Shown here piece by piece: positions 1 to 64,000 of a DNA stretch of 64,000 nt (position 1 is its first letter; every line of letters starts with the position of its first letter). Below the pieces are notes generated by a model that was given only the letters and a program-made list of their open reading frames with translations, did no database searches and had not been told where the DNA came from. Where the stretch lies: the NCBI RefSeq assembly GCF_047663525.1, contig NC_092602.1, positions 9,421,501-9,485,500 of the forward strand, given 5' to 3'. Source of the stretch: Anas platyrhynchos. Lineage: Eukaryota; Chordata; Aves; Anseriformes; Anatidae. The position numbers were made by a program, and so were the translations under genes.

Positions 1-191
1 TTCTTGCTGCTGCTTCCAGCTCTCCTTTCAGTGGCCCTGTGTTGCAGGAAGAACGGCTGAAAACACGACAGCCACCAGTATGGTCGGATGATACTGTCTC
101 TTTTTTACCTGAATAGCGTGACTTTTATAACAAACTTAACAGGGGCGGATAGTGTCTCATTGGTCAAAAGGACTCAGACAAACAACTGCAC

Positions 192-218
192 AAAAAAAAA
201 AAAAAAAAAAAAAAAAAC
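192..218. repeat. Poly(A) tract
   Basis: A run of 27 A residues. The surrounding 1-560 holds no recognisable gene. Parts of 400-535 are duplicated at about 11000-11120, upstream of a paralogous V pseudogene. Confidence 0.8.
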
Positions 219-560
219 ACTTGCAAGAAAACAACCCACTTGTGATTAGCAGTCACGTAGATCCCATCCTTGAAGACAGCTGCTGGCAACAATATTTTTC
301 TAAATTCCTCAATTGGGTGATGTGGGAACACTGTCATGGGAACTTCTCATACTTGTCCTGGTAGCTTGGTTTGCTCAGCTGCAGCAAGCCATGGGATCTT
401 TGCTGTTTCAAAAATCCCTCAACAGCCCTGGGGCTCTGTTGTTTGTGTGTGGGGCTGTGGGTCCCTGGGTGGGTCCAAGATCTTTTGGCACTGGGACCAT
501 CCCCATCCTGCTGCGACATGGTGAGGGCTGTGCATGTGGGGCACTCACTGAGCCCCATTT

Positions 561-630
561 TCACAGAATCACAGAATTACAGAATTCAATGGGTTGGAAG
601 GGAACTCGAAAGATCATTGGGTCCAACCCC
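561..630 (-). mobile_element. CR1 LINE 3'-end fragment
   Basis: The stretch has the inverted CR1 3' end: repeated CAGAATCACAGAAT-type motifs followed by GGGTTGGAAGGGAAC. It sits in what corresponds to the leader-V intron of the next V copy, between the 'GCACTCACTGAGCCCC' block and the polypyrimidine tract. The same insertion is found at about 11147-11211, so it predates the duplication of this module. Confidence 0.75.
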
Positions 631-650
631 TCTCTCCTCTCCCTCTCCAG

Positions 651-960
651 GTTCCCTGGTCTAGGCAGCGCTGACTCAGCTGGCCTCAAAGTTGGCAAAC
701 CTGGCAGGAACTGTGCAGATCACCTGCTCTGGAGGTAGCGCTACCAGTGATGGCAAATATTGGTATGCCTGGTACCAGCAGAAAAACCCCGGCATTGACC
801 CTGTCACCGTGATCTGTGAGAACAGCAACAGAACCTTGGGCATCCCTTTGCAATTCCCTAGTTCTTTGTCTGGCTCCACAGCCAGGTTAAACATCACTGG
901 AATCCAAGCTGAGGATGAGGCTGTTTATTATTGTGGGAGTAGGGACAGCAGTGGTGCTGG
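651..960 (+). pseudogene. IGLV pseudogene, leaderless
   Basis: This is a Vλ exon with an intact polypyrimidine tract and AG acceptor. The codon after SLV is TAG instead of CAG. The V body keeps Cys23, Trp35 and Cys88, and the long CDR1 type ([10 protein letters not shown]). No octamer, TATA-like box or MAWAP leader lies upstream, and the RSS is lost (heptamer position TTTAATG, no nonamer). It is a close paralogue of the V at 11230. It could serve only as a gene-conversion donor (inference). Confidence 0.85.
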
Positions 961-1155
961 TTTAATGATGCAGGAAGATGTGGAAGTGAGCAACAGACTG
1001 TTGCTATAGACAAAGTTTTTCTGCCCTCTTCCCTCAAGGGGGCAGCTGTGGACTCTACCAGTGATGTTGATCCCTTTCCCAATACATGAAAATAGTTTTG
1101 TGTGCAGGGCACTCACTGAGCCCCGTTTTCTCCCCTCTCTTCTCTCCCTCTCCAG

Positions 1156-1460
1156 TTTCCCTGGTCCAGGCAGTGCTGACTCAGCTGGCCTCAAAGTCAG
1201 TGAACCTGGGAGGAACTGTGCAGATCACCTGCTCCAGGGTTAGCAGCAGCTATGGTTATGGCTGGTTCCAGCAGAAGACTCCTGGCAGTGCCCCTGTCAC
1301 TGTGATCTACTGTGATCTAACAACAAGAGACCCTCGGGCATCCTTTCTTGATTCTCTGGTTCGAAATCTGGCTCCACATCCACGTTAACCATCACTGGGG
1401 TCCAAGCTGAGGATGAGGCCGTCTATGACTCTGAAGTCAAGACAGCAGTGCTAGTGCTGG
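1156..1460 (+). pseudogene. IGLV pseudogene, leaderless, frameshifted
   Basis: A Vλ exon follows a normal polypyrimidine acceptor. A small duplication around CDR2 (GATCTAC repeated as TGTGATCTAAC) breaks the frame. The Cys88 codon is replaced near 1430 (GTCTATGACTCTG). The heptamer is TATAGTG and no nonamer is present. There is no promoter or leader upstream. It occupies the same place in its module as the V at 5623. Confidence 0.85.
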
Positions 1461-1899
1461 TATAGTGACACAGAGCAATGTGGAAGTGAGGGACAGGCCA
1501 CAGCTAGAAATAAAGGCTTTCTACACTTCTCCTCCAGCGCTCAGCAGGGCTGTGGGGATGAGGCTGGTTTCTGGCCCCTCTGCATGACCACAGCTGTGAG
1601 TTTCCTCCCTTTCATGCCCCAGTGCCCTAGGGAGGTGTCTGGGCTGGGCTGGGCTCAATTCATCATAGTCCGGGCCCAATCCCTTCTCCACTGTTTGTGG
1701 TATTCAGCATCCCCTTTTCTGGCAGGAGTTCTTGTGAGGCTGTGGAGCTCTTGCAAGGTGCTCTATGTTCAGGGCTGTCAGTGCCTCGGTGTTGTAAGAG
1801 CCTCCAGGTTTGGGTTTGTCCAGCTACTGCGCGCTGAGTGCTGTGTGAGTGGGGCACTCGCTGACCCCGTTTTCTCCCCTCTCTCCTCTCCCTCTCCAG

Positions 1900-2215
1900 G
1901 TTCCCTGGTCTAGGCAGCGCTGACTCAGTCGGAGCCGCAGTCGGTGAACCCGGGAGGCACGGTGCAGATCACCTGCTCCGGGGGTAGCAGCTACTATGGC
2001 AGCTACAGTTATGGCTGGTACAAGCAGAAGACCCCTGGCAGTGCCCCTGTCACCGTGATCTACAACAACAACCAGAGACCCTCGGGCATCCCTTCTCGAT
2101 TCTCTGGTTCCAAATCCAGCTCCACAGCCATGTTAACTATCACTGGGGTCCAAGCTGAGGACGAGGCCGTCTATTACTGTGGGGGCTACGACAGCAGTGC
2201 TAGTGCTGATGCTGA
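1900..2215 (+). pseudogene. IGLV pseudogene with intact RSS
   Basis: The V exon is open except for a TAG where other copies have CAG at the leader/FR1 junction. Framework residues, CDR1 (SYYGSYSYG), CDR2 (NNNQRPS) and Cys88 are intact. Only an unrelated 300-base flank (1580-1860), shared with 6040-6300, lies upstream, so there is no leader exon or octamer. Its 23-RSS is nevertheless consensus, so it could rearrange without giving a light chain. Confidence 0.85.
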
Positions 2216-2254
2216 CACAGTGACACAGAGCAATGGGGAAGTGATACAAAAACC
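2216..2254 (+). other. V 23-spacer RSS
   Basis: Heptamer CACAGTG, 23-bp spacer, nonamer ACAAAAACC, flanking a leaderless pseudogene. Confidence 0.9.
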
Positions 2255-2634
2255 TTCTAACATTGCAGGAGCAGCTGGCTTCCTGCTGTCCTCTCGGAGT
2301 GTGGCACAGGTCCCCGTTTCATCACTTCCCTTGGAGCCCAGTGCTGCAAGTGGCAGTGCCTGCTGTCCCTGCTCTGCCCTACCACAGAACCCCAGAACTC
2401 TGCCCTTCCCTCAGGGATGGGATGGCCCCAGCAGACCCATCCCTGCCCCAAACTGCAGGGCCCTGGTACCCCGGTGCTCCCAGGCTGCTCCCCGGGCCCT
2501 GATGGCTGCCTCTCTGCCCCGCTACAGCCACTGCCCTGGGGCATCACTGCAGGGACTCAGCCCACAGAAAGCACCAAGAGACCACAATGTGTAGATCACT
2601 AAAGAGCCAGGTCAAAGATTGGCCTTCAGACCAT

Positions 2635-3538
2635 GACAGGAGTTGTTTTGTGTGGCCACTGCACTAGGTTGCATGGGCATCTCAGGGCTGGCCGTTTTGT
2701 GCTCCATCATGCCCCACAAGGACAGACCCCTGAGCTGCTGCAGCACTGGCTGTGTTTGCCCAGTGCCACAGCTTTGGGCTCATGCTGAGTCTGTGCAGGA
2801 TCTCCAGCGGGCCCCTGGGGGACCTGGGCAGCCCCTGGCCCTGGTCCCTGCCCCAGCCATGTCCCAAGGGCCAAAAGGACTGCCCAGGACCCTGCTCCTG
2901 TCCTCATCCTGCTCCCTAGCCCCAGCACTGGGGCTACTCTGGGTCTGAGGCTGAGGGCTCCTGCACATCACTGGTTCCTGAATGTCCTGTGTAGGGACAT
3001 TTGCTGCATTCCTGTGAGCATGCTGGGGCACAGGGATAAGGGATCTGTGGCAGAAGTTAGAGGGGGTGCAGTCCTGTCCCCAGCCCTGTTCCCAGGACCT
3101 TGGTACACTGTGAGAGGGATGGGCAGAGCAGCACCGAGCACCTGCAGCCCTGGGGGAGATCTGCATTTGCTAACAGCCCCACTCCCTGCCCCACGTGCTG
3201 CTGCCCTTGCCTTCTGCATGTCAAGCTGCCCGGGGCTCTGGGGTGGCAGATAACAACCAGATGAGGAGCTAGGAAGCAAGCAAGCAGGGGCTCTGCTGCG
3301 GCCCTTTCCCAGCCCCCTGGGACAGGCTTTCCCCATGGCAGAGCCCAGTTTGGTGCCATCAGACCCTGTGGATGCTCCCCATGGCAGTTCTCTGGCAAGG
3401 ATTAGTCCTTCCAGCCCAGCACGGGCACCGTCTCCTCGCCGTGTGGTCCCCTTAGCCCCCCATTCCAGCTCTCCCCGGCTGTTTGGCCTCGTAGCCACAG
3501 GAGCTGGGACAGGAGCTCCGTGTGTTCCACTTCTGGGC
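2635..3538. repeat. Class 1 V 5'-flank repeat, copy 1
   Basis: This is the first of five copies of a ~0.9-kb flank that begins near GACCATGACAGG and ends just before the shared promoter block. It has no CR1 or LTR. The other copies are at about 12451-12899, 14047-14958, 16832-17748 and 28406-29320. Long ORFs in it, on both strands, are compositional. Confidence 0.7.
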
Positions 3539-3659
3539 CTGGGTGCTGCCACGTGTCCCCAGCACGAGGCCGGGGACAACCCCCCTGTGCCTGCGGTGGA
3601 GGGGCCGGGCGGGGAGGAGGGGAGCGAGGCGCGGGACGTGGCCGAGAGCGCGGGGCCAC

Positions 3660-3703
3660 ATTTGCATGGAGGGGCCGTGCTGCGGCCGGGCGGGGGTTTA
3701 AGA
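3660..3703 (+). promoter_or_regulatory. V promoter: octamer and TATA-like box
   Basis: Octamer ATTTGCAT at 3660-3667, the Oct/OCA-B site typical of Ig V promoters. TTTAAGA follows at 3697-3703, 37 nt away, and the leader ATG is 107 nt from the octamer. Confidence 0.9.
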
Positions 3704-3766
3704 GGGAGTCGGGGTCTGCGGCACAGCCCCGTCGGCGTGGGGACGCGCAGCTGGTGGGACCTCGCC

Positions 3767-4228
3767 ATGGCCTGGGCCCCTCTCCTCCTCGCAGTGCTCG
3801 CCCACACCTCAGGTGCCCTGGACACACTCGCTGCGCCCAGCGGTGCCCTTTGGGCTGCTGAGTGGTGAGGGCTGTGCGTGTGGGGCACTCACTGAGCCCT
3901 TTTTCTCCCCTCTCTCCTCTCCCTCTCCAGGTTCCCTGGTCCAGGCAGAGCTGACTCAGCCAGCCTCGAAGTCGGTGAACCTGGGAGACAACGTGGAGAT
4001 AACCTGCTCTGGGGGTAGCTACGGCTACTATGCCTGGCACCAGCAGAAAACCCCTGGCACTGGCCCTGTCACCGTGATCTATGACAACACCAACAGACCC
4101 TCAGATATCCCTTCAAGATTCTCTGGTTCCTTGTCTGGCTACACAGCCACGTTAACCATCACTGGAGTCCAAGCTGAGGACGAGGCTGTCTATTTCTGTG
4201 GTGACTGGAACAACAGTGCTAGCGCTTA
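3767..4228 (+). CDS. IGLV: IGLV gene 1, apparently functional
   Basis: This is the 5'-most complete V gene. The leader exon 3767-3812 encodes [15 protein letters not shown] and splits a Gly codon at the GT donor. The V exon 3931-4228 follows a polypyrimidine AG acceptor. CDR1 is [12 protein letters not shown]2 DNTNRPS, and germline CDR3 [10 protein letters not shown]. Cys23, Trp35 and Cys88 are present with no stop. Unusual residues are His after Trp35 (WHQQ instead of WYQQ or WFQQ), AELTQ at the mature N terminus, and YFC instead of YYC. It follows a class 1 flank. The product would be the variable domain of a secreted or membrane Ig light chain after VJ joining. Function is inferred from intact parts, not from expression data. 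Confidence 0.88.
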
Positions 4229-4267
4229 CACAGTGATACAGAGCAATGGGGAAGTGATACAAAAACC
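4229..4267 (+). other. V 23-spacer RSS
   Basis: CACAGTG, 23-bp spacer, ACAAAAACC, directly abutting V gene 1. Confidence 0.93.
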
Positions 4268-4631
4268 TCCTGCCATCAGAGGAGCAGCTGGCTCCCTGCT
4301 GTCCCCTCAGATGGTGGCACACGTCCCCATCTCATTACTGCTCTTACAGCTCTGTGCTGCAAGTGGCAGTGCCTGCTGTCCCTGCTCTGCCCTCCTGCAG
4401 AACCCCAGGACTCTGCCCTTCCCTCAGGGATGGGATGGCCCCAGCAGCCCCATCCCTGCCCTAAGCTGCAGGACCCAGGTACCCCTGTGCTCCGAGGCTG
4501 CTCCCGGGCCCTGAAGGCTGCCTCCCTGCCCTAGGGCATCACTGCAGGGGCTCAGCCCGCAGAAAGCACCAATAGACCACAATGTGTGGATCGCTAAAGA
4601 GCCAGGTCAAAGCTTCACCTTCAGACCATGA

Positions 4632-4938
4632 CAGGCAGTGCTTACTCAGCTAGCCTCAAAGACGGTGAACCCGGGTGGAAACTTGGAGATCACCTGCTCT
4701 GGGGCTAGCGCTGCCAGTGATGGTAAATACATGTATTATTACGGCTGGTACCAGTAGAAGACCCCTGGCATAGCCCTGTCACCGTGATCTACCAGAACAA
4801 CAAGAGACCCTCAGGCATCCCTTTGCGATTGTCTGGTTTTGCATCTGACTACACGGGCACATTAACCATCACTGGGGTCCAAGCCGAGGACAAGGCTTTC
4901 TATTACTGTGGGAGCTGGGACAGCAGTGCTGGTGCTTA
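4632..4938 (+). pseudogene. IGLV pseudogene, 5'-truncated
   Basis: The copy begins abruptly within FR1 (CAGGCAGTGCTTACTCAG) after V 3'-flank sequence, with no splice acceptor, leader or promoter. CDR1 is long. The codon after TGGTACCAG is TAG, and one base is missing near 'CCTGGCATAGCC', shifting frame. The heptamer position reads TATAGTA and the nonamer is absent. Confidence 0.85.
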
Positions 4939-5130
4939 TATAGTAACACAGAGCAATGAGGGCATGAGGGATAGACCACACCTAGAAATGGAGGCTTTCT
5001 GCCCTTGTCCCTTAGGGCTGAGCAGGGCTTAGGTGCTGAGGCAGGTTCCTGGTCCCTCTGCATGACCACAGTTGTAAGTCTATTAATTTGTTGAGCCCCG
5101 TTTTCTCCACACTCTCCTGGCCCTCTCTAG

Positions 5131-5422
5131 CTTCTCTGGTTCATGGAACACAGAATCAGATGGCCTCTAACCTTGTGAGACCATGAGACACCATGCAGAT
5201 CACTTGCTCTGGGAGTAGCTACAGTTATGTCTGGTACCAGCAGAAGATCCCTGGCATTGACCCTGTCACCATGATCTATGAGAACAGCAACAGACCCTCG
5301 GGTATCCCTTCATGATTCTCTGGTTCCTTGTCTGGCTCCACAGCCACGTTAACCATCACTGGGGTCCAAGCTGAGGACGAGGCCGTCTATTACTGTGGAA
5401 GTAGAGACAGCAGTGGTGCTGC
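5131..5422 (+). pseudogene. IGLV pseudogene, leaderless
   Basis: The V exon follows a diverged acceptor (CCCTCTCTAG). FR1 is badly diverged, and a TGA replaces CGA in the 'PSRF' motif (CCTTCATGA). The FR3 end and the CDR3 GSRDSSGAA remain. There is no leader and no RSS (TTTAGTG). Its downstream sequence matches that after the Vs at 651 and 11230. Confidence 0.85.
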
Positions 5423-5622
5423 TTTAGTGACACAGGGAGATGTGGAAGTGAGCAACAGACTGGTGCTAAAGACAAAGTTTTTCTGCCCTCTTCCCTCAAG
5501 GGGGCAGCTGTAGACTCTTCTCTTCCAGAGATGTTGATCCCTTTCTTAGTACATGAAGATGGTTTTGTGTGCAGGGCACTCGCTGAGCCCCGTTTTCTCC
5601 CCTCTCTCCTCTCCCTCTCCAG

Positions 5623-5917
5623 GTTCCCTGGTCCAGGCAGCGCTGACTCAGTCGGACCCGAAGTCGATGAACCTGGGAGACACCGTGCAGATCACCTGCT
5701 CCGGGGGTAGCTACGCTTATGGCTGGTATCAGCAGAAGACCCCTGGTAGTGCCCCTGTCACCGTGATCTATGAGAACACCAAGAGACCCTCGGGCATCCC
5801 TTCACGATTCTCTGGTTCCTTGTCTGGCTCCACGAACACGTTAACCATCACTGGGGTCCAAGCCGAGGATGAGGCCGTCTATTACTGTGGGAGCGGGGAC
5901 AGCAGCACTGATGCTGG
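5623..5917 (+). pseudogene. IGLV pseudogene, open frame, no leader or RSS
   Basis: The V exon is fully open with a good acceptor. CDR1 is [11 protein letters not shown]2 ENTKRPS, CDR3 [10 protein letters not shown], and all conserved Cys and Trp residues are present. It lacks an octamer, a TATA-like box and a leader. The RSS is degenerate (TATAGTG, no nonamer). It cannot rearrange normally but would be an ideal conversion donor (inference). Confidence 0.85.
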
Positions 5918-6355
5918 TATAGTGACAGAGAGCAATGTGGAAGTGAGGGACAGGCCACAGCTCGAAATAAAGGCTTTCTACACTTCTCCTCCAGGGCTCA
6001 ACAGGACTGTGGGGATGAGGCTGGTTTCTGGCCCCTCTGCCTGACCACAGCTGTGAGTTTCCTCCCTTTCATGCCCCAGTGCCCGGGAGGTGTCTGGAGC
6101 TGGGCTGGGCTCAATTCATCATAGTCCGGGCCCGATCCCTTCTCCACCGTTTGTGGTATTCAGCATCCCCTTTTCTGGCAGGAGTTCTTGTGAGGCTGTG
6201 GAGCTCTTGCAAGGTGCTCTAAGTTCAGGGCCGTCAGTGCCTCGGTGTTGTAAGAGCCTCCAGGTTTGGGTTTGTCCAGCTACTGTGGGGTGAGGGTTGT
6301 GTGTGGGGGGCACTCGCTGACCCCATTTTCTCCCCTCTCTCCTCTCCCTCTCCAG

Positions 6356-6650
6356 GGTCCCTGGTCCAGGCAGCGCTGACTCAGTCGGAGCCGAAGTCGG
6401 TGAACCTGGGAGGCACCGTGCAGATCACCTGCTCCGGGGGTAGTGGCATCTACTGCTGGTTCCAGCAGAAGACCCCTGGCAGTGCCCCTGTCACTGTGAT
6501 CTATGGCAACACCAACAGACCCTCGGGCATCCCTTCTCGATTCTCTGGTTCTGCATCTTGCTCCACGGGCACATTAACTATCACTGGGGTCCAAGCCGAG
6601 GACGAGGCCGTCTATTACTGTGGGAGCTACGAAAGCAGCTATGTTGGTAT
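6356..6650 (+). pseudogene. IGLV, open frame and RSS, but leaderless
   Basis: The V exon is open (CDR1 [11 protein letters not shown]2 GNTNRPS, CDR3 [10 protein letters not shown]). The acceptor is intact and the 23-RSS is consensus. Odd extra cysteines occur in CDR1 (IYCW) and FR3 (SASCST). Upstream, 6040-6300 duplicates 1580-1860 and holds no octamer or MAWAP leader, so it is probably recombination-competent but not expressible. It shares CDR3 features with the complete V at 15375. Confidence 0.8.
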
Positions 6651-6689
6651 CACAGTGTCACAGTGCAATGGGGAAGTGATACAAAAACC
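6651..6689 (+). other. V 23-spacer RSS
   Basis: CACAGTG, 23-bp spacer, ACAAAAACC, next to a leaderless V. Confidence 0.9.
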
Positions 6690-7103
6690 TCCTGCCATCA
6701 CAGGAGCAGCTGGGTCCCTACTGTCCCCTCAGATGGTGGCACGGGTCCCCGTCTCATTGCTGCTCTTGCAGCTCTGTGCTGCAAGTGGCTGTGCCTGCTG
6801 TCCCTGGTCTGCCCTCCCACAGAACCCCAGGGTTGTGCTCATCCCTCAGGGATGGGATGGCCCCAGCAGCACCTTCCCTGCCCCAAACTGCAGGGCCTGG
6901 TACCCCTGTGCTCCCAGGCTGCTCCCTGGGACATGAAGGCTGTCCTAGGGCATCACTGCAGGGGCTCAACCTGCAGAAAACACCAAGAGACCACCACAAT
7001 GTGTGGTTCACTAAAGAGCTAGGTCAAAGCTTCATCTTCAAAACATGACAGGAGATGTTTTATGTGGCCACTGTACGAGGCTGGAGGGGCAGCTCAGGGC
7101 TGG

Positions 7104-7127
7104 CAATGGGGAAGTGATACAAAAACC
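7104..7127 (+). other. Orphan RSS half (spacer plus nonamer)
   Basis: The distal part of a V RSS (CAATGGGGAAGTGAT then ACAAAAACC at 7119-7127) is joined directly to class 1-type flank ending CAGGGCTGG. The V body and heptamer are missing. This marks a deletion junction within an RSS spacer. Confidence 0.75.
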
Positions 7128-7339
7128 TTCTGCCATCACATGAGCAGCTGGCTCCCTGCTGTCCTCTTGCAGGGTGGCACAAGTCCGTGAACCAGCACTT
7201 CCCTTGGGGCCCAGTGCTGCAGGTGGCCGTGCCTGCTGTCCGTGCTCTGCCCTCCCACAAATCCCCAGGGTTTTGCCCTTCCCTCAGGGACGGGATGGCC
7301 CCAGCAGACCCATCCCTGCCCCATGCTGCAGGACCCAGC

Positions 7340-7549
7340 TGTTGCGAGTAGCCTCAGCTATGGCTGGTACCAGCACAAGACCTCTGGCACAGTCCCTATC
7401 TCCGTGATCTATACCAACACCAACAGTCCCTCGGGAATGCCTTCACGATTCTCTGGTTCCACATCTGGCACCACAAACACTTTAACCATCACTGGGTCCA
7501 AGCCGAGGACGAGGCCCTCTATTTCTGTGGTGCCTGGGATGGCAGCACT
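7340..7549 (+). pseudogene. IGLV pseudogene, truncated at CDR1
   Basis: V homology starts at CDR1 (AGCTATGGCTGGTACCAG), fused to V 3'-flank sequence (CCATGCTGCAGGACCC). One G is lost in 'ACTGGGTCC', breaking FR3. No RSS follows. Instead there is a ~370-base conserved block ending GAGGCTCGGCAC, then an LTR fragment. The same truncated unit recurs at about 24936, 30280, 34119, 37907 and 41181. Confidence 0.85.
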
Positions 7550-7922
7550 GGGCACGGCGAGTCCCAGCAATGGGGAAGTGAGAGGCCAAGCTGCTGTGGT
7601 ACCAGGGCCCCTCGGGTGCCTGCTGCTGCAGCTTGGGCCTGGTCGAGGGCCAGGAAATGCCCCCGTGAGCTGGGCCTGCTGTGTGGCACGTGCCCCGTTC
7701 CTGCACAAGCCCTCTGTGCTGCCTGCAGGAGCCAGGGCAGAGGAGCAGCAGAGTAAGGGGGAAGCGCAGGTGCTGGGGCTGGGGAAAGCCCCAGACGGCT
7801 GGGGCTGGCGCTGAGCTGGAGATCGTCTCCTCCCACCCTGCTCCATGCTGGGCCGGCTGCTGCCGCCTGCCCAGGGCCTGTCCCGTCTTGGTGTGAAGGC
7901 CTCCAAGATGGAGGCTCGGCAC

Positions 7923-8050
7923 TGTGGTGGTTTTACTCGAGCGGGCAGCCGAGCCCCAGCACAACCGCTGTCTCAGCCCCCCGCCCCTTCAAAGAGGAAG
8001 GGGGACAAATTACAACACAAAGAGCTCGAGGTTTGAGATGAGAGTGATTT
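7923..8050 (-). mobile_element. ERV LTR fragment
   Basis: This is the terminal part (TGTGGTGGTTTTACTC in + orientation) of the same LTR that is full length at 25533, 30875 and 38506. It is cut off where an inverted CR1 begins. Truncated copies of identical structure occur at 34710 and 41780. Confidence 0.6.
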
Positions 8051-8680
8051 CACAGAATCATAGAATATCCCGAGTTGGAAGGGACCCGTGAGGATTTTCA
8101 AGTCCAACTCCTGGCACCGCACAGGTCTACCCAAAAGTTTAGACCATGTCATTAAGTGCACAGCCCAAACGCTTTTGAAATTCAGACAGGCTTGGTGCAG
8201 TGACTACGTCCCTGGGGAGCCTGCTGCAGTGTGCAACCACCCTCTCGGTGAAGAACCTCTTCCTGATGTCCAGCCTAAACTTCCCCTGCCTCAGCTTAAC
8301 ACCATTACAGCAGGTCCTATCACTGTTGTTTACAGAGAACAGGTCACCTGCCTCTGCACTCCTGCTCACGAGGAACTTGTAGACTGCGATGAGGTCCTCC
8401 CTCAGCCTCCTCTTCTGCAGGCTCAACAGGCCCAGCACCCTCAACTGCTCCTCATATGTCTTCCCCTCTAGGCCCTTCACCATCTTCGTTGCTCTCCTCT
8501 ATACGCTCTCAAACACTTTAATGTCCTTCTTGTACTGTGGTGCCCAGAACTGCACGCAGTACCAGAGGTGAGGCTGCACCAGTGCAGAGTGGAGCAGGAC
8601 AATCACCTCCCTCAACCGACTGGAGATGTTGTGCTTGATGCATCCCTGGATAGGGTTGGCCTTCCTGGCTGCCAGGAAGG
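8051..8680 (-). mobile_element. CR1 LINE fragment, inverted
   Basis: Reading the - strand gives the C-terminal CR1 ORF2 region (motifs such as [12 protein letters not shown] and CCNGVKL) and then the 3' end. In + orientation it opens with CACAGAATCATAGAA. The frame is broken and it is not a gene. Confidence 0.85.
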
Positions 8681-8958
8681 GACACGTAGTGATAGGACAA
8701 GGGCTGATGGTGTTAAACTGATAGCAGGCAGATTTAGAGTAGATACCAGGAAGGAATTGTTCACTCAGTGGCAGTGAGGCTCTGCAACAGGCTGCCCAGA
8801 GAAGCTGTGGCTGCCCCATCCCTGAAGAGCCCAAGGCCAGGCTGGATGGGCCTTTGGGACACCCGGTGTGGTGGGAGGCGGCGTGCCCATAGTAGGGGGC
8901 TGGGGAAGGTGGGCGGTAAGGTCCCTTCCCACCCAAACCATGCGGTGATTCTGTGATT
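8681..8958 (+). mobile_element. CR1 LINE 3' end, forward
   Basis: The 3' end of CR1 in forward orientation (GATAGGACAAGGG, TTAAACTGATAGCAGG, ending GATTCTGTGATT) is joined to the preceding inverted CR1 fragment. The two halves together form an inverted pair found also at 21901-22804, 34839-35744 and 41909-42815. Confidence 0.85.
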
Positions 8959-9580
8959 CCCCGTTTGCCAGCCTGTGCCCGTTTCCTCTCGTGCCAGTGC
9001 CTGTTGCCTCCGGGAAGCGCCTGGCTCCATTTCCTTGGTGCCCTGCAGGAGCGGTCCCTCAGCTAAGACACCTGCTGGCCTCTTGCTCTCGGGGCTGACA
9101 AACGCCAGCCGTCCCCGTGCGAGCGGCGCTCTGAGCCCTTCACCATCCTCAGGGCTCCTGCTAACGCAGCCGCGGCCGCTGGGGGCCTCCTTAACCCAAG
9201 GCACTTTGCTGGCCCCGGTGTGCTGGGGGTCCTGCCAGGCCCTGGGGCCTCTTCTGTTGAGCCGCTGCCACCTGCTCAGCCCCTGTGTGCCTGGGCAGGC
9301 ACCGGCTGTGTTGGGGACAAGCAGCAGCGGCCACGGACATGTAAAGCTGTGTGAGGGGAAGATGGCAATGGGGTGCTGAGGCCGGAGGTGTCTGCACCTC
9401 ACAGCGGTGCTGTGGGAGCTGTGAGTGCTGCGTAGTACCCACAGTACCCGTAGTACCCGTAGTACCCATAGTACCCATAGTACCCACCAGCCCCTGTGTC
9501 CCTGCTCTCCCTGGCTGCTTGGTTCCGTGAGTGCAGGGCCCCGTCTGAGGCAAGGGGCTGCGTGCGAGCGCTTTGCGCCT
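8959..9580. repeat. Class 2 V 5'-flank repeat with minisatellite, copy 1
   Basis: The ~0.6-kb flank lies between CR1 and the shared promoter block. At about 9431-9487 it holds roughly six copies of a 9-bp unit, GTAGTACCC/CATAGTACC. Long antisense ORFs here read the minisatellite as YYGYYG and are not genes. Confidence 0.75.
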
Positions 9581-9699
9581 GGGTGCTGCCACGTGTCCCC
9601 AGCACGAGGCCGGGGACAACCCCCCTGTGCCTGCGGTGGAGGGGCCGGGCGGGGAGGAGGGGAGCGAGGCGCGGGACGTGGCCGAGAGCGCGGGGCCGC

Positions 9700-9743
9700 A
9701 TTTGCATGGAGGGGCCGTGCTGCGGGCGGGCGGGGGTTTAAGA
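9700..9743 (+). promoter_or_regulatory. V promoter: octamer and TATA-like box
   Basis: ATTTGCAT at 9700-9707 and TTTAAGA at 9737-9743. The leader ATG is 107 nt from the octamer. Confidence 0.9.
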
Positions 9744-9806
9744 GGGAGTCGGGGTCCGCGGCACAGCCCCGTCGGCGTGGGGACGCACAGCTGGTGGGAT
9801 CTCGCC

Positions 9807-10265
9807 ATGGCCTGGGCCCCTCTCCTCCTCGCAGTGCTCGCCCACACCTCAGGTGCCCTGGACACACTCGCTGCACCCGGCCAGGCCCTTTGGGCTGCTG
9901 CGCGCTGAGGGCTGTGCGTGTGGGGCACTCGCTGACCCCGTTTTCTCCCCTTTCTCCTCTCCCTCTCCAGGTTCCCTGGTCCAGGCAGCGCTGACTCAGT
10001 CCGAGCCGCAGTCGGTGAATCCGGGAGGCACCGTGCAGATCACCTGCTCCGGGGGTGGCAGCTACTACGGCTGGTACCAGCAGAAGACCCCTGGCAGTGC
10101 CCCTGTCACTGTGATCTATGACAATACCAACAGACCCTCGGGCATCCCTTCTCGATTCTCTGGTTCGAAATCTGGCTCCACAGCCACGTTAACCATCACT
10201 GGCGTCAAAGCCGAGGACGAGGCCGTCTATTACTGTGGTGCCTACGACAGCAGTGGTACTGGTGG
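9807..10265 (+). CDS. IGLV: IGLV gene 2, apparently functional
   Basis: Leader exon 9807-9852, 118-nt intron, V exon 9971-10265. The V belongs to the '[10 protein letters not shown]' FR1 type. CDR1 is [11 protein letters not shown]2 DNTNRPS, CDR3 [12 protein letters not shown]3 has the [16 protein letters not shown] form known from the chicken functional Vλ, with a Lys in GVKAED. All conserved Cys and Trp residues are present, and the promoter and RSS are intact. It is the first gene with a class 2 flank. Confidence 0.88.
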
Positions 10266-10304
10266 CACAGTGTCACATTGCTATGGGGAAGTGATACAAA
10301 AACC
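10266..10304 (+). other. V 23-spacer RSS
   Basis: CACAGTG, 23-bp spacer, ACAAAAACC. Confidence 0.93.
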
Positions 10305-10510
10305 TCCTGCCATCACAGGAGCAGCTGGCTCCCTGCTGTCCCCTCCGATTGTAACGCAGGTCTCCATCTCAGCACTTCTCTTGGGGCCCAGTGCTGCAGG
10401 TGGCCGTGCCTGCTGTCCCTGCTCTGCCCTCCCGCAAAGCCCTAGGGCTGTGCCCATCCCTCAGGGACAGGATGGCCCCAGCAGCCCCGTCCCTGCCCCA
10501 TGCTGCCGGA

Positions 10511-10734
10511 CCCAGCTGCTGGGAGTAGCAAGAGCTATGGCTGGTAATCCTACCAGACCCCTGCCACTGGCCCTGTCACCATGATCTGTGAGAACAGCAA
10601 CAGACCCTCGGGCATCCTTTCACGATTCTCTGGTTCCATATCTGGCTCCACAGCGACGTTAACCATCACTGGGGTCCAAGCCGAGGATGAGGCCGTCTAT
10701 TACTGTGGTGGCTACGACAGCAGCTGGAGTGCTG
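10511..10734 (+). pseudogene. IGLV pseudogene, truncated at CDR1
   Basis: V homology starts in CDR1 (AGAGCTATGGCTGG) after V 3'-flank. TAATCC replaces TACCAG, giving a stop (the same change is seen at 18675). FR3 and CDR3 (GGYDSSWSA) are well kept. A TACAGTG heptamer-like sequence follows but no nonamer. Confidence 0.8.
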
Positions 10735-11146
10735 TACAGTGACAGTGAGTTACAGGATGTGGGAGTATCCAAAGCCCTAGGAAGGTTTTCTCTCCTTCCT
10801 GTTGGTTGTACAGAGCTGTTCAGTAGTCAGATTCTTATTCCCTCCCTATGTTCCTGACTCTTAACGTTCTCCCCATTGTTTCTTGTTGTATGTGAGGTGT
10901 GCCTTGTTCCTGTCCCTAAAACATGCATGGATTTATATTGTCCCCAGTCAAACTGCCTGCCGCTGTTGATGCCTCTATTGCTGCTGCCTCCAGCTCTCCT
11001 TGAATTGGCCCTGGGACTCTGTCCATTGTCTGTGCGTGGGGCTGTGGGTCCCTGGGTGGGACCAAGATCTTTTGGCACTGGGACCATCCCCATCCTGCTG
11101 CTACATGGTGAGGGCTGTGCATGTGGGGCACTCGCTGAGCCCCGTT

Positions 11147-11211
11147 TTCACAGAATTACAGAATTCAATGGGTTGGAAGGGAACTTGAAAGATCATTGGG
11201 TCCAACCCCTC
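11147..11211 (-). mobile_element. CR1 LINE 3'-end fragment
   Basis: The same inverted CR1 insertion as at 561-630, again just before the V acceptor, slightly shortened. Confidence 0.75.
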
Positions 11212-11229
11212 TCTCCTCTCCCTCTCCAG

Positions 11230-11539
11230 GTTCCCTGGTCCAGGCAGCGCTGACTCAGCCGGCCTCAAAGTTGGCAAACCTGGCAGGAACCGTGCAGATC
11301 ACCTGCTCTGGAGATAGTGCTACCAGTGATGGCAAATATTGGTATGCCTGGTACCAGCAGAAAAATCCTGGCATTGACCCTGTCACCATGATCTGTGAGA
11401 ACAGCAACAGACCCTCGGGCATCCCTTTACGATTCTCTGGTTCCTTGTCTGCCTCCACAGCCATGTTAACCATCACTGGGGTCCAAGCTGAGGACGAGGC
11501 CGTCTATTACTGTGGGAGCAGGGACAGCAGTGGTGGTGG
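11230..11539 (+). pseudogene. IGLV pseudogene, open frame, no leader or RSS
   Basis: The V exon is open with a good acceptor: CDR1 [17 protein letters not shown]2 ENSNRPS, CDR3 [13 protein letters not shown] replaces IYEN in FR2, adding a cysteine. Neither a leader nor an octamer is present, and the heptamer position is TTTAGTG. It is a paralogue of the V at 651 without its stop. Confidence 0.85.
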
Positions 11540-11739
11540 TTTAGTGACAGAGGGAGATGTGGAAGTGAGCAACAGATGGTGCTAAAGACAAAGTTTTTCT
11601 GCCCTCTTCCCTCAAGGGGGCAGCTGTGGACTCTTCTCTTCCAGAGGTGTTGATCCCTTTCTTAGTACATTAAAAAGGTTTTGTGTGCAGGGCACTCACT
11701 GAGCCCCATTTTCTCCCCTCTCTCCTCTCCCTCTCCAAG

Positions 11740-12050
11740 TTCCCTGGTCCAGGCAGCAATTACTCAGCCGGCCTCAAAGATGGTGAACCCAGGAGACAAC
11801 GTGGACATCACCTGCTCCGGAGGTAGCGCTGATAGTAATGGCAAATATTGGTATGCCTGGTACCAGCAGAAGACCCCTGGCACTGGCCCTGTCACCGTGA
11901 TCTATAGCAATGACAAGAGACTCTCAGGCATCCCTTCACGATTCTCTGCTTCCACATCTGGCTCCACAAACACGTTAACCATCACTGGGGTCCAAGCTGA
12001 GGATGAGGCCGTCTATTTCTGTGGTGGCTACAGTAGTGGTCTTAAATTGG
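11740..12050 (+). pseudogene. IGLV pseudogene, shifted acceptor, intact RSS
   Basis: The V body is open: CDR1 [17 protein letters not shown]2 SNDKRLS, CDR3 [11 protein letters not shown]-to-A change moves the acceptor (CTCTCCAAG). No leader or promoter lies upstream. The 23-RSS is consensus. It is close to the complete V at 23801. Confidence 0.82.
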
Positions 12051-12089
12051 CACAGTGACACAGCGCAGTGGGGAAGTGATACAAAAACC
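12051..12089 (+). other. V 23-spacer RSS
   Basis: CACAGTG, 23-bp spacer, ACAAAAACC, next to a leaderless V. Confidence 0.9.
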
Positions 12090-12450
12090 TCCTGCCATCT
12101 CTGGAGCAGCTGGCTCCCCACTGTCCCCTCAGATGGCACAGGTCCGCGACTCAGCATTACCCTTGTGGCGTTGCCTGGTCTCTTTGCCCTACACTCCCGC
12201 AGAACCCCAGGACTCTGCCCATCCCTCAGGGATATGGGATGTCTGCAAGAGCTCCATCACAGCCCCAAGCTGCAGGGCCCAGGTACCCCGGTGCTCCCAG
12301 GCTGCTCCCGGGGCCCTGATGGCTGCCTCCCTGCCCGGCTACAGCCACTGCCCTGGGGCATCACTGCAGGGACTCGGCATGCAGAAAGCACCAAGAGACC
12401 ACAATGTGTGGATCGCTAAAGAGCCAGGTCAAAGCTTCACCTTCAGACCA

Positions 12451-12899
12451 TGACAGGGGATGTTTTGTGTGGCTGCTGTACGAGGCTGCAGGGGCGTCTC
12501 AGGGCTGGCTGTTTTGTGCTCCATCATGCCCCACAAGGACAGACCCCTGAGCTGCTGCAGCACTGGCTGTGTTTGCCCAGTGCCACAGCTTTGGGCTCAT
12601 GCTGGGTCTGTGCAGGATCTCCAGCGGGCCCCTGGGGGACCTGGGCAGCCCCTGGCCCTGGTCCCTGTCCCAGCCATGTCCCCAGGGCCAAAAAGACTGC
12701 CCAGGACCCTGCTCCTGTCCTCATCCTGTTCCCTAACCCCAGCACCGTTGGCGTGGGCACGTGCAGCTGGTGGGATTTCGCCATGGCCAACTCCTTGTCT
12801 GTGTGGTCCCCTTAGCCCCTCCATTACAGCTCTCCCCGGCTGTTTGGCCTCGTAGCCACAGGAGCTGGGGCGGGGGCTCCGTGTGCTCCACTTCTGGGC
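12451..12899. repeat. Class 1 V 5'-flank repeat, copy 2, shortened
   Basis: This copy matches the other class 1 flanks up to about 12744 and from about 12800 on. The ~500 bases in between are missing and replaced by a leader-like fragment (next entry). Confidence 0.7.
12745..12788 (+). other. Relic of V 5'UTR and start of leader
   Basis: The stretch resembles the 5'UTR of the V genes (GCAGCTGGTGGGATTTCGCC) and runs into ATGGCC at 12783, then diverges from the leader. It has no octamer and no donor and lies about 280 bases upstream of the real promoter of V gene 3. Confidence 0.7.
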
Positions 12900-13020
12900 C
12901 TGGGTGCTGCCATGTGTCCCCAGCACGAGGCCGGGGACAACCCCCCTGTGCCTGCGGTGGAGGGGCCGGGCGGGGAGGAGGGGAGCGAGGCGCGGGACGT
13001 GGCCGAGAGCGCGGGGCCGC

Positions 13021-13064
13021 ATTTGCATGGAGGGGCCGTGCTGCGGCCGGGCGGGGGTTTAAGA
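13021..13064 (+). promoter_or_regulatory. V promoter: octamer and TATA-like box
   Basis: ATTTGCAT at 13021-13028 and TTTAAGA at 13058-13064. Confidence 0.9.
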
Positions 13065-13127
13065 GGGAGTTGGGGTCCGCGGCACAGCCCCGTCGGCGTG
13101 GGGACGCGCAGCTGGTGGGATCTCGCC

Positions 13128-13628
13128 ATGGCCTGGGCCCCTCTCCTCCTCGCGGTGCTCGCCCACACCTCAGGTGCCCTGGACACACTCGCTGCACCCG
13201 GCCGGGCCCTTTGGGCAACGGGGCCCTGATCTCGTCCCACTGCTGCGCGCTCAGGGCTGTGTGTGTGGGGCACTCGCTAACCCCGTTTTCTCCCCTCTCT
13301 CCTCTCCCTCTCCAGGTTCCCTGGTCCAGGCAGCGCTGACTCAGTCGGAGCCGCAGTCGGTGAACCTGGGAGGCACCGTGCAGATCACCTGCTCCGGGGG
13401 TAGCGCTCACAGTGATGGGAAATATTATTATGGCTGGTTCCAGCAGAAGACCCCTGGCACTGCCCCTGTCACCGTGATCTATAGCAACAACAAGAGACCC
13501 TCGGACATCCCTTCACGATTCTCTGCGTCCACATCTGGCTCCACAAACACGTTAACCATCACTGGGGTCCGAGCCGAGGACGAGGCCGTCTATTACTGTG
13601 GGAGCTGGGACAGCAGTGCTAGTGCTGG
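13128..13628 (+). CDS. IGLV: IGLV gene 3, apparently functional
   Basis: Leader exon 13128-13173, 142-nt intron (longer by a 'GGGCAACGGGGCCC' segment shared with gene 4), V exon 13316-13628. FR1 is of the [10 protein letters not shown] type with the long CDR1 [17 protein letters not shown]2 SNNKRPS, CDR3 [12 protein letters not shown]2 has WFQQ, FR3 [16 protein letters not shown]. Conserved residues, promoter and RSS are intact. It combines a FR1 like gene 2 with the long CDR1 and FR3 of genes 6 and 10. Confidence 0.88.
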
Positions 13629-13667
13629 CACAGTGACACAGTGCAATGGGGAAGTGATACAAAAACC
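13629..13667 (+). other. V 23-spacer RSS
   Basis: CACAGTG, 23-bp spacer, ACAAAAACC. Confidence 0.93.
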
Positions 13668-14046
13668 TCCTGCCATCACAAGAGAAGCTGGCACCACGGT
13701 GTCCCTCAGATGATGGCAGATGTCCCCGTCTCATTGCTGCCCTTGCAGCTCTCTGCTGCAAGTGGCTGTAACTGCTCTCTCTGATCTGCTCTCCCACAGA
13801 ACCCCAGGGTTCTGCAATTCCCTCAGGGATAGTATGGCCCTAGCAGCCCTGTCCCTGCCCCAAACTGCAGGGCCCAGGTACCCCAGTGCTCCCAGGCTGC
13901 TCCCCGGGCCCTGATAGCTACCTCCCTGCCCAGCTACAGCCACTGCCCTGGGGCATCACTGCAGGGATTCAGCCTGCAGAAAGCACCAAGAGACCACAGT
14001 GTGTGGATCGCTAAAGAGCCAGGTCAAAGCTTCACCTTCAGACCAT

Positions 14047-14958
14047 GACAGGGGATGTTTTGTGTGGCTGCTGTACGAGGCTGCAGGGGCGTCTCAGGGC
14101 TGGCTGTTTTGTGCTCCATCATGCCCCACAAGGACAGACCCCTGAGCTGCTGCAGCACTGGCTGTGTTTGCCCAGTGCCACAGCTTTGGGCTCATGCTGG
14201 GTCTGTGCAGGATCTCCAGCGGGCCCCTGGGGGATCTGGGCAGCCCCTGGCCCTGGTCCCTGCCCCAGCCACGTCCCCAGGGCCAAAAAGACTGCCCAGG
14301 ACCCTGCTCCTGTCCTCATCCTGCTCCCTAACCCCAGCACCGGGGCTACCTCTAGGTCTGAGGCTGAGGGCTCCTGCACATCACCGGTTCCTGAATGTCC
14401 TGTGTAGGGACATTTGCTGCATTCCTGTGAGCATGCTGGGGCAGAGGAATAAGGGATCTGTGGGGGAAGTAAGAGATGCACAAGTGCAGTCCTATCCCCA
14501 TCCTTGTTCCCAGGACCTTGGTACACTGTGGGAGGGATGGGCAGAGCAGCACCAAGCACCCTGCAGCCCTGGGGGAGATCTGCATTTGCTAACAGCCCCA
14601 CTCCCTGCCCCACGTGCTGCTGCCCTTGCCTTCTGCATGTCAAGCTGCCCGGGGCTCTGGGGTGGCAGATAACAACCAGATGAGGAGCTAGGAAGCAAGC
14701 AAGCAGGGGCTCTGCTGCGGCCCTTTCCCAGCCCCCTGGGACAGGCTTTCCCCATGGCAGAGCCCAGTTTGGTGCCATCAGACCCTGTGGATGCTCCCCA
14801 TGGCAGTTCTCTGGCAAGGATTAGTCCTTCCAGCCCAGCACGGGCACCGTCTCCTCGCCGTGTGGTCCCCTTAGCCCCTCCAATCCAGCTCTCCCCGGCT
14901 GTTTGGCCTCGTAGCCACAGGAGCTGGGGCGGGGGCTCCGTGTGCTCCACTTCTGGGC
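14047..14958. repeat. Class 1 V 5'-flank repeat, copy 3
   Basis: A full-length copy of the flank at 2635-3538, separating V gene 3 from V gene 4. No gene is recognised in it. Confidence 0.7.
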
Positions 14959-15079
14959 CTGGGTGCTGCCACGTGTCCCCAGCACGAGGCCGGGGACAAC
15001 CCCCCTGTGCCTGCGGTGGAGGGGCCGGGCGGGGAGGAGGGGAGCGAGGCGCGGGACGTGGCCGAGAGCGCGGGGCCGC

Positions 15080-15123
15080 ATTTGCATGGAGGGGCCGTGC
15101 TGCGGCCGGGCGGGGGTTTAAGA
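15080..15123 (+). promoter_or_regulatory. V promoter: octamer and TATA-like box
   Basis: ATTTGCAT at 15080-15087 and TTTAAGA at 15117-15123. Confidence 0.9.
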
Positions 15124-15186
15124 GGGAGTCGGGGTCCGCGACACAGCCCCGTCGGTGTGGGGACGCGCAGCTGGTGGGATCTCGCC

Positions 15187-15669
15187 ATGGCCTGGGCCCC
15201 TCTCCTCCTCGCAGTGCTCGCCCACACCTCAGGTGCCCTGGACACACTCGCTGCGCCCGGCCGGGCCCTTTGGGCAACGGGGCCCTGGACTCGTTCCACT
15301 GCTGCGCACTCAGGGCTGTGCGTGTGGGGCACTCGCTGACTCCGTTTTCTCCCCTTTCTCCTCTCCCTCTCCAGGTTCCCTGGTCCAGGCAGCACTGACT
15401 CAGTCGGAGCCGCAGTCGGTGAATCCGGGAGGCACCGTGCAGATCACCTGCTCCGGGGGTAGTGGCAGCTATGGCTGGTTCCAGCAGAAGACCCCTGGCA
15501 CTGCCCCTGTCACTGTGATCTATGGCAACACCAACAGACCCTCGGGCATCCCTTCTCGATTCTCTGCTTCCACATCTGGCTCCGTGTCAACGTTAACCAT
15601 CACTGGGGTCCAAGCCGAGGACGAGGCCGTCTATTACTGTGGGAGCTACGAAGGCAGCTATGTTGGTGT
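15187..15669 (+). CDS. IGLV: IGLV gene 4, apparently functional
   Basis: Leader exon 15187-15232, V exon 15375-15669. FR1 is [13 protein letters not shown]1 SGGSGSYG is short, CDR2 GNTNRPS, CDR3 [12 protein letters not shown]3 is [16 protein letters not shown], shared with genes 8, 11 and 12. The CDR3 is shared in part with the leaderless V at 6356. Promoter, leader, conserved residues and RSS are intact. Confidence 0.88.
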
Positions 15670-15708
15670 CACAGTGATACAGAGCAATGGGGAAGTGATA
15701 CAAAAACC
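15670..15708 (+). other. V 23-spacer RSS
   Basis: CACAGTG, 23-bp spacer, ACAAAAACC. Confidence 0.93.
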
Positions 15709-16091
15709 TCCTGCCATCACAGGAGCAGCTGGCTCCCTTCTGTCCCCTCAGATGGTGGCGCAGGTCCCCGTCTCATTGCTGCCCTTACAGCTCCGTGCTG
15801 CAAGTGGCTGTGCCTGGTCTCTGTGCCCCTTCTCTCCCCTCCCGCAGAACCCTAGGATTGTGCCCATTCCTCAGGAATGGGATGGCCCCAGCAGCTCCAT
15901 CCCTGCTCCAAACTGCAGGGCCCTGGTACCCTGGTGCTCCCAGGCTGTTACCCGGGCCCTGATAGCTGCCTCCCTGCCCGGCTACAGCCACTGCCCTGGG
16001 GCATCACTGCAGGGACTCAGTCTGCAGAAAGCACCAAGAGACCACAATGTGTGGATGACTAAAGAGCCAGGTCAAAGATTGACCTTCATAT

Positions 16092-16817
16092 TGTAATAAA
16101 TGGCTCAGTCTTCAAATAGGACTATAATCAAAGTTTACAATTTATTAAAGGAATAGAGGTAAGGAAACAGCACTGGGTGTGCTGGGAGTCTCTGCTCCAC
16201 AAAGACTCAACACCAGTTACATCAAGCAGGTTATTTTTATGCTCCTAGGCTAATACATATTCATTACTTCTTATAAAAAGAAACAGGGTTATTATAATTA
16301 GTTTCTGGAATCCAAACCCTCCTACTGGAACATGCGTATCAGTCTCTGGTGGTCCCTCTGGGGGTCTCTGGGGGTCTCTTGTGCTGAAGGCTCATAGTCT
16401 TCCTCCCTCTTGTCCTTCTCTTTTGTCCAACTTGGTTGCATGTCAGAAACTTGTGCAGCGTCCCCTGCAAGCTTTGTCTTTTAGTTGTTCTTCAGCTCTC
16501 CCCATCTCCTTTATCTCCTGGCCAGATATCAGAGACTTGCATAGTGTCCCGTGCAATAGTCATAATAGTTAGCAGTTATTCTGAAACCCCCCAGATATCA
16601 GAGACTTCAATGAAAAGCCTCCAAATACATTTCTCTTCAAACTCTCTACTGACACGACTTGCTAAAACATTCCTTTGCAACATACAAGAACTATATACAT
16701 TAACCACTCTGTTTTTCTTAGAGTTGTGGTTATGCAAGGGTATGTAAGACAGAAGGTCACATTCATCATACCATGCGGCCATAGCATTGTTCCATACTGA
16801 CACGAATCAGATGAACA
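16092..16817 (-). mobile_element. Probable solo LTR of an endogenous retrovirus
   Basis: A ~0.73-kb AT-rich block interrupts V 3'-flank that is continuous in the other units (breaks after ACCTTCA and before AAGACCATGACAGG). On the - strand it starts TGTTCATC and ends TTTATTACA, has a CATAAAAATA TATA-like box and, downstream, AATAAA near 16146. These fit an LTR with TG...CA ends. A target duplication is only weakly visible (TAT on both sides). No internal retroviral sequence is present. The family is not identified. Confidence 0.6.
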
Positions 16818-16831
16818 TATTTCAAAAGACC

Positions 16832-17748
16832 ATGACAGGGGATGTTTTGTGTGGCTGCTGTACGAGGCTGCAGGGGCGTCTCAGGGCTGGCCGTTTTGTG
16901 CTCCATCATGCCCCACAAGGACAGACCCCTGAGCTGCTGCAGCACTGGCTGTGTTTGCTCAGTGCCACAGCTTTGGGCTCATGCTGGGTCTGTGCAGGAT
17001 CTCCAGCGGGCCCCTGGGGGATCTGGGCAGCCCCTAGCCCTGGTCCCTGCCCCAGCCACGTCCCCAGGGCCAAAAGGACTGCCCAGGGCCCTGCTCCTGT
17101 CCTCATCCTGCTCCCTAACCCCAGCACTGGGGCTACCTCTGGGTCTGAGGCTGAGGGCTCCTGCACATCACCGGTTCCTGAATGTCCTGTGTAGGGACAT
17201 TTGCTGCATTCCTGTGAGCATGCTGGGGCAGAGGGATAAGGGATCTGTGGGGGAAGTTAGAGGGGCACGGGTGCAGTCCTGTCCCCATCCTTGTTCCCAG
17301 GACCTTGGTACACTGTGGGAGGGATGGGCAGAGCAGCACCAAGCACCCTGCAGCCCTGGGGGAGATCTGCATTTGCTAACAGCCCCACTCCCTGCCCCAC
17401 GTGCTGCTGCCCTTGCCTTCTGCATGTCAAGCTGCCCGGGGCTCTGGGGTGGCAGATAACAACCAGATGAGGAGCTAGGAAGCAAGCAAGCAGGGGCTCT
17501 GCTGCGGCCCTTTCCCAGCCCCCTGGGACAGGCTTTCCCCATGGCAGAGCCAAGTTTGGTGCCATCAGACCCTGTGGATGCTCCCCATGGCAGTTCTCTG
17601 GCAAGGATTAGTCCTTCCAGCCCAGCACGGGCACCGTCTCCTCGCCGTGTGGTCCCCTTAGCCCCTCCAATCCAGCTCTCCCCGGCTGTTTGGCCTCGTA
17701 GCCACAGGAGTTGGGGCGGGGGCTCCGTGTGCTCCACTTCTGGGCCTG
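16832..17748. repeat. Class 1 V 5'-flank repeat, copy 4
   Basis: Full-length copy starting at CCATGACAGGGGATG, directly after the LTR, and nearly identical to the copy at 14047. Confidence 0.7.
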
Positions 17749-17866
17749 GGTGCTGCCACGTGTCCCCAGCACGAGGCCGGGGACAACCCCCCTGTGCCTG
17801 CGGTGGAGGGGCCGGGCGGGGAGGAGGGGAGCGAGGCGCGGGACGTGGCCGAGAGCGCGGGGCCGC

Positions 17867-17910
17867 ATTTGCATGGAGGGGCCGTGCTGCGGGCGGGCGG
17901 GGGTTTAAGA
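17867..17910 (+). promoter_or_regulatory. V promoter: octamer and TATA-like box
   Basis: ATTTGCAT at 17867-17874 and TTTAAGA at 17904-17910. Confidence 0.9.
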
Positions 17911-17973
17911 GGGAGTCGGGGTCCGCGGCACAGCCCCGTCGGCGTGGGGACGCACAGCTGGTGGGATCTCGCC

Positions 17974-18432
17974 ATGGCCTGGGCCCCTCTCCTCCTCGCG
18001 GTGCTCGCCCACACCTCAGGTGCCCTGGACACACTCGCTGCGCCCGGCCGGGCCCTTTGGGCTGCTGCGTGCTGAGGGCTGTGCGTGTGGGGCACTCGCT
18101 GAGCCCTTTTTCTCCCCTCTCTCCTCTCCCTCTCCAGGTTCCCTGGTCCAGGCAGCGCTGACTCAGCCGGCCTCGAAGTCGGTGAACTTGGGAGGAACCG
18201 TGCAGATCACCTGCTCCGGGAGTAGCTACGGTTATGGCTGGTACCAGCAGAAGACCCCTGGCAGTGCCCCTGTCACCGTCATCTATGGTGACAGCAACAG
18301 ACCCTCGGGCATCCCTTCTCGATTCTCTGGTTCGAAATCTGGCTCCACAGCCACATTAACCATCACTAGCGTCCAAGCCGAGGACGAGGCCGTCTATTAC
18401 TGTGGGAACTACGACAGCAGTGCTGGTGCTGA
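17974..18432 (+). CDS. IGLV: IGLV gene 5, apparently functional
   Basis: Leader exon 17974-18019, 118-nt intron, V exon 18138-18432. FR1 is [13 protein letters not shown]1 [11 protein letters not shown]2 GDSNRPS, CDR3 [12 protein letters not shown]3 is [16 protein letters not shown] with Ser where most copies have Gly. Conserved Cys and Trp, promoter and RSS are intact. Confidence 0.88.
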
Positions 18433-18471
18433 CACAGTGACACCGAGCAATTGGGAAGTGATACAAAAACC
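18433..18471 (+). other. V 23-spacer RSS
   Basis: CACAGTG, 23-bp spacer, ACAAAAACC. Confidence 0.93.
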
Positions 18472-18674
18472 TCCTGCCATCACAGGAGCAGCTGTCTCTC
18501 TGCTCTTCCCTCAGATGGTGGCACAGGTTTTCGTCTCAGCACTTCTCTTGGGGCCCAGTGCTGCAGGTGGCCGTGCCTGCTGTCCCTGCTCTGCCCTCCT
18601 GCAAAACCCCAGGTCTGTGCCCATCCCTCAGGGACAGGATGGCCCCAGCAGCCCCATCCCTGCCCAATGCTGCA

Positions 18675-18898
18675 GGACCCAGCTGCTGGGAGTAACAAGA
18701 GCTATGGCTGGTAATCCTACCAGACCCCTGGCACTGGTCCTGTCACCGTGATCTATGATAGCACAAAGAAAAACTCTGGCATCCCTTCATGACTGTCTGG
18801 TTCCACATCTGGCTCCACAAACACGTTAACCATCACTGTGATCCAAGCTGAGGATGAGGCTGTCTATTACTGTGGTGCCTGCGACAGCAGCATTGATG
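18675..18898 (+). pseudogene. IGLV pseudogene, truncated at CDR1
   Basis: Starts in CDR1 after V 3'-flank, with the same TAATCC stop as the copy at 10511 and a TGA in the 'PSRF' motif. CDR3 (GACDSSID) runs directly into the leader-intron-like sequence of the next V (GCGTGTGGGGCACTC) without an RSS, so the two copies are fused by a deletion. Confidence 0.8.
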
Positions 18899-18959
18899 TT
18901 TGTGCGTGTGGGGCACTCACTGAGCCCCGTTTTCTCCACTCTCTTCTCTCCCTCTCCAG

Positions 18960-19253
18960 GTTCCCTGGTCCAAGCAGCACTGAGTCATCCAGCCACGAAG
19001 ACGGCGAACCTGGGAGGAACCGTGCAGATCACCTGCTCCGGGAGCAGCAACAGCTATGGCTGGTACCAGCAGAAGACCCCTGGCAGTGCTCCTGTCACCG
19101 CAATCTATAGTGACACCAACAGACCCTCGGGCATCCCTTCATGATTCTCTGGTTCCAAATCTGGCTACACGGCCACATTAACCATCAGTGAGGCATAAGA
19201 TGAGTAGAAGGCCGTCTATTACTGTGCTAACTGGGACAGCAGTACTGTGCTGG
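18960..19253 (+). pseudogene. IGLV pseudogene, multiple stops
   Basis: Good acceptor and FR1 to FR2 (CDR1 [11 protein letters not shown]2 SDTNRPS), then TGA at PSRF and a damaged FR3 end (TAAGATGAGTAG). The heptamer position reads TATAGCA and there is no nonamer. No leader or promoter. Confidence 0.85.
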
Positions 19254-19445
19254 TATAGCAACAGAGGGCAATTGGGAAGCGAGGGTCAAGCCACAGCTAG
19301 AAATGGAGGCTTTTTGCCCTTGACCCTCAGTGCTGAGCAGGGCTTTGGCTCTGTGAAATGTTCCTGGCCCCTCTGCAGGACCAGAACTGTGAGTTTCGTG
19401 AATCACTGAGCCCCATTTTTTCACCTCTCTCCTCTCCCTCTCCAG

Positions 19446-19501
19446 GTTCCCTGGTCCAGGCAGCACTGACTCAGCCGGAGTCAAAATCAGTGAACCCAGG
19501 A
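19446..19501 (+). pseudogene. IGLV pseudogene, 5' part of a split copy
   Basis: Acceptor and FR1 ([19 protein letters not shown]) of a V that stops abruptly where the next block begins. The rest of the V resumes at 21578, about 2.1 kb further on. Confidence 0.8.
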
Positions 19502-20156
19502 GAAAATAAAACAAAACAAAAAAACAATTATGTTGCACACAGCATCTGGGAGAGGGAGAGGATTGAAGAACAGCATTGCAGGCACCAAGGTCAGTGAAGA
19601 AGGAGGGCGAGAGTTGCTACAGGCTCCAGAGCAGACGTCCCCTGCGACCTGTGGAGAGACCATGGTGCAGCAGCTGCCCCCCTGCAGCCCATGGAGTACC
19701 ACGGTGGAGCAGGTTCCACGCTGCAGCCCATGGAGGAGAACACGGTGGAGCAGGTGGACCTGCCCCGACGCAGGCTGTAGCCTGTGAAGGACCCCTGCCA
19801 GAGCAGATTCCGGGCCGGAGCTGTACCCATGGAGAGGAGCCCACGCAGGAGCAGGTGACCTGGCAGGAGCTGCTGCCCGTGGGGGAGCCAGGTTGGAGCA
19901 GTTTTCTCCTGAGGGACGGACCCCGTGGTACGGACCCATAGCTGGAGCAGTTCTGGAAGAGCTGCTGCCTGTGGGCAGCCCATATTGGATCAGTTCATCA
20001 AGGACTGCATCCCGTGGGAGGGACCCCACAGCACAGGGGATGAGAGTGACTGAGAAGGAGTGGCGGAGAAGCGTTATGGACTGACCATAACCCCCGTTCC
20101 TCTCTTCCCCCGCGCTGCTTGGGGGGTGGAGGTGGAAGAGAGCGGATGGGGGGAAG
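19502..20156 (+). mobile_element. ERV-derived sequence, 5' part of insertion
   Basis: A non-IGL block with a string of GAGCAG-rich degenerate repeats (TGGAGCAG, CTGCAGCCCATGG) and then GACTGACCATAACCCCC. This pattern occurs at the 3' end of an abundant avian endogenous retrovirus-like repeat, recognised from memory and not by search. It continues after the nested CR1 at 21343. It interrupts the split V pseudogene. Confidence 0.55.
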
Positions 20157-21342
20157 ATCACAGAATCACAGAATCATAGAATCACAGAACTGTAGGGGTT
20201 GGAAGGGTCCTCGAAAGATCATTGGGTACAACCCCCCTGCTAAAGCAGGTTCCTCAGAGCAGGCTGCCCAGGTAGGTGTCCAGACAGGCCTTGAATATCT
20301 CCAGAGAAGGAGCCTCCACAATCTCCCTAGGCAGCCTGTTCCAATGCTCCATCACCCTCACCGTGAAGAAGTTCTTTCGCATGTCAGTGCGGAACTTCCC
20401 GTGCTCTAACTTGCAGACATTGCCCCTTGTCCCATCCCCATAAACCTCTGAGAAGAGGTTGGCTACATCCTTCTGTCCCCCACCCCTCAGATATTTATAT
20501 ACACTGAGGAGATCCCCTCTCAGTCTTCTATTCTCCAGGCTGAACAGACACAGGTCTCTCAGCCTTTCTTCATAGGGAAGATGCTCCAGGCCCTGTATCT
20601 TCTTTGTGGCCCTCCGCTGGACTCTTTCCAGGAGATCCCTGTCTTCCTTGTACCGGGGAGCCCAGAACTGGACACAGTACTCCAGGTGAGGCCTGACCGG
20701 GGCAGAGTAGAGGGATCACCTCCCTTCACCTGCTGGCCACGCTCCTTCTAATGCACGCCAGGATCCCATCGGCCCTCTTGGCCACAAGGGCACAGTGCTG
20801 GCTCATGGTCAACCTGTCGTCCACCAGGACCCCCAGGTCCTTCTCCTCAGAGCTCCTCTCCAGCAGGTCGTCCCCCAGCCTGTACTGATACTTCGGGCTG
20901 TTTCTTCCCAGGTGCAGGACTCTACACTTGCTCTTATTAAATCTCATTTCGTTTCTTCCTGCCCATCTCTCCAGCCGGTCCAGGTCTCGCTGAATGGCAG
21001 CACAGCCTTCTGGCGTGTCAGCCACTCCTCCCAGCTTTGTGCCATCGGCGTACTTGCTGAGGGCAGACACTATTCCCTCATCAAGGTCATCGATGAAGAT
21101 GCTGAACAAGACCGGACCCAGCACCGACCCCTGGGGAACACCGCTAGTCAAAGGCCTCCAGCCAGACTCTGCTCCTCCGATCACCACCCTCTGAGCTCAG
21201 TCAGCCAGTTCCCAACCCACCTTGCCGTCCCCTCCTCTATCCCACACTTTCTCAGCTTTGCTATCAGGATGTCATGGGAGACAGTATCAAAAGCCTCGCT
21301 AAAGTCAAGAAAGATGGCATCCACCGCTCTCCCCCCATCTAA
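20157..21342 (-). mobile_element. CR1 LINE, inverted, with reverse transcriptase remnant
   Basis: A ~1.2-kb CR1 on the - strand. An open stretch 20726-21187 encodes part of the reverse transcriptase ([20 protein letters not shown], then [10 protein letters not shown]). The usual YADD/FADD catalytic motif reads YADG, so it is dead. Flanking AAGAT on both sides may be its target duplication. It is nested within the ERV-derived block. Confidence 0.85.
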
Positions 21343-21577
21343 GATGCTTTTCGTTTCTTTGCTTTGTTTCTCACTTCTCTAGCTTGTTAGTAATAGGCAG
21401 TAAATCTTACTATCTCCCTGTGCTGAATCTGTTTTGCCTGTCACAATAATTGTTGAGTGATCTCCCAATCCCTTGAGCCTGTTGCATAGTATTTTTCTTC
21501 CCCTTTCACTTTGAGGAGGGGGAGAGAGAGAGCGGTTCTGATGGAGCTCGGCTGCCCACCCGAGTAAAACCACAGCA
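21343..21577 (+). mobile_element. ERV-derived sequence, 3' part of insertion
   Basis: Continuation of the block at 19502. It ends with GAGGAGGGGGAGAGAG, AGCTCGGCTGCCC and GTAAAACCACA, the terminal motif of the LTR family that appears inverted at 7923, 25533, 30875, 34710, 38506 and 41780. Confidence 0.55.
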
Positions 21578-21815
21578 ACCGCACAGATCACCTGCTCCAG
21601 GGGTAGCAGCAGATATGGTTATGGCTGGTACCAGCAAAAGACCCCTGGCAGTGCCCCTGTCACCGTGATCAATAGCAATATCAACAGACCCTCGGGCATC
21701 CACGATTTTCTGGTTCCAAATCTGACTCCACTGCCACATTAACCATCAATGGGGTCCAAGCTGAGGACGAGGCCGTCTATTACTGTGTGAGCTTTGACAG
21801 CAGTGCTAGCGCTGA
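21578..21815 (+). pseudogene. IGLV pseudogene, 3' part of a split copy
   Basis: V resumes at the end of FR1 (CAGATCACCTGC) and runs to CDR3 ([10 protein letters not shown]). A three-base loss and frame change occur at 'GGCATCCACGATTTT'. The RSS is degenerate: CACAATG, 21-bp spacer, GCAAAAACC. It pairs with 19446-19501. Confidence 0.8.
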
Positions 21816-21900
21816 CACAATGACACAGCAATGGGGAAGTGATGCAAAAACCTCCTGCAATCGGTGACAAAGAGCTCGAGGTTTGAGATGAGAGTGATTT

Positions 21901-22525
21901 CATAGAATCATAGAATATCCCGAGTTGGAAGGGACCCATGAGGATCAAGTCCAACTCCTGGTACCACACAGGTCTACCCAAAAGTTTAGACCATGTGACT
22001 AAGTGCAGAGTCCAATCACTTCTAAAATTCAGACAGGCTTGGTGCAGTGACTACGTCCCTGGGGATCCTGCTGCAGTGTGCAACCACCCTCTCGGTGAAG
22101 AACCTCTTCCTGATGTCCAGCCTAAATGTCCCCTGCCTCAGCTTAACACCCTTACAGCAGGTCCTATCACTGGTGAATACAGAGAATAGGTCACCTGCCT
22201 CTGCACTCCCCCTCAAAGGAAGTTGTAGACTGCGATGAGGTCCCCCCCCAGCCTCCTCTTCTGCAGGCTGAACAGGCCCAGCACCCTCATCCGCTCCTCA
22301 TACGTCTTCCCCTCTAGGCCCTTCACCATCTTCGTTGCCCTCCTCTGGACACTCCCCAACAGTTTCATGTCCTTCTTGTACTGTGGTGCCCAGAACTGCA
22401 CGCAGTACCAGAGGTGAGGCCGCACCAGCGCAGAGTACAGCAGGAGAATCACCTCCCTTGACCGACTGGAGATGCTGTGCTTAATGCATCCCAGGATAGG
22501 GTTGGCCTTCCTGGCTGCCAGGAAG
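21901..22525 (-). mobile_element. CR1 LINE fragment, inverted
   Basis: Same fragment as 8051-8680, here starting CATAGAATCATAGAATATCCC. Confidence 0.85.
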
Positions 22526-22804
22526 GGACACGTAGTGATAGGACAAGGGCTGATGGTGTTAAACTGATAGCAGGCAGATTTAGGGTAGATACCAGGAAGG
22601 AATTGTTCACTCAGTGGCAGTGAGGCTCTGCAACAGGCTGCCCAGAGAAGCTGTGGCTGCCCCATCCCTGAAGAGCCCAAGGCCAGGCTGGATGGGCCTT
22701 TGGGACACCCGGTGTGGTGGGAGGCGGCGTGCCCATAGTAGGGGGCTGGGGAAGGTGGGCGGTAAGGTCCCTTCCCACCCAAACCATGCGGTGATTCTGT
22801 GATT
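22526..22804 (+). mobile_element. CR1 LINE 3' end, forward
   Basis: Same fragment as 8681-8958, ending GATTCTGTGATTT. Confidence 0.85.
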
Positions 22805-23410
22805 TCCCGTTCTTTGACCCATGCCCATTACCTCTCGTGCCAGTGCCTGTTGCCTCCGGGAAGCGCCTGGCTCCATTTCCTTGGTGCCCTGCAGGAGCGG
22901 TCCCTCAGCTAAGACACCTGCTGGCCTCTTGCTCTCGGGGCTGACAAACGCCAGCCGTCCCCGTGCGAGCGGCGCTCTGAGCCCTTCGCCATCCTCGGGG
23001 CTCCTGCTAACGCAGCCGCGGCCGCTGGGGGCCTCCTTAACCCAAGGCACTTTGCTGGCCCCGGTGTGCTGGGGATCCTGCCAGGCCCTGGGGCCTCTTC
23101 TGTTGAGCCGCTGCCACCTGCTCAGCCCCTGTGTGCCTGGGCAGGCACCGGCTGTGTTGGGGACAAGCAGCAGCGGCCACGGATATGTAAAGCTGTGTGA
23201 GGGGAAGATGGGGCAATGGGGTGCTGAGGCCGGAGGTGTCTGCACCTCACAGCGGTGCTGTGGGAGCTGTGAGTGCTGCGTAGTACCCACAGTACCCGTA
23301 GTACCCGTAGTACCCGCCAGCCCCTGTGTCCCTGCTCTCCCTGGCTGCTTGGTTCCGTGAGTGCAGGGCCCCGTCTGAGGCAAGGGGCTGCGTGCGAGCG
23401 CTTTGCGCCT
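22805..23410. repeat. Class 2 V 5'-flank repeat with minisatellite, copy 2
   Basis: Nearly identical to 8959-9580. The GTAGTACCC minisatellite (about 23280-23317) is shorter, roughly four units. Confidence 0.75.
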
Positions 23411-23529
23411 GGGTGCTGCCACGTGTCCCCAGCACGAGGCCGGGGACAACCCCCCTGTGCCTGCGGTGGAGGGGCCGGGCGGGGAGGAGGGGAGCGAGGC
23501 GCGGGACGTGGCCGAGAGCGCGGGGCCGC

Positions 23530-23573
23530 ATTTGCATGGAGGGGCCGTGCTGCGGGCGGGCGGGGGTTTAAGA
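23530..23573 (+). promoter_or_regulatory. V promoter: octamer and TATA-like box
   Basis: ATTTGCAT at 23530-23537 and TTTAAGA at 23567-23573. Confidence 0.9.
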
Positions 23574-23636
23574 GGGAGTCGGGGTCCGCGGCACAGCCCC
23601 GTCGGCGTGGGGACGCACAGCTGGTGGGATCTCGCC

Positions 23637-24112
23637 ATGGCCTGGGCCCCTCTCCTCCTCGCGGTGCTCGCCCACACCTCAGGTGCCCTGGACACACTCG
23701 CTGCGCCCGGCTGGGCCCTTTGGGCTGCTGCACGCTGAGGGCTGTGCGTGTGGGGCACTCGCTGACCCTGTTTTCTCCCCTCTCTCCTCTCCCTCTCCAG
23801 GTTCCCTGGTCCAGGCAGGAACTACTCAGCCAGCCTCGAAGACGGTAAACCCAGGAGACAACGTGGACATCACCTGCTCCGGGGGTAGCGCTGATAGTAA
23901 TGGCAAATATTGGTATGGGTGGTACCAGCAGAAGACCCCTGGCACTGGCCCTGTCACCGTGATCTATAGCAACGACAAGAGACCCTCGGGCATCCCTTCT
24001 CGATTCTCTGCGTCCACATCTGGCTCCACAAACACGTTAACCATCACTGGGGTCCAAGCTGAGGATGAGGCCGTCTATTACTGTGGTGGCTACGGTGGTG
24101 GTCTTAAATTGA
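23637..24112 (+). CDS. IGLV: IGLV gene 6, apparently functional
   Basis: Leader exon 23637-23682, V exon 23801-24112. The mature N terminus is [24 protein letters not shown]1 is long ([14 protein letters not shown]), CDR2 SNDKRPS, CDR3 [11 protein letters not shown]3 is [16 protein letters not shown]. Conserved residues, promoter and RSS are intact. The CDR3 end (..LKL before the heptamer) defines a V subgroup with genes 7, 8, 10, 11 and 12. Confidence 0.88.
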
Positions 24113-24151
24113 CACAGTGACACAGCGCAATGGGGAAATGATACAAAAACC
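24113..24151 (+). other. V 23-spacer RSS
   Basis: CACAGTG, 23-bp spacer, ACAAAAACC. Confidence 0.93.
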
Positions 24152-24489
24152 TCCTGCCATAGCAGGAGCAGGTGGCTCCCTGCTGTCCCCTCAGATGGCA
24201 CAGGTCCGTGACTCAACAATGCCCTTGGGGCCCAGTACTGCAAGTGCCTGTGCATGGTCTTTCTGCTCTGCCCTCCTGCAGAACCCCAGGGCTGTACCCA
24301 TTCCTCAGGGAAGATATGGCTGCAACAGCCCTGTCTCTGCCCCAAACTCTGTACAGGTTCCTCTGTGCTCCCAGGCTGCTCCCGGAGCCCTGATAGCTGC
24401 CTCCCTGCCCAGATACAGACACTGCCCTGGGGCATCACTGCAGGGACTTAGCCTGCAGAAAGCAGCAGGAGACCACAATGTGTGGATCG

Positions 24490-24699
24490 CTAAATATTGG
24501 TATGGCTGGTACCAGCAGAAGACCCCTGGCACTGGCCCTGTCACCGTGATCTATAGTAACGACAAGAGACCCTCGGGCATCCCTTCATGATTCTCTGGTT
24601 CCTTGTCTGGCTCCACGAACACGTTAACCATCACTGGTATCCAAGCCAAAGACAAGGCCGTCTATTTCTGTGGTGCCTGGGATGGCAGTACTGAATTTT
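24490..24699 (+). pseudogene. IGLV pseudogene, truncated at CDR1, RSS intact
   Basis: V 3'-flank (GTGTGGATCGCTAAA) is fused to TATTGGTATGGCTGGTACC of a long-CDR1 V, sharing a few A/T bases at the joint. TGA replaces CGA at PSRF. The CDR3 is [10 protein letters not shown] consensus 23-RSS (24700-24738) follows. The same joint is seen at 37465. Confidence 0.82.
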
Positions 24700-24935
24700 C
24701 ACAGTGACACAGAGCAATGGGGAAGTGATACAAAAACCTTCTGCCATCACAGGAGCAGCTGTCTCCCTGCTGTCCCCTCAGATGGTGGCGCAGGTCTCTG
24801 ACTCAGCACTTCCCTTGGGGCCCAATGCTGCAGGTGGCCGTTCCTGCTGTCCCTGCTCTACCCTCCAAAAGAGTCCCAAGGCTGTGCCTGTGCCTCAGGG
24901 ACGGGATGGCCCCAGCACACCCATCCCTTACCCAT

Positions 24936-25160
24936 GTTGCAGGACCCAGCTACTGGGAGGAGCAACAGCTACAGGTGGTACCAGCAGAAGATACCGGCAC
25001 TGGCCCTGTCACCGTGATCTATAGCAACACCAACAGTCCCTCGGGAATGCCTTCACGATTCTCTGGTTCCACATCTGGCACTACGAACATGTTAACCATC
25101 ACTGGGTCCAAGCCGAGGACCAGGCCATCTATTTCTGTGGTGCCTGGGATGGCAGCGCTG
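24936..25160 (+). pseudogene. IGLV pseudogene, truncated at CDR1
   Basis: Member of the recurring truncated unit (see 7340). Bases are lost in FR2 ('AAGATACCGGC') and in 'ACTGGGTCC'. No RSS. It is followed by the ~370-base block that ends at the LTR. Confidence 0.8.
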
Positions 25161-25532
25161 GGCACGGCGAGTCCCAGCAATGGGGAAGTGAGAGGCCAAG
25201 CTGCTGTGGTACCAGGGCCCCTCGGGTGCCTGCTGCTGCAGCTTGGGCCTGGTCTAGGGCCAGGAAATGCCCCTGTGAGCTGGGCCTGCTGTGTGGCATG
25301 TGCCCCGTTCCTGCACAAGCCCTCTGTGCTGCCTGCAGGAGCCAGGGCAGAGGAGCAGCAGAGTAAGGGGGAAGCGCAGGTGCTGGGGCTGGGGAAAGCC
25401 CCAGACGGCTGGGGCTGGCGCTGAGCTGGAAATCGTCTCCTCCCACCCTGCTCCACGCTGGGCCGGCTGCTGCCGCCTGCCCAGGGCCTGTCCCGTCTTG
25501 GTGTGAAGGCCTCCAAGATGGAGGCTCGGCAC

Positions 25533-26126
25533 TGTGGTGGTTTTACTCGAGCGGGCAGCCGAGCCCCAGCACAACCGCTGTCTCAGCCCCCCGCCCCTTC
25601 AAAGAGGAAGGGGGAGAAAATACAAGACAAGGAGTTTGAGGTTGAAGTGAGAATTGTTTAATTAAAGAGAAAGCGAATGTGGAGTAAAAGAAACAAAAGA
25701 ATCAACAAGGCCATGCAGAAGCACATGGTGAAAGGAAAAATATTACCACCTACTTCCCCTCAACAAGCAATGTTCGGCCACATCCTGGGAAGCAGGGCCT
25801 CAAAACGCGTAGCGGTTGTTCAGGAGGACAGCCCCCTCCCCGCCAGAGCCCCCTGTTTATTGCTGAGTGAGACATCAGGAGCTATGGGACATCCCTTTGT
25901 TGGGTTAGGTCAGCTGCCCTGGCGATGTCCCCTCCCCATCCCTTGCCCACCCCAAGCCTGCTGGCTCTAGGGGGCTTGGAGGGAGTCCTGATGCTGTGCC
26001 AGCACTACGCAGCAAGAGGCACCACACTGGAGTGATACCAGTGCCGTTTCCACTACAAGTGCAGAGCACAGCACTGTGTGGGTTGCTGCAGGGAAAGGTG
26101 ACTCCAGCCCAGACAGACCCAACACA
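25533..26126 (-). mobile_element. ERV LTR, full length
   Basis: A 594-base element with TG...CA ends (TGTGGTGG to CCAACACA in + orientation). The sense orientation appears to be minus, judged by similarity to avian ERVL-type LTRs as remembered. It has no internal region. Two near-identical copies lie at 30875 and 38506 in the same cassette position, so they were copied by segmental duplication and not by separate insertions. Confidence 0.6.
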
Positions 26127-26220
26127 GGCGGCTCTCCGGGACAGGCATTGCATGCGTTTCACGAGCCTCACTGCAAAAAGGCTTTTTGCTCCACTGAACA
26201 GATTTTGACCAAAACGATCG

Positions 26221-26646
26221 GCAGGCTGGAGCACATCTCCTGCAAAGATAGGCTGAGGGAGCTGGGCTTGTTTAGCTTGGAGAAGAGAAAGCTCTGAGGA
26301 GGCCTTGTTGCAGCCTTTCAGCATTTGGGAACGACTTATAGGAAACAAGGAGACAGATATTTTAGAGGGGCACATAGTGATAGGACAAGTGGTGATGGTG
26401 TTAAACTGATAGCAGGCAGATTTAGGTTAGATACCAGGAAGGAATTGTTCACTCAGTGGTGGTGAGGCTCTGCAACAGGCTGCCCAGAGAAGCTGTGGCT
26501 GCCCCATCCCTGAAGAGCCCAAGGCCAGGCTGGACGGGCCTTTGGGACTCCTGGTGTGGTGGGAGGTGGCGTGCCCATGGCAGGGGGTTGGGGAAGGTGG
26601 GCGGTAAGGTCCCTTCCCACCCAAACCATGCGGTGATTCTGTGATT
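26221..26646 (+). mobile_element. CR1 LINE 3' end, forward
   Basis: About 430 bases of CR1 3' end: GCTGGAGCACATCTCCTGC, then GAGAAGAGAAAGCTCTGAGG, to GATTCTGTGATT. Confidence 0.85.
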
Positions 26647-27262
26647 CCCCGTTTGCCAGCCTGTGCCCGTTTCCTCTCGTGCCAGTGCCTGTTGCCTCCG
26701 GGAAGCGCCTGGCTCCATTTCCTTGGTGCCCCTGCAGGAGCGGTCCCTCAGCTAAGACACCTGCTGGCCTCTTGCTCTCGGGGCTGACAAACACCAGCCG
26801 TCCCCGTGGGAGTGGCGCTCTGAGCCCTTCGCCATCCTCGGGGCTCCTGCTAACGCAGCCACGGCCGCTGGGGGCCTCCTTAACCCAAGGCACTTTGCTG
26901 GCCCCGGTGTGCTGGGGGTCCTGCCAGGCCCTGGGGCCTCTTCTGTTGAGCCGCTGCCACCTGCTCAGCCCCTGTGTGCCTGGGCAGGCACCGGCTGTGT
27001 TGGGGACAAGCAGCAGCGGCCACGGACATGTAAAGCTGTGTGAGGGGAAGATGGGGCAATGGGGTGCTGAGGCCGGAGGGGTCTGCACCTCACAGCGGTG
27101 CTGTGGGAGCTGTGAGCGCTGCGTAGTACCCATAGTACCCGTAGTACCCGTAGTACCCGTAGTACCCGCCAGCCCCTGTGTCCCTGCTCTCCCTGGCTGC
27201 TTGGTTCCGTGAGTGCAGAGCCCCGTCTGAGGCAAGGGGCTGCGTGCGAGCGCTTTGTGCCT
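26647..27262. repeat. Class 2 V 5'-flank repeat with minisatellite, copy 3
   Basis: As 8959-9580, with a five-unit GTAGTACCC minisatellite at about 27122-27169. Confidence 0.75.
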
Positions 27263-27381
27263 GGGTGCTGCGACGTGTCCCCAGCACGAGGCCGGGGACA
27301 ACCCCCCTGTGCCTGCGGTGGAGGGGCCGGGCGGGGAGGAGGGGAGCGAGGCGCGGGACGTGGCCGAGAGCGCGGGGCCGC

Positions 27382-27425
27382 ATTTGCATGGAGGGGCCGT
27401 GCTGCGGCCGGGCGGGGGTTTAAGA
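27382..27425 (+). promoter_or_regulatory. V promoter: octamer and TATA-like box
   Basis: ATTTGCAT at 27382-27389 and TTTAAGA at 27419-27425. Confidence 0.9.
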
Positions 27426-27488
27426 GGGAGTTGAGGTCCGTGGCACAGCCCCGTCGGCGTAGGGACGCGCAGCTGGTGGGATCTCGCC

Positions 27489-27988
27489 ATGGCCTGGGCC
27501 CCTCTCCTCCTCGCGGTGCTCGCCCACACCTCAGGTGCCCTGGACACACTCGCTGCACCCGGCCGGGCCCTTTGGGCATCGGGGCCCTGATCTTGTCCCG
27601 CTGCTGTGCGCTCAGGGGTGTGCGTGGGGGGCACTTTCTGACCCCGTTTTCTCCCCTCTCTTCTCTCCCTCTCCAGGTTCCCTGGTCCAGGCAGCAATTT
27701 CTCAGCCAGCCTCAAAGTCGGTGAATCCGGGAGGCAATGTGGAGATCACCTGCTCTGGGGGTAGCGCTGATAGTAATGGCAAATATTGGTATGGCTGGTA
27801 CCAGCAGAAGACCCCTGGCACTGCCCCTGTCACCGTGATCTATAGCAACGACAAGAGACCCTCGGGCATCCCTTCAAGATTCTCTGGTTCCTTGTCTGGC
27901 TCCACAAACACATTAAGCATCACTGGGGTCCAAGCCGAGGACGAGGCCGTCTATTACTGTGCTAGCTGGGATGGCAGTACTAAATTGT
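27489..27988 (+). CDS. IGLV: IGLV gene 7, apparently functional
   Basis: Leader exon 27489-27534, V exon 27677-27988. The N terminus is [24 protein letters not shown]1 [17 protein letters not shown]2 SNDKRPS, CDR3 [11 protein letters not shown]3 is [16 protein letters not shown], with Ser in place of the usual Thr. Cysteines, Trp35, promoter and RSS are intact. CDR1 and CDR2 are identical to genes 6 and 10 while FR3 is not. Confidence 0.88.
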
Positions 27989-28027
27989 CACAGTGACACA
28001 GCGCAATGGGGAAGTGATACAAAAACC
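27989..28027 (+). other. V 23-spacer RSS
   Basis: CACAGTG, 23-bp spacer, ACAAAAACC. Confidence 0.93.
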
Positions 28028-28405
28028 TCCTGCCATCACAGGAGCAGCTGGCTCCCTGCCGTCCCCTCAGATGGCGGCGCAGGTCCCCATCTCATTGCTG
28101 CCCTTGCAGCTCTGTGCTGCAAGTGGTTATGCCTGGTCTCTCTGCTCTGCCCTCCTGCAGAACCCCAAGGTTGCACCCATACCTCAGGGATGGGATGGCA
28201 CCAGCAGACCCATCCCTGCCCCAAACTGCAGGGCCCAGGTACCCCGGTGCTCCCGGGCTGCCCCCGGGGCCCTGATAGCTACCTCCCTGCCCCGCTACAG
28301 CCACTGCCCTGGGGCATCACTGCAGGGACTCAGCCCACAGAAAGCACCAAGAGACCACAGTGTGTGGATGACTAAAGAGCCAGGTCAAAGCTTCACCTTC
28401 AGAAC

Positions 28406-29320
28406 ATGAGAGGAGATGCTTTGCCTGGATGTTGTACGAGGTTGCATGGGCAGCTCAAGGTTGGCCGTTTTGTGCTCCATCATGCCCCACAAGGTTAGAC
28501 CCCTGAGCTGCTGCAGCACTGGCTGTGTTTGCCCAGTGCCACAGCTTTGGGCTCATGCTGGGTCTGTGCAGGATCTCCAGCGGGCCCCTGGGGGACCTGG
28601 GCAGCCCCTGGCCCTGGTCCCTGCCCCAGCCATGTCCCCAGGGCCAAAAGGACTGCCCAGGACCCTGCTCCTGTCCTCATCCTGCTCCCTAACCCCAGCA
28701 CCGGGGCTATCTCTGGGTCTGAGGCTGAGGGCTCCTGCACATCACCGGTTCCTGAATGTCCTGTGTAGGGACATTTGCTGCATTCCTGTGAGCATGCTGG
28801 GGCACAGGGATAAGGGATCTGTGGGGGAAGTTAGAGGGGCATGGGTGCAGTCCTGTCCCCAGCCCTGTTCCCAGGACCTTGGTACACTGTGGGAGGGATG
28901 GGCAGAGCAGCACCGAGCACCCTGCAGCCCTGGGGGAGATCTGCATTTGCTAACAGCCCCACTCCCTGCCCCACGTGCTGCTGCCCTTGCCTTCTGCATG
29001 TCAAGCTGCCTGGGGCTCTGGGGTGGCAGATAACAACCAGATGAGGAGCTAGGAAGCAAGCAAGCAGGGGCTCTGCTGCGGCCCTTTCCCAGCCCCCTGG
29101 GACAGGCTTTCCCCATGGCAGAGCCAAGTTTGGTGCCATCAGACCCTGTGGATGCTCCCCTTGGCAGTTCTCTGGCAAGGATTAGTCCTTCCAGCCCAGC
29201 ACGGGCACCATCTCCTCGCCGTGTGGTCCCCTTAGCCCCTCCAATCCAGCTCTCCCCGGCTGTTTGGCCTCGTAGCCACAGGAGCTGGGGCGGAGGCTCC
29301 GTGTGCTCCACTTCTGGGCC
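28406..29320. repeat. Class 1 V 5'-flank repeat, copy 5
   Basis: Full-length copy of the 2635-3538 flank with a slightly diverged start (ACATGAGAGGAGATGC). Confidence 0.7.
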
Positions 29321-29440
29321 TGGGTGCTGCCACGTGTCCCCAGCACGAGGCCGGGGACAACCCCCCTGTTCCTGCGGTGGAGGGGCCGGGCGGGGAGGAG
29401 GGGAGCGAGGCGCGGGACGTGGCCGAGAGCACGGGGCCGC

Positions 29441-29484
29441 ATTTGCATGGAGGGGCCGTGCTGTGGCCGGGCAGGGGTTTAAGA
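29441..29484 (+). promoter_or_regulatory. V promoter: octamer and TATA-like box
   Basis: ATTTGCAT at 29441-29448 and TTTAAGA at 29478-29484. The GC-rich spacer carries two changes (CTGTGGCCGGGCAGG). Confidence 0.9.
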
Positions 29485-29547
29485 GGGAGTCGGGGTCCGC
29501 GGCACAGCCCCGTCGGCGTGGGGACGCGCAGCTGGTGGGATCTCGCC

Positions 29548-30039
29548 ATGGCCTGGGCCCCTCTCCTCCTCGCGGTGCTCGCCCACACCTCAGGTGCCCT
29601 GGACACACTCGCTGTGCCCAGCCTGGCCCTTTGGGCGACCGGGCCCTGGCCTCGTCCCGCTGCTGCGTGCTGAGGGCTGTGCATGTGGGGCACTCACTGA
29701 GCCTCATTTTCTCCCCTCTCTCCTCTCCCTCTCCAGGTTCCCTGGTCCAGGCAGCGCTGACTCAGCCGGCCTCGAAGTCGGTGAACCCAGGCGACACCGT
29801 GCAGATCACCTGCTCTGGGGGAAGTAGCAGCTACTACGGCTGGTTCCAGCAGAAGACCCCTGGCACTGCCCCTGTCACCGTGATCTATGACAATACCAAG
29901 AGACCCTCGGGCATCCCTTCACGATTCTCTGCTTCAACATCTGGCTCCGTGTCCACGTTAACCATCACAGGGGTCCAAGCCGAGGATGAGGCCGTCTATT
30001 ACTGTGCGAGCAGCTACACTAGTGATGGTTTTAAATTGA
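29548..30039 (+). CDS. IGLV: IGLV gene 8, apparently functional
   Basis: Leader exon 29548-29593, V exon 29737-30039. FR1 is [19 protein letters not shown]1 [12 protein letters not shown]2 DNTKRPS, CDR3 [13 protein letters not shown]3 is [16 protein letters not shown]. All conserved residues are present. The heptamer has one change (CACCGTG), at its fourth base, outside the critical CAC, so recombination may be weaker but not abolished (from general RSS knowledge). Confidence 0.85.
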
Positions 30040-30078
30040 CACCGTGACATAGTGCAATGGGGAAGTGATACAAAAACC
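30040..30078 (+). other. V 23-spacer RSS, variant heptamer
   Basis: CACCGTG, 23-bp spacer, ACAAAAACC. It is the only complete V here with a non-consensus heptamer. Confidence 0.88.
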
Positions 30079-30279
30079 TCCTGCCATCACAGGAGCAGCT
30101 GGCTCCCTGCTGCCCTCTTGGAGGGTGGCACAAGTCCCCATCTCAGCATTTCCCTTGGGGCCCAAACCTGAAGGTGGCCGTGCCTGCTGTCCCTGCTCTA
30201 CCCTCCAAAAGAGCCCCAGGGTTGTGCCCATCCCTCAGGGACGGGATGGCCCCAGCAGACCCATCCCTGCCCCATGCTG

Positions 30280-30505
30280 CAGGACCCAGCTGTTGCGAGT
30301 AGCCTCAGCTATGGCTGGTACCAGCACAAGACCTCTGGCACAGTCCCTATCTCCATGATCTATACCAACACCAACAGTCCCTCGGGAATGCCTTCACGAT
30401 TCTCTGGTTCCACATCTGGCACTACGAACACATTAACCATCACTGGGGTCCAAGCCGAGGACCAGGCCATCTATTTCTGTGGTGCCTGGGATGGCAGCGC
30501 TGGGC
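30280..30505 (+). pseudogene. IGLV pseudogene, truncated at CDR1
   Basis: Member of the recurring truncated unit. FR2 reads [18 protein letters not shown]3 keeps frame here (ACTGGGGTCC intact), CDR3 [10 protein letters not shown]. No FR1, leader or RSS. Confidence 0.82.
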
Positions 30506-30874
30506 ACGGCGAGTCCCAGCAATGGGGAAGTGAGAGGCCAAGCTGCTGTGGTACCAGGGCCCCTCGGGTGCCTGCTGCTGCAGCTTGGGCCTGGTCTAGG
30601 GCCAGGAAATGCCCCTGTGAGCTGGGCCTGCTGTGTGGCATGTGCCCCGTTCCTGCACAAGCCCTCTGTGCTGCCTGCAGGAGCCAGGGCAGAGGAGCAG
30701 CAGAGTAAGGGGGAAGCGCAGGTGCTGGGGCTGGGGAAAGCCCCAGACGGCTGGGGCTGGCGCTGAGCTGGAAATCGTCTCCTCCCACCCTGCTCCACGC
30801 TGGGCCGGCTGCTGCCGCCTGCCCAGGGCCTGTCCCGTCTTGGTGTGAAGGCCTCCAAGATGGAGGCTCGGCAC

Positions 30875-31468
30875 TGTGGTGGTTTTACTCGAGCGGGCAG
30901 CCGAGCCCCAGCACAACCGCTGTCTCAGCCCCCCGCCCCTTCAAAGAGGAAGGGGGAGAAAATACAAGACAAGGAGTTTGAGGTTGAAATGAGAATTGTT
31001 TAATTAAAGAGAAAGCGAATGTGGAGTAAAAGAAACAAAAGAATCAACAAGGCCGCGCGGAAGCACAGAGAGAAAGGAAAAATATTATCCCCTACTTCCC
31101 CTCAACAAGCAATGTTCAGCCACATCCTGGGAAGCAGGGCCTCAAAACGCGTAGCGGTTGTTCAGGAGGACAGCCCCCTCCCCGCCAGAGCCCCCTGTTT
31201 ATTGCTGAGTGAGACATCAGGAGCTATGGGACATCCCTTTGTTGGGTTAGGTCAGCTGCCCTGGCGATGTCCCCTCCCCATCCCTTGACGACCCCAAGCC
31301 TGCTGGCTCTAGGGGGCTTGGAGGGAGTCCTGATGCTGTGCCAGCACTACGCAGCAAGAGGCACCACACTGGAGTGATACCAGTGCCGTTTCCACTACGA
31401 GTGCAGAGCACAGCACTGTGTGGGTTGCTGCAGGGAAAGGTGACTCCAGCCCAGACAGACCCAACACA
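30875..31468 (-). mobile_element. ERV LTR, full length
   Basis: Second copy of the LTR at 25533, 594 bases, same TG...CA ends and same flanks. Confidence 0.6.
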
Positions 31469-31560
31469 GGCGGCTCTCCGGGACAGGCGTTGCATGCGTT
31501 TCACGGGCCTCGCTGCAAAAAGGCTTTTTGCTCCACTGAACAGATTTTGACCAAAACGAT

Positions 31561-31989
31561 CGGCGGGCTGGAGCACCTCTCCTGCAAAGAAAGGCTGAGG
31601 GAGCTGGGCTTGTTTAGCTTGGAGAAGAGAAAGCTCTGAGGAGGCCTTGTTGCAGCCTTTCAGCATTTGGGGGCGACTTATAGGAAACAAGGAGACAGAT
31701 ATTTTAGAGGGGCACGTAATGATAGGACAAGGGGTGATGGTGTTAAAACGATAGCAGGCAGATTTAGGTTAGATACCAGGAAGGAATTGTTCCCTCAGTG
31801 GCGGTGAGGCTCTGCATCAGGCTGCCCAGAGAAGCTGTGGCTGCCCCATCCCTGAAGAGCCCAAGGCCAGGCTGGATGGGCCTTTGGGACACCCGGTGTG
31901 GTGGGAGGCGGCGTGCCCATAGCAGGGGGCTGGGGCCAGAAGAGTGTTAAGTTCCCTTCCCACCCAACAAAATACCGATTCTGTGATTC
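31561..31989 (+). mobile_element. CR1 LINE 3' end, forward
   Basis: Same CR1 piece as 26221-26646. The last 60 bases differ (CCAACAAAATACCGATTCTG). Confidence 0.85.
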
Positions 31990-32595
31990 GTCACCCTGTG
32001 CCTGTTGCCTCTCGTGCCAGTGCCTGTTGCCTCCGGGAAGCGCCTGGCTCCATTTCCTTGGTGCCCCTGCAGGAGCGGTCCCTCAGCTAAGACACCTGCT
32101 GGCCTCTTGCTCTCGGGGCTGACAAACGCCAGCCGTCCCCGTGCGAGCGGCGCTCTGAGTCCTTCGCCATCCTCGGGGCTCCTGCTAACGCAGCCACGGC
32201 CGCTGGGGGCCTCCTTAACCCAAGGCACTTTGCTGGCCCCGGTGTGCTGGGGATCCTGCCAGGCCCTGGGGCCTCTTCTGTTGAGCCGCTGCCACCTGCT
32301 CAGCCCCTGTGTGCCTGGGCAGGCACCGGCTGTGTTGGGGACAAGCAGCAGCGGCCACGGACATGTAAAGCTGTGTGAGGGGAAGATGGGGCAATGGGGT
32401 GCTGAGGCCGGAGGGGTCTGCACCTCACAGCGGTGCTGTGGGAGCTGTGAGCGCTGCGTAGTACCCATAGTACCCGTAGTACCCGTAGTACCCGTAGTAC
32501 CCGCCAGCCCCTGTGTCCCTGCTCTCCCTGGCTGCTTGGTTCCGTGAGTGCAGGGCCCCGTCTGAGGCAAGGGGCTGCGTGCGAGCGCTTTGCGC
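31990..32595. repeat. Class 2 V 5'-flank repeat with minisatellite, copy 4
   Basis: As 8959-9580, minisatellite at about 32458-32503, five units. Confidence 0.75.
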
Positions 32596-32716
32596 CTGGG
32601 TGCTGCCACGTGTCCCCAGCACGAGGCCGGGGACAACCCCCCTGTGCCTGCGGTGGAGGGGCCGGGCGGGGAGGAGGGGAGCGAGGCGCGGGACGTGGCC
32701 GAGAGCGCGGGGCCGC

Positions 32717-32760
32717 ATTTGCATGGAGGGGCCGTGCTGCGGCCGGGCGGGGGTTTAAGA
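32717..32760 (+). promoter_or_regulatory. V promoter: octamer and TATA-like box
   Basis: ATTTGCAT at 32717-32724 and TTTAAGA at 32754-32760. Confidence 0.9.
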
Positions 32761-32823
32761 GGGAGTTGGGGTCCGCGGCACAGCCCCGTCGGCGTGGGGA
32801 CACGCAGCTGGTGGGATCTCGCC

Positions 32824-33282
32824 ATGGCCTGGGCCCCTCTCCTCCTCGCGGTGCTCGCCCACACCTCAGGTGCCCTGGACACACTCGCTGCACCCGCCCG
32901 GGCCCTTTGGGCTGCTGCGTGCTGAGGGCTGTGCGTGGGGGGCACGCAATGACCCCGTTTTCTCCCCTCTCTCCTCTCCCTCTCCAGGTTCCCTGGTCCA
33001 GGCAGCACTGACTCAGCCGGCCTCGAAGTCGGTGAACCCAGGAGACACCGTGGAGATCACCTGCTCTGGGAGTACCAACTACTATGGCTGGTACCAGCAG
33101 AAGACCCCTGGCAGTGCCCCTGTCACCGTCATCTATAGGGACAGCAACAGACCCTCGGGCATCCCTTCTCGATTCTCTGGTTCTGCATCTGGCTCCACAG
33201 CCACATTAACCATCACTGGCATCCAAGCCGAGGACGAGGCCGTCTATTACTGTGGTAGCTGGGACAGCAGTGCTAGTGCTGG
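32824..33282 (+). CDS. IGLV: IGLV gene 9, apparently functional
   Basis: Leader exon 32824-32869, 118-nt intron, V exon 32988-33282. FR1 [19 protein letters not shown]1 [11 protein letters not shown]2 RDSNRPS, CDR3 [12 protein letters not shown]3 [16 protein letters not shown]. All conserved residues, promoter and RSS are intact. The CDR3 end is identical to that of gene 3, 20 kb away. Confidence 0.88.
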
Positions 33283-33321
33283 CACAGTGACACAGAGCAA
33301 TGGGGAAATGATACAAAAACC
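33283..33321 (+). other. V 23-spacer RSS
   Basis: CACAGTG, 23-bp spacer, ACAAAAACC. Confidence 0.93.
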
Positions 33322-33518
33322 TTCTGCCATCACATGAGCAGGTGGCTCCCTGCTGTCCTCTTGGAGGGTGGCACAAGTCCCTGACTCAGCACTTCCCTTG
33401 GGGCCCAGTGCTGCCGGTGGCCGTGCCTGTTGTCCGTGCTCTGCCCTCCCACAAAACCCCAGGGTTTTGACCTTCCCTCAGGGATGGGATGGCCCCAGGA
33501 GACCGATCCTTGCCCCAT

Positions 33519-34112
33519 TGTCCTGGTTTCAGTTAGCACAGAATTAATTTTCTTCCTAGTAGCTCGTGGAATGCTGTGTTTTGGCTTAGGATGAGAAGAG
33601 TGCTGATAACACCCCGATGCTTTAATTGTTGCAGAGCAGTGCTTATACTAAGCCAAGGACATCTCAGCCTTTTGCTCTGTCCTGCCAACGGGCAGGCTGG
33701 GGGTGCAGTAAGAGCTGGGAGGGGACAGACCCAGGACAGGTGACCCAAACTAGCCAAAGGGGTATTCCATACCATCTGACGTCATGCTAAACAATATATA
33801 GGGGTGGCTAGCTGGGGGGAGGGGGCCGGACTGCTTGGGGTTAGGCTGGGCATCGGTCAGCGGGTGGTGAGCAATTGCATTGTGCATCACTTGTTTGTAC
33901 ATACTATTACTTTCGTATTATCACCATTGTATCATTATTATTATTATTGTTATTATTATTTTGTTATTATTATTTTCCTGTCTTATTAAACTGTCTTTAT
34001 CTCAACTCACGGGCTTCACTCTCCATTTCTCTCCCCCGTCCCAGAGAGGGAGGGGGGAGGGTGAGCGAACGGCTGCGTGGTGTTTAGCTGCCAGCCGGGT
34101 TAAACCACGACA
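33519..34112 (+). mobile_element. Solo LTR of avian ERVL type with target duplication
   Basis: A 594-base element from TGTCCTGGTTTCAG to CCACGACA, flanked on both sides by CCCAT (33514-33518 and 34113-34117), a 5-bp target duplication as expected for ERVL. It has a TATA-like AATATATAGG near 33790, an ATT-rich stretch 33933-33975 and TTATTAAACTGTC near 33983. No internal viral sequence remains. It splits the V 3'-flank just upstream of a truncated V copy. Confidence 0.85.
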
Positions 34113-34118
34113 CCCATG

Positions 34119-34345
34119 CTGCAGGACCCAGCTGTTGGGAGTAGCATCAGCTGGTACTAGCACAAGACCTCTGGCACAGTCCCTGTCTCTGTGATCTATA
34201 ACAATGACAAGAAACCCTCAGGCATCCTTTCAGGATTCTCTGGATCCACATCTGGCACCACAAACACGTTAACCATCACTGGGTCCAAGCCAAGGACGAG
34301 GCCGTCTATTTCTGTGGTGCCTGGGATGGCAGCGCTGGGCACGGC
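34119..34345 (+). pseudogene. IGLV pseudogene, truncated at CDR1
   Basis: Member of the recurring truncated unit, directly after the solo LTR. TAG replaces CAG in FR2 (GGTACTAGCAC) and one G is lost before FR3's VQAED. CDR2 NNDKKPS. No RSS. Confidence 0.82.
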
Positions 34346-34709
34346 GAGTCTCAGCAATGGGGAAGTGAGAGGCCAAGCTGCTGTGGTACCAGGGCCCCTC
34401 GGGTGCCTGCTGCTGCAGCTTGGGCCTAGTCTACGGCCAGGAAATGCCCCCGTGAGCTGGGCCTGCTGTGTGGCACGTGCCCCGTTCCTGCACAAGCCCT
34501 CTGTGCTGCCTGCAGGAGCCAGGGCAGAGGAGCAGCAGAGTAAGGGGGAAGCGCAGGTGCTGGGGCTGGGGAAAGCCCCAGACGGCTGGGGCTGGCGCTG
34601 AGCTGGAGATCGTCTCCTCCCACCCTGCTCCACGCTGGGCCGGCTGCTGCCGCCTGCCCAGGGCCTGTCCCGTCTTGGTGTGAAGGCCTCCAAGATGGAG
34701 GCTCGGCAC

Positions 34710-34838
34710 TGTGGTGGTTTTACTCGAGCGGGCAGCCGAGCCCCAGCACAACCGCTGTCTCAGCCCCCCACCCCTTCAGAGAGGAAGGGGGACAAATTAC
34801 AACACAAAGAGCTCGAGGTTTGAGGTGAGAGTGACTTC
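34710..34838 (-). mobile_element. ERV LTR fragment
   Basis: Same truncated LTR end as 7923-8050, abutting an inverted CR1. Confidence 0.55.
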
Positions 34839-35465
34839 ACAGAATCATAGAATATCCCGAGTTGGAAGGGACCCGTCAGGATCATCAAGTCCAACTCCTG
34901 GCACCTAACACGTCTACCCAAAAGTTTAGACCATGTCATTAAGCGCACAGCCCAAACACTTTTGAAATTCAGACAGGCTTGGTGCAGTGACTACGTCCCT
35001 GGGGAGCCTGCTGCAGTGTGCAACCACCCTCTTGGTGAAGAACCTCTTCCTGATGTCCAGCCTAAATGTCCCCTGCCTCAGCTTAACACCATTACAGCAG
35101 GTCCTATCACTGGTGTTTACAGAGAATAGGTCACCTGCCTCTGCACTCCCCCTCAAAGGAAGTTGTAGACTGCGATGAGGTCCTCCCTCAGCCTCCTCTT
35201 CTGCAGGCTCAACAGGCCCAGCACCCTCATCCGCTCCTCATGCGTCTTCCCCTCTAGGCCCTTCACCATCTTCGTCGCCCTCCTCTGGACACTCTCCAAA
35301 AGTTTCATGTCCTTCTTGTACTGTGGTGCCCAGAACTGCACACAGTACGCGAGGTGAGGCCGCACCAGCGCAGTGTGGAGCAGGAGAATCACCTCCCTCG
35401 ACTGACTGGAGATGCTGTGCTTGATGCTTCCAAGGATAGGGTTGGCCTTCCTGGCTCCCAGGAAG
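34839..35465 (-). mobile_element. CR1 LINE fragment, inverted
   Basis: Same piece as 8051-8680; remnant CR1 ORF2 C terminus on the - strand. Confidence 0.85.
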
Positions 35466-35744
35466 AGGCACATATTGATAGGACAAGAAGTGAAGATGTT
35501 AAACTGATAGCAGGCAGATTTAGAGTAGATACCAGGAAGGAATTGTTCACTCAGTGGCGGTGAGGCTCTGCATCAGGCTGCCCAGAGAAGCTGTGGCTGC
35601 CCCATCCCTGAAGAGCCCAAGGCCAGGCTGGATGGGCCTTTGGGACACCCAGTGTGGTGGGAGGCGGCGTGCCCATGGTAGGGGTTGGGGAAGGTGGGTG
35701 GTAAGGTCCCTTCCCACCCAAACCATGCGGTGATTCTGTGATTC
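35466..35744 (+). mobile_element. CR1 LINE 3' end, forward
   Basis: Same piece as 8681-8958. Confidence 0.85.
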
Positions 35745-36355
35745 CCCGTTCTTCGACCCATGCCCATTACCTCTCGTGCCAGTGCGTGTTGCCTCCAGGA
35801 AGCGCCTGGCTCCATTTCCTTGGTGCCCCTGCAGGAGCGGTCCCTCAGCTAAGACACCTGCTCGCCTCTTGCTCTCGGGGCTGACAAACACCAGCCGTCC
35901 CCGTGCGAGCGGCGCTCTGAGCCCTTCGCCATCCTCGGGGCTCCTGCTAACGCAGCCGCGGCCGCTGGGGGCCTCCTTAACCCAAGGCACTTTGCTGGCC
36001 CCGGTGTGCTGGGGGTCCTGCCAGGCCCTGGGGCCTCTTCTGTTGAGCCGCTGCCACCTGCTCAGCCCCTGTGTGCCTGGGCAGGCACCGGCTGTGTTGG
36101 GGACAAGCAGCAGCGGCCACGGACATGTAAAGCTGTGTGAGGGGAAGATGGGGCAATGGGGTGCTGAGGCCGGAGGTGTCTGCACCTCACAGCGGTGCTG
36201 TGGGAGCTGTGAGCGCTGCGTAGTACCCATAGTACCCGTAGTACCCGTAGTACCCGTAGTACCCGCCAGCCCCTGTGTCCCTGCTCTCCCTGGCTGCTTG
36301 GTTCCGTGAGTGCAGGGCCCCGTCTGAGGCAAGGGGCTGCGTGCGAGCGCTTTGC
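35745..36355. repeat. Class 2 V 5'-flank repeat with minisatellite, copy 5
   Basis: As 8959-9580, minisatellite at about 36220-36266, five units. Confidence 0.75.
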
Positions 36356-36478
36356 GCCTGGGTGCTGCCACGTGTCCCCAGCACGAGGCCGGGGACAACC
36401 CCCCTGTGCCTGCGGTGGAGGGGCCGGGCGGGGAGGAGGGGAGCGAGGCGCGGGACGTGGCCGAGAGCGCGGGGCCGC

Positions 36479-36522
36479 ATTTGCATGGAGGGGCCGTGCT
36501 GCGGCCGGGCGGGGGTTTAAGA
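36479..36522 (+). promoter_or_regulatory. V promoter: octamer and TATA-like box
   Basis: ATTTGCAT at 36479-36486 and TTTAAGA at 36516-36522. Confidence 0.9.
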
Positions 36523-36585
36523 GGGAGTCGGGGTCCGCGACACAGCCCCGTCGGCGTGGGGACGCGCAGCTGGTGGGATCTCGCC

Positions 36586-37085
36586 ATGGCCTTGGCCCCT
36601 CTCCTCCTCGCGGTGCTCGCCCACACCTCAGGTGCCCTGGACACACTCGCTGCGCCCGGCTGGGCCCTTTGGGCATCGGGGCCCTGACCTTGTCCCGCTG
36701 CTGCGCGATCAGGGGTGTGCGTGGGGGGCACTTTCTGACCCCGTTTTCTCCCCTCTCTTCTCTCCCACTCCAGGTTCCCTGGTCCAGGCAGCAATTTCTC
36801 AGCCAGCCTCAAAGTCGGTGAACCCAGGAGACAATGTGGACATCACCTGCTCCGGGGGTAGTGCTGATAGTAATGGCAAATATTGGTATGGCTGGTACCA
36901 GCAGAAGACCCCTGGCACTGGCCCTGTCACTGTGATCTATAGCAACGACAAGAGACCCTCGGGCATCCCTTCTCGATTCTCTGCGTCCACATCTGGCTCC
37001 ACAAACACGTTAACCATCACTTGGGTCCAAGCTGAGGATGAGGCCGTCTATTACTGTGGTGGCTACAGTGCTGGTTTTAAATTGA
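36586..37085 (+). CDS. IGLV: IGLV gene 10, apparently functional
   Basis: Leader exon 36586-36631 encodes [15 protein letters not shown], the only leader with Leu for Trp at position 3. V exon 36774-37085; the polypyrimidine tract has one change (CTCCCACTCCAG). N terminus [24 protein letters not shown]1 [17 protein letters not shown]2 SNDKRPS, CDR3 [11 protein letters not shown]3 has ITWVQ in place of ITGVQ. Conserved residues, promoter and RSS are intact. Confidence 0.86.
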
Positions 37086-37124
37086 CACAGTGACACAGCG
37101 CAATGGGGAAATGATACAAAAACC
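37086..37124 (+). other. V 23-spacer RSS
   Basis: CACAGTG, 23-bp spacer, ACAAAAACC. Confidence 0.93.
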
Positions 37125-37464
37125 TCCTGCCATAGCAGGAGCAGGTGGCTCCCTGCTGTCACCTCAGATGGCAGAGGTCCGTGACTCAACAATGCCCTTG
37201 GGGCCCAGTACTGCAAGTGCCTGTGCATGGTCTCTCTGCTCTGCCCTCCTGCAGAACCCCAGGGCGGTACCCATTCCTCAGGGAAGATATGGCTGCAACA
37301 GCCCTGTCCCTGCCCCAAACTCTGTACAGGTTCCTCTGTGCTCCCAGGCTGCTCCCGGAGCCCTGATGGCTGCCTCCCTGCCCAGATACAGACACTGCCC
37401 TAGGGCATCACTGCAGGGACTCAGCCTGCAGAAAGCACCAGGAGACCACAATGTGTGGATCGCT

Positions 37465-37672
37465 AAATATTGGTATGGCTGGTACCAGCAGAAGACCCCT
37501 GGCACTGGCCCTGTCACCGTGATCTATAGTAACGACAAGAGACCCTCGGGCATCCCTTCATGATTCTCTGGTTCCTTGTCTGGCTCCACGAACACGTTAA
37601 CCATCACTGGGGTCCAAGCCAAGGACGAGGCCGTCTATTTCTGTGGTGACTGGGATGGCAGTACTAAATTGT
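37465..37672 (+). pseudogene. IGLV pseudogene, truncated at CDR1
   Basis: Same fusion joint as at 24490 (V 3'-flank to TATTGGTATGGC) and the same TGA at PSRF. CDR3 GDWDGSTKL. The heptamer CACAGTG is intact with a 23-bp spacer, but the nonamer reads AAAAAAACC (37703-37711). Confidence 0.82.
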
Positions 37673-37906
37673 CACAGTGACACAGCGCAATGGGGTAGTG
37701 ACAAAAAAACCTCCTGCCATCACAGGAGCAGCTGGCTCCCTGCTGTCCCCTCAGATGGTGGCGCAGGTCTCTGACTCAGCACTTCCCTTGGGGCCCAATG
37801 CTGCAGGTGGCCGTTCCTGCTGTCCCTGCTCTACCCTCCAAAAGAGTCCCAAGGCTGTGCCTATCCCTCAGGGACGGGATGGCCCCAGCAGACCCATCCC
37901 TGCCCC

Positions 37907-38135
37907 ATGCTGATGGACCCAGCTACTGGGAGTAGCATCAGCTACAGGTGGTACCAGCAAAAGACACAGGCACTGGCCTTGTCACCGTGATCTACCACAA
38001 CAACACGAGACCCCTGGAAGCAATTCATGGTTCTCTGGTTCCACATCTGGCACTACGAACACATTAACCATCACTGGGGTCCAAGCCGAGGACGAGGCCG
38101 TCTATTTCTGTGGTGCCTGGGATGGCAGCGCTGGG
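37907..38135 (+). pseudogene. IGLV pseudogene, truncated at CDR1
   Basis: Member of the recurring truncated unit, with FR2 frame loss ('AAGACACAGGCACTGGCC') and a disturbed CDR2/FR3 start (GGAAGCAATTCATGG). FR3 end and [10 protein letters not shown] are kept. No RSS. Nearly identical to 41181. Confidence 0.82.
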
Positions 38136-38505
38136 CACGGCGAGTCCCAGCAATGGGGAAGTGAGAGGCCAAGCTGCTGTGGTACCAGGGCCCCTCGGGT
38201 GCCTGCTGCTGCAGCTTGGGCCTGGTCTAGGGCCAGGAAATGCCCCCGTGAGCTGGGCCTGCTGTGTGGCACGTGCCCCGTTCCTGCACAAGCCCTCTGT
38301 GCTGCCTGCAGGAGCCAGGGCAGAGGAGCAGCAGAGTAAGGGGGAAGCGCAGGTGCTGGGGCTGGGGAAAGCCCCAGACGGCTGGGGCTGGCGCTGAGCT
38401 GGAAATCGTCTCCTCCCACCCTGCTCCACGCTGGGCCGGCTGCTGCCGCCTGCCCAGGGCCTGTCCCGTCTTGGTGTGAAGGCCTCCAAGATGGAGGCTC
38501 GGCAC

Positions 38506-39099
38506 TGTGGTGGTTTTACTCGAGCGGGCAGCCGAGCCCCAGCACAACCGCTGTCTCAGCCCCCCGCCCCTTCAAAGAGGAAGGGGGAGAAAATACAAGA
38601 CAAGGAGTTTGAGGTTGAAATGAGAATTGTTTAATTAAAGAGAAAGCGAATGTGGAGTAAAAGAAACAAAAGAATCAACAAGGCCGCGCGGAAGCACAGA
38701 GAGAAAGGAAAAATATTATCCCCTACTTCCCCTCAACAAGCAATGTTCAGCCACGTCCTGGGAAGCAGGACCTCAAAACGCGTAGCGGTTGTTCAGGAGG
38801 ACAGCCCCCTCCCCGCCAGAGCCCCCTGTTTATTGCTGAGTGAGACATCAGGAGCTATGGGACATCCCTTTGTTGGGTTAGGTCAGCTGCCCTGGCGATG
38901 TCCCCTCCCCATCCCTTGACGACCCCAAGCCTGCTGGCTCTAGGGGGCTTGGAGGGAGTCCTGATGCTGTGCCAGCACTACGCAGCAAGAGGCACCACAC
39001 TGGAGTGATACCAGTGCCGTTTCCACTACGAGTGCAGAGCACAGCACTGTGTGGGTTGCTGCAGGGAAAGATGACTCCAGCCCAGACAGACCCAACACA
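38506..39099 (-). mobile_element. ERV LTR, full length
   Basis: Third copy of the LTR at 25533, same length and flanks. Confidence 0.6.
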
Positions 39100-39190
39100 G
39101 GCGGCTCTCCGGGACAGGCGTTGCATGCGTTTCACGGGCCTCGCTGCAAAAAGGCTTTTTGCTCCACTGAACAGATTTTGACCAAAACGA

Positions 39191-39619
39191 TCGGCGGGCT
39201 GGAGCACCTCTCCTGCAAAGAAAGGCTGAGGGAGCTGGGCTTGTTTAGCTTGGAGAAGAGAAAGCTCTGAGGAGGCCTTGTTGCAGCCTTTCAGCATTTG
39301 GGGGCGACTTATAGGAAACAAGGAGACAGATATTTTAGAGGGGCACGTAGTGATAGGACAAGGGGTGATGGTGTTAAACTGATAGCAGGCAGATTTAGGG
39401 TAGATACCAGGAAGGAATTGTTCACTCAGTGGCGGTGAGGCTCTGCACCAGGCTGCCCAGAGAAGCTGTGGCTGCCCCATCCCTGAAGAGCCCAAGGCCA
39501 GGCTGGACGGGCCTTTGGGACACCCGATGTGGTGGGAGGCGGCGTGCCCATGGCAGGGGGCTGGGGAAGGTGGGCGGTAAGGTCCCTTCCCACCCAAACC
39601 ATGCGGTGATTCTGTGATT
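39191..39619 (+). mobile_element. CR1 LINE 3' end, forward
   Basis: Same CR1 piece as 26221-26646 and 31561-31989. Confidence 0.85.
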
Positions 39620-40230
39620 CCCCGTTTGCCAGCCTGTGCCCGTTTCCTCTCGTGCCAGTGCCTGTTGCCTCCGGGAAGCGCCTGGCTCCATTTCCTTGGT
39701 GCCCTGCAGGAGCGGTCCCTCAGCTAAGACACCTGCTGGCCTCTTGCTCTCGGGGCTGACAAACGCCAGCCGTCCCCGTGCGAGCGGCGCTCTGAGCCCT
39801 TCGCCATCCTCGGGGCTCCTGCTAACGCAGCCACGGCCGCTGGGGGCCTCCTTAACCCAAGGCACTTTGCTGGCCCCGGTGTGCTGGGGGTCCTGCCAGG
39901 CCCTGGGGCCTCTTCTGTTGAGCCGCTGCCACCTGCTCAGCCCCTGTGTGCCTGGGCAGGCACCGGCTGTGTTGGGGACAAGCAGCAGCGGCCACGGACA
40001 TGTAAAGCTGTGTGAGGGGAAGATGGGGCAATGGGGTGCTGAGGCCGGAGGGGTCTGCACCTCACAGCGGTGCTGTGGGAGCTGTGAGCGCTGCGTAGTA
40101 CCCATAGTACCCGTAGTACCCGTAGTACCCGTAGTACCCGCCAGCCCCTGTGTCCCTGCTCTCCCTGGCTGCTTGGTTCCGTGAGTGCAGGGCCCCGTCT
40201 GAGGCAAGGGGCTGCGTGCGAGCGCTTTGC
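39620..40230. repeat. Class 2 V 5'-flank repeat with minisatellite, copy 6
   Basis: As 8959-9580, minisatellite at about 40095-40140, five units. Confidence 0.75.
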
Positions 40231-40353
40231 GCCTGGGTGCTGCCACGTGTCCCCAGCACGAGGCCGGGGACAACCCCCCTGTGCCTGCGGTGGAGGGGCC
40301 GGGCGGGGAGGAGGGGAGCGAGGCGCGGGACGTGGCCGAGAGCGCGGGGCCGC

Positions 40354-40397
40354 ATTTGCATGGAGGGGCCGTGCTGCGGCCGGGCGGGGGTTTAAGA
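40354..40397 (+). promoter_or_regulatory. V promoter: octamer and TATA-like box
   Basis: ATTTGCAT at 40354-40361 and TTTAAGA at 40391-40397. Confidence 0.9.
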
Positions 40398-40460
40398 GGG
40401 AGTCGGGGTCCGCGACACAGCCCCGTCGGCGTGGGGACGCGCAGCTGGTGGGATCTCGCC

Positions 40461-40946
40461 ATGGCCTGGGCCCCTCTCCTCCTCGCGGTGCTCGCCCACA
40501 CCTCAGGTGCCCTGGACACACTCGCTGCGCCCGGCCGGGCCCTTTGAGCAATGGGGCCCTGCCCTCGTTCCACTGCTGCGTGCTGAGGGCTGTGTGTGTG
40601 GAGCACTCACTGAGCCCCATTTTCTCCCCTCTCTCCTCTCCCTCTCCAGGTTCCCTGGTCCAGGCAGCTCTGACTCAGCCGGCCTCGAAGACGGTGAATC
40701 CAGGCGACACCGTGCAGATCACCTGCTCCGGTAGCAGTAACTACGGCTGGTTCCAGCAGAAGACCCCTGGCACTGGCCCTGTCACCGTGATCTATAGCAA
40801 CGACAAGAGACCCTCGGGCATCCCCTCACGATTCTCTGCTTCCACATCTGGCTCCGTGTCCACGTTAACCATCACTGGGGTCCAAGCTGAGGATGAGGCC
40901 GTCTATTACTGTGCAGGCTACTACAGTAGTGATGGTTTTAAATTCA
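40461..40946 (+). CDS. IGLV: IGLV gene 11, apparently functional
   Basis: Leader exon 40461-40506, V exon 40650-40946. FR1 [16 protein letters not shown]. The shortest CDR1 here (SGSSNYG) is combined with CDR2 SNDKRPS of the long-CDR1 group and the [11 protein letters not shown]3 of genes 4, 8 and 12. CDR3 [11 protein letters not shown]. Conserved residues, promoter and RSS are intact. The mixture suggests past germline conversion (inference). Confidence 0.88.
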
Positions 40947-40985
40947 CACAGTGACACAGAGAGATGGGGAAGTGATACAAAAACC
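40947..40985 (+). other. V 23-spacer RSS
   Basis: CACAGTG, 23-bp spacer, ACAAAAACC. Confidence 0.93.
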
Positions 40986-41180
40986 TCCTGCCATCACAGG
41001 AGCAGCTGGCTCCCTGCTGTCTCCTCAGGTGGTGGTGCAGGTCCCTGACTCAGCACTGCCCTTGGGGCCCAATGCTGCAGGTGGCCGTTCCTGCTGTCCC
41101 TGCTCTACCCTCCAAAAGAGTCCCAAGGCTGTGCCTATTCCTCAGGGACGGGATGGCCCCAGCAGACCCATCCCTGCCCC

Positions 41181-41409
41181 ATGCTGATGGACCCAGCTAC
41201 TGGGAGTAGCATCAGCTACAGGTGGTACCAGCAAAAGACACAGGCACTGGCCTTGTCACCGTGATCTACCACAACAACAAGAAACCCCTGGAAGCAATTC
41301 ATGGTTCTCTGGTTCCACATCTGGCACTACGAACACGTTAACCATCACTGGGGTCCAAGCCGAGGACGAGGTCGTCTATTTCTGTGGTGCCTGGGATGGC
41401 AGCGCTGGG
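41181..41409 (+). pseudogene. IGLV pseudogene, truncated at CDR1
   Basis: Member of the recurring truncated unit with the same FR2 frame loss as 37907. EDEV replaces EDEA in FR3. No RSS. Confidence 0.82.
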
Positions 41410-41779
41410 CACGGCGAGTCCCAGCAATGGGGAAGTGAGAGGCCAAGCTGCTGTGGTACCAGGGCCCCTCGGGTGCCTGCTGCTGCAGCTTGGGCCTGGT
41501 CTAGGGCCAGGAAATGCCCCCGTGAGCTGGGCCTGCTGTGTGGCACGTGCCCCGTTCCTGCACAAGCCCTCTGTGCTGCCTGCAGGAGCCAGGGCAGAGG
41601 AGCAGCAGAGTAAGGGGGAAGCGCAGGTGCTGGGGCTGGGGAAAGCCCCAGACGGCTGGGGCTGGCGCTGAGCTGGAGATCGTCTCCTCCCACCCTGCTC
41701 CACGCTGGGCCGGCTGCTGCCGCCTGCCCAGGGCCTGTCCCGTCTTGGTGTGAAGGCCTCCAAGATGGAGGCTCGGCAC

Positions 41780-41908
41780 TGTGGTGGTTTTACTCGAGCG
41801 GGCAGCCGAGCCCCAGCACAACCGCTGTCTCAGCCCCCCGCCCCTTCAAAGAGGAAGGGGGACAAATTACAACACAAAGAGCTCGAGGTTTGAGGTGAGA
41901 GTGACTTC
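41780..41908 (-). mobile_element. ERV LTR fragment
   Basis: Same truncated LTR end as 7923 and 34710. Confidence 0.55.
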
Positions 41909-42535
41909 ACAGAATCATAGAATATCCCGAGTTGGAAGGGACCCGTCAGGATCATCAAGTCCAACTCCTGGCACCTAACACGTCTACCCAAAAGTTTAGA
42001 CCATGTCATTAAGCGCACAGCCCAAACACTTTTGAAATTCAGACAGGCTTGGTGCAGTGACTACGTCCCTGGGGAGCCTGCTGCAGTGTGCAACCACCCT
42101 CTTGGTGAAGAACCTCTTCCTGATGTCCAGCCTAAATGTCCCCTGCCTCAGCTTAACACCATTACAGCAGGTCCTATCACTGGTGTTTACAGAGAATAGG
42201 TCACCTGCCTCTGCACTCCCCCTCAAAGGAAGTTGTAGACTGCGATGAGGTCCTCCCTCAGCCTCCTCTTCTGCAGGCTGAACAGGCCCAGCACCCTCAT
42301 CCGCTCCTCATACGTCTTCCCCTCTAGGCCCTTCACGATCTTTGTTGCCCTCCTCTGGAAACATTCCAACAGTTTCATGTCCTTCTTGTACTGTGGTGCC
42401 CAGAACTGCACACAGTACGCGAGGTGAGGCCGCACCAGCGCAGAGTGGAGCAGGACAATCACCTCCCTCGACCGACTGGAGATGCTGTGCTTATGGCATC
42501 CCAGGATAGGGTTGGCCTTCCTGGCTGCCAGGAAG
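41909..42535 (-). mobile_element. CR1 LINE fragment, inverted
   Basis: Same piece as 8051-8680 and 34839-35465. Confidence 0.85.
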
Positions 42536-42815
42536 AGGCACATATTGATAGGACAAGAAGTGAAGATGTTAAACTGATAGCAGGCAGATTTAGAGTAGAT
42601 ACCAGGAAGGAATTGTTCACTCAGTGGCGGTGAGGCTCTGCATCAGGCTGCCCAGAGAAGCTGTGGCTGCCCCATCCCTGAAGAGCCCAAGGCCAGGCTG
42701 GATGGGCCTTTGGGACACCCGGTGTGGTGGGAGGTGGCGTGCCCATGGCAGGGGGCTGGGGAAGGTGGGCGGTAAGGTCCCTTCCCACCCAAACCATGTG
42801 GTGATTCTGTGATTC
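42536..42815 (+). mobile_element. CR1 LINE 3' end, forward
   Basis: Same piece as 8681-8958 and 35466-35744. Confidence 0.85.
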
Positions 42816-43420
42816 GTCAGCCTGTGCCCGTTGCCTCTCGTGCCAGTGCCTGTTGCCTCCGGGAAGCGCCTGGCTCCATTTCCTTGGTGCCCCTGCAGGA
42901 GCGGTCCCTCAGCTAAGACACCTGCTGGCCTCTTGCTCTCGGGGCTGACAAACGCCAGCCGTCCCCGTGCGAGCGGCGCTCTGAGTCCTTCGCCATCCTC
43001 GGGGCTCCTGCTAACGCAGCCACGGCCGCTGGGGGCCTCCTTAACCCAAGGCACTTTGCTGGCCCCGGTGTGCTGGGGGTCCTGCCAGGCCCTGGGGCCT
43101 CTTCTGTTGAGCCGCTGCCACCTGCTCAGCCCCTGTGTGCCTGGGCAGGCACCGGCTGTGTTGGGGACAAGCAGCAGCGGCCACGGACATGTAAAGCTGT
43201 GTGAGGGGAAGATGGGGCAATGGGGTGCTGAGGCCGGAGGGGTCTGCACCTCACAGCGGTGCTGTGGGAGCTGTGAGCGCTGCGTAGTACCCATAGTACC
43301 CGTAGTACCCGTAGTACCCGTAGTACCCGCCAGCCCCTGTGTCCCTGCTCTCCCTGGCTGCTTGGTTCCGTGAGTGCAGGGCCCCGTCTGAGGCAAGGGG
43401 CTGCGTGCGAGCGCTTTGCG
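42816..43420. repeat. Class 2 V 5'-flank repeat with minisatellite, copy 7
   Basis: As 8959-9580, minisatellite at about 43284-43329, five units. Confidence 0.75.
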
Positions 43421-43542
43421 CCTGGGTGCTGCCACGTGTCCCCAGCACGAGGCCGGGGACAACCCCCCTGTGCCTGCGGTGGAGGGGCCGGGCGGGGAGG
43501 AGGGGAGCGAGGCGCGGGACATGGCCGAGAGCGTGGGGCCGC

Positions 43543-43586
43543 ATTTGCATGGAGGGGCTGTGCTGCGGGCGGGCGGGGGTTTAAGA
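43543..43586 (+). promoter_or_regulatory. V promoter: octamer and TATA-like box
   Basis: ATTTGCAT at 43543-43550 and TTTAAGA at 43580-43586, upstream of the J-proximal V. Confidence 0.9.
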
Positions 43587-43649
43587 GGGAGTCGGGGTCC
43601 GCGGCACAGCCCCGTCGGCGTGGGGACACGCAGCTGGTGGGATCTCGCC

Positions 43650-44107
43650 ATGGCCTGGGCCCCTCTCCTCCTCGCGGTGCTCGCCCACACCTCAGGTGTC
43701 CTGGACACACTCGCTGCGCCCAGCGGGGCCCTTTGGGCTGCTGCGTGCTGAGGGCTGTGCGTGGGGGGCACGCAATGACCCCGTTTTCTCCCCTCTCTCC
43801 TCTCCCTCTCCAGGTTCCCTGGTCCAGGCAGCGCTGACTCAGCCGGCCTCGAAGTCGGTGAATCCGGGAGACACCGTGCAGATCACCTGCTCTGGGGGTG
43901 GCAGCTACTACGGCTGGTTCCAGCAGAAGACCCCTGGCACTGGCCCTGTCACTGTGATCTATGACAATACCAACAGACCCTCGGGCATCCCTTCACGATT
44001 CTCTGCTTCCACATCTGGCTCCGTGTCCACTTTAACCATCACTGGGGTCCAAGCTGAGGATGAGGCTGTCTATTACTGTGGTGACTACAGTAGTAATTTT
44101 AAATTGA
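43650..44107 (+). CDS. IGLV: IGLV gene 12, J-proximal, apparently functional
   Basis: Leader exon 43650-43695, V exon 43814-44107. FR1 [19 protein letters not shown]1 [11 protein letters not shown]2 DNTNRPS, CDR3 [11 protein letters not shown]3 is [16 protein letters not shown]. All conserved residues, promoter and RSS are intact. It lies 2.6 kb from J with no V between, the position held by the single functional VL1 in chicken, and its CDR1-CDR2 resemble that gene. If this species used only one V like chicken, this would be the first candidate, but 11 others are equally complete. Confidence 0.9.
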
Positions 44108-44146
44108 CACAGTGACACAAAGCAATGGGGAAGTGATACAAAAACC
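44108..44146 (+). other. V 23-spacer RSS
   Basis: CACAGTG, 23-bp spacer, ACAAAAACC. This is the RSS closest to J. Confidence 0.93.
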
Positions 44147-46489
44147 TCCTACCACTACAGGATCAGCTGGCTCCCTGCTGTCCCCTCAGATGGCACAGGT
44201 CCCTGACTCAGCACTGCCCTTGGGGCCCAGTGCTGCAAGTGGTTATGTCTGGTCTCTGTGCCCTGCCCTCCCACATTGCCCCAGGGCTGTGCCCATCCCT
44301 CCGGGACGGGATGGCCCCAGCAGCCCTGTCTCTGCCCCAAACTTCCCCCAGGTACCCCTGTGCTCCCAGGCTGCTCCCCGGGCCCTGATGGCTGCCCCCC
44401 GCCCAGCTACAGCCACCAACCGCAGCCTTCCCTGCGTGCAGCAGTGCCTGCACCTCTTTATCTGTCTGTGCCCCTGCTGAGGTCCTGTGCCAGGACCACC
44501 TCCCCTGGGATGGCATGTCAGGACAGTGCCTGCTGCCCCCCACACAGCCCACTGAGAAGGTGAGACGGACTTGCAAGATGAATTTTGTTGTCCTTCATTG
44601 CTGTCCAGTAAAATGGAACCCATTGACCCGTCAGAAATACTTAGAAACTACTCATCCAATACAGGTGGTTTCAGCTTCAACTAAATGTTTTGTAAATAGT
44701 TTTGATGACTTTTTGTCATTTGCACCAGTGCCTAAGCTTTCACAGAGGCAAAAGAAACCTCTGAAACAGAAAGTATTTCCAACCACAAAGTCCTCGATGT
44801 ATCATTTGTTTTCTAGTGACTCAGGAGATTCACCAGCTATGTCTCTTTCTATAACCACTTGCACAAACCACAGCATTTGAATATTTTTGAGTTCATTTTA
44901 AGTCAGTGTCTTCATTCCAGCTGCTCTGGCAGGGCATCCACATCCCCTGCACGTTTTCTTTTCCTCTATGGAATGATGCCAGCAGCTGGGACAGGGCAGT
45001 GGTGCTCCAGTGGGGTAAAGCTGAGCCCAGTGACCTCCCACCCCACCACAGTAATAGATGGGGTGGGAGGGATGGTGTACAGCCACCAAAGGCAGGCTGG
45101 CCAGGACTGGGGGGGCTGCACTAAAAGTGGCCAACAAGCAATCAATATTTGGGAGGTATCTGAGCGAGGGGTCTGACGCATGACTTCAGCCAAGACCTTG
45201 GCCAATGGTGGCACAGCTGCTGGATATCCCCTGGGAGAGATGGGGAGGATGCACAAATACCGTCCCCACTCCGTGACACGTAGCAAGCAGCTGGGCTTGG
45301 CTGCACACAGGGCTGGGCTCCCGCTTGGGGTGCATCTGCGCAGCCGTGCACTGCTGCGGGTGCTTCCTTGGTGGTGGGACCCAGCTGATCGCCCTCCATA
45401 AGTCGCTCCGTGTTCACCGACGGTCGTTCCCAGCAGAGGGTGAGTGCCCAGGTTCTTCCTGGGCTTTTTTTCATTTGTTTTCAGTTGGTTTTGTTTTTGT
45501 CCTCCAGCTTGTCTATTTGGTTGTGGTAGCATATCAGCAGTCTGTCGAGCCACACTGAAACGTGCTCATGTACCTTTCCCTGATGGGCAGGAAGGTTGCA
45601 CAGGCTGCCTGCTCTGTGCTGCTTGCACAACTCTTTTGGTCCTTTGAAATCTGCAGAGTCCCTGCTGGTCACAGCCTGGGCTGCATTATTTGGGTCTTGT
45701 TCAACTTGTCTGAGTGCAGGAGCTCCTTGGTAAAGATATATTATAAAGATCTGTTTGCTGGGCAGTATGGTTATTTAGAGTTATGAAACAGAGCTCTTTC
45801 TCCTAAAGAAAGCTCCAGGTGTGCACTATGATTTGATGAGGGAATATACAGGGGGCTGAAGTGGAAGGCTTTGGGTCTGAGCACACTGGCTGGTCTGGCT
45901 GGCCAAGGACAGGAGTGCCTTGGCCAGTGGGGTGCTGGTGACTGGGAGTCCTGCCCTGGGCATCATCCAAATAAACACTGGGCCAGTGCTGCCCCTGCAA
46001 ACATGTCTCTGAGTCCTTCCTCCTTGGTCAAATATGACCACGCCACCGCCATGAGCTATGGCCCTGATCAGCTCGGAGCTGAACTGCTCACTGCCATGTC
46101 CTGAGCTCGCTGGGTTGGTGAATGTTTCCTTTTCTTATGTGAGGAGATTCCCCCACACTGCAGCGCTCTGTCCGGGGTCTGTCCCTGTGCTCAGGGGGCC
46201 AGGAGCCCTCCCTGCAGGAATGCTCTGGCAGCAGGGATGCTCTGGCAGAGCCAGGGAGTGGAGCAGGAGCGCTCTTGGGTGCTGGGGCTTGCTCCACGGG
46301 GGCCGGTTCCATCTCCTGCAGCAAACACAGGAGCACTGAGCATGGCTGCTGCAGGACCCTGCTGCAGTGGGGGCAAGGGAGCAGCCCCGGAGGGGACATG
46401 GGGACACATCTCCTGTCCTGGCCCCAAGCAGCACCAGCGGCTGGGCTCCAGCACCACCACGGGGGCAGCGTGACAACAGCTGGGGACAT
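44147..46489. other. V-J interval, no gene recognised
   Basis: The first ~350 bases are ordinary V 3'-flank. The remaining ~2 kb is single copy within this window, with no V, J, C or repeat homology that I can see. Short ORFs lack any recognisable domain. Confidence 0.6.
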
Positions 46490-46640
46490 GAGGAACCTTC
46501 ATTCCATCACTGCCATCCCATCGTGTCCATCCTGTCACCTCCATCCCATTGTGTCCATTGAGGAACCTCCATCCCACCACTTTCCATCCTGCTGCATCCA
46601 TCAGGACACCTCCATCCCACCACCTCCATCCTAACATCTC
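46490..46640. repeat. Degenerate CACCTCCATC repeats upstream of J
   Basis: Loose repeats of CCATCC/CACCTCCATCC units ending ~40 bases before the J RSS. A comparable tract precedes the J-like relic at 49980. Confidence 0.65.
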
Positions 46641-46676
46641 CATGGGACCCAGGACAGCCCCTGCCATGGCGTGGGA

Positions 46677-46704
46677 GGTTTTTGCATGGCCCTGTATCAC
46701 TGTG
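46677..46704 (+). other. J 12-spacer RSS
   Basis: Nonamer GGTTTTTGC (46677-46685), 12-bp spacer, heptamer CACTGTG (46698-46704). It is the partner of the V 23-RSSs under the 12/23 rule. Confidence 0.95.
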
Positions 46705-46742
46705 AGGTGTATTTGGGGCCGGGACCACGTTGACCGTCCTGG
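46705..46742 (+). CDS. IGLJ: IGLJ segment
   Basis: A 38-nt J encoding GVFGAGTTLTVLG, with the FGxG motif that forms the light-chain β-bulge, directly after the 12-RSS heptamer. It ends at a GTAAGT donor (46743) and splices in phase to the C exon (CTG G|GC CAG CCC). The peptide matches the chicken Jλ motif as I know it. No second intact J is visible; a decayed one may lie near 49980. Confidence 0.95.
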
Positions 46743-47129
46743 GTAAGTCGCTGACCTCGCCTCGGTCTTTCATGGCCTGCCATGAAATTGTGACATTTTG
46801 TCGATTTTGGGTGATTTGGGGGTTTTTCTCGGACTTGGCGGTGGGCTGGGGTCTGTCGCCAGCGCAGGGACGGGCTCTCAGCGCGCTGTCGCGGGCTGTG
46901 TCTTGTCCCGGCGGACTCTGGTGTGCACCACGGAGGACTTGGGGTTATTTTGACAATTGAAAGATCTTAAAATTTGGCCAGAAAATGTGCCTGAGTTCTG
47001 TCTCTGCCAGAGACAGAACTTTTCAAAAAATCAGAAAATTTCAGAAAATCAGACTTAGGTTGATAAGAAAGTCAATTTTTGTCTTTGTCAAGAAATCAGT
47101 TTAGTCTTTATTGTTAGACCTTTCCTCTT

Positions 47130-47285
47130 GTCCTAAGGACTTAGTCTTCAGGACTTAGTCCTCAGGACTAAGTACTTAGTCCTTAGGACTTAGGACTAAG
47201 GACTAAGGACTAAGACTTAGGACTAAGGACTTAGTCCTCAGGACTAAGTACTTAGACTAAGAGGACTTAGACTAAGTCCTGAAGT
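47130..47285. repeat. Cluster of CTTAGTCC/GGACTAAG inverted repeats
   Basis: About 150 bases in the J-C intron consist almost only of direct and inverted CTTAGTCC, TCCTTAGGA and GGACTAAG motifs. CTTAGTCCTCAGGACTAAG occurs at 47154-47172 and 47230-47248, each an 8-bp stem with a 3-base loop, and CTAAGTACTTAG is a perfect 12-bp palindrome. Confidence 0.85.
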
Positions 47286-47934
47286 TCTTTGTCCCCGGTC
47301 CCTTCTTGCCGGGGACCTTGAAGTGGCCCCGGTGCTGTTGGTGAGTCCGGGTGACACTGAAATGACTTGTCCTTGGAAGCTGAAATTCAATTTTTCAGAG
47401 GTATTGAGCGTGCTGTTCAGGTAAGTGCTGTCAAAAAAATTGTTATTTTGCTAAAAAGCAGACAGGAATAACTTTATTGCTTCTGTGTTTGTAATTTTTA
47501 GAAGAAATTTGCCAAAAAAAAAAAAAATCTGACACAAATCACTCAGCATAAGTCCAAGAAAAGTGTAGTTTACCAGTTTCATCAGCAGAAAAAAAAATTA
47601 ATTGGAGGTTTCTCGTGTAGATAAAGATATACATTTAGATATAGATACAGATGAGATGTGGCTATTGTACATTTCATGAGATAGCCATCTCAGAAAGTAC
47701 AAATATCCTTTACCAGCCTTTTCCATGGTGATTTTTAATTGTACTTATTTCTGAAATGAGTCTGAACATTCCTTAAAGCGGAGCTGGCCAGAAAATTGGC
47801 TGCTTCGTCTTTAAAATTTTAATTAAAATTAAAAAAATAGCCACACAACAGGAAAGAAATGGCATTATGGCAACTAACCAGAGTTCTAAAACCGAATCAG
47901 ATTCAACAAAATATACATGGTTGAAATTGTGTTT

Positions 47935-48365
47935 GTGTGTATATATATATGTATAAACATACATATATTTATAAACACATATATGTATATATAAATATAT
48001 GTGTGTATATATATGTATATACATATATATATGTGTATACATATATATGTATATATACATATATATGTGAATATATATACACACATATATATAAAAGATA
48101 ATGCTTATATACATAAATATATATATAATATACATTTATCATAATCATGTACATAATATATAATACGTGTATATGTATATATGATGTATATTGAATAATT
48201 AATATATATTATATTAATATATAGTTATATATTTATATATTGATATATCTATATATGTACTATATGTGTGTATCTATGGATAATATATCTTTAATGTGTT
48301 TTATCTGAACACAGATCTATAATATATGTCTGTATATATATACACATAGAGTGTATATATGTAAC
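47935..48365. repeat. AT-rich (TATA/TATG) microsatellite
   Basis: About 430 bases of ATAT, TATGTATA and related repeats in the J-C intron. ORFs through it are low complexity (Tyr/Ile/His) and are not genes. Confidence 0.9.
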
Positions 48366-48408
48366 ACGAGGGTTTATGGGTGTGTGTGTGTTTTACACAT
48401 ACAGCCTT

Positions 48409-48435
48409 ACACACACGCACACACGCACACACGCA
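48409..48435. repeat. (CACACACG)n microsatellite
   Basis: A short CA/CG-rich repeat about 100 bases upstream of the C exon acceptor. Confidence 0.8.
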
Positions 48436-48537
48436 GGTGGATGTGTGTGCCCTGTCTCTGCCTCCACTGGGGCTGTCAGTGACGCGCGGCAGGGCTGCTG
48501 TGGCGGGGTCTCACGGCCTTCTCCCCCTCTCTTGCAG

Positions 48538-48857
48538 GCCAGCCCAAGGTGTCTCCCACTGTCCACGTCTTCCCGCCATCCGATGAGGAGATCAGCTCAC
48601 AGAACAAGGCCACCCTGGTGTGCCTGATGAGCGACTTCTACCCCAGCCCGGTGACGGTGACCTGGAAAGTCAACGGTTCCACCCGCAGCAGTGGCGTGGA
48701 GACCTCTGCGTCCCAGAGGCAGAGCAACAGCAAGTACATGGCCAGCAGCTACCTGACGCTGAGTGCTTCAGAGTGGAAGGGCGCCAACTCCGTCGTCTGC
48801 CAGGTCACGCACGACGGCACTCCCATCGAGAAGACCCTGAACAAATCCGAGTGCTAG
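48538..48857 (+). CDS. IGLC: IGLC constant exon
   Basis: Single Cλ exon after a CTCTCTTGCAG acceptor. It encodes QPKVSPTVHVFPPSDEE... to NKSEC and a TAG stop, 106 residues counting the Gly split with J. The C1-set Ig domain has both intradomain cysteines (in TLVCL and VVCQV), the core Trp (VTW), the FYPSPVTV strand, and the C-terminal Cys (SEC) for the disulfide to the heavy chain. Bird-like motifs are YMASSYL and VTHDGT. Only one C is seen. It is spliced to any V-J join and assembles with heavy chain as IgM, IgY or IgA in B cells. Confidence 0.97.
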
Positions 48858-49029
48858 TAAGCCCGACGGGGCACAGCCATGAAGACAGTGGCTCCTCACT
48901 CTTCCCATCCCTCTTGGCCACTGCTGGTGACAGCAGCCCCCCCTCCTCACCCGGATGTCCCTCTTCATGCCCCCGCCACCCCCCCATGCCTGTCCCCTGC
49001 TCCTGTCCCCCTCCGCCGGGTGTCACACG

Positions 49030-49035
49030 AATAAA
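49030..49035 (+). terminator. Poly(A) signal of IGLC
   Basis: AATAAA 173 bases after the C stop codon. Confidence 0.85.
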
Positions 49036-49674
49036 CACCAACACTGAACTAGCGCTGGCTCTGCATCCGTGTCTCTGTGTCCTTGTGCGCGCCAACCGCC
49101 CCGTGCGGAGCGGGGTCAGCCCTGGTGTGGGGGAGGGTTGGGGGGGAAGGCACACACTGGGAGTGCTGGGAGTGCTTGGGGTTCCTGGCTGAGCACTGGG
49201 AACACTGATGCACCCCCCTGGCACCTCCTACACCAAAGGCAGGGCACTCTGAGGCAGTTTGGGGCAGTCTAAGCACCGTGCTGGCACTGAGCGCTTGGCC
49301 ATGGCCTTGTCCCTCACTCACTGGCGTCTGGGTGCCGGGTCCCTCACAGGGACTTGCTGCCCTTGCTGCGTGTGCTGGGGACATGGCCAGTGCTGGCTCC
49401 GTCCCTGTGTGCTCAGTCACCCCGGTGTCCCGTGGGTGGAGATGCCGGAGTGGCCGCTCACACGTTACGCTGTCCCCGTGCCTCATGCCTGCAGCAGCCT
49501 GGTCCCCACACCATGTGCCCCTGTGTGTGTCCCATCCCCATAACGGCCTCAGGGAGGTTTTCCTGTGGCCCCCACAGGGCAGCTCTGGGCAGACATCCTT
49601 GCAGCCAGCAAGCAGAAAGATCTGTGTGGCTGTCGGCCCTGCGTGCTCCCACCAAGTCTGTCTTGATTGCCTCA

Positions 49675-49935
49675 ATGTCTCCATCCATCCAGCCCACCCC
49701 AGCACATCTGCCCATCCACCCCATTTACACCACCATCTCCACCCCATTTACACTCCATCTCCAGTCCATGCAAACACCTCCATCTATCACGTCCACCACA
49801 ACACCTCCACACATTCATCCGTTCATCCCTCTAGCCCATCTACACCAACACCTCCCTCTACTCACCCACCCACACCAACACCTCCATCTGTCCCACCACC
49901 CTGCCCTCCGCCCACCCCATGTCTCCATCCAGCTG
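49675..49935. repeat. Degenerate CCATC/CACCAACACCTCC repeats
   Basis: Loose repeats similar to those at 46490-46640, again immediately upstream of a J-like sequence, supporting an old duplication. Confidence 0.65.
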
Positions 49936-49979
49936 GTGGTGGGTGCAGGAGCAGGGGCCGGCCACGCTCTCAGGACAGA

Positions 49980-50040
49980 GATTTTTGTATGGCCTTAAAC
50001 CGATGCTGGAGGAGGGACACAGACACCTGCACTTGGTGCA
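49980..50040 (+). pseudogene. Candidate J-lambda relic
   Basis: GATTTTTGT (49980-49988) then a 12-base ATGGCCTTAAAC, aligning with the J nonamer and spacer (GGTTTTTGC, ATGGCCCTGTAT). The heptamer position reads CGATGCT and the J coding part is unrecognisable. Homology resumes downstream: TTGTGACATTT, GTGATGTGGGGG and GGGGCTGGGGTCT match the sequence after the real J in the same order. No matching C exon could be found. Confidence 0.55.
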
Positions 50041-50250
50041 GCACTGAAGCCATGTCTGGCTGTTTTCTTCACTGTGGAGTTGTGACATTTCAGTGATGTG
50101 GGGGAACTTTTCTCCAGTTTGGGAAGGGGCTGGGGTCTCCCAGCCCCATTGATGTGCACTCAATGGCACTGAGGACAGTGTTCGATGGATGGGATTGGGC
50201 TGAATTTCATTTTCTTCCTCCAGCAATTGAGTTTTGTCAGTGGAAGGTGA

Positions 50251-52060
50251 AATCCTGCTTTGTGCCCCGTGCCTCTTTGTTGGGATTTCCCCAGGGACCA
50301 GCAGTTCTCCCCCAGCATGTGCCGGACTTGTGGCCTGCAGTCACCGTGTCCCTGAGCTGAGAGCTGGGACCCGCCGAGGGGGTGCAGAGCTCCTACGTGA
50401 GGATTTCTCAGGAGATTAAGCCAAAACTACAGTACAAATACCCTGCCAAATACAAACTCTTACAAGATCCGAGGGGGAAATGCTTCTGCCCACTGCCCTG
50501 CTCCTTGCCTGGCCAAACCTCCAAGGGGTCAGTGCCTGCTGGAGCAGCAACCCCAGACGTGCCAGGAAAGGAAGGGCCTCAGACAGCCCCTCCGTGGCAC
50601 CGGGGCTCTCTTGGGCAGCAGCTCCCGGCCACGCAGGTCCCTGCCAGCCCCATGTCCCTGCCCAAATCACTGCCCCCATGGTCACAAAGCCAAGCCCCAG
50701 GGGCAAACTGCTGCAGGCTGCCCTGCTGCAGTGGCACAAGTGCCAAGATGGGCTGAGGGAGGGTGGCTTTTCTTTTCCTTCCCCTCTCGGGAAGCTGGAG
50801 GCTCAGCGCTCCTGACAGATCTGGCAAATGGTGCCCTGAGGCTCTGGCTGGAAAATACCGTGCAGGGGCTCCCAGCTGTGAGCTGGGCTCTGGCTTCGGA
50901 ATTCAGACTTTGGAGGGGGGAACTCACTAATTATTGATTAAAAGATTTTGCTAAACCATTTCCGTAAGCATCAGCCCACTGAGGAAAGCGTGCTGAATTA
51001 TACATCACAGCGCCGTGCTGCCCTGCCTCCCGCAACAGGGCCGCTTTGCACCCAAAACAGGGCCTTGGCATGGGGTGAGGCAGTGCCACCCGTGGGGGCA
51101 CGGCAGCGCCCTGGCTGACCCCCCCACGTTGACCCCCCTGCTGTGGTGGGACTTGCTAACGAGCAAACGTGCTGATGGAAAACAACCCCGGGGCTCCGCG
51201 CCCAGCTGCAGCTCTCGCTCTCGATCTGCGGTGTCCTTTGGTGAAATTTTAAACAGTCGCCTTTTTTTTCTTTTTCTTTTTTTTCCCCAGCTTGCCATTA
51301 ATTTCAAATCGAGGGGGACCTAATTTAGTAAATGACATGCTTCAGGAAGGCTTTAATTAGCTGCAGACGGAGGCAGCTGGTGCTCCCACGGGGTCCGGAT
51401 CGCACAGGGGGCTGCGCGCCCAGGCTGGGGGTCGTGGTGCTGGCTCAGCGAGGGCTGTGGGTGGGGGGGCTGATAAATGGGGGTAGTTTCTCTCTACCAA
51501 AAGGCCAAATCCCCTCCACATCTGTGCCCCCAACCAGCCGGGGCGTGCTCTCATTTCCCACCCATCACCCCAAATCTCACTGCCGGTGAGCCTGGGCATC
51601 CCCGCCAGCTCGTGGGAGCTCGGCGGGTCGGGGCGACGTGGCAGCAGCTCCTGCCATGCAGCAGCAGCGGGGCTGGGGCACAGCAGGGCGGGGGCGTCCC
51701 CGGCCCTGTCGGCAGCTGTGAGCCACGCAAATAGCCGAGTTTCCTGGAGGCAACAGGGCTGAAACTCGAAAGCAAGAGCCGGGCGCTCAGAATAGCCTCA
51801 GCTGGCCGGTGGGAGCAGGCAGAGGGGCAGCTCGGCTTGGGGTACAGGGTGAGTGTGAGGCCCTGGGGGCTGCCCGGCCCTCCCAGCTTTTCCAGGAAGG
51901 TGTGGGGCAGCATCTCCAGCTGCGGGGGGTCTCCAGCTGCGGGGACGCACAGTGCTGAGAGCCCCTGGCCCCACCAGCCCCACTGTGCAGCTGTGTGGGG
52001 TCGGGGCGTCCCCGAGCTAAATTTACTCCCCAGTCTCCAATCAAAACTTGCGCTGGGGGG
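50251..52060. other. Intergenic, no gene recognised
   Basis: Mixed sequence with short compositional ORFs. An AT-rich patch 50920-51005, and 51290-51365 with TTTAATTAGCTGCAG, could be regulatory, but nothing specific supports it. Confidence 0.5.
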
Positions 52061-52079
52061 CCCGAGCTGGCAGAAAAAA

Positions 52080-52089
52080 GGAACTGAAA
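52080..52089 (+). promoter_or_regulatory. Ets/IRF composite (λB-like) site
   Basis: GGAACTGAAA within AAAAAAGGAACTGAAACGG fits the PU.1-IRF4 composite GGAANNGAAA and the λB element of mammalian lambda enhancers. It lies 3.2 kb downstream of C. Function is inference. Confidence 0.5.
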
Positions 52090-52261
52090 CGGTCTCCAGC
52101 AAGCGCTGACGTGTGAAGCAGAGCGAGCGCCGCGCCAAGCGAGCGCCGTGCCGCGCGCCTCGGGCTGGGCCGAGCTGGCCTGGGCTGGGTCGAGCTTGGC
52201 TTCTGCTTGGGGATGGCAGCACCATGCCAGGGTGGGTGCCCAGCCTGGGCGACCCAGCAGA

Positions 52262-52326
52262 TGCACACACACACGTGCACACACAAACACGCACACACAC
52301 ACATGCACACACACACACACGCACAC
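52262..52326. repeat. (CA)n microsatellite
   Basis: Imperfect ACACACGC/ACACAT repeats. They produce spurious ORFs on both strands. Confidence 0.9.
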
Positions 52327-52815
52327 CCTGCCTCACCAAGCGCACAGGGCCCCCAGGATGTGGCACCGCCAACCCCACACACCCGGGGCTGGGCGCGCTG
52401 CTCTGCCCATGGCCCTGTCCCTGTGTCCCACCCCCTGCCCAAGCTGGGCCCCCTGTTCCCACTCCACCACTGGGTCACCCCGAATCCTTGCTGACAGACG
52501 GAATTACTCCAGTAATTCCTGCCTGCCTCCAGGCAGCGCCATGGCTGAGCTTGTCCACGACACTGCGACCTGCCATGAAATGCATGAGGCAGACTCAAGA
52601 ATCCCAAAATACAGAGCAGATTTCCCAGAATGTGTGAAATAAAATACATTAGGAATGTTCCCCCTGCAGCAGAGCCCTGGCTGCAGGCAGCTCAGAGAGC
52701 GCAGCTTCCATTGCACCATGATTAAAGGTGAATTAAATGAAATTAATAAATGCTTCAGGCGGGCTCAGCTGCAAGTACCACCTGACCGAAATCGCCCGCT
52801 CACAGAGAAGAGAAA

Positions 52816-52823
52816 ATTTGCAT
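52816..52823 (+). promoter_or_regulatory. Octamer in candidate 3' enhancer
   Basis: ATTTGCAT in AGAAAATTTGCATGG, 4 kb downstream of C, with CAGCTG near 52768 and 52856, CACCTG near 52780 and an AT-rich TTAAAAATATTTG (MEF2-like) near 53013. No V or TATA-like box is close, so it is not a V promoter copy. Confidence 0.5.
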
Positions 52824-53059
52824 GGCAGTGGCAAAACAGCAACCGCCCGCTGTACAGCTGGGCAGCCCGAGCAGCCCTGCCACTGGGATGTTTTTTTCTG
52901 GAGCCACGCACTCAGCCCGCGCGGAGGTAAATAGCAACAAATAGAAACTGCATGGCTTGTCCAGGTCATAAACAAGCTGAGCCAACTCAAAAATAAACAC
53001 CTCTGAGATGCTTAAAAATATTTGTCATTTCAAGTTTAGCGTGTTAATAAAGTAAAACT

Positions 53060-54235
53060 CCCAACAGAGCTATGCACCTGTTCTGGAAAGGAAGCAAACA
53101 CTTGTTTTCTGCCGGCGTTTACTGTAAAAAGCCGCGTTTCCTGATGCAGGTGCGCCAACAAAGCCATCTCTTGATGTCCTGAAAACAGCTTGTCTGAAAA
53201 ATGAACGTGAGTTGAGCTTCATCGCTGTTTAAGACTCCCATGAGCGGGTTTGTAGCTTTCTGTTGGGACACATCGGGAGCAGGCACGGTGCTGGGGTTGG
53301 GGAGGTGGCGGCGGGGAGGCAGGAGCGGGGCCGGGCCCAGCGGGTGTGCGATGTGTGCGGCGATGTGCTCCGCCAGCCACCACGTCCCTGCCCCAGGCCC
53401 CCGGGCATGAGCAAGGTGCTTGTTTCACTGAGCCGTTTGGGGAAGTTTTTAAGCCAAATGCTGATTTTTCTCCCCACTTTGACAGCCTGACAGGGCCAGA
53501 GCTGTGGCATGGGGGGGAACTCACGGGAGGTGATGGGGACACTGTATGCATCCCAGGGCTGGATCCTGCACCCCACAAAGTGCTGCCCCTGCCAGCACAC
53601 CCCATCCCCGGACAGACAGACGGCCTTTCCCCAGCCCCCTGCAGCCTCCCTGGGCCAAGTGTTGTTTTTTAAGTGTTTCTGCCATGTTTTTCAGCATTTT
53701 TAGAAGGGCACCTCGGGCTGGCCATCGCATGTACGTGCAGCTGCACTTCACCAGCCCCACAGCTGGGCCCGCGCTCCCCCCTGGCCAGATGTGCTGACCG
53801 CAGCCACGGGGCTCAGGGGCAGCACTTTATCTTGCTAAAAATTGCATCCTGGCCGAAAACAAGTGGCCACTTTGGCCAAACACCAGCTGGCGGCCAGGAA
53901 TAGCCGTGGCCACGGCACGCTCGGCTTCCTCGGAACAAACTTTCCAGCACGTGGCACCGCGAGCGCCGCTGCCTGGCATGGCAGCCAGCAGGGCCAGGAG
54001 CAGGAGAAGCTCATTTTGGGCTCCATTTTGGCAATGGCTCAGAGAGGGGGTTTGCAGGCAGCTCCCCAGTGATGGTGACTGGGGTTTGGGAAAATGGGGG
54101 GTGAAGAGTTTTTGCCCCCCGACTCCAGAGCAGGCTCTGGTCTCATTTCGCTGCAGGGCACTGGGGGCATGTCAGTGCAGCAGTTTGTAGAAACACCTCC
54201 AACACTGCAAATGCTGCAAAGTGCAGTGGTAAGAC
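53060..54235. other. Intergenic, no gene recognised
   Basis: No exon with recognisable protein homology, and no repeat apart from simple-sequence patches. Confidence 0.5.
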
Positions 54236-54490
54236 AAGGAGTAATGGCCTTAAATTAAAAGAGAGTAGGTTTAGGTTAGATACCAGGAAGGAATTGTTCA
54301 CTCAGTGGCGGTGAGGCTCTGCACCAGGCTGCCCAGAGAAGCTGTGGCTGCCCCTTCCCTGAAGAGCCCAAGGCCAGGCTGGACGGGCCTTTGGGACACC
54401 CGGTGTGGTGGGAGGCGGTGTGCCCATGGCAGGGGGCTGGGGCCAGATGAGCGTTAAGGTCCCTTCCCACCCAAACCATGAGGTGATTCT
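54236..54490 (+). mobile_element. CR1 LINE 3' end, forward
   Basis: CR1 3' end (TTAAATTAAAAGAGAGTAGG to CCAAACCATGAGGTGATTCT). The downstream part is close to the CR1 ends in the V array, but the flanks are unrelated. Confidence 0.8.
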
Positions 54491-54562
54491 AAAACTGGGC
54501 CATGAAAGTGCCCATCCTGCAGCCATGTTGAACACAGGCTGAACCATGGATGCAGTGAAATT

Positions 54563-54590
54563 GTGTGTGTGTGTCTGTGTGTGTGTGTGT

Positions 54591-54622
<32 letters not shown>

Positions 54623-54625
54623 CTG
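54563..54625. repeat. (GT)n microsatellite
   Basis: TGTGTG repeats broken by occasional TCTG. Confidence 0.9.
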
Positions 54626-55670
54626 AGGGGGGCTCACATGGCCAGAGGGCTTTGTGCCGCACTCCCCAGAGCCACCCGGTGCCACTGTGGCCACAGAGGC
54701 TGGTCCCCTCCAGCCACAGGCCAGCAGTGCTCCTGCTGGGCCCAGGGCCGCTCTGTGCCACGCTGCTGCACAGTGCCCCACAGTTTCCTGGGGCCTCTGC
54801 TGTGCCCAGCCACACACAATGGGCTTCCTGCACTGCTCCTGGCCCTGTCCCCCTCCCCAGGCTCACCCACGGGCATGTTCAAAGCCCCTTAGTGTGGGGA
54901 CACCACAGGGCACAGGGGACGCTGCCCTAGGGCAAGGTGGCAGGGACCAGCCTGCAGCCCCCACACCGGCCGTGGCTCGCCAAGGTCAGGCACACAGGGA
55001 CGAGCGTGGCCCCACACATGCCGGCTGGCCCCGGCCCCAGCCGCCCTCTCACCCCCTGCACAGGGGTCTGTGGCTGCCAGGGGTCCCCTGGGCTCCCTGG
55101 ATCTGCAGCGCACCCACACCCCAGCCCTGGCTGGCTCCGCGCAGGCCTGCAGCACCGTTTTCCCCCCAGAAATGAAGAAAAGCCCAGGCAGCCCCCCTCT
55201 GCTGCTAGCAGGGCCTGTGCTCTTACTCCCATAACTTCAAATGAGGCTGGAAGGGCCTGGAGCATCAGCAGGGTAAGGATGGGTCACCGCTCTGTGTGGC
55301 TCTGCCCCGAGGCGCAGGCAGGGCAGAGCAGGCACAGCTGCAGCAGTTTCTGCTGGCCTAAAATTAGCTTCTGGGAAAGGGCCACAAATTCCCCGTGCTG
55401 CACCCCGTGGGGCTGAGATGTGCCACGTCCCCATGACAGGGCCCGGGGGAAGGCAACGTGGCCACGTCTGCACATACAGCGACCACAGGGACACGTGCTG
55501 GGCCAGGATTCGGCCCCTGGGGCTCACGGTAGAGCCGTGCACCATCACAGAGCCAGCCTGGCCCCATCCTGCTGCCCCCAGCTCCCTGCAGCCCCCCGTG
55601 CCACGTACCCATCACCATCACCACTGAAGGGACACGGAGCCGGAGGCAGTGACGGGGCCGGGAGCTCGCC

Positions 55671-55676
55671 TTTATT
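55671..55676 (-). terminator. Poly(A) signal of carbonic anhydrase gene
   Basis: AATAAA on the - strand, 211 bases after the stop codon. Between them lies an A-rich run (- strand) at about 55777-55803. Confidence 0.75.
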
Positions 55677-55886
55677 CCAGCCCCAACAGGCCCCATAGCC
55701 CCGCAACAGGGTGGCTGAGCCCCACGTCCACACCAGCCAGGGCCGCAGCACCCTGGCCCAGCTGCTGCCCCGAAGTGCTTTTTTTTTTTTTTTTTCTTTT
55801 TTCCCCATTTCCTATGAATCAGATGTTGCCTTGCTTCTTTGCAAAGGTTTTGGGGGCCAGGAGGCGACGGGCGGGGGTGCCGGACC

Positions 55887-58800
55887 CTATGGGGATGGAG
55901 AGAGGGGGCTGAGCAGGGCCAGCAGGAGCAGCGGGGACAGGAGGTGGCCGGGGCAGCCGCGGCTGGAGGTGGCGTCCCTGGAGGCGAAGACCTTGCGGCT
56001 GTGGAGCGGCTGCGGCGGGCGGTAGTTGTTGGTCATCTTCAGGGGCACGGCGCCCGAGACTGGGAAGTAGACGGTGTTCACAAACGCCCGCAGCTGCCGG
56101 GGGGAGAGGCGTGGGGTTGGGAGCCGTGCCACTGCGTGTCCCAACCCTGGGGCACGCGTGGCTCAAACACGGGGCCAAGTGAATTCATCCACCCACCCCG
56201 CTCAGCTCCCCCAGCCCCACAGCCCAGCCCAGTGCCCCAGGAGCAGACACCCCCTTTACCTCCCCCATGCTATTGTTCAGGTGTAAGGAAACGCACAAGG
56301 AGCAGGTTGCTCACGGCACGGCTTTTGGCCACCTGAGGCTCTCCAGCCCCACGGCAGGGCCGCCCACGCTACCTGCGCCCAGCCGATGTCCACAGGCTCC
56401 TCGAACACGGTCCAGACGACGGCCTCGCTGCAGTCGGGGGTGGTGAGGGAGCCCTGGTAGCGGTAGTACCGGGAGAGCCGGCTGACGCGTGGCAGCAGCG
56501 TGCTCAGGCGGAAGGTGGAGGCCAGGTCCACAGATTGCCCTGCGTGGTGAGACGCGGGCACTCAGCCCACACCAGGACAGGGGACAGCAGGGCCACCCCC
56601 ATCCGCTGCCCCACAACCCCCCCATTGCCACCAGCCCACCCCCAGGCCTCTCCCCTCCTGCTTGTGCCCCGGGGCAGGAGCACGAGGGTGCCTCACCAGC
56701 ATGGGAGATGTTCCTCAGGCCGCTGACGATGGTGTTGTAGTTGGGGTTTGGGGCTTCAGAGACCTGCAATGCAAGAGCAAGCAGCTCAGGTGGGCAGAGC
56801 CCATCCCGCAGCCTGGCAGTGGGGTGGAGGAGTTTGCAGCGAGGCCCCTGCTTTATACGATGTCGGGGGGCTCTCAGGCAGGGATCGCCCAGAGCCGGCA
56901 TTTCCCAAGGAGCCTTTGGGAACATATACGGGTCCTCTGGGGACATTTGCCCCCTGGTCGCAGCAGTGCTCTGCTTGAACCCACGGGTGCTGGAGGGCAC
57001 CAACCCCATGAGCCACCACCAGCCTACCTGGAAGAAGCAGCCCAGGACGGCCAGCCCGCTCGGGTGCCCCTTGGCCTCCCCCAGGGTGCGGTACTTGGCG
57101 TTGATGTGGACGATGTGCAGCTGGGGAAAGACAGAGGGGCTGAGCGTGGGCACCCAGCCGAGCCCCTACCTCACCCTGACCTCGCCAGGCACTGGGTTGG
57201 GAGAGCAACATGCCAGGGGCAGAGGAGGGAAAGGGGATGCACAGCCCGTGTGCCCGAGCATCTGCTCCAGCCGCAGTGAGTCAGTTTTGCTCTACTCTGA
57301 CAGACCATAAATACCTTACAGGCACAGAGGCTCGTTTGTCCAGGAGCATCCCAAGGTGTTTGGTGGAGCCGCGCTCACACCCGCCCTCCCTCCCTTCCCC
57401 GACTTGAGACACGATCCCTTCGGGCACCGGGGCTGCTCCCCGCCTACCTCCATGGGGAGCTGGTGCCCGTCCAGGGTGTGCTCGGAGCCGTTCCCGGCCG
57501 GGCTGCCCCAGTGGAAGTGGAGCTGCAGCGCGCGGTACCGGCCGGGGAGGCCCCCGCCGCTGATGGCGATGTGCTCGGAGGCCGGCTCACCCTCCAGGCT
57601 CAGCATCACTGCAAGGGACGGGATAGGGACAGGGCTGGCCCCGCGGGGACACCGGAGAGCTGCAGCACCAGCAGGGGGCTGAGCCCATCGCGGGGGCAGA
57701 GCACCCACCCGTGTGCCCGTTGTTCACCAGCCTCCACTTGCCCGGGGGGGCCTGGTCGTAGCCCTCGAAGACGATGTCCCCAAGGCCGCTGTCCCTCTGC
57801 AGCCGGCGCCTGTCGATGTTCACCGGGGACTGCTTGCTGCCGCCGCACGTGGCCTTCAGCTCCTTCCAGTGGCTGGGGCCTGCGGGGGGGCACGGCCGTG
57901 TGAGCCACCTCCACCCCCAGGGGGACACAAGGATGAGGGTGGCCAGGCCCCCAGCTGGCCCCGCAGTCTCCATCCCTTCTCTCATTACCCTGAGGAGGTT
58001 TTTGGCTGGAAATCTTGGGAGCTGCAGCCCCCCCGTGCTGCCCACCCCGCAGGTTCCCCATTACCCGCTGCCACCATTAAGGAGCAGTCCCCGCAGCCCT
58101 GCCGGGACATGTGGCCGGCTTTGTGCAGCCCTGGCTGCCCCCTGCCAGCCCCGCTCCTCAGCCAAAACCAGCCCTGGCCGCTGCCCGCCTTGGTTGAATT
58201 GTTGTGAAGTCAAATCTCTGCGGGGCAGCAACAAGCAGAGCCCGGCCGCTCGCACTCCTGGACACGGCTGACCTGCTGCGGTGGCCGGGCATGGTGCACG
58301 TGCACCCGAGGGCTATAAAGCAGCTGGGCTGTAACAGCTGATTAAATGCTCCTTGAGCCTTAATTAACCTTTTACAAGCTATTTGTGTGCTTCCAAACAA
58401 TGTGCCCCCAGGCGTACCGAGGGCAGGTGCCTCTCAAGGCAGGGAGGGCACCAAAACAGAGCCGTGCCCTTGTGCCCGGGCTGTCCCCACTCACCACATT
58501 TGGGGTCCTGCGAGTCGTAGCACCACTGCCCTGCGGGAGAGAGCACGGGTCAGGGGGGCCACAGGGGCACCCCAAAACCCCTCTTGTTGCAGAGAAACCC
58601 CCCTCAGCCACCTGAGCCCCACCATTACTGCACGCTCACCCCCTCTCTGCCTTCCCAGGCAGCTCTGTGCGATTTGGGTCACCCCCTGGGGGTGGCCGGG
58701 CCCCATCTCCGCAGCCCCAGCCCGAGGGGGGAGGCAGTCACAGGGGGCTGCAGCACCCTCGGTGCCCCCGTGGCTGGTCAGGCAGCAGGAGGTGGCTGCA

Positions 58801-59907
58801 GCACGCAGGGGTGGCCGTGGGCAGGTCTGCACCCACGCCGCGGGGACAACGCTCGCCCCATCGCCTGGAGCATCCTCATCCAGAGCCGCTTCCCTCCCAC
58901 CAGCGCTGCTGTCAGCGCTCGGAGGCAGGCGGCATGGGGACTCGCTCCACGCTGGGCTTCGGTGCGGCAGGGAAGCGGGAACACCGTGGAGCTGGAGCTC
59001 CCAGGGCTGCAGGCTCTGCTCCCATCACAGTCCCACCCACCGGCCCCAAATCCCTGCGTGACAGAACAGCCCCCCCGGCACCGCACGTCCCCGAGGGACT
59101 GGCTGCAGGGTGCGGATGCTGTGCCGGGGGAGCAGTGGCACAGCGCAGCCCCCGGCCTCGGCCCTTCGCAGCCACCCGTGGGGATGGGCCAGGCAAGCAG
59201 CCCCCGCTGAGCCCTTCCTGCACCACCTGTACTGCTGACAGCCCGGCCTGCGGCTCCGCGTCCACATCCCTGCTGCACAGCAGCCTCAGAGGGTTGGGAG
59301 CGGGATGGTGCCAGACTCGGACTGTCCCCAGGACAGGGATTTGGGGCTTTCCTCCCCATGCAGTGGGAGCTGAGCTCCTCGGGATCCCTCAGAGCCGCAG
59401 CATGCTGCCCTTGCCCCACCACAAGCATCCCCTGGCAGAAGCCAGATGAGCGCCTGCTGCTGCCGGTGTCATCCCAAAGCAGGGTGCCCGCATGCCCTAG
59501 CCCAGCACAGAAGCCCCAGGCTACTTGGAGGTTTCACCCACGGTGACATTCCCTGGGTTGCATCCCAAATCCCGAGTTCCTGAATGCCCACCCGACCCGA
59601 TCAGCACCCACCCAGCCACCTCCTGCCAGGGCCAACACCTCCCCAACCCGGTGGCACAGCGGGGACAGGGATATCCTGCAGGGATGGGGCAGGACCAGGT
59701 CCCCCAGTCCCGAGCTTTCTGGACCCGTATCCACTCCCTGACAGGTGGAAGGGGAACAAACCGCTGGCACCCGCGCCCCACGCCCGTCCCTCCAGCCACC
59801 CCAGGCACCAGCAGCGCAGCGGGCAGGCAGCGCATCTCACCTCCCGCGGCTGCTCGGATGACAAGAGGCAAAGTCACAAAAGTTATCCCCAGCCCCTGCG
59901 GCCCCAT
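55887..59907 (-). CDS. CA15: Carbonic anhydrase 15-like, GPI-anchored type
   Basis: Eight exons with GT/AG borders join in frame: 59907-59841, 58530-58495, 57879-57709, 57608-57448, 57120-57028, 56763-56697, 56539-56373, 56093-55887, giving 322 aa. Residues 1-22 form a signal peptide (start [15 protein letters not shown]). The mature start [12 protein letters not shown] matches CA4/CA15. The α-CA domain has proton-shuttle His90 (NNGHT), zinc ligands His122 and His124 (LQLHFHWG) and His147 (LHIVHIN), Glu134 and Thr231 (SLTTP), so it should be active in CO2 hydration at the cell surface. NGS (131) and NIS are possible N-glycosylation sites. The hydrophobic tail [18 protein letters not shown] fits a GPI-anchor signal. 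CA15 rather than CA4 is chosen for the [15 protein letters not shown] start. Exon 1 is the least certain. Confidence 0.88.
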
Positions 59908-60059
59908 GCCAGCAGCAGGGCCGTGCCGGCCACCCCGCCGTGATGCCCCGTCCTCCTCCGCAGTGCGCCCGGGCGGGCGGCAGGGCTGGGGCGGGATGCA
60001 GCGCTGCCAGCCCCGGAGAAATCCTCAGCTCCAGCCTGAGCACTGCTGTTAAATATTCA

Positions 60060-63000
60060 TCACAAGGGCTGAGTTTTTAACTCCTCGCCTGCTAGGAGGG
60101 AGCAGGGAGCGCCCGGCCCCCAGCCAGCCCCTGCGCGCAGTGCCAGGCCCCTGCCCAGGCTGGCACGCGTGGGCAGCCAGGAGCAGCAGGGCAGCGGCAG
60201 CCTCCCAAAGCCCTGGGGCTGCACTGAGCTGCCCGGCCTGCTGCCCTCCTGGGGGCCAAGAGGGTGGCAGGGGTGTCACAGGCATCCCATCCCCTTAGGG
60301 ATGCTCTCCATCCCTAAAGTGGGGGCTTGCAGCATCCCCACTGCACCCCCAGCCCTGTGCAGGGCCACAGACAGGCTCCTGCAGGACCATCGGTATTCAG
60401 GGAGGGTTGGGGCTGCCCCATCCTCTCCCCACTCCTTGCATGCACACACACACTTGTGCAAAGGAGCTTGTGACAGCCTCTACCCCCAGCATGGCTCTGG
60501 AACCCACCAGGAGCTGCCTGCGGTGCTGCCCCCCTGCTAGGGGGCTCACGGTAGGAGCTGGGGCCAGGCAGGGCCGTGGGAACCCACGGGCCAAACCCAG
60601 CTCACCCCTGTGATACCTCAGCCAGGGCTGGTTTGGGAAGTGGCCACTTTCCTGAGTGGGGCCGTAGAGGCAGCACCTCACAGCCTGTGCCCCCAGAGCC
60701 CCCATGGGGGGGGAGGTCACGTCCCAGGGGAGCTCTCATCCCAACGAAAGAGTTATTCTCCTGCAGAGGGTAGGTAGGAAGGGGAGTGAACGTGCAGGAT
60801 TGTGGTGCTGTCACATTATCCTAAAATATCCCAGCTTTCTTCAGACAGCAGTGAAAAAGGAGGCCACAGGGCTCATCCCTCATCTCTTGCAGGTACTCAC
60901 GTCCTGGCTCAGAGCTCGGCGGTGCTGCCAGGATAAATAAACCTCGGCACCGACACAAGGGCCGCAGAAACAAGTGTCCTGCTGGTGGCTTGGCCGGGGA
61001 CTCACTGCAGCTCAGCTCTGCCACTTGCTGCAGGGACATCAAAGGCTGGGCTCACCTCTATGGGGCTCTTTGGGGCATGCTTGTCCCCCACCCCAGGCAG
61101 AGCCACTGCCCCACCATACCCAGTGTCACCCAGTGTCCCTCTTCCCCTGGCCATCACCGTGTCCGCAGCAGGGGGTGGCCGCCCTGCGCACTCCCTCCCC
61201 TCCATGCACCCACCCCGCCAATGGGCCTGGGGCTATTCCCCACCCTGGGGCATTCGCCAGGGCACAGTTTCTCTGGTGCTTATTTCTGGCAAGGCAGGCA
61301 GAAGCAGAGATGCTACCACAGAGGACACATGGCCAGGAGCACCATGCGGAGATGCCCAGCAGGGACGAGCCCCCTGTCCCATGATGGCCCCACAAGAAGA
61401 GGCCGTACCTGCTCCCACCCGTCCCAGTGCCCTCCCGCTGCACCAGGCTGGAGCAGCCTGCAGTTTCTATAGGAACCAGATCAAACCTTCCCGGAGCTGC
61501 TCTGTGCTTCCCAGCCTGCTGCTGCTGCTGCGATGGTGGCGGGGGGCTCACAGCTGAACCCTGCAGCTCCGCGCTGTCCTCACGGAGAGACCACGTCCAT
61601 CTCCCTGCCGCGCAGGAGCCAGCAGGAGGTGAGCTCCCGCTGGCATGCGTGCGCACCAGCATGAAGGGAGAGAGCCATTATAGGAAAAAAAAAAAAAAAG
61701 GCTCTGAAAAATAAAAATAGTTTCTGAAGCTGCAGCCATCGATCAGACGTGGGCACGGTGCCACCCTGCTGGGAACCCCCGCCACAGGCATCATCAGCGA
61801 GCGTTGCACCAACACGCGGCAGTGCCAAGAGCAGCTCCCGGCGGTGAATCCTGCGCTGAGCCCGGCCCGGGGACGTGGGGTGAGCAGGACAGCGGCAAGA
61901 CAAGGACTGGAGCAGGCAGAGCGGTGCTGCGTGGGTCAGGCAGCCCAGAGATGGGTGCTCAGAGCGTTGTGTGAGAGCAGCAGGGAGATGGAGCCCGAGC
62001 AGAATAAATACCCCGGTGGCTCCTGACTTTGCTCTGCTGTTGGCAGTGAGCTGGCGTGGCCAGAGAGCTGGGGCAGGGAGCGCAGCAGCACCCGGTGCCC
62101 GCACAAAGGCGGCAGTGTGGGCAGCAGCTGCGTGTGGCCCCATCGCCCCCCTGCACTGCCTGGCACCCCGGGGCCAAGCGCTGCATCTGCCTGTGGCACC
62201 GGCAGCGAATGCCACCTCGCCTCCTGTCACCCCAAAACTCTGCGGGCAGGGGATGGCGAGCGGTGGCACGGTGGCGGCAGTGACACCGTGTGCTGGCCGG
62301 TGTTCAGCAATGAGCGCATCCTGCGGCCACCGAGCCACCAGCAGAGCTCGGGCACAGCCCGGAGCATCCCGCAGACCCCTCGGCAGGCACCGAGCCCAGT
62401 GACCGAGCGTTTCCATGAGCTCAGCCCCAGCCCGGAGCCACATCACCGTCCCCTCGGCCAGGGCTGGACCATGCGCTAAGGGGCCACAGCTCCTTCCCCA
62501 GCCCCGAGAGCAGCTCCCTGGGGCCTTGCTGGGAGTGGGAGCTCCGTTCTTTGGTCACCTCCCCCAGCTAAAGGGGATTTGACCCCACACAGCCCTAGGA
62601 ATGGAGCCCAGTTTGGGGCTGGGATTTTGTTTCCAGCCCTGAGGAGGCCAGAAGGCCGCAGAGCGCTGCCACAGGGATGGGGGCACGCGGGCACCGGGGG
62701 GGCTGCAGGGCTCAGGGGATGGCAGGGGAAATCCGTGCTGCAGCAGCAGGCTCGCATCCCTAAAGGCACACAACAGCTTAAAGGGACTTATTTTTCCACC
62801 AAGGCCTCTCGGGCACGGCCCTGCCGCCAGGCGGCCCCGTGAGGGCGGTGAGGGGCCTGCAGGGACAGGGACAGGGCCCGGGCCCTGCGGCTCGCTCCTG
62901 CCCCCTGCTGCCCACACGAAGCCCCCTGCCAAAGCCCCGCCGCTGCCCCAAGGCTGCTCCGGGCCCCCCGAGGCTCCCCCTGCACAGGATGAAGGCCGGA

Positions 63001-63640
63001 GCTCGCCCAGCAGCAGGGCCAGGCCCGGGGCACGGCCCCAACCTTCCCTTTGGAAGCTTCAGGACAAAGGGGCGCTTTAGAATAGCTCGAGGTTGGGACA
63101 GGGGAGCTCCCATCTGGCTTTTCTGTCAGTGACACACAACTTGTGACAAGAGATCAGTGCTGACAAGGGGCTCTGGCTGCCCTGGGTATGTAGCTGTGAT
63201 CCCTGCTGGTTAAACACCAGTCCCCAGGCAGGATCAGGCACCGAATGCTGCCCGAGGGCCCGGCTGCTCCATGCAGGCCATGGCGAGCTGCAGGGCTCAG
63301 CTCCCTCCTGTCCCACCCACCGCTGCCTTGTGCCGCTCCTGCCTCGCTTCTGCTCCTTCCACAGGCTCCCAGCAGCTCCATGAGGGCAGCAGGAAGGGGC
63401 TGCACCTCACCTTAGAGGTTATCAACACCAGACTTTCTTCAAGTTACATTATTACAGGTAAACATCGCTGGTATTTGTACACAGACATGTCTACAGCCAC
63501 CTTGTTTGAAACCAAACAAGTCTACTGATCTTCTGGCAAGGTCACGGTCTGGAAGTGCACCTAAGGCTTCCTTCACGCTGCTGAAGAACCACACCAGGGC
63601 AAGAAATCAGGAGACAGCGAAACGGACCGTTTGTCTTACA
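60060..63640. other. Intergenic, no gene recognised
   Basis: GC-rich sequence upstream of the carbonic anhydrase gene. Many overlapping ORFs of Pro/Ala/Gly/Arg-rich composition occur on both strands, none with a recognisable domain. An A-run lies at 61685-61700. A - strand AATATTTAA near 60050 lies ~145 bases upstream of the carbonic anhydrase ATG and could be its TATA-like box, but this is weak. Confidence 0.5.
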
Positions 63641-63648
63641 GAACACAA

Positions 63649-64000
63649 TTTATTTGGCATTTGGATGAAATGTTTCTCACAGCATCTTGAGAAAAAGAAA
63701 GATTAGTGCCAACCCCAAAGAAAGAAGTTAAAACAAAAAAACAGTGTCACAGGGACTGAATTATCATAGTATCAAATTTAAATTCTACATGGTATTTCAC
63801 AGAATATCAAAATCTTTTATACACTGCCACAGTTAAATCCAGTCACAAACCAACTACACAGGAGAAGCCTGCAAATGCAGCGTTGGCTAAAATTATTTTC
63901 CAAGAGAAGGTAAAAAGCAGTGTCTCATTCTCTCTCTCAGCCTCCCAGGCATACACAAGTCTGACATTCAGATTACAGTGCAGCATGGCCATGCACGCAG
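63649..64000 (-). other. Possible 3' UTR of an off-window - strand gene
   Basis: AATAAA on the - strand (63649-63654) closes a ~350-base AT-rich, non-repetitive block that runs to the window edge and looks like a mammal- or bird-type 3' UTR. The gene itself is outside the window and not identified. Confidence 0.4.

What the first reader, a model, noticed from the sequence alone, without database searches (positions are those of the whole stretch)
3660..44146. Twelve complete IGLV genes, not one, in a bird lambda locus
Chicken, duck and zebra finch are described as having a single functional Vλ fed by pseudogene conversion. Here 12 V genes each keep octamer, TATA-like box, leader, splice sites, open V exon and a 23-RSS. 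This implies that combinatorial VJ joining could contribute alongside, or instead of, gene conversion. The presence of 21 further pseudogenes in the same array makes it an intermediate between the chicken-type and mammal-type strategies.
Basis: partly seen in the sequence, partly recalled or inferred. Interest (0 to 1): 0.8.

Follow-up and report, generated by a model that had tools for sequence, protein, structure and literature searches.

The report
Duck antibody light-chain gene array
This is the lambda antibody gene cluster of a duck, with a dozen apparently complete variable genes beside many incomplete spare copies; ducks were already reported to differ from chickens in this way, so it confirms known biology rather than overturning it.

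Summary
Between 3660 and 44146, 12 IGLV genes keep octamer, TTTAAG box, leader, splice sites, open V exon and 23-RSS. Eleven have a consensus RSS; the one at 30040 has heptamer CACCGTG. They face one J and one Cλ. The window shows a third of the array: 106 V segments in all, 72 of them upstream.

The novelty premise fails. The genome is a duck's: four of four mallard Ig primers tested match exactly. Several functional duck Vλ genes are in print: a 2026 preprint gives mallard 11 functional IGLV, 77 pseudogenes and one J, and cites Muscovy and Pekin duck papers (PMC13060830). V choice plus gene conversion is the likely mechanism, but V use was not testable here.

Additions: 11 of 12 leaders encode one peptide, so 'one leader, one V' is unsafe. 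In 20 kb of the same genome's heavy locus, one V has an RSS. Open RSS-less segments within 20 kb upstream of each complete V fall from 9 to 0 towards J.

The parts
3660..4267 (+). Complete IGLV: octamer 3660, ATG 3767, V exon 3931-4228, 23-RSS 4229-4267
9700..10304 (+). Complete IGLV: octamer 9700, ATG 9807, V exon 9971-10265, 23-RSS 10266-10304
13021..13667 (+). Complete IGLV: octamer 13021, ATG 13128, V exon 13316-13628, 23-RSS 13629-13667
15080..15708 (+). Complete IGLV: octamer 15080, ATG 15187, V exon 15375-15669, 23-RSS 15670-15708
17867..18471 (+). Complete IGLV: octamer 17867, ATG 17974, V exon 18138-18432, 23-RSS 18433-18471
23530..24151 (+). Complete IGLV: octamer 23530, ATG 23637, V exon 23801-24112, 23-RSS 24113-24151
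27382..28027 (+). Complete IGLV: octamer 27382, ATG 27489, V exon 27677-27988, 23-RSS 27989-28027
29441..30078 (+). Complete IGLV with non-consensus heptamer CACCGTG: octamer 29441, ATG 29548, V exon 29737-30039, RSS 30040-30078
32717..33321 (+). Complete IGLV: octamer 32717, ATG 32824, V exon 32988-33282, 23-RSS 33283-33321
36479..37124 (+). Complete IGLV (leader residue 3 is L, not W): octamer 36479, ATG 36586, V exon 36774-37085, 23-RSS 37086-37124
40354..40985 (+). Complete IGLV: octamer 40354, ATG 40461, V exon 40650-40946, 23-RSS 40947-40985
43543..44146 (+). J-proximal complete IGLV: octamer 43543, ATG 43650, V exon 43814-44107, 23-RSS 44108-44146
1914..2254 (+). V segment with perfect RSS, a stop near the V exon start, and no leader found
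6367..6689 (+). V segment with perfect RSS and open V exon, no leader found
11750..12089 (+). V segment with perfect RSS and open V exon, AA in place of the AG acceptor, no leader found
24426..24738 (+). 5'-truncated V segment with perfect RSS and an in-frame stop
37462..37711 (+). 5'-truncated V segment with RSS (nonamer AAAAAAACC) and an in-frame stop
46677..46704 (+). 12-RSS of the J (nonamer GGTTTTTGC, heptamer CACTGTG)
46705..46742 (+). IGLJ, encoding GVFGAGTTLTVL, followed by a GTAAGT donor
   Evidence: no second copy at up to 10 mismatches over 34 bases in the 184 kb examined
48538..48857 (+). Cλ exon, carrying exact matches to the mallard IgL inner (48630) and outer (48734) primers
   Evidence: only tblastn match in the 184 kb examined

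Best explanation
This is the germline IGL locus of a duck (mallard or Pekin type). RAG can join any of about 12 J-proximal promoter-bearing V genes (23-RSS) to the one J (12-RSS) by deletion, since all point the same way. The joined V is then diversified by AID-dependent gene conversion and hypermutation, with other V segments, most of them RSS-less and lying upstream, as donors. Shown here: gene anatomy, integrity of RSS and promoter motifs, one J and one C in the 184 kb examined, orientation, and the array of possible donors. Inferred: that several V genes are really rearranged and that conversion acts on them. These inferences rest on published duck work that I saw only as passages of PMC13060830, a review passage, and titles in reference lists.
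For: 12 complete genes. 16 of 23 exact 23-RSS places found in the genome search lie here. One 12-RSS J and one Cλ. 88 RSS-less V segments, 46 open over at least 80 aa. Heavy-locus control: in 20 kb of C31, one V with an RSS, five paired 12-RSSs (D) and one J-type 23-RSS, in line with the mallard preprint's 1 functional IGHV, 5 IGHD and 1 IGHJ. Among the 12, promoters are 96.8% and leaders 98.7% identical on average, V exons 84.3%. The mallard preprint reports 11 functional IGLV, 77 pseudogenes and 1 IGLJ.
Against: No rearrangement or expression data were at hand; intact motifs and frames do not prove use. A 2023 review says the mallard rearranges a unique VL (PMC10568490). A test for exchange between RSS-bearing and RSS-less V exons was equivocal. 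A genome-wide Cλ search did not complete, so a second λ locus is not excluded.
Confidence: 0.85

Rival explanations
1. Chicken-like use: only the J-proximal V (ATG 43650) rearranges in practice, and the other complete genes act only as donors or relics.
For: A review states that the mallard uses a unique VL, and that in rabbit the most proximal VH is rearranged in 80% of B cells (PMC10568490 passages).
Against: Eleven other genes keep promoter motifs, leader, splice sites and RSS, whereas chicken pseudogenes are said to lack functional promoters and recombination signals. PMC13060830 says multiple functional IGLV are present in Muscovy and Pekin duck, and the titles of McCormack 1989 and Guan 2016 in its reference list say several VL contribute. 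The J-proximal gene has no open RSS-less segment within 20 kb upstream.
Confidence: 0.12
2. Assembly artefact: falsely duplicated haplotypes inflate the number of complete genes.
For: The array is repetitive, with block pairs up to 6.4 kb at 94.2% identity.
Against: No self-match of 1 kb or more reaches 98%. The 12 V exons are 78.5-95.5% identical pairwise. A separate mallard assembly gives a similar count, 11 functional.
Confidence: 0.03

Closest known systems
Mallard (Anas platyrhynchos) IGL locus, PMC13060830 (passages seen; section 5 whole)
   Same: Several functional IGLV (11), many pseudogenes (77), one IGLJ; heavy locus with one functional IGHV, five IGHD, one IGHJ; four of four primers tested match this genome exactly.
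   Different: By that paper's criteria as I applied them (at least 200 nt, no stop, RSS present) I get 15 functional IGLV in the whole locus against 11, and 99 segments of at least 200 nt against 88. Haplotype, breed or method could explain this; not resolved.
Chicken IGL locus
   Same: RSS-less V segments beside V, J and C; one J (PMC3315531 passage).
   Different: Chicken has one functional IGLV with its light-chain pseudogenes all within 20 kb of it (PMC10917233 passage). Here there are 12 complete V, and RSS-less segments lie up to about 113 kb from J.
Mammalian λ loci
   Same: Several complete V genes able to join J.
   Different: There J and C usually come as several J-C blocks (PMC3308330 passage); here one J and one C were found, and 88 of 106 V segments lack a near-consensus RSS.

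Membership tests
Duck-type IGL locus (several functional IGLV, one IGLJ) | More than one IGLV with open frame and 23-RSS | tested here: met
   12 complete genes
Duck-type IGL locus (several functional IGLV, one IGLJ) | Single J with 12-RSS and single Cλ | tested here: met
   Met for the 184 kb examined; the genome-wide Cλ search did not complete
Duck-type IGL locus (several functional IGLV, one IGLJ) | Belongs to a duck | tested here: met
   Mallard IgL inner, IgL outer, IgY outer and IgM outer primers match exactly, four of the eight Ig-specific primers being tested; a lysozyme exon is 53 of 53 identical to PDB 'DEL-I' (that DEL means duck egg lysozyme is recalled). No tool named the species.
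Duck-type IGL locus (several functional IGLV, one IGLJ) | Several V genes used in expressed light chains | not testable with these tools
   No repertoire data at hand
Chicken-type IGL locus | A single V with promoter, leader and RSS | tested here: not met
   12 such genes
Chicken-type IGL locus | A bank of RSS-less V segments | tested here: met
   88 of 106 segments
Mammal-type λ locus | Several J-C blocks | tested here: not met
   One J and one C in the 184 kb examined

The most novel reading that the evidence does not exclude
Choosing a V also chooses its donor neighbourhood. Open RSS-less segments within 20 kb upstream number 9, 9, 8, 7, 5, 2, 1, 1, 0, 0, 0, 0 for the 12 complete V genes from distal to J-proximal. 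If conversion prefers donors within about 20 kb, as reported for the chicken heavy chain, J-proximal joins would be converted mainly by other complete V genes and distal joins mainly by the RSS-less bank, giving two kinds of light-chain repertoire from one array. Against it: the same chicken study saw no distance effect in the light chain (all its donors lie within 20 kb), donors need not be open, and with all open V segments counted the fall is only from 10-13 to 5.
Probability: 0.15. Interest if true: 0.55.

Novelty: already known. Interest (0 to 1): 0.22.

Why it matters
The mallard preprint links a tendency to make glycan-binding influenza antibodies to the duck light chain. A contiguous duck IGL array gives a reference against which V use and donor use could be read. 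It also shows how older work could miss several V genes: 11 of 12 leaders encode one peptide, so the inference 'single leader, hence single V', used for ostrich (PMC3315531 passages), is unsafe.

Tried and rejected
Rejected: assembly duplication; chance RSSs; the mammal-type label (one J, one C in 184 kb). Equivocal: exchange between RSS-bearing and RSS-less V exons. In one search, 6 of 17 RSS-bearing segments have an RSS-less nearest neighbour over the whole exon and 9-10 of 17 by thirds, against 13.84 if random; identical runs reach 94 bases, but frameworks are conserved, so this decides nothing. That call left out 19 of 106 segments (under 250 nt). Former RSS positions of RSS-less segments show a few recurring heptamers (TATAGTG, TTTAGTG, TACAGGG, CACGGCG), which suggests that RSS-less lineages multiplied after losing the RSS; no tree was built. 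Six RSS-less segments upstream still keep an intact leader, one of them with an octamer. One upstream segment (-6.1 kb) has a perfect nonamer but heptamer CAAGGTG and is counted as RSS-less. A Pfam scan of ten chosen ORFs downstream of Cλ gave one match. In the listings of six library searches I saw no paper giving duck light-chain use V by V; supplements were not open to me. Guan 2016 and Lundqvist 2006 are not held; Guan 2016 and McCormack 1989 are known to me only through citing text and titles.
Full report
OBSERVATION. The window lies at G000:C16:9421501-9485500 in a genome of 1.26 Gb and 42 contigs. I read 184 kb around it without gaps or N. With three V exon queries tblastn finds 106 V segments between -66.3 kb and 44.1 kb in window coordinates, 104 on + and 2 on -; 34 are in the window. 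Twelve of these 34 have octamer, TTTAAG box, leader, GT donor, AG acceptor, an open frame with two cysteines, and a 23-RSS. Eleven of 12 RSSs match the consensus heptamer and nonamer; 30040 has CACCGTG. Shuffles give 0.01 matches against 17 seen. The genome search gives 23 exact places, 16 of them in this locus and all 16 on +; its backwards control gives 2.

Of the 72 upstream segments, one (-41393) has a consensus RSS, leader and open frame, but the octamer is gone; another (-6.1 kb) has a perfect nonamer but heptamer CAAGGTG. Upstream segments start about 595 bp apart (median); the complete genes are about 3.3 kb apart. There is one J, 46705-46742, with a 12-RSS at 46677-46704, and one Cλ exon, 48538-48857; no second copy of either was found in the 184 kb. 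A genome-wide Cλ search did not complete.

SPECIES. Primers for mallard Ig from PMC13060830: IgL inner and outer match exactly in Cλ, IgY outer and IgM outer match exactly once each on C31. Four of eight Ig-specific primers were tested and four matched. A lysozyme exon is 53 of 53 identical to PDB 5v8g and 5vjo, 'lysozyme isoform I (DEL-I)'. In a haemoglobin alpha search, after six tandem constructs, the best chain is 3eok, then 1faw; that these are duck and goose, and that DEL is duck egg lysozyme, is recalled. So it is a duck, most likely mallard or Pekin; no tool named it.

HEAVY-CHAIN CONTROL. In C31:5864001-5884000, 14 open V-like frames were listed on both strands, and one of them is followed by an RSS in the scan (5875237, heptamer CACGGTG). 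Five paired 12-RSSs (D segments) and one J-type 23-RSS follow. This fits the mallard preprint's 1 functional IGHV, 5 IGHD and 1 IGHJ.

ARTEFACT TEST. From -70 kb to 46 kb no self-match of 1 kb or more reaches 98% identity; the largest is 6.4 kb at 94.2%. The 12 V exons are 78.5-95.5% identical pairwise. Haplotype duplication is unlikely; read depth was not available.

MECHANISM. The 12 V genes and J point the same way, so joining would be deletional and, with one J, could happen once per allele (inference). V choice then gives about 12-fold variety, and conversion from other segments must supply most of the rest (inference from chicken, PMC10917233 passages, and from mallard heavy chains, PMC13060830 passages). 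Among the 12, promoters (96.8%) and leaders (98.7%) are more alike than V exons (84.3%). Eleven of 12 leaders encode one peptide, so work that reads a single leader as a single V, as in ostrich (PMC3315531 passages), could miss several V genes.

DONOR GRADIENT. Of 88 RSS-less segments, 46 are open over at least 80 aa, 3 of these in the window. Within 20 kb upstream of each complete gene, from distal to proximal, the open RSS-less segments number 9, 9, 8, 7, 5, 2, 1, 1, 0, 0, 0, 0; all RSS-less segments 16, 17, 15, 14, 10, 10, 7, 7, 6, 7, 5, 5; all open V segments, RSS or not, 10, 12, 13, 13, 12, 9, 7, 8, 6, 5, 5, 5. Donors need not be open, so the first series overstates the effect. In chicken, preferred heavy-chain donors lie within 20 kb; no distance effect was seen in the light chain, whose pseudogenes all lie within 20 kb of the V (PMC10917233 passages).

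COMPARISON AND NOVELTY. PMC13060830 (passages; section 5 whole) reports 11 functional IGLV, 77 pseudogenes and one IGLJ in mallard, and says multiple functional IGLV are present in Muscovy and Pekin duck. PMC13320880 (section 24 whole, other passages) reports 43 IGLV on average in waterfowl against 18 in other birds, counting V genes without stops. PMC10568490 (passages) gives the older view: a unique VL in mallard, two in Muscovy duck. By the preprint's criteria, as I applied them, this locus has 15 functional IGLV (the 12, plus 6651, 12051 and -41393); the difference from 11 is unexplained. The finding is real, and known both in kind and for ducks.

Noticed in passing
window 56311-57162 (-): An ORF downstream of Cλ matches part of the eukaryotic carbonic anhydrase family (PF00194, E 8.8e-9, ORF residues 15-47), so an exon of such a gene probably lies beside the locus.
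   Followed up: partly
window 47936-48265: A TA-rich repeat tract lies between J and Cλ.
   Followed up: no
G000:C17:1390992-2125272 (L006 is one member): More than 40 of the 150 scored V-set matches lie in this 0.73 Mb stretch, on both strands (counted by eye; 811 candidates, so a lower bound). The one examined is closest to MOG and butyrophilin V domains in the PDB.
   Followed up: partly
L013:8131-8645 (C16:9379631-9380145, window -41869 to -41355): A lone IGLV with perfect RSS, leader and open frame sits deep among RSS-less segments; its octamer is gone while the TTTAAG box is intact.
   Followed up: partly
C16:9381835-9382113 (window -39665 to -39387, segment 25): An RSS-less V segment still keeps a perfect octamer and leader, the mirror image of the gene 2 kb upstream of it.
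   Followed up: no
window 21867-28242 and 34804-41200: A 6.4 kb block pair at 94.2% identity repeats the same order: complete V, truncated RSS-bearing V, a fragment with CACGGCG at the heptamer position, complete V, which points to block duplication.
   Followed up: partly
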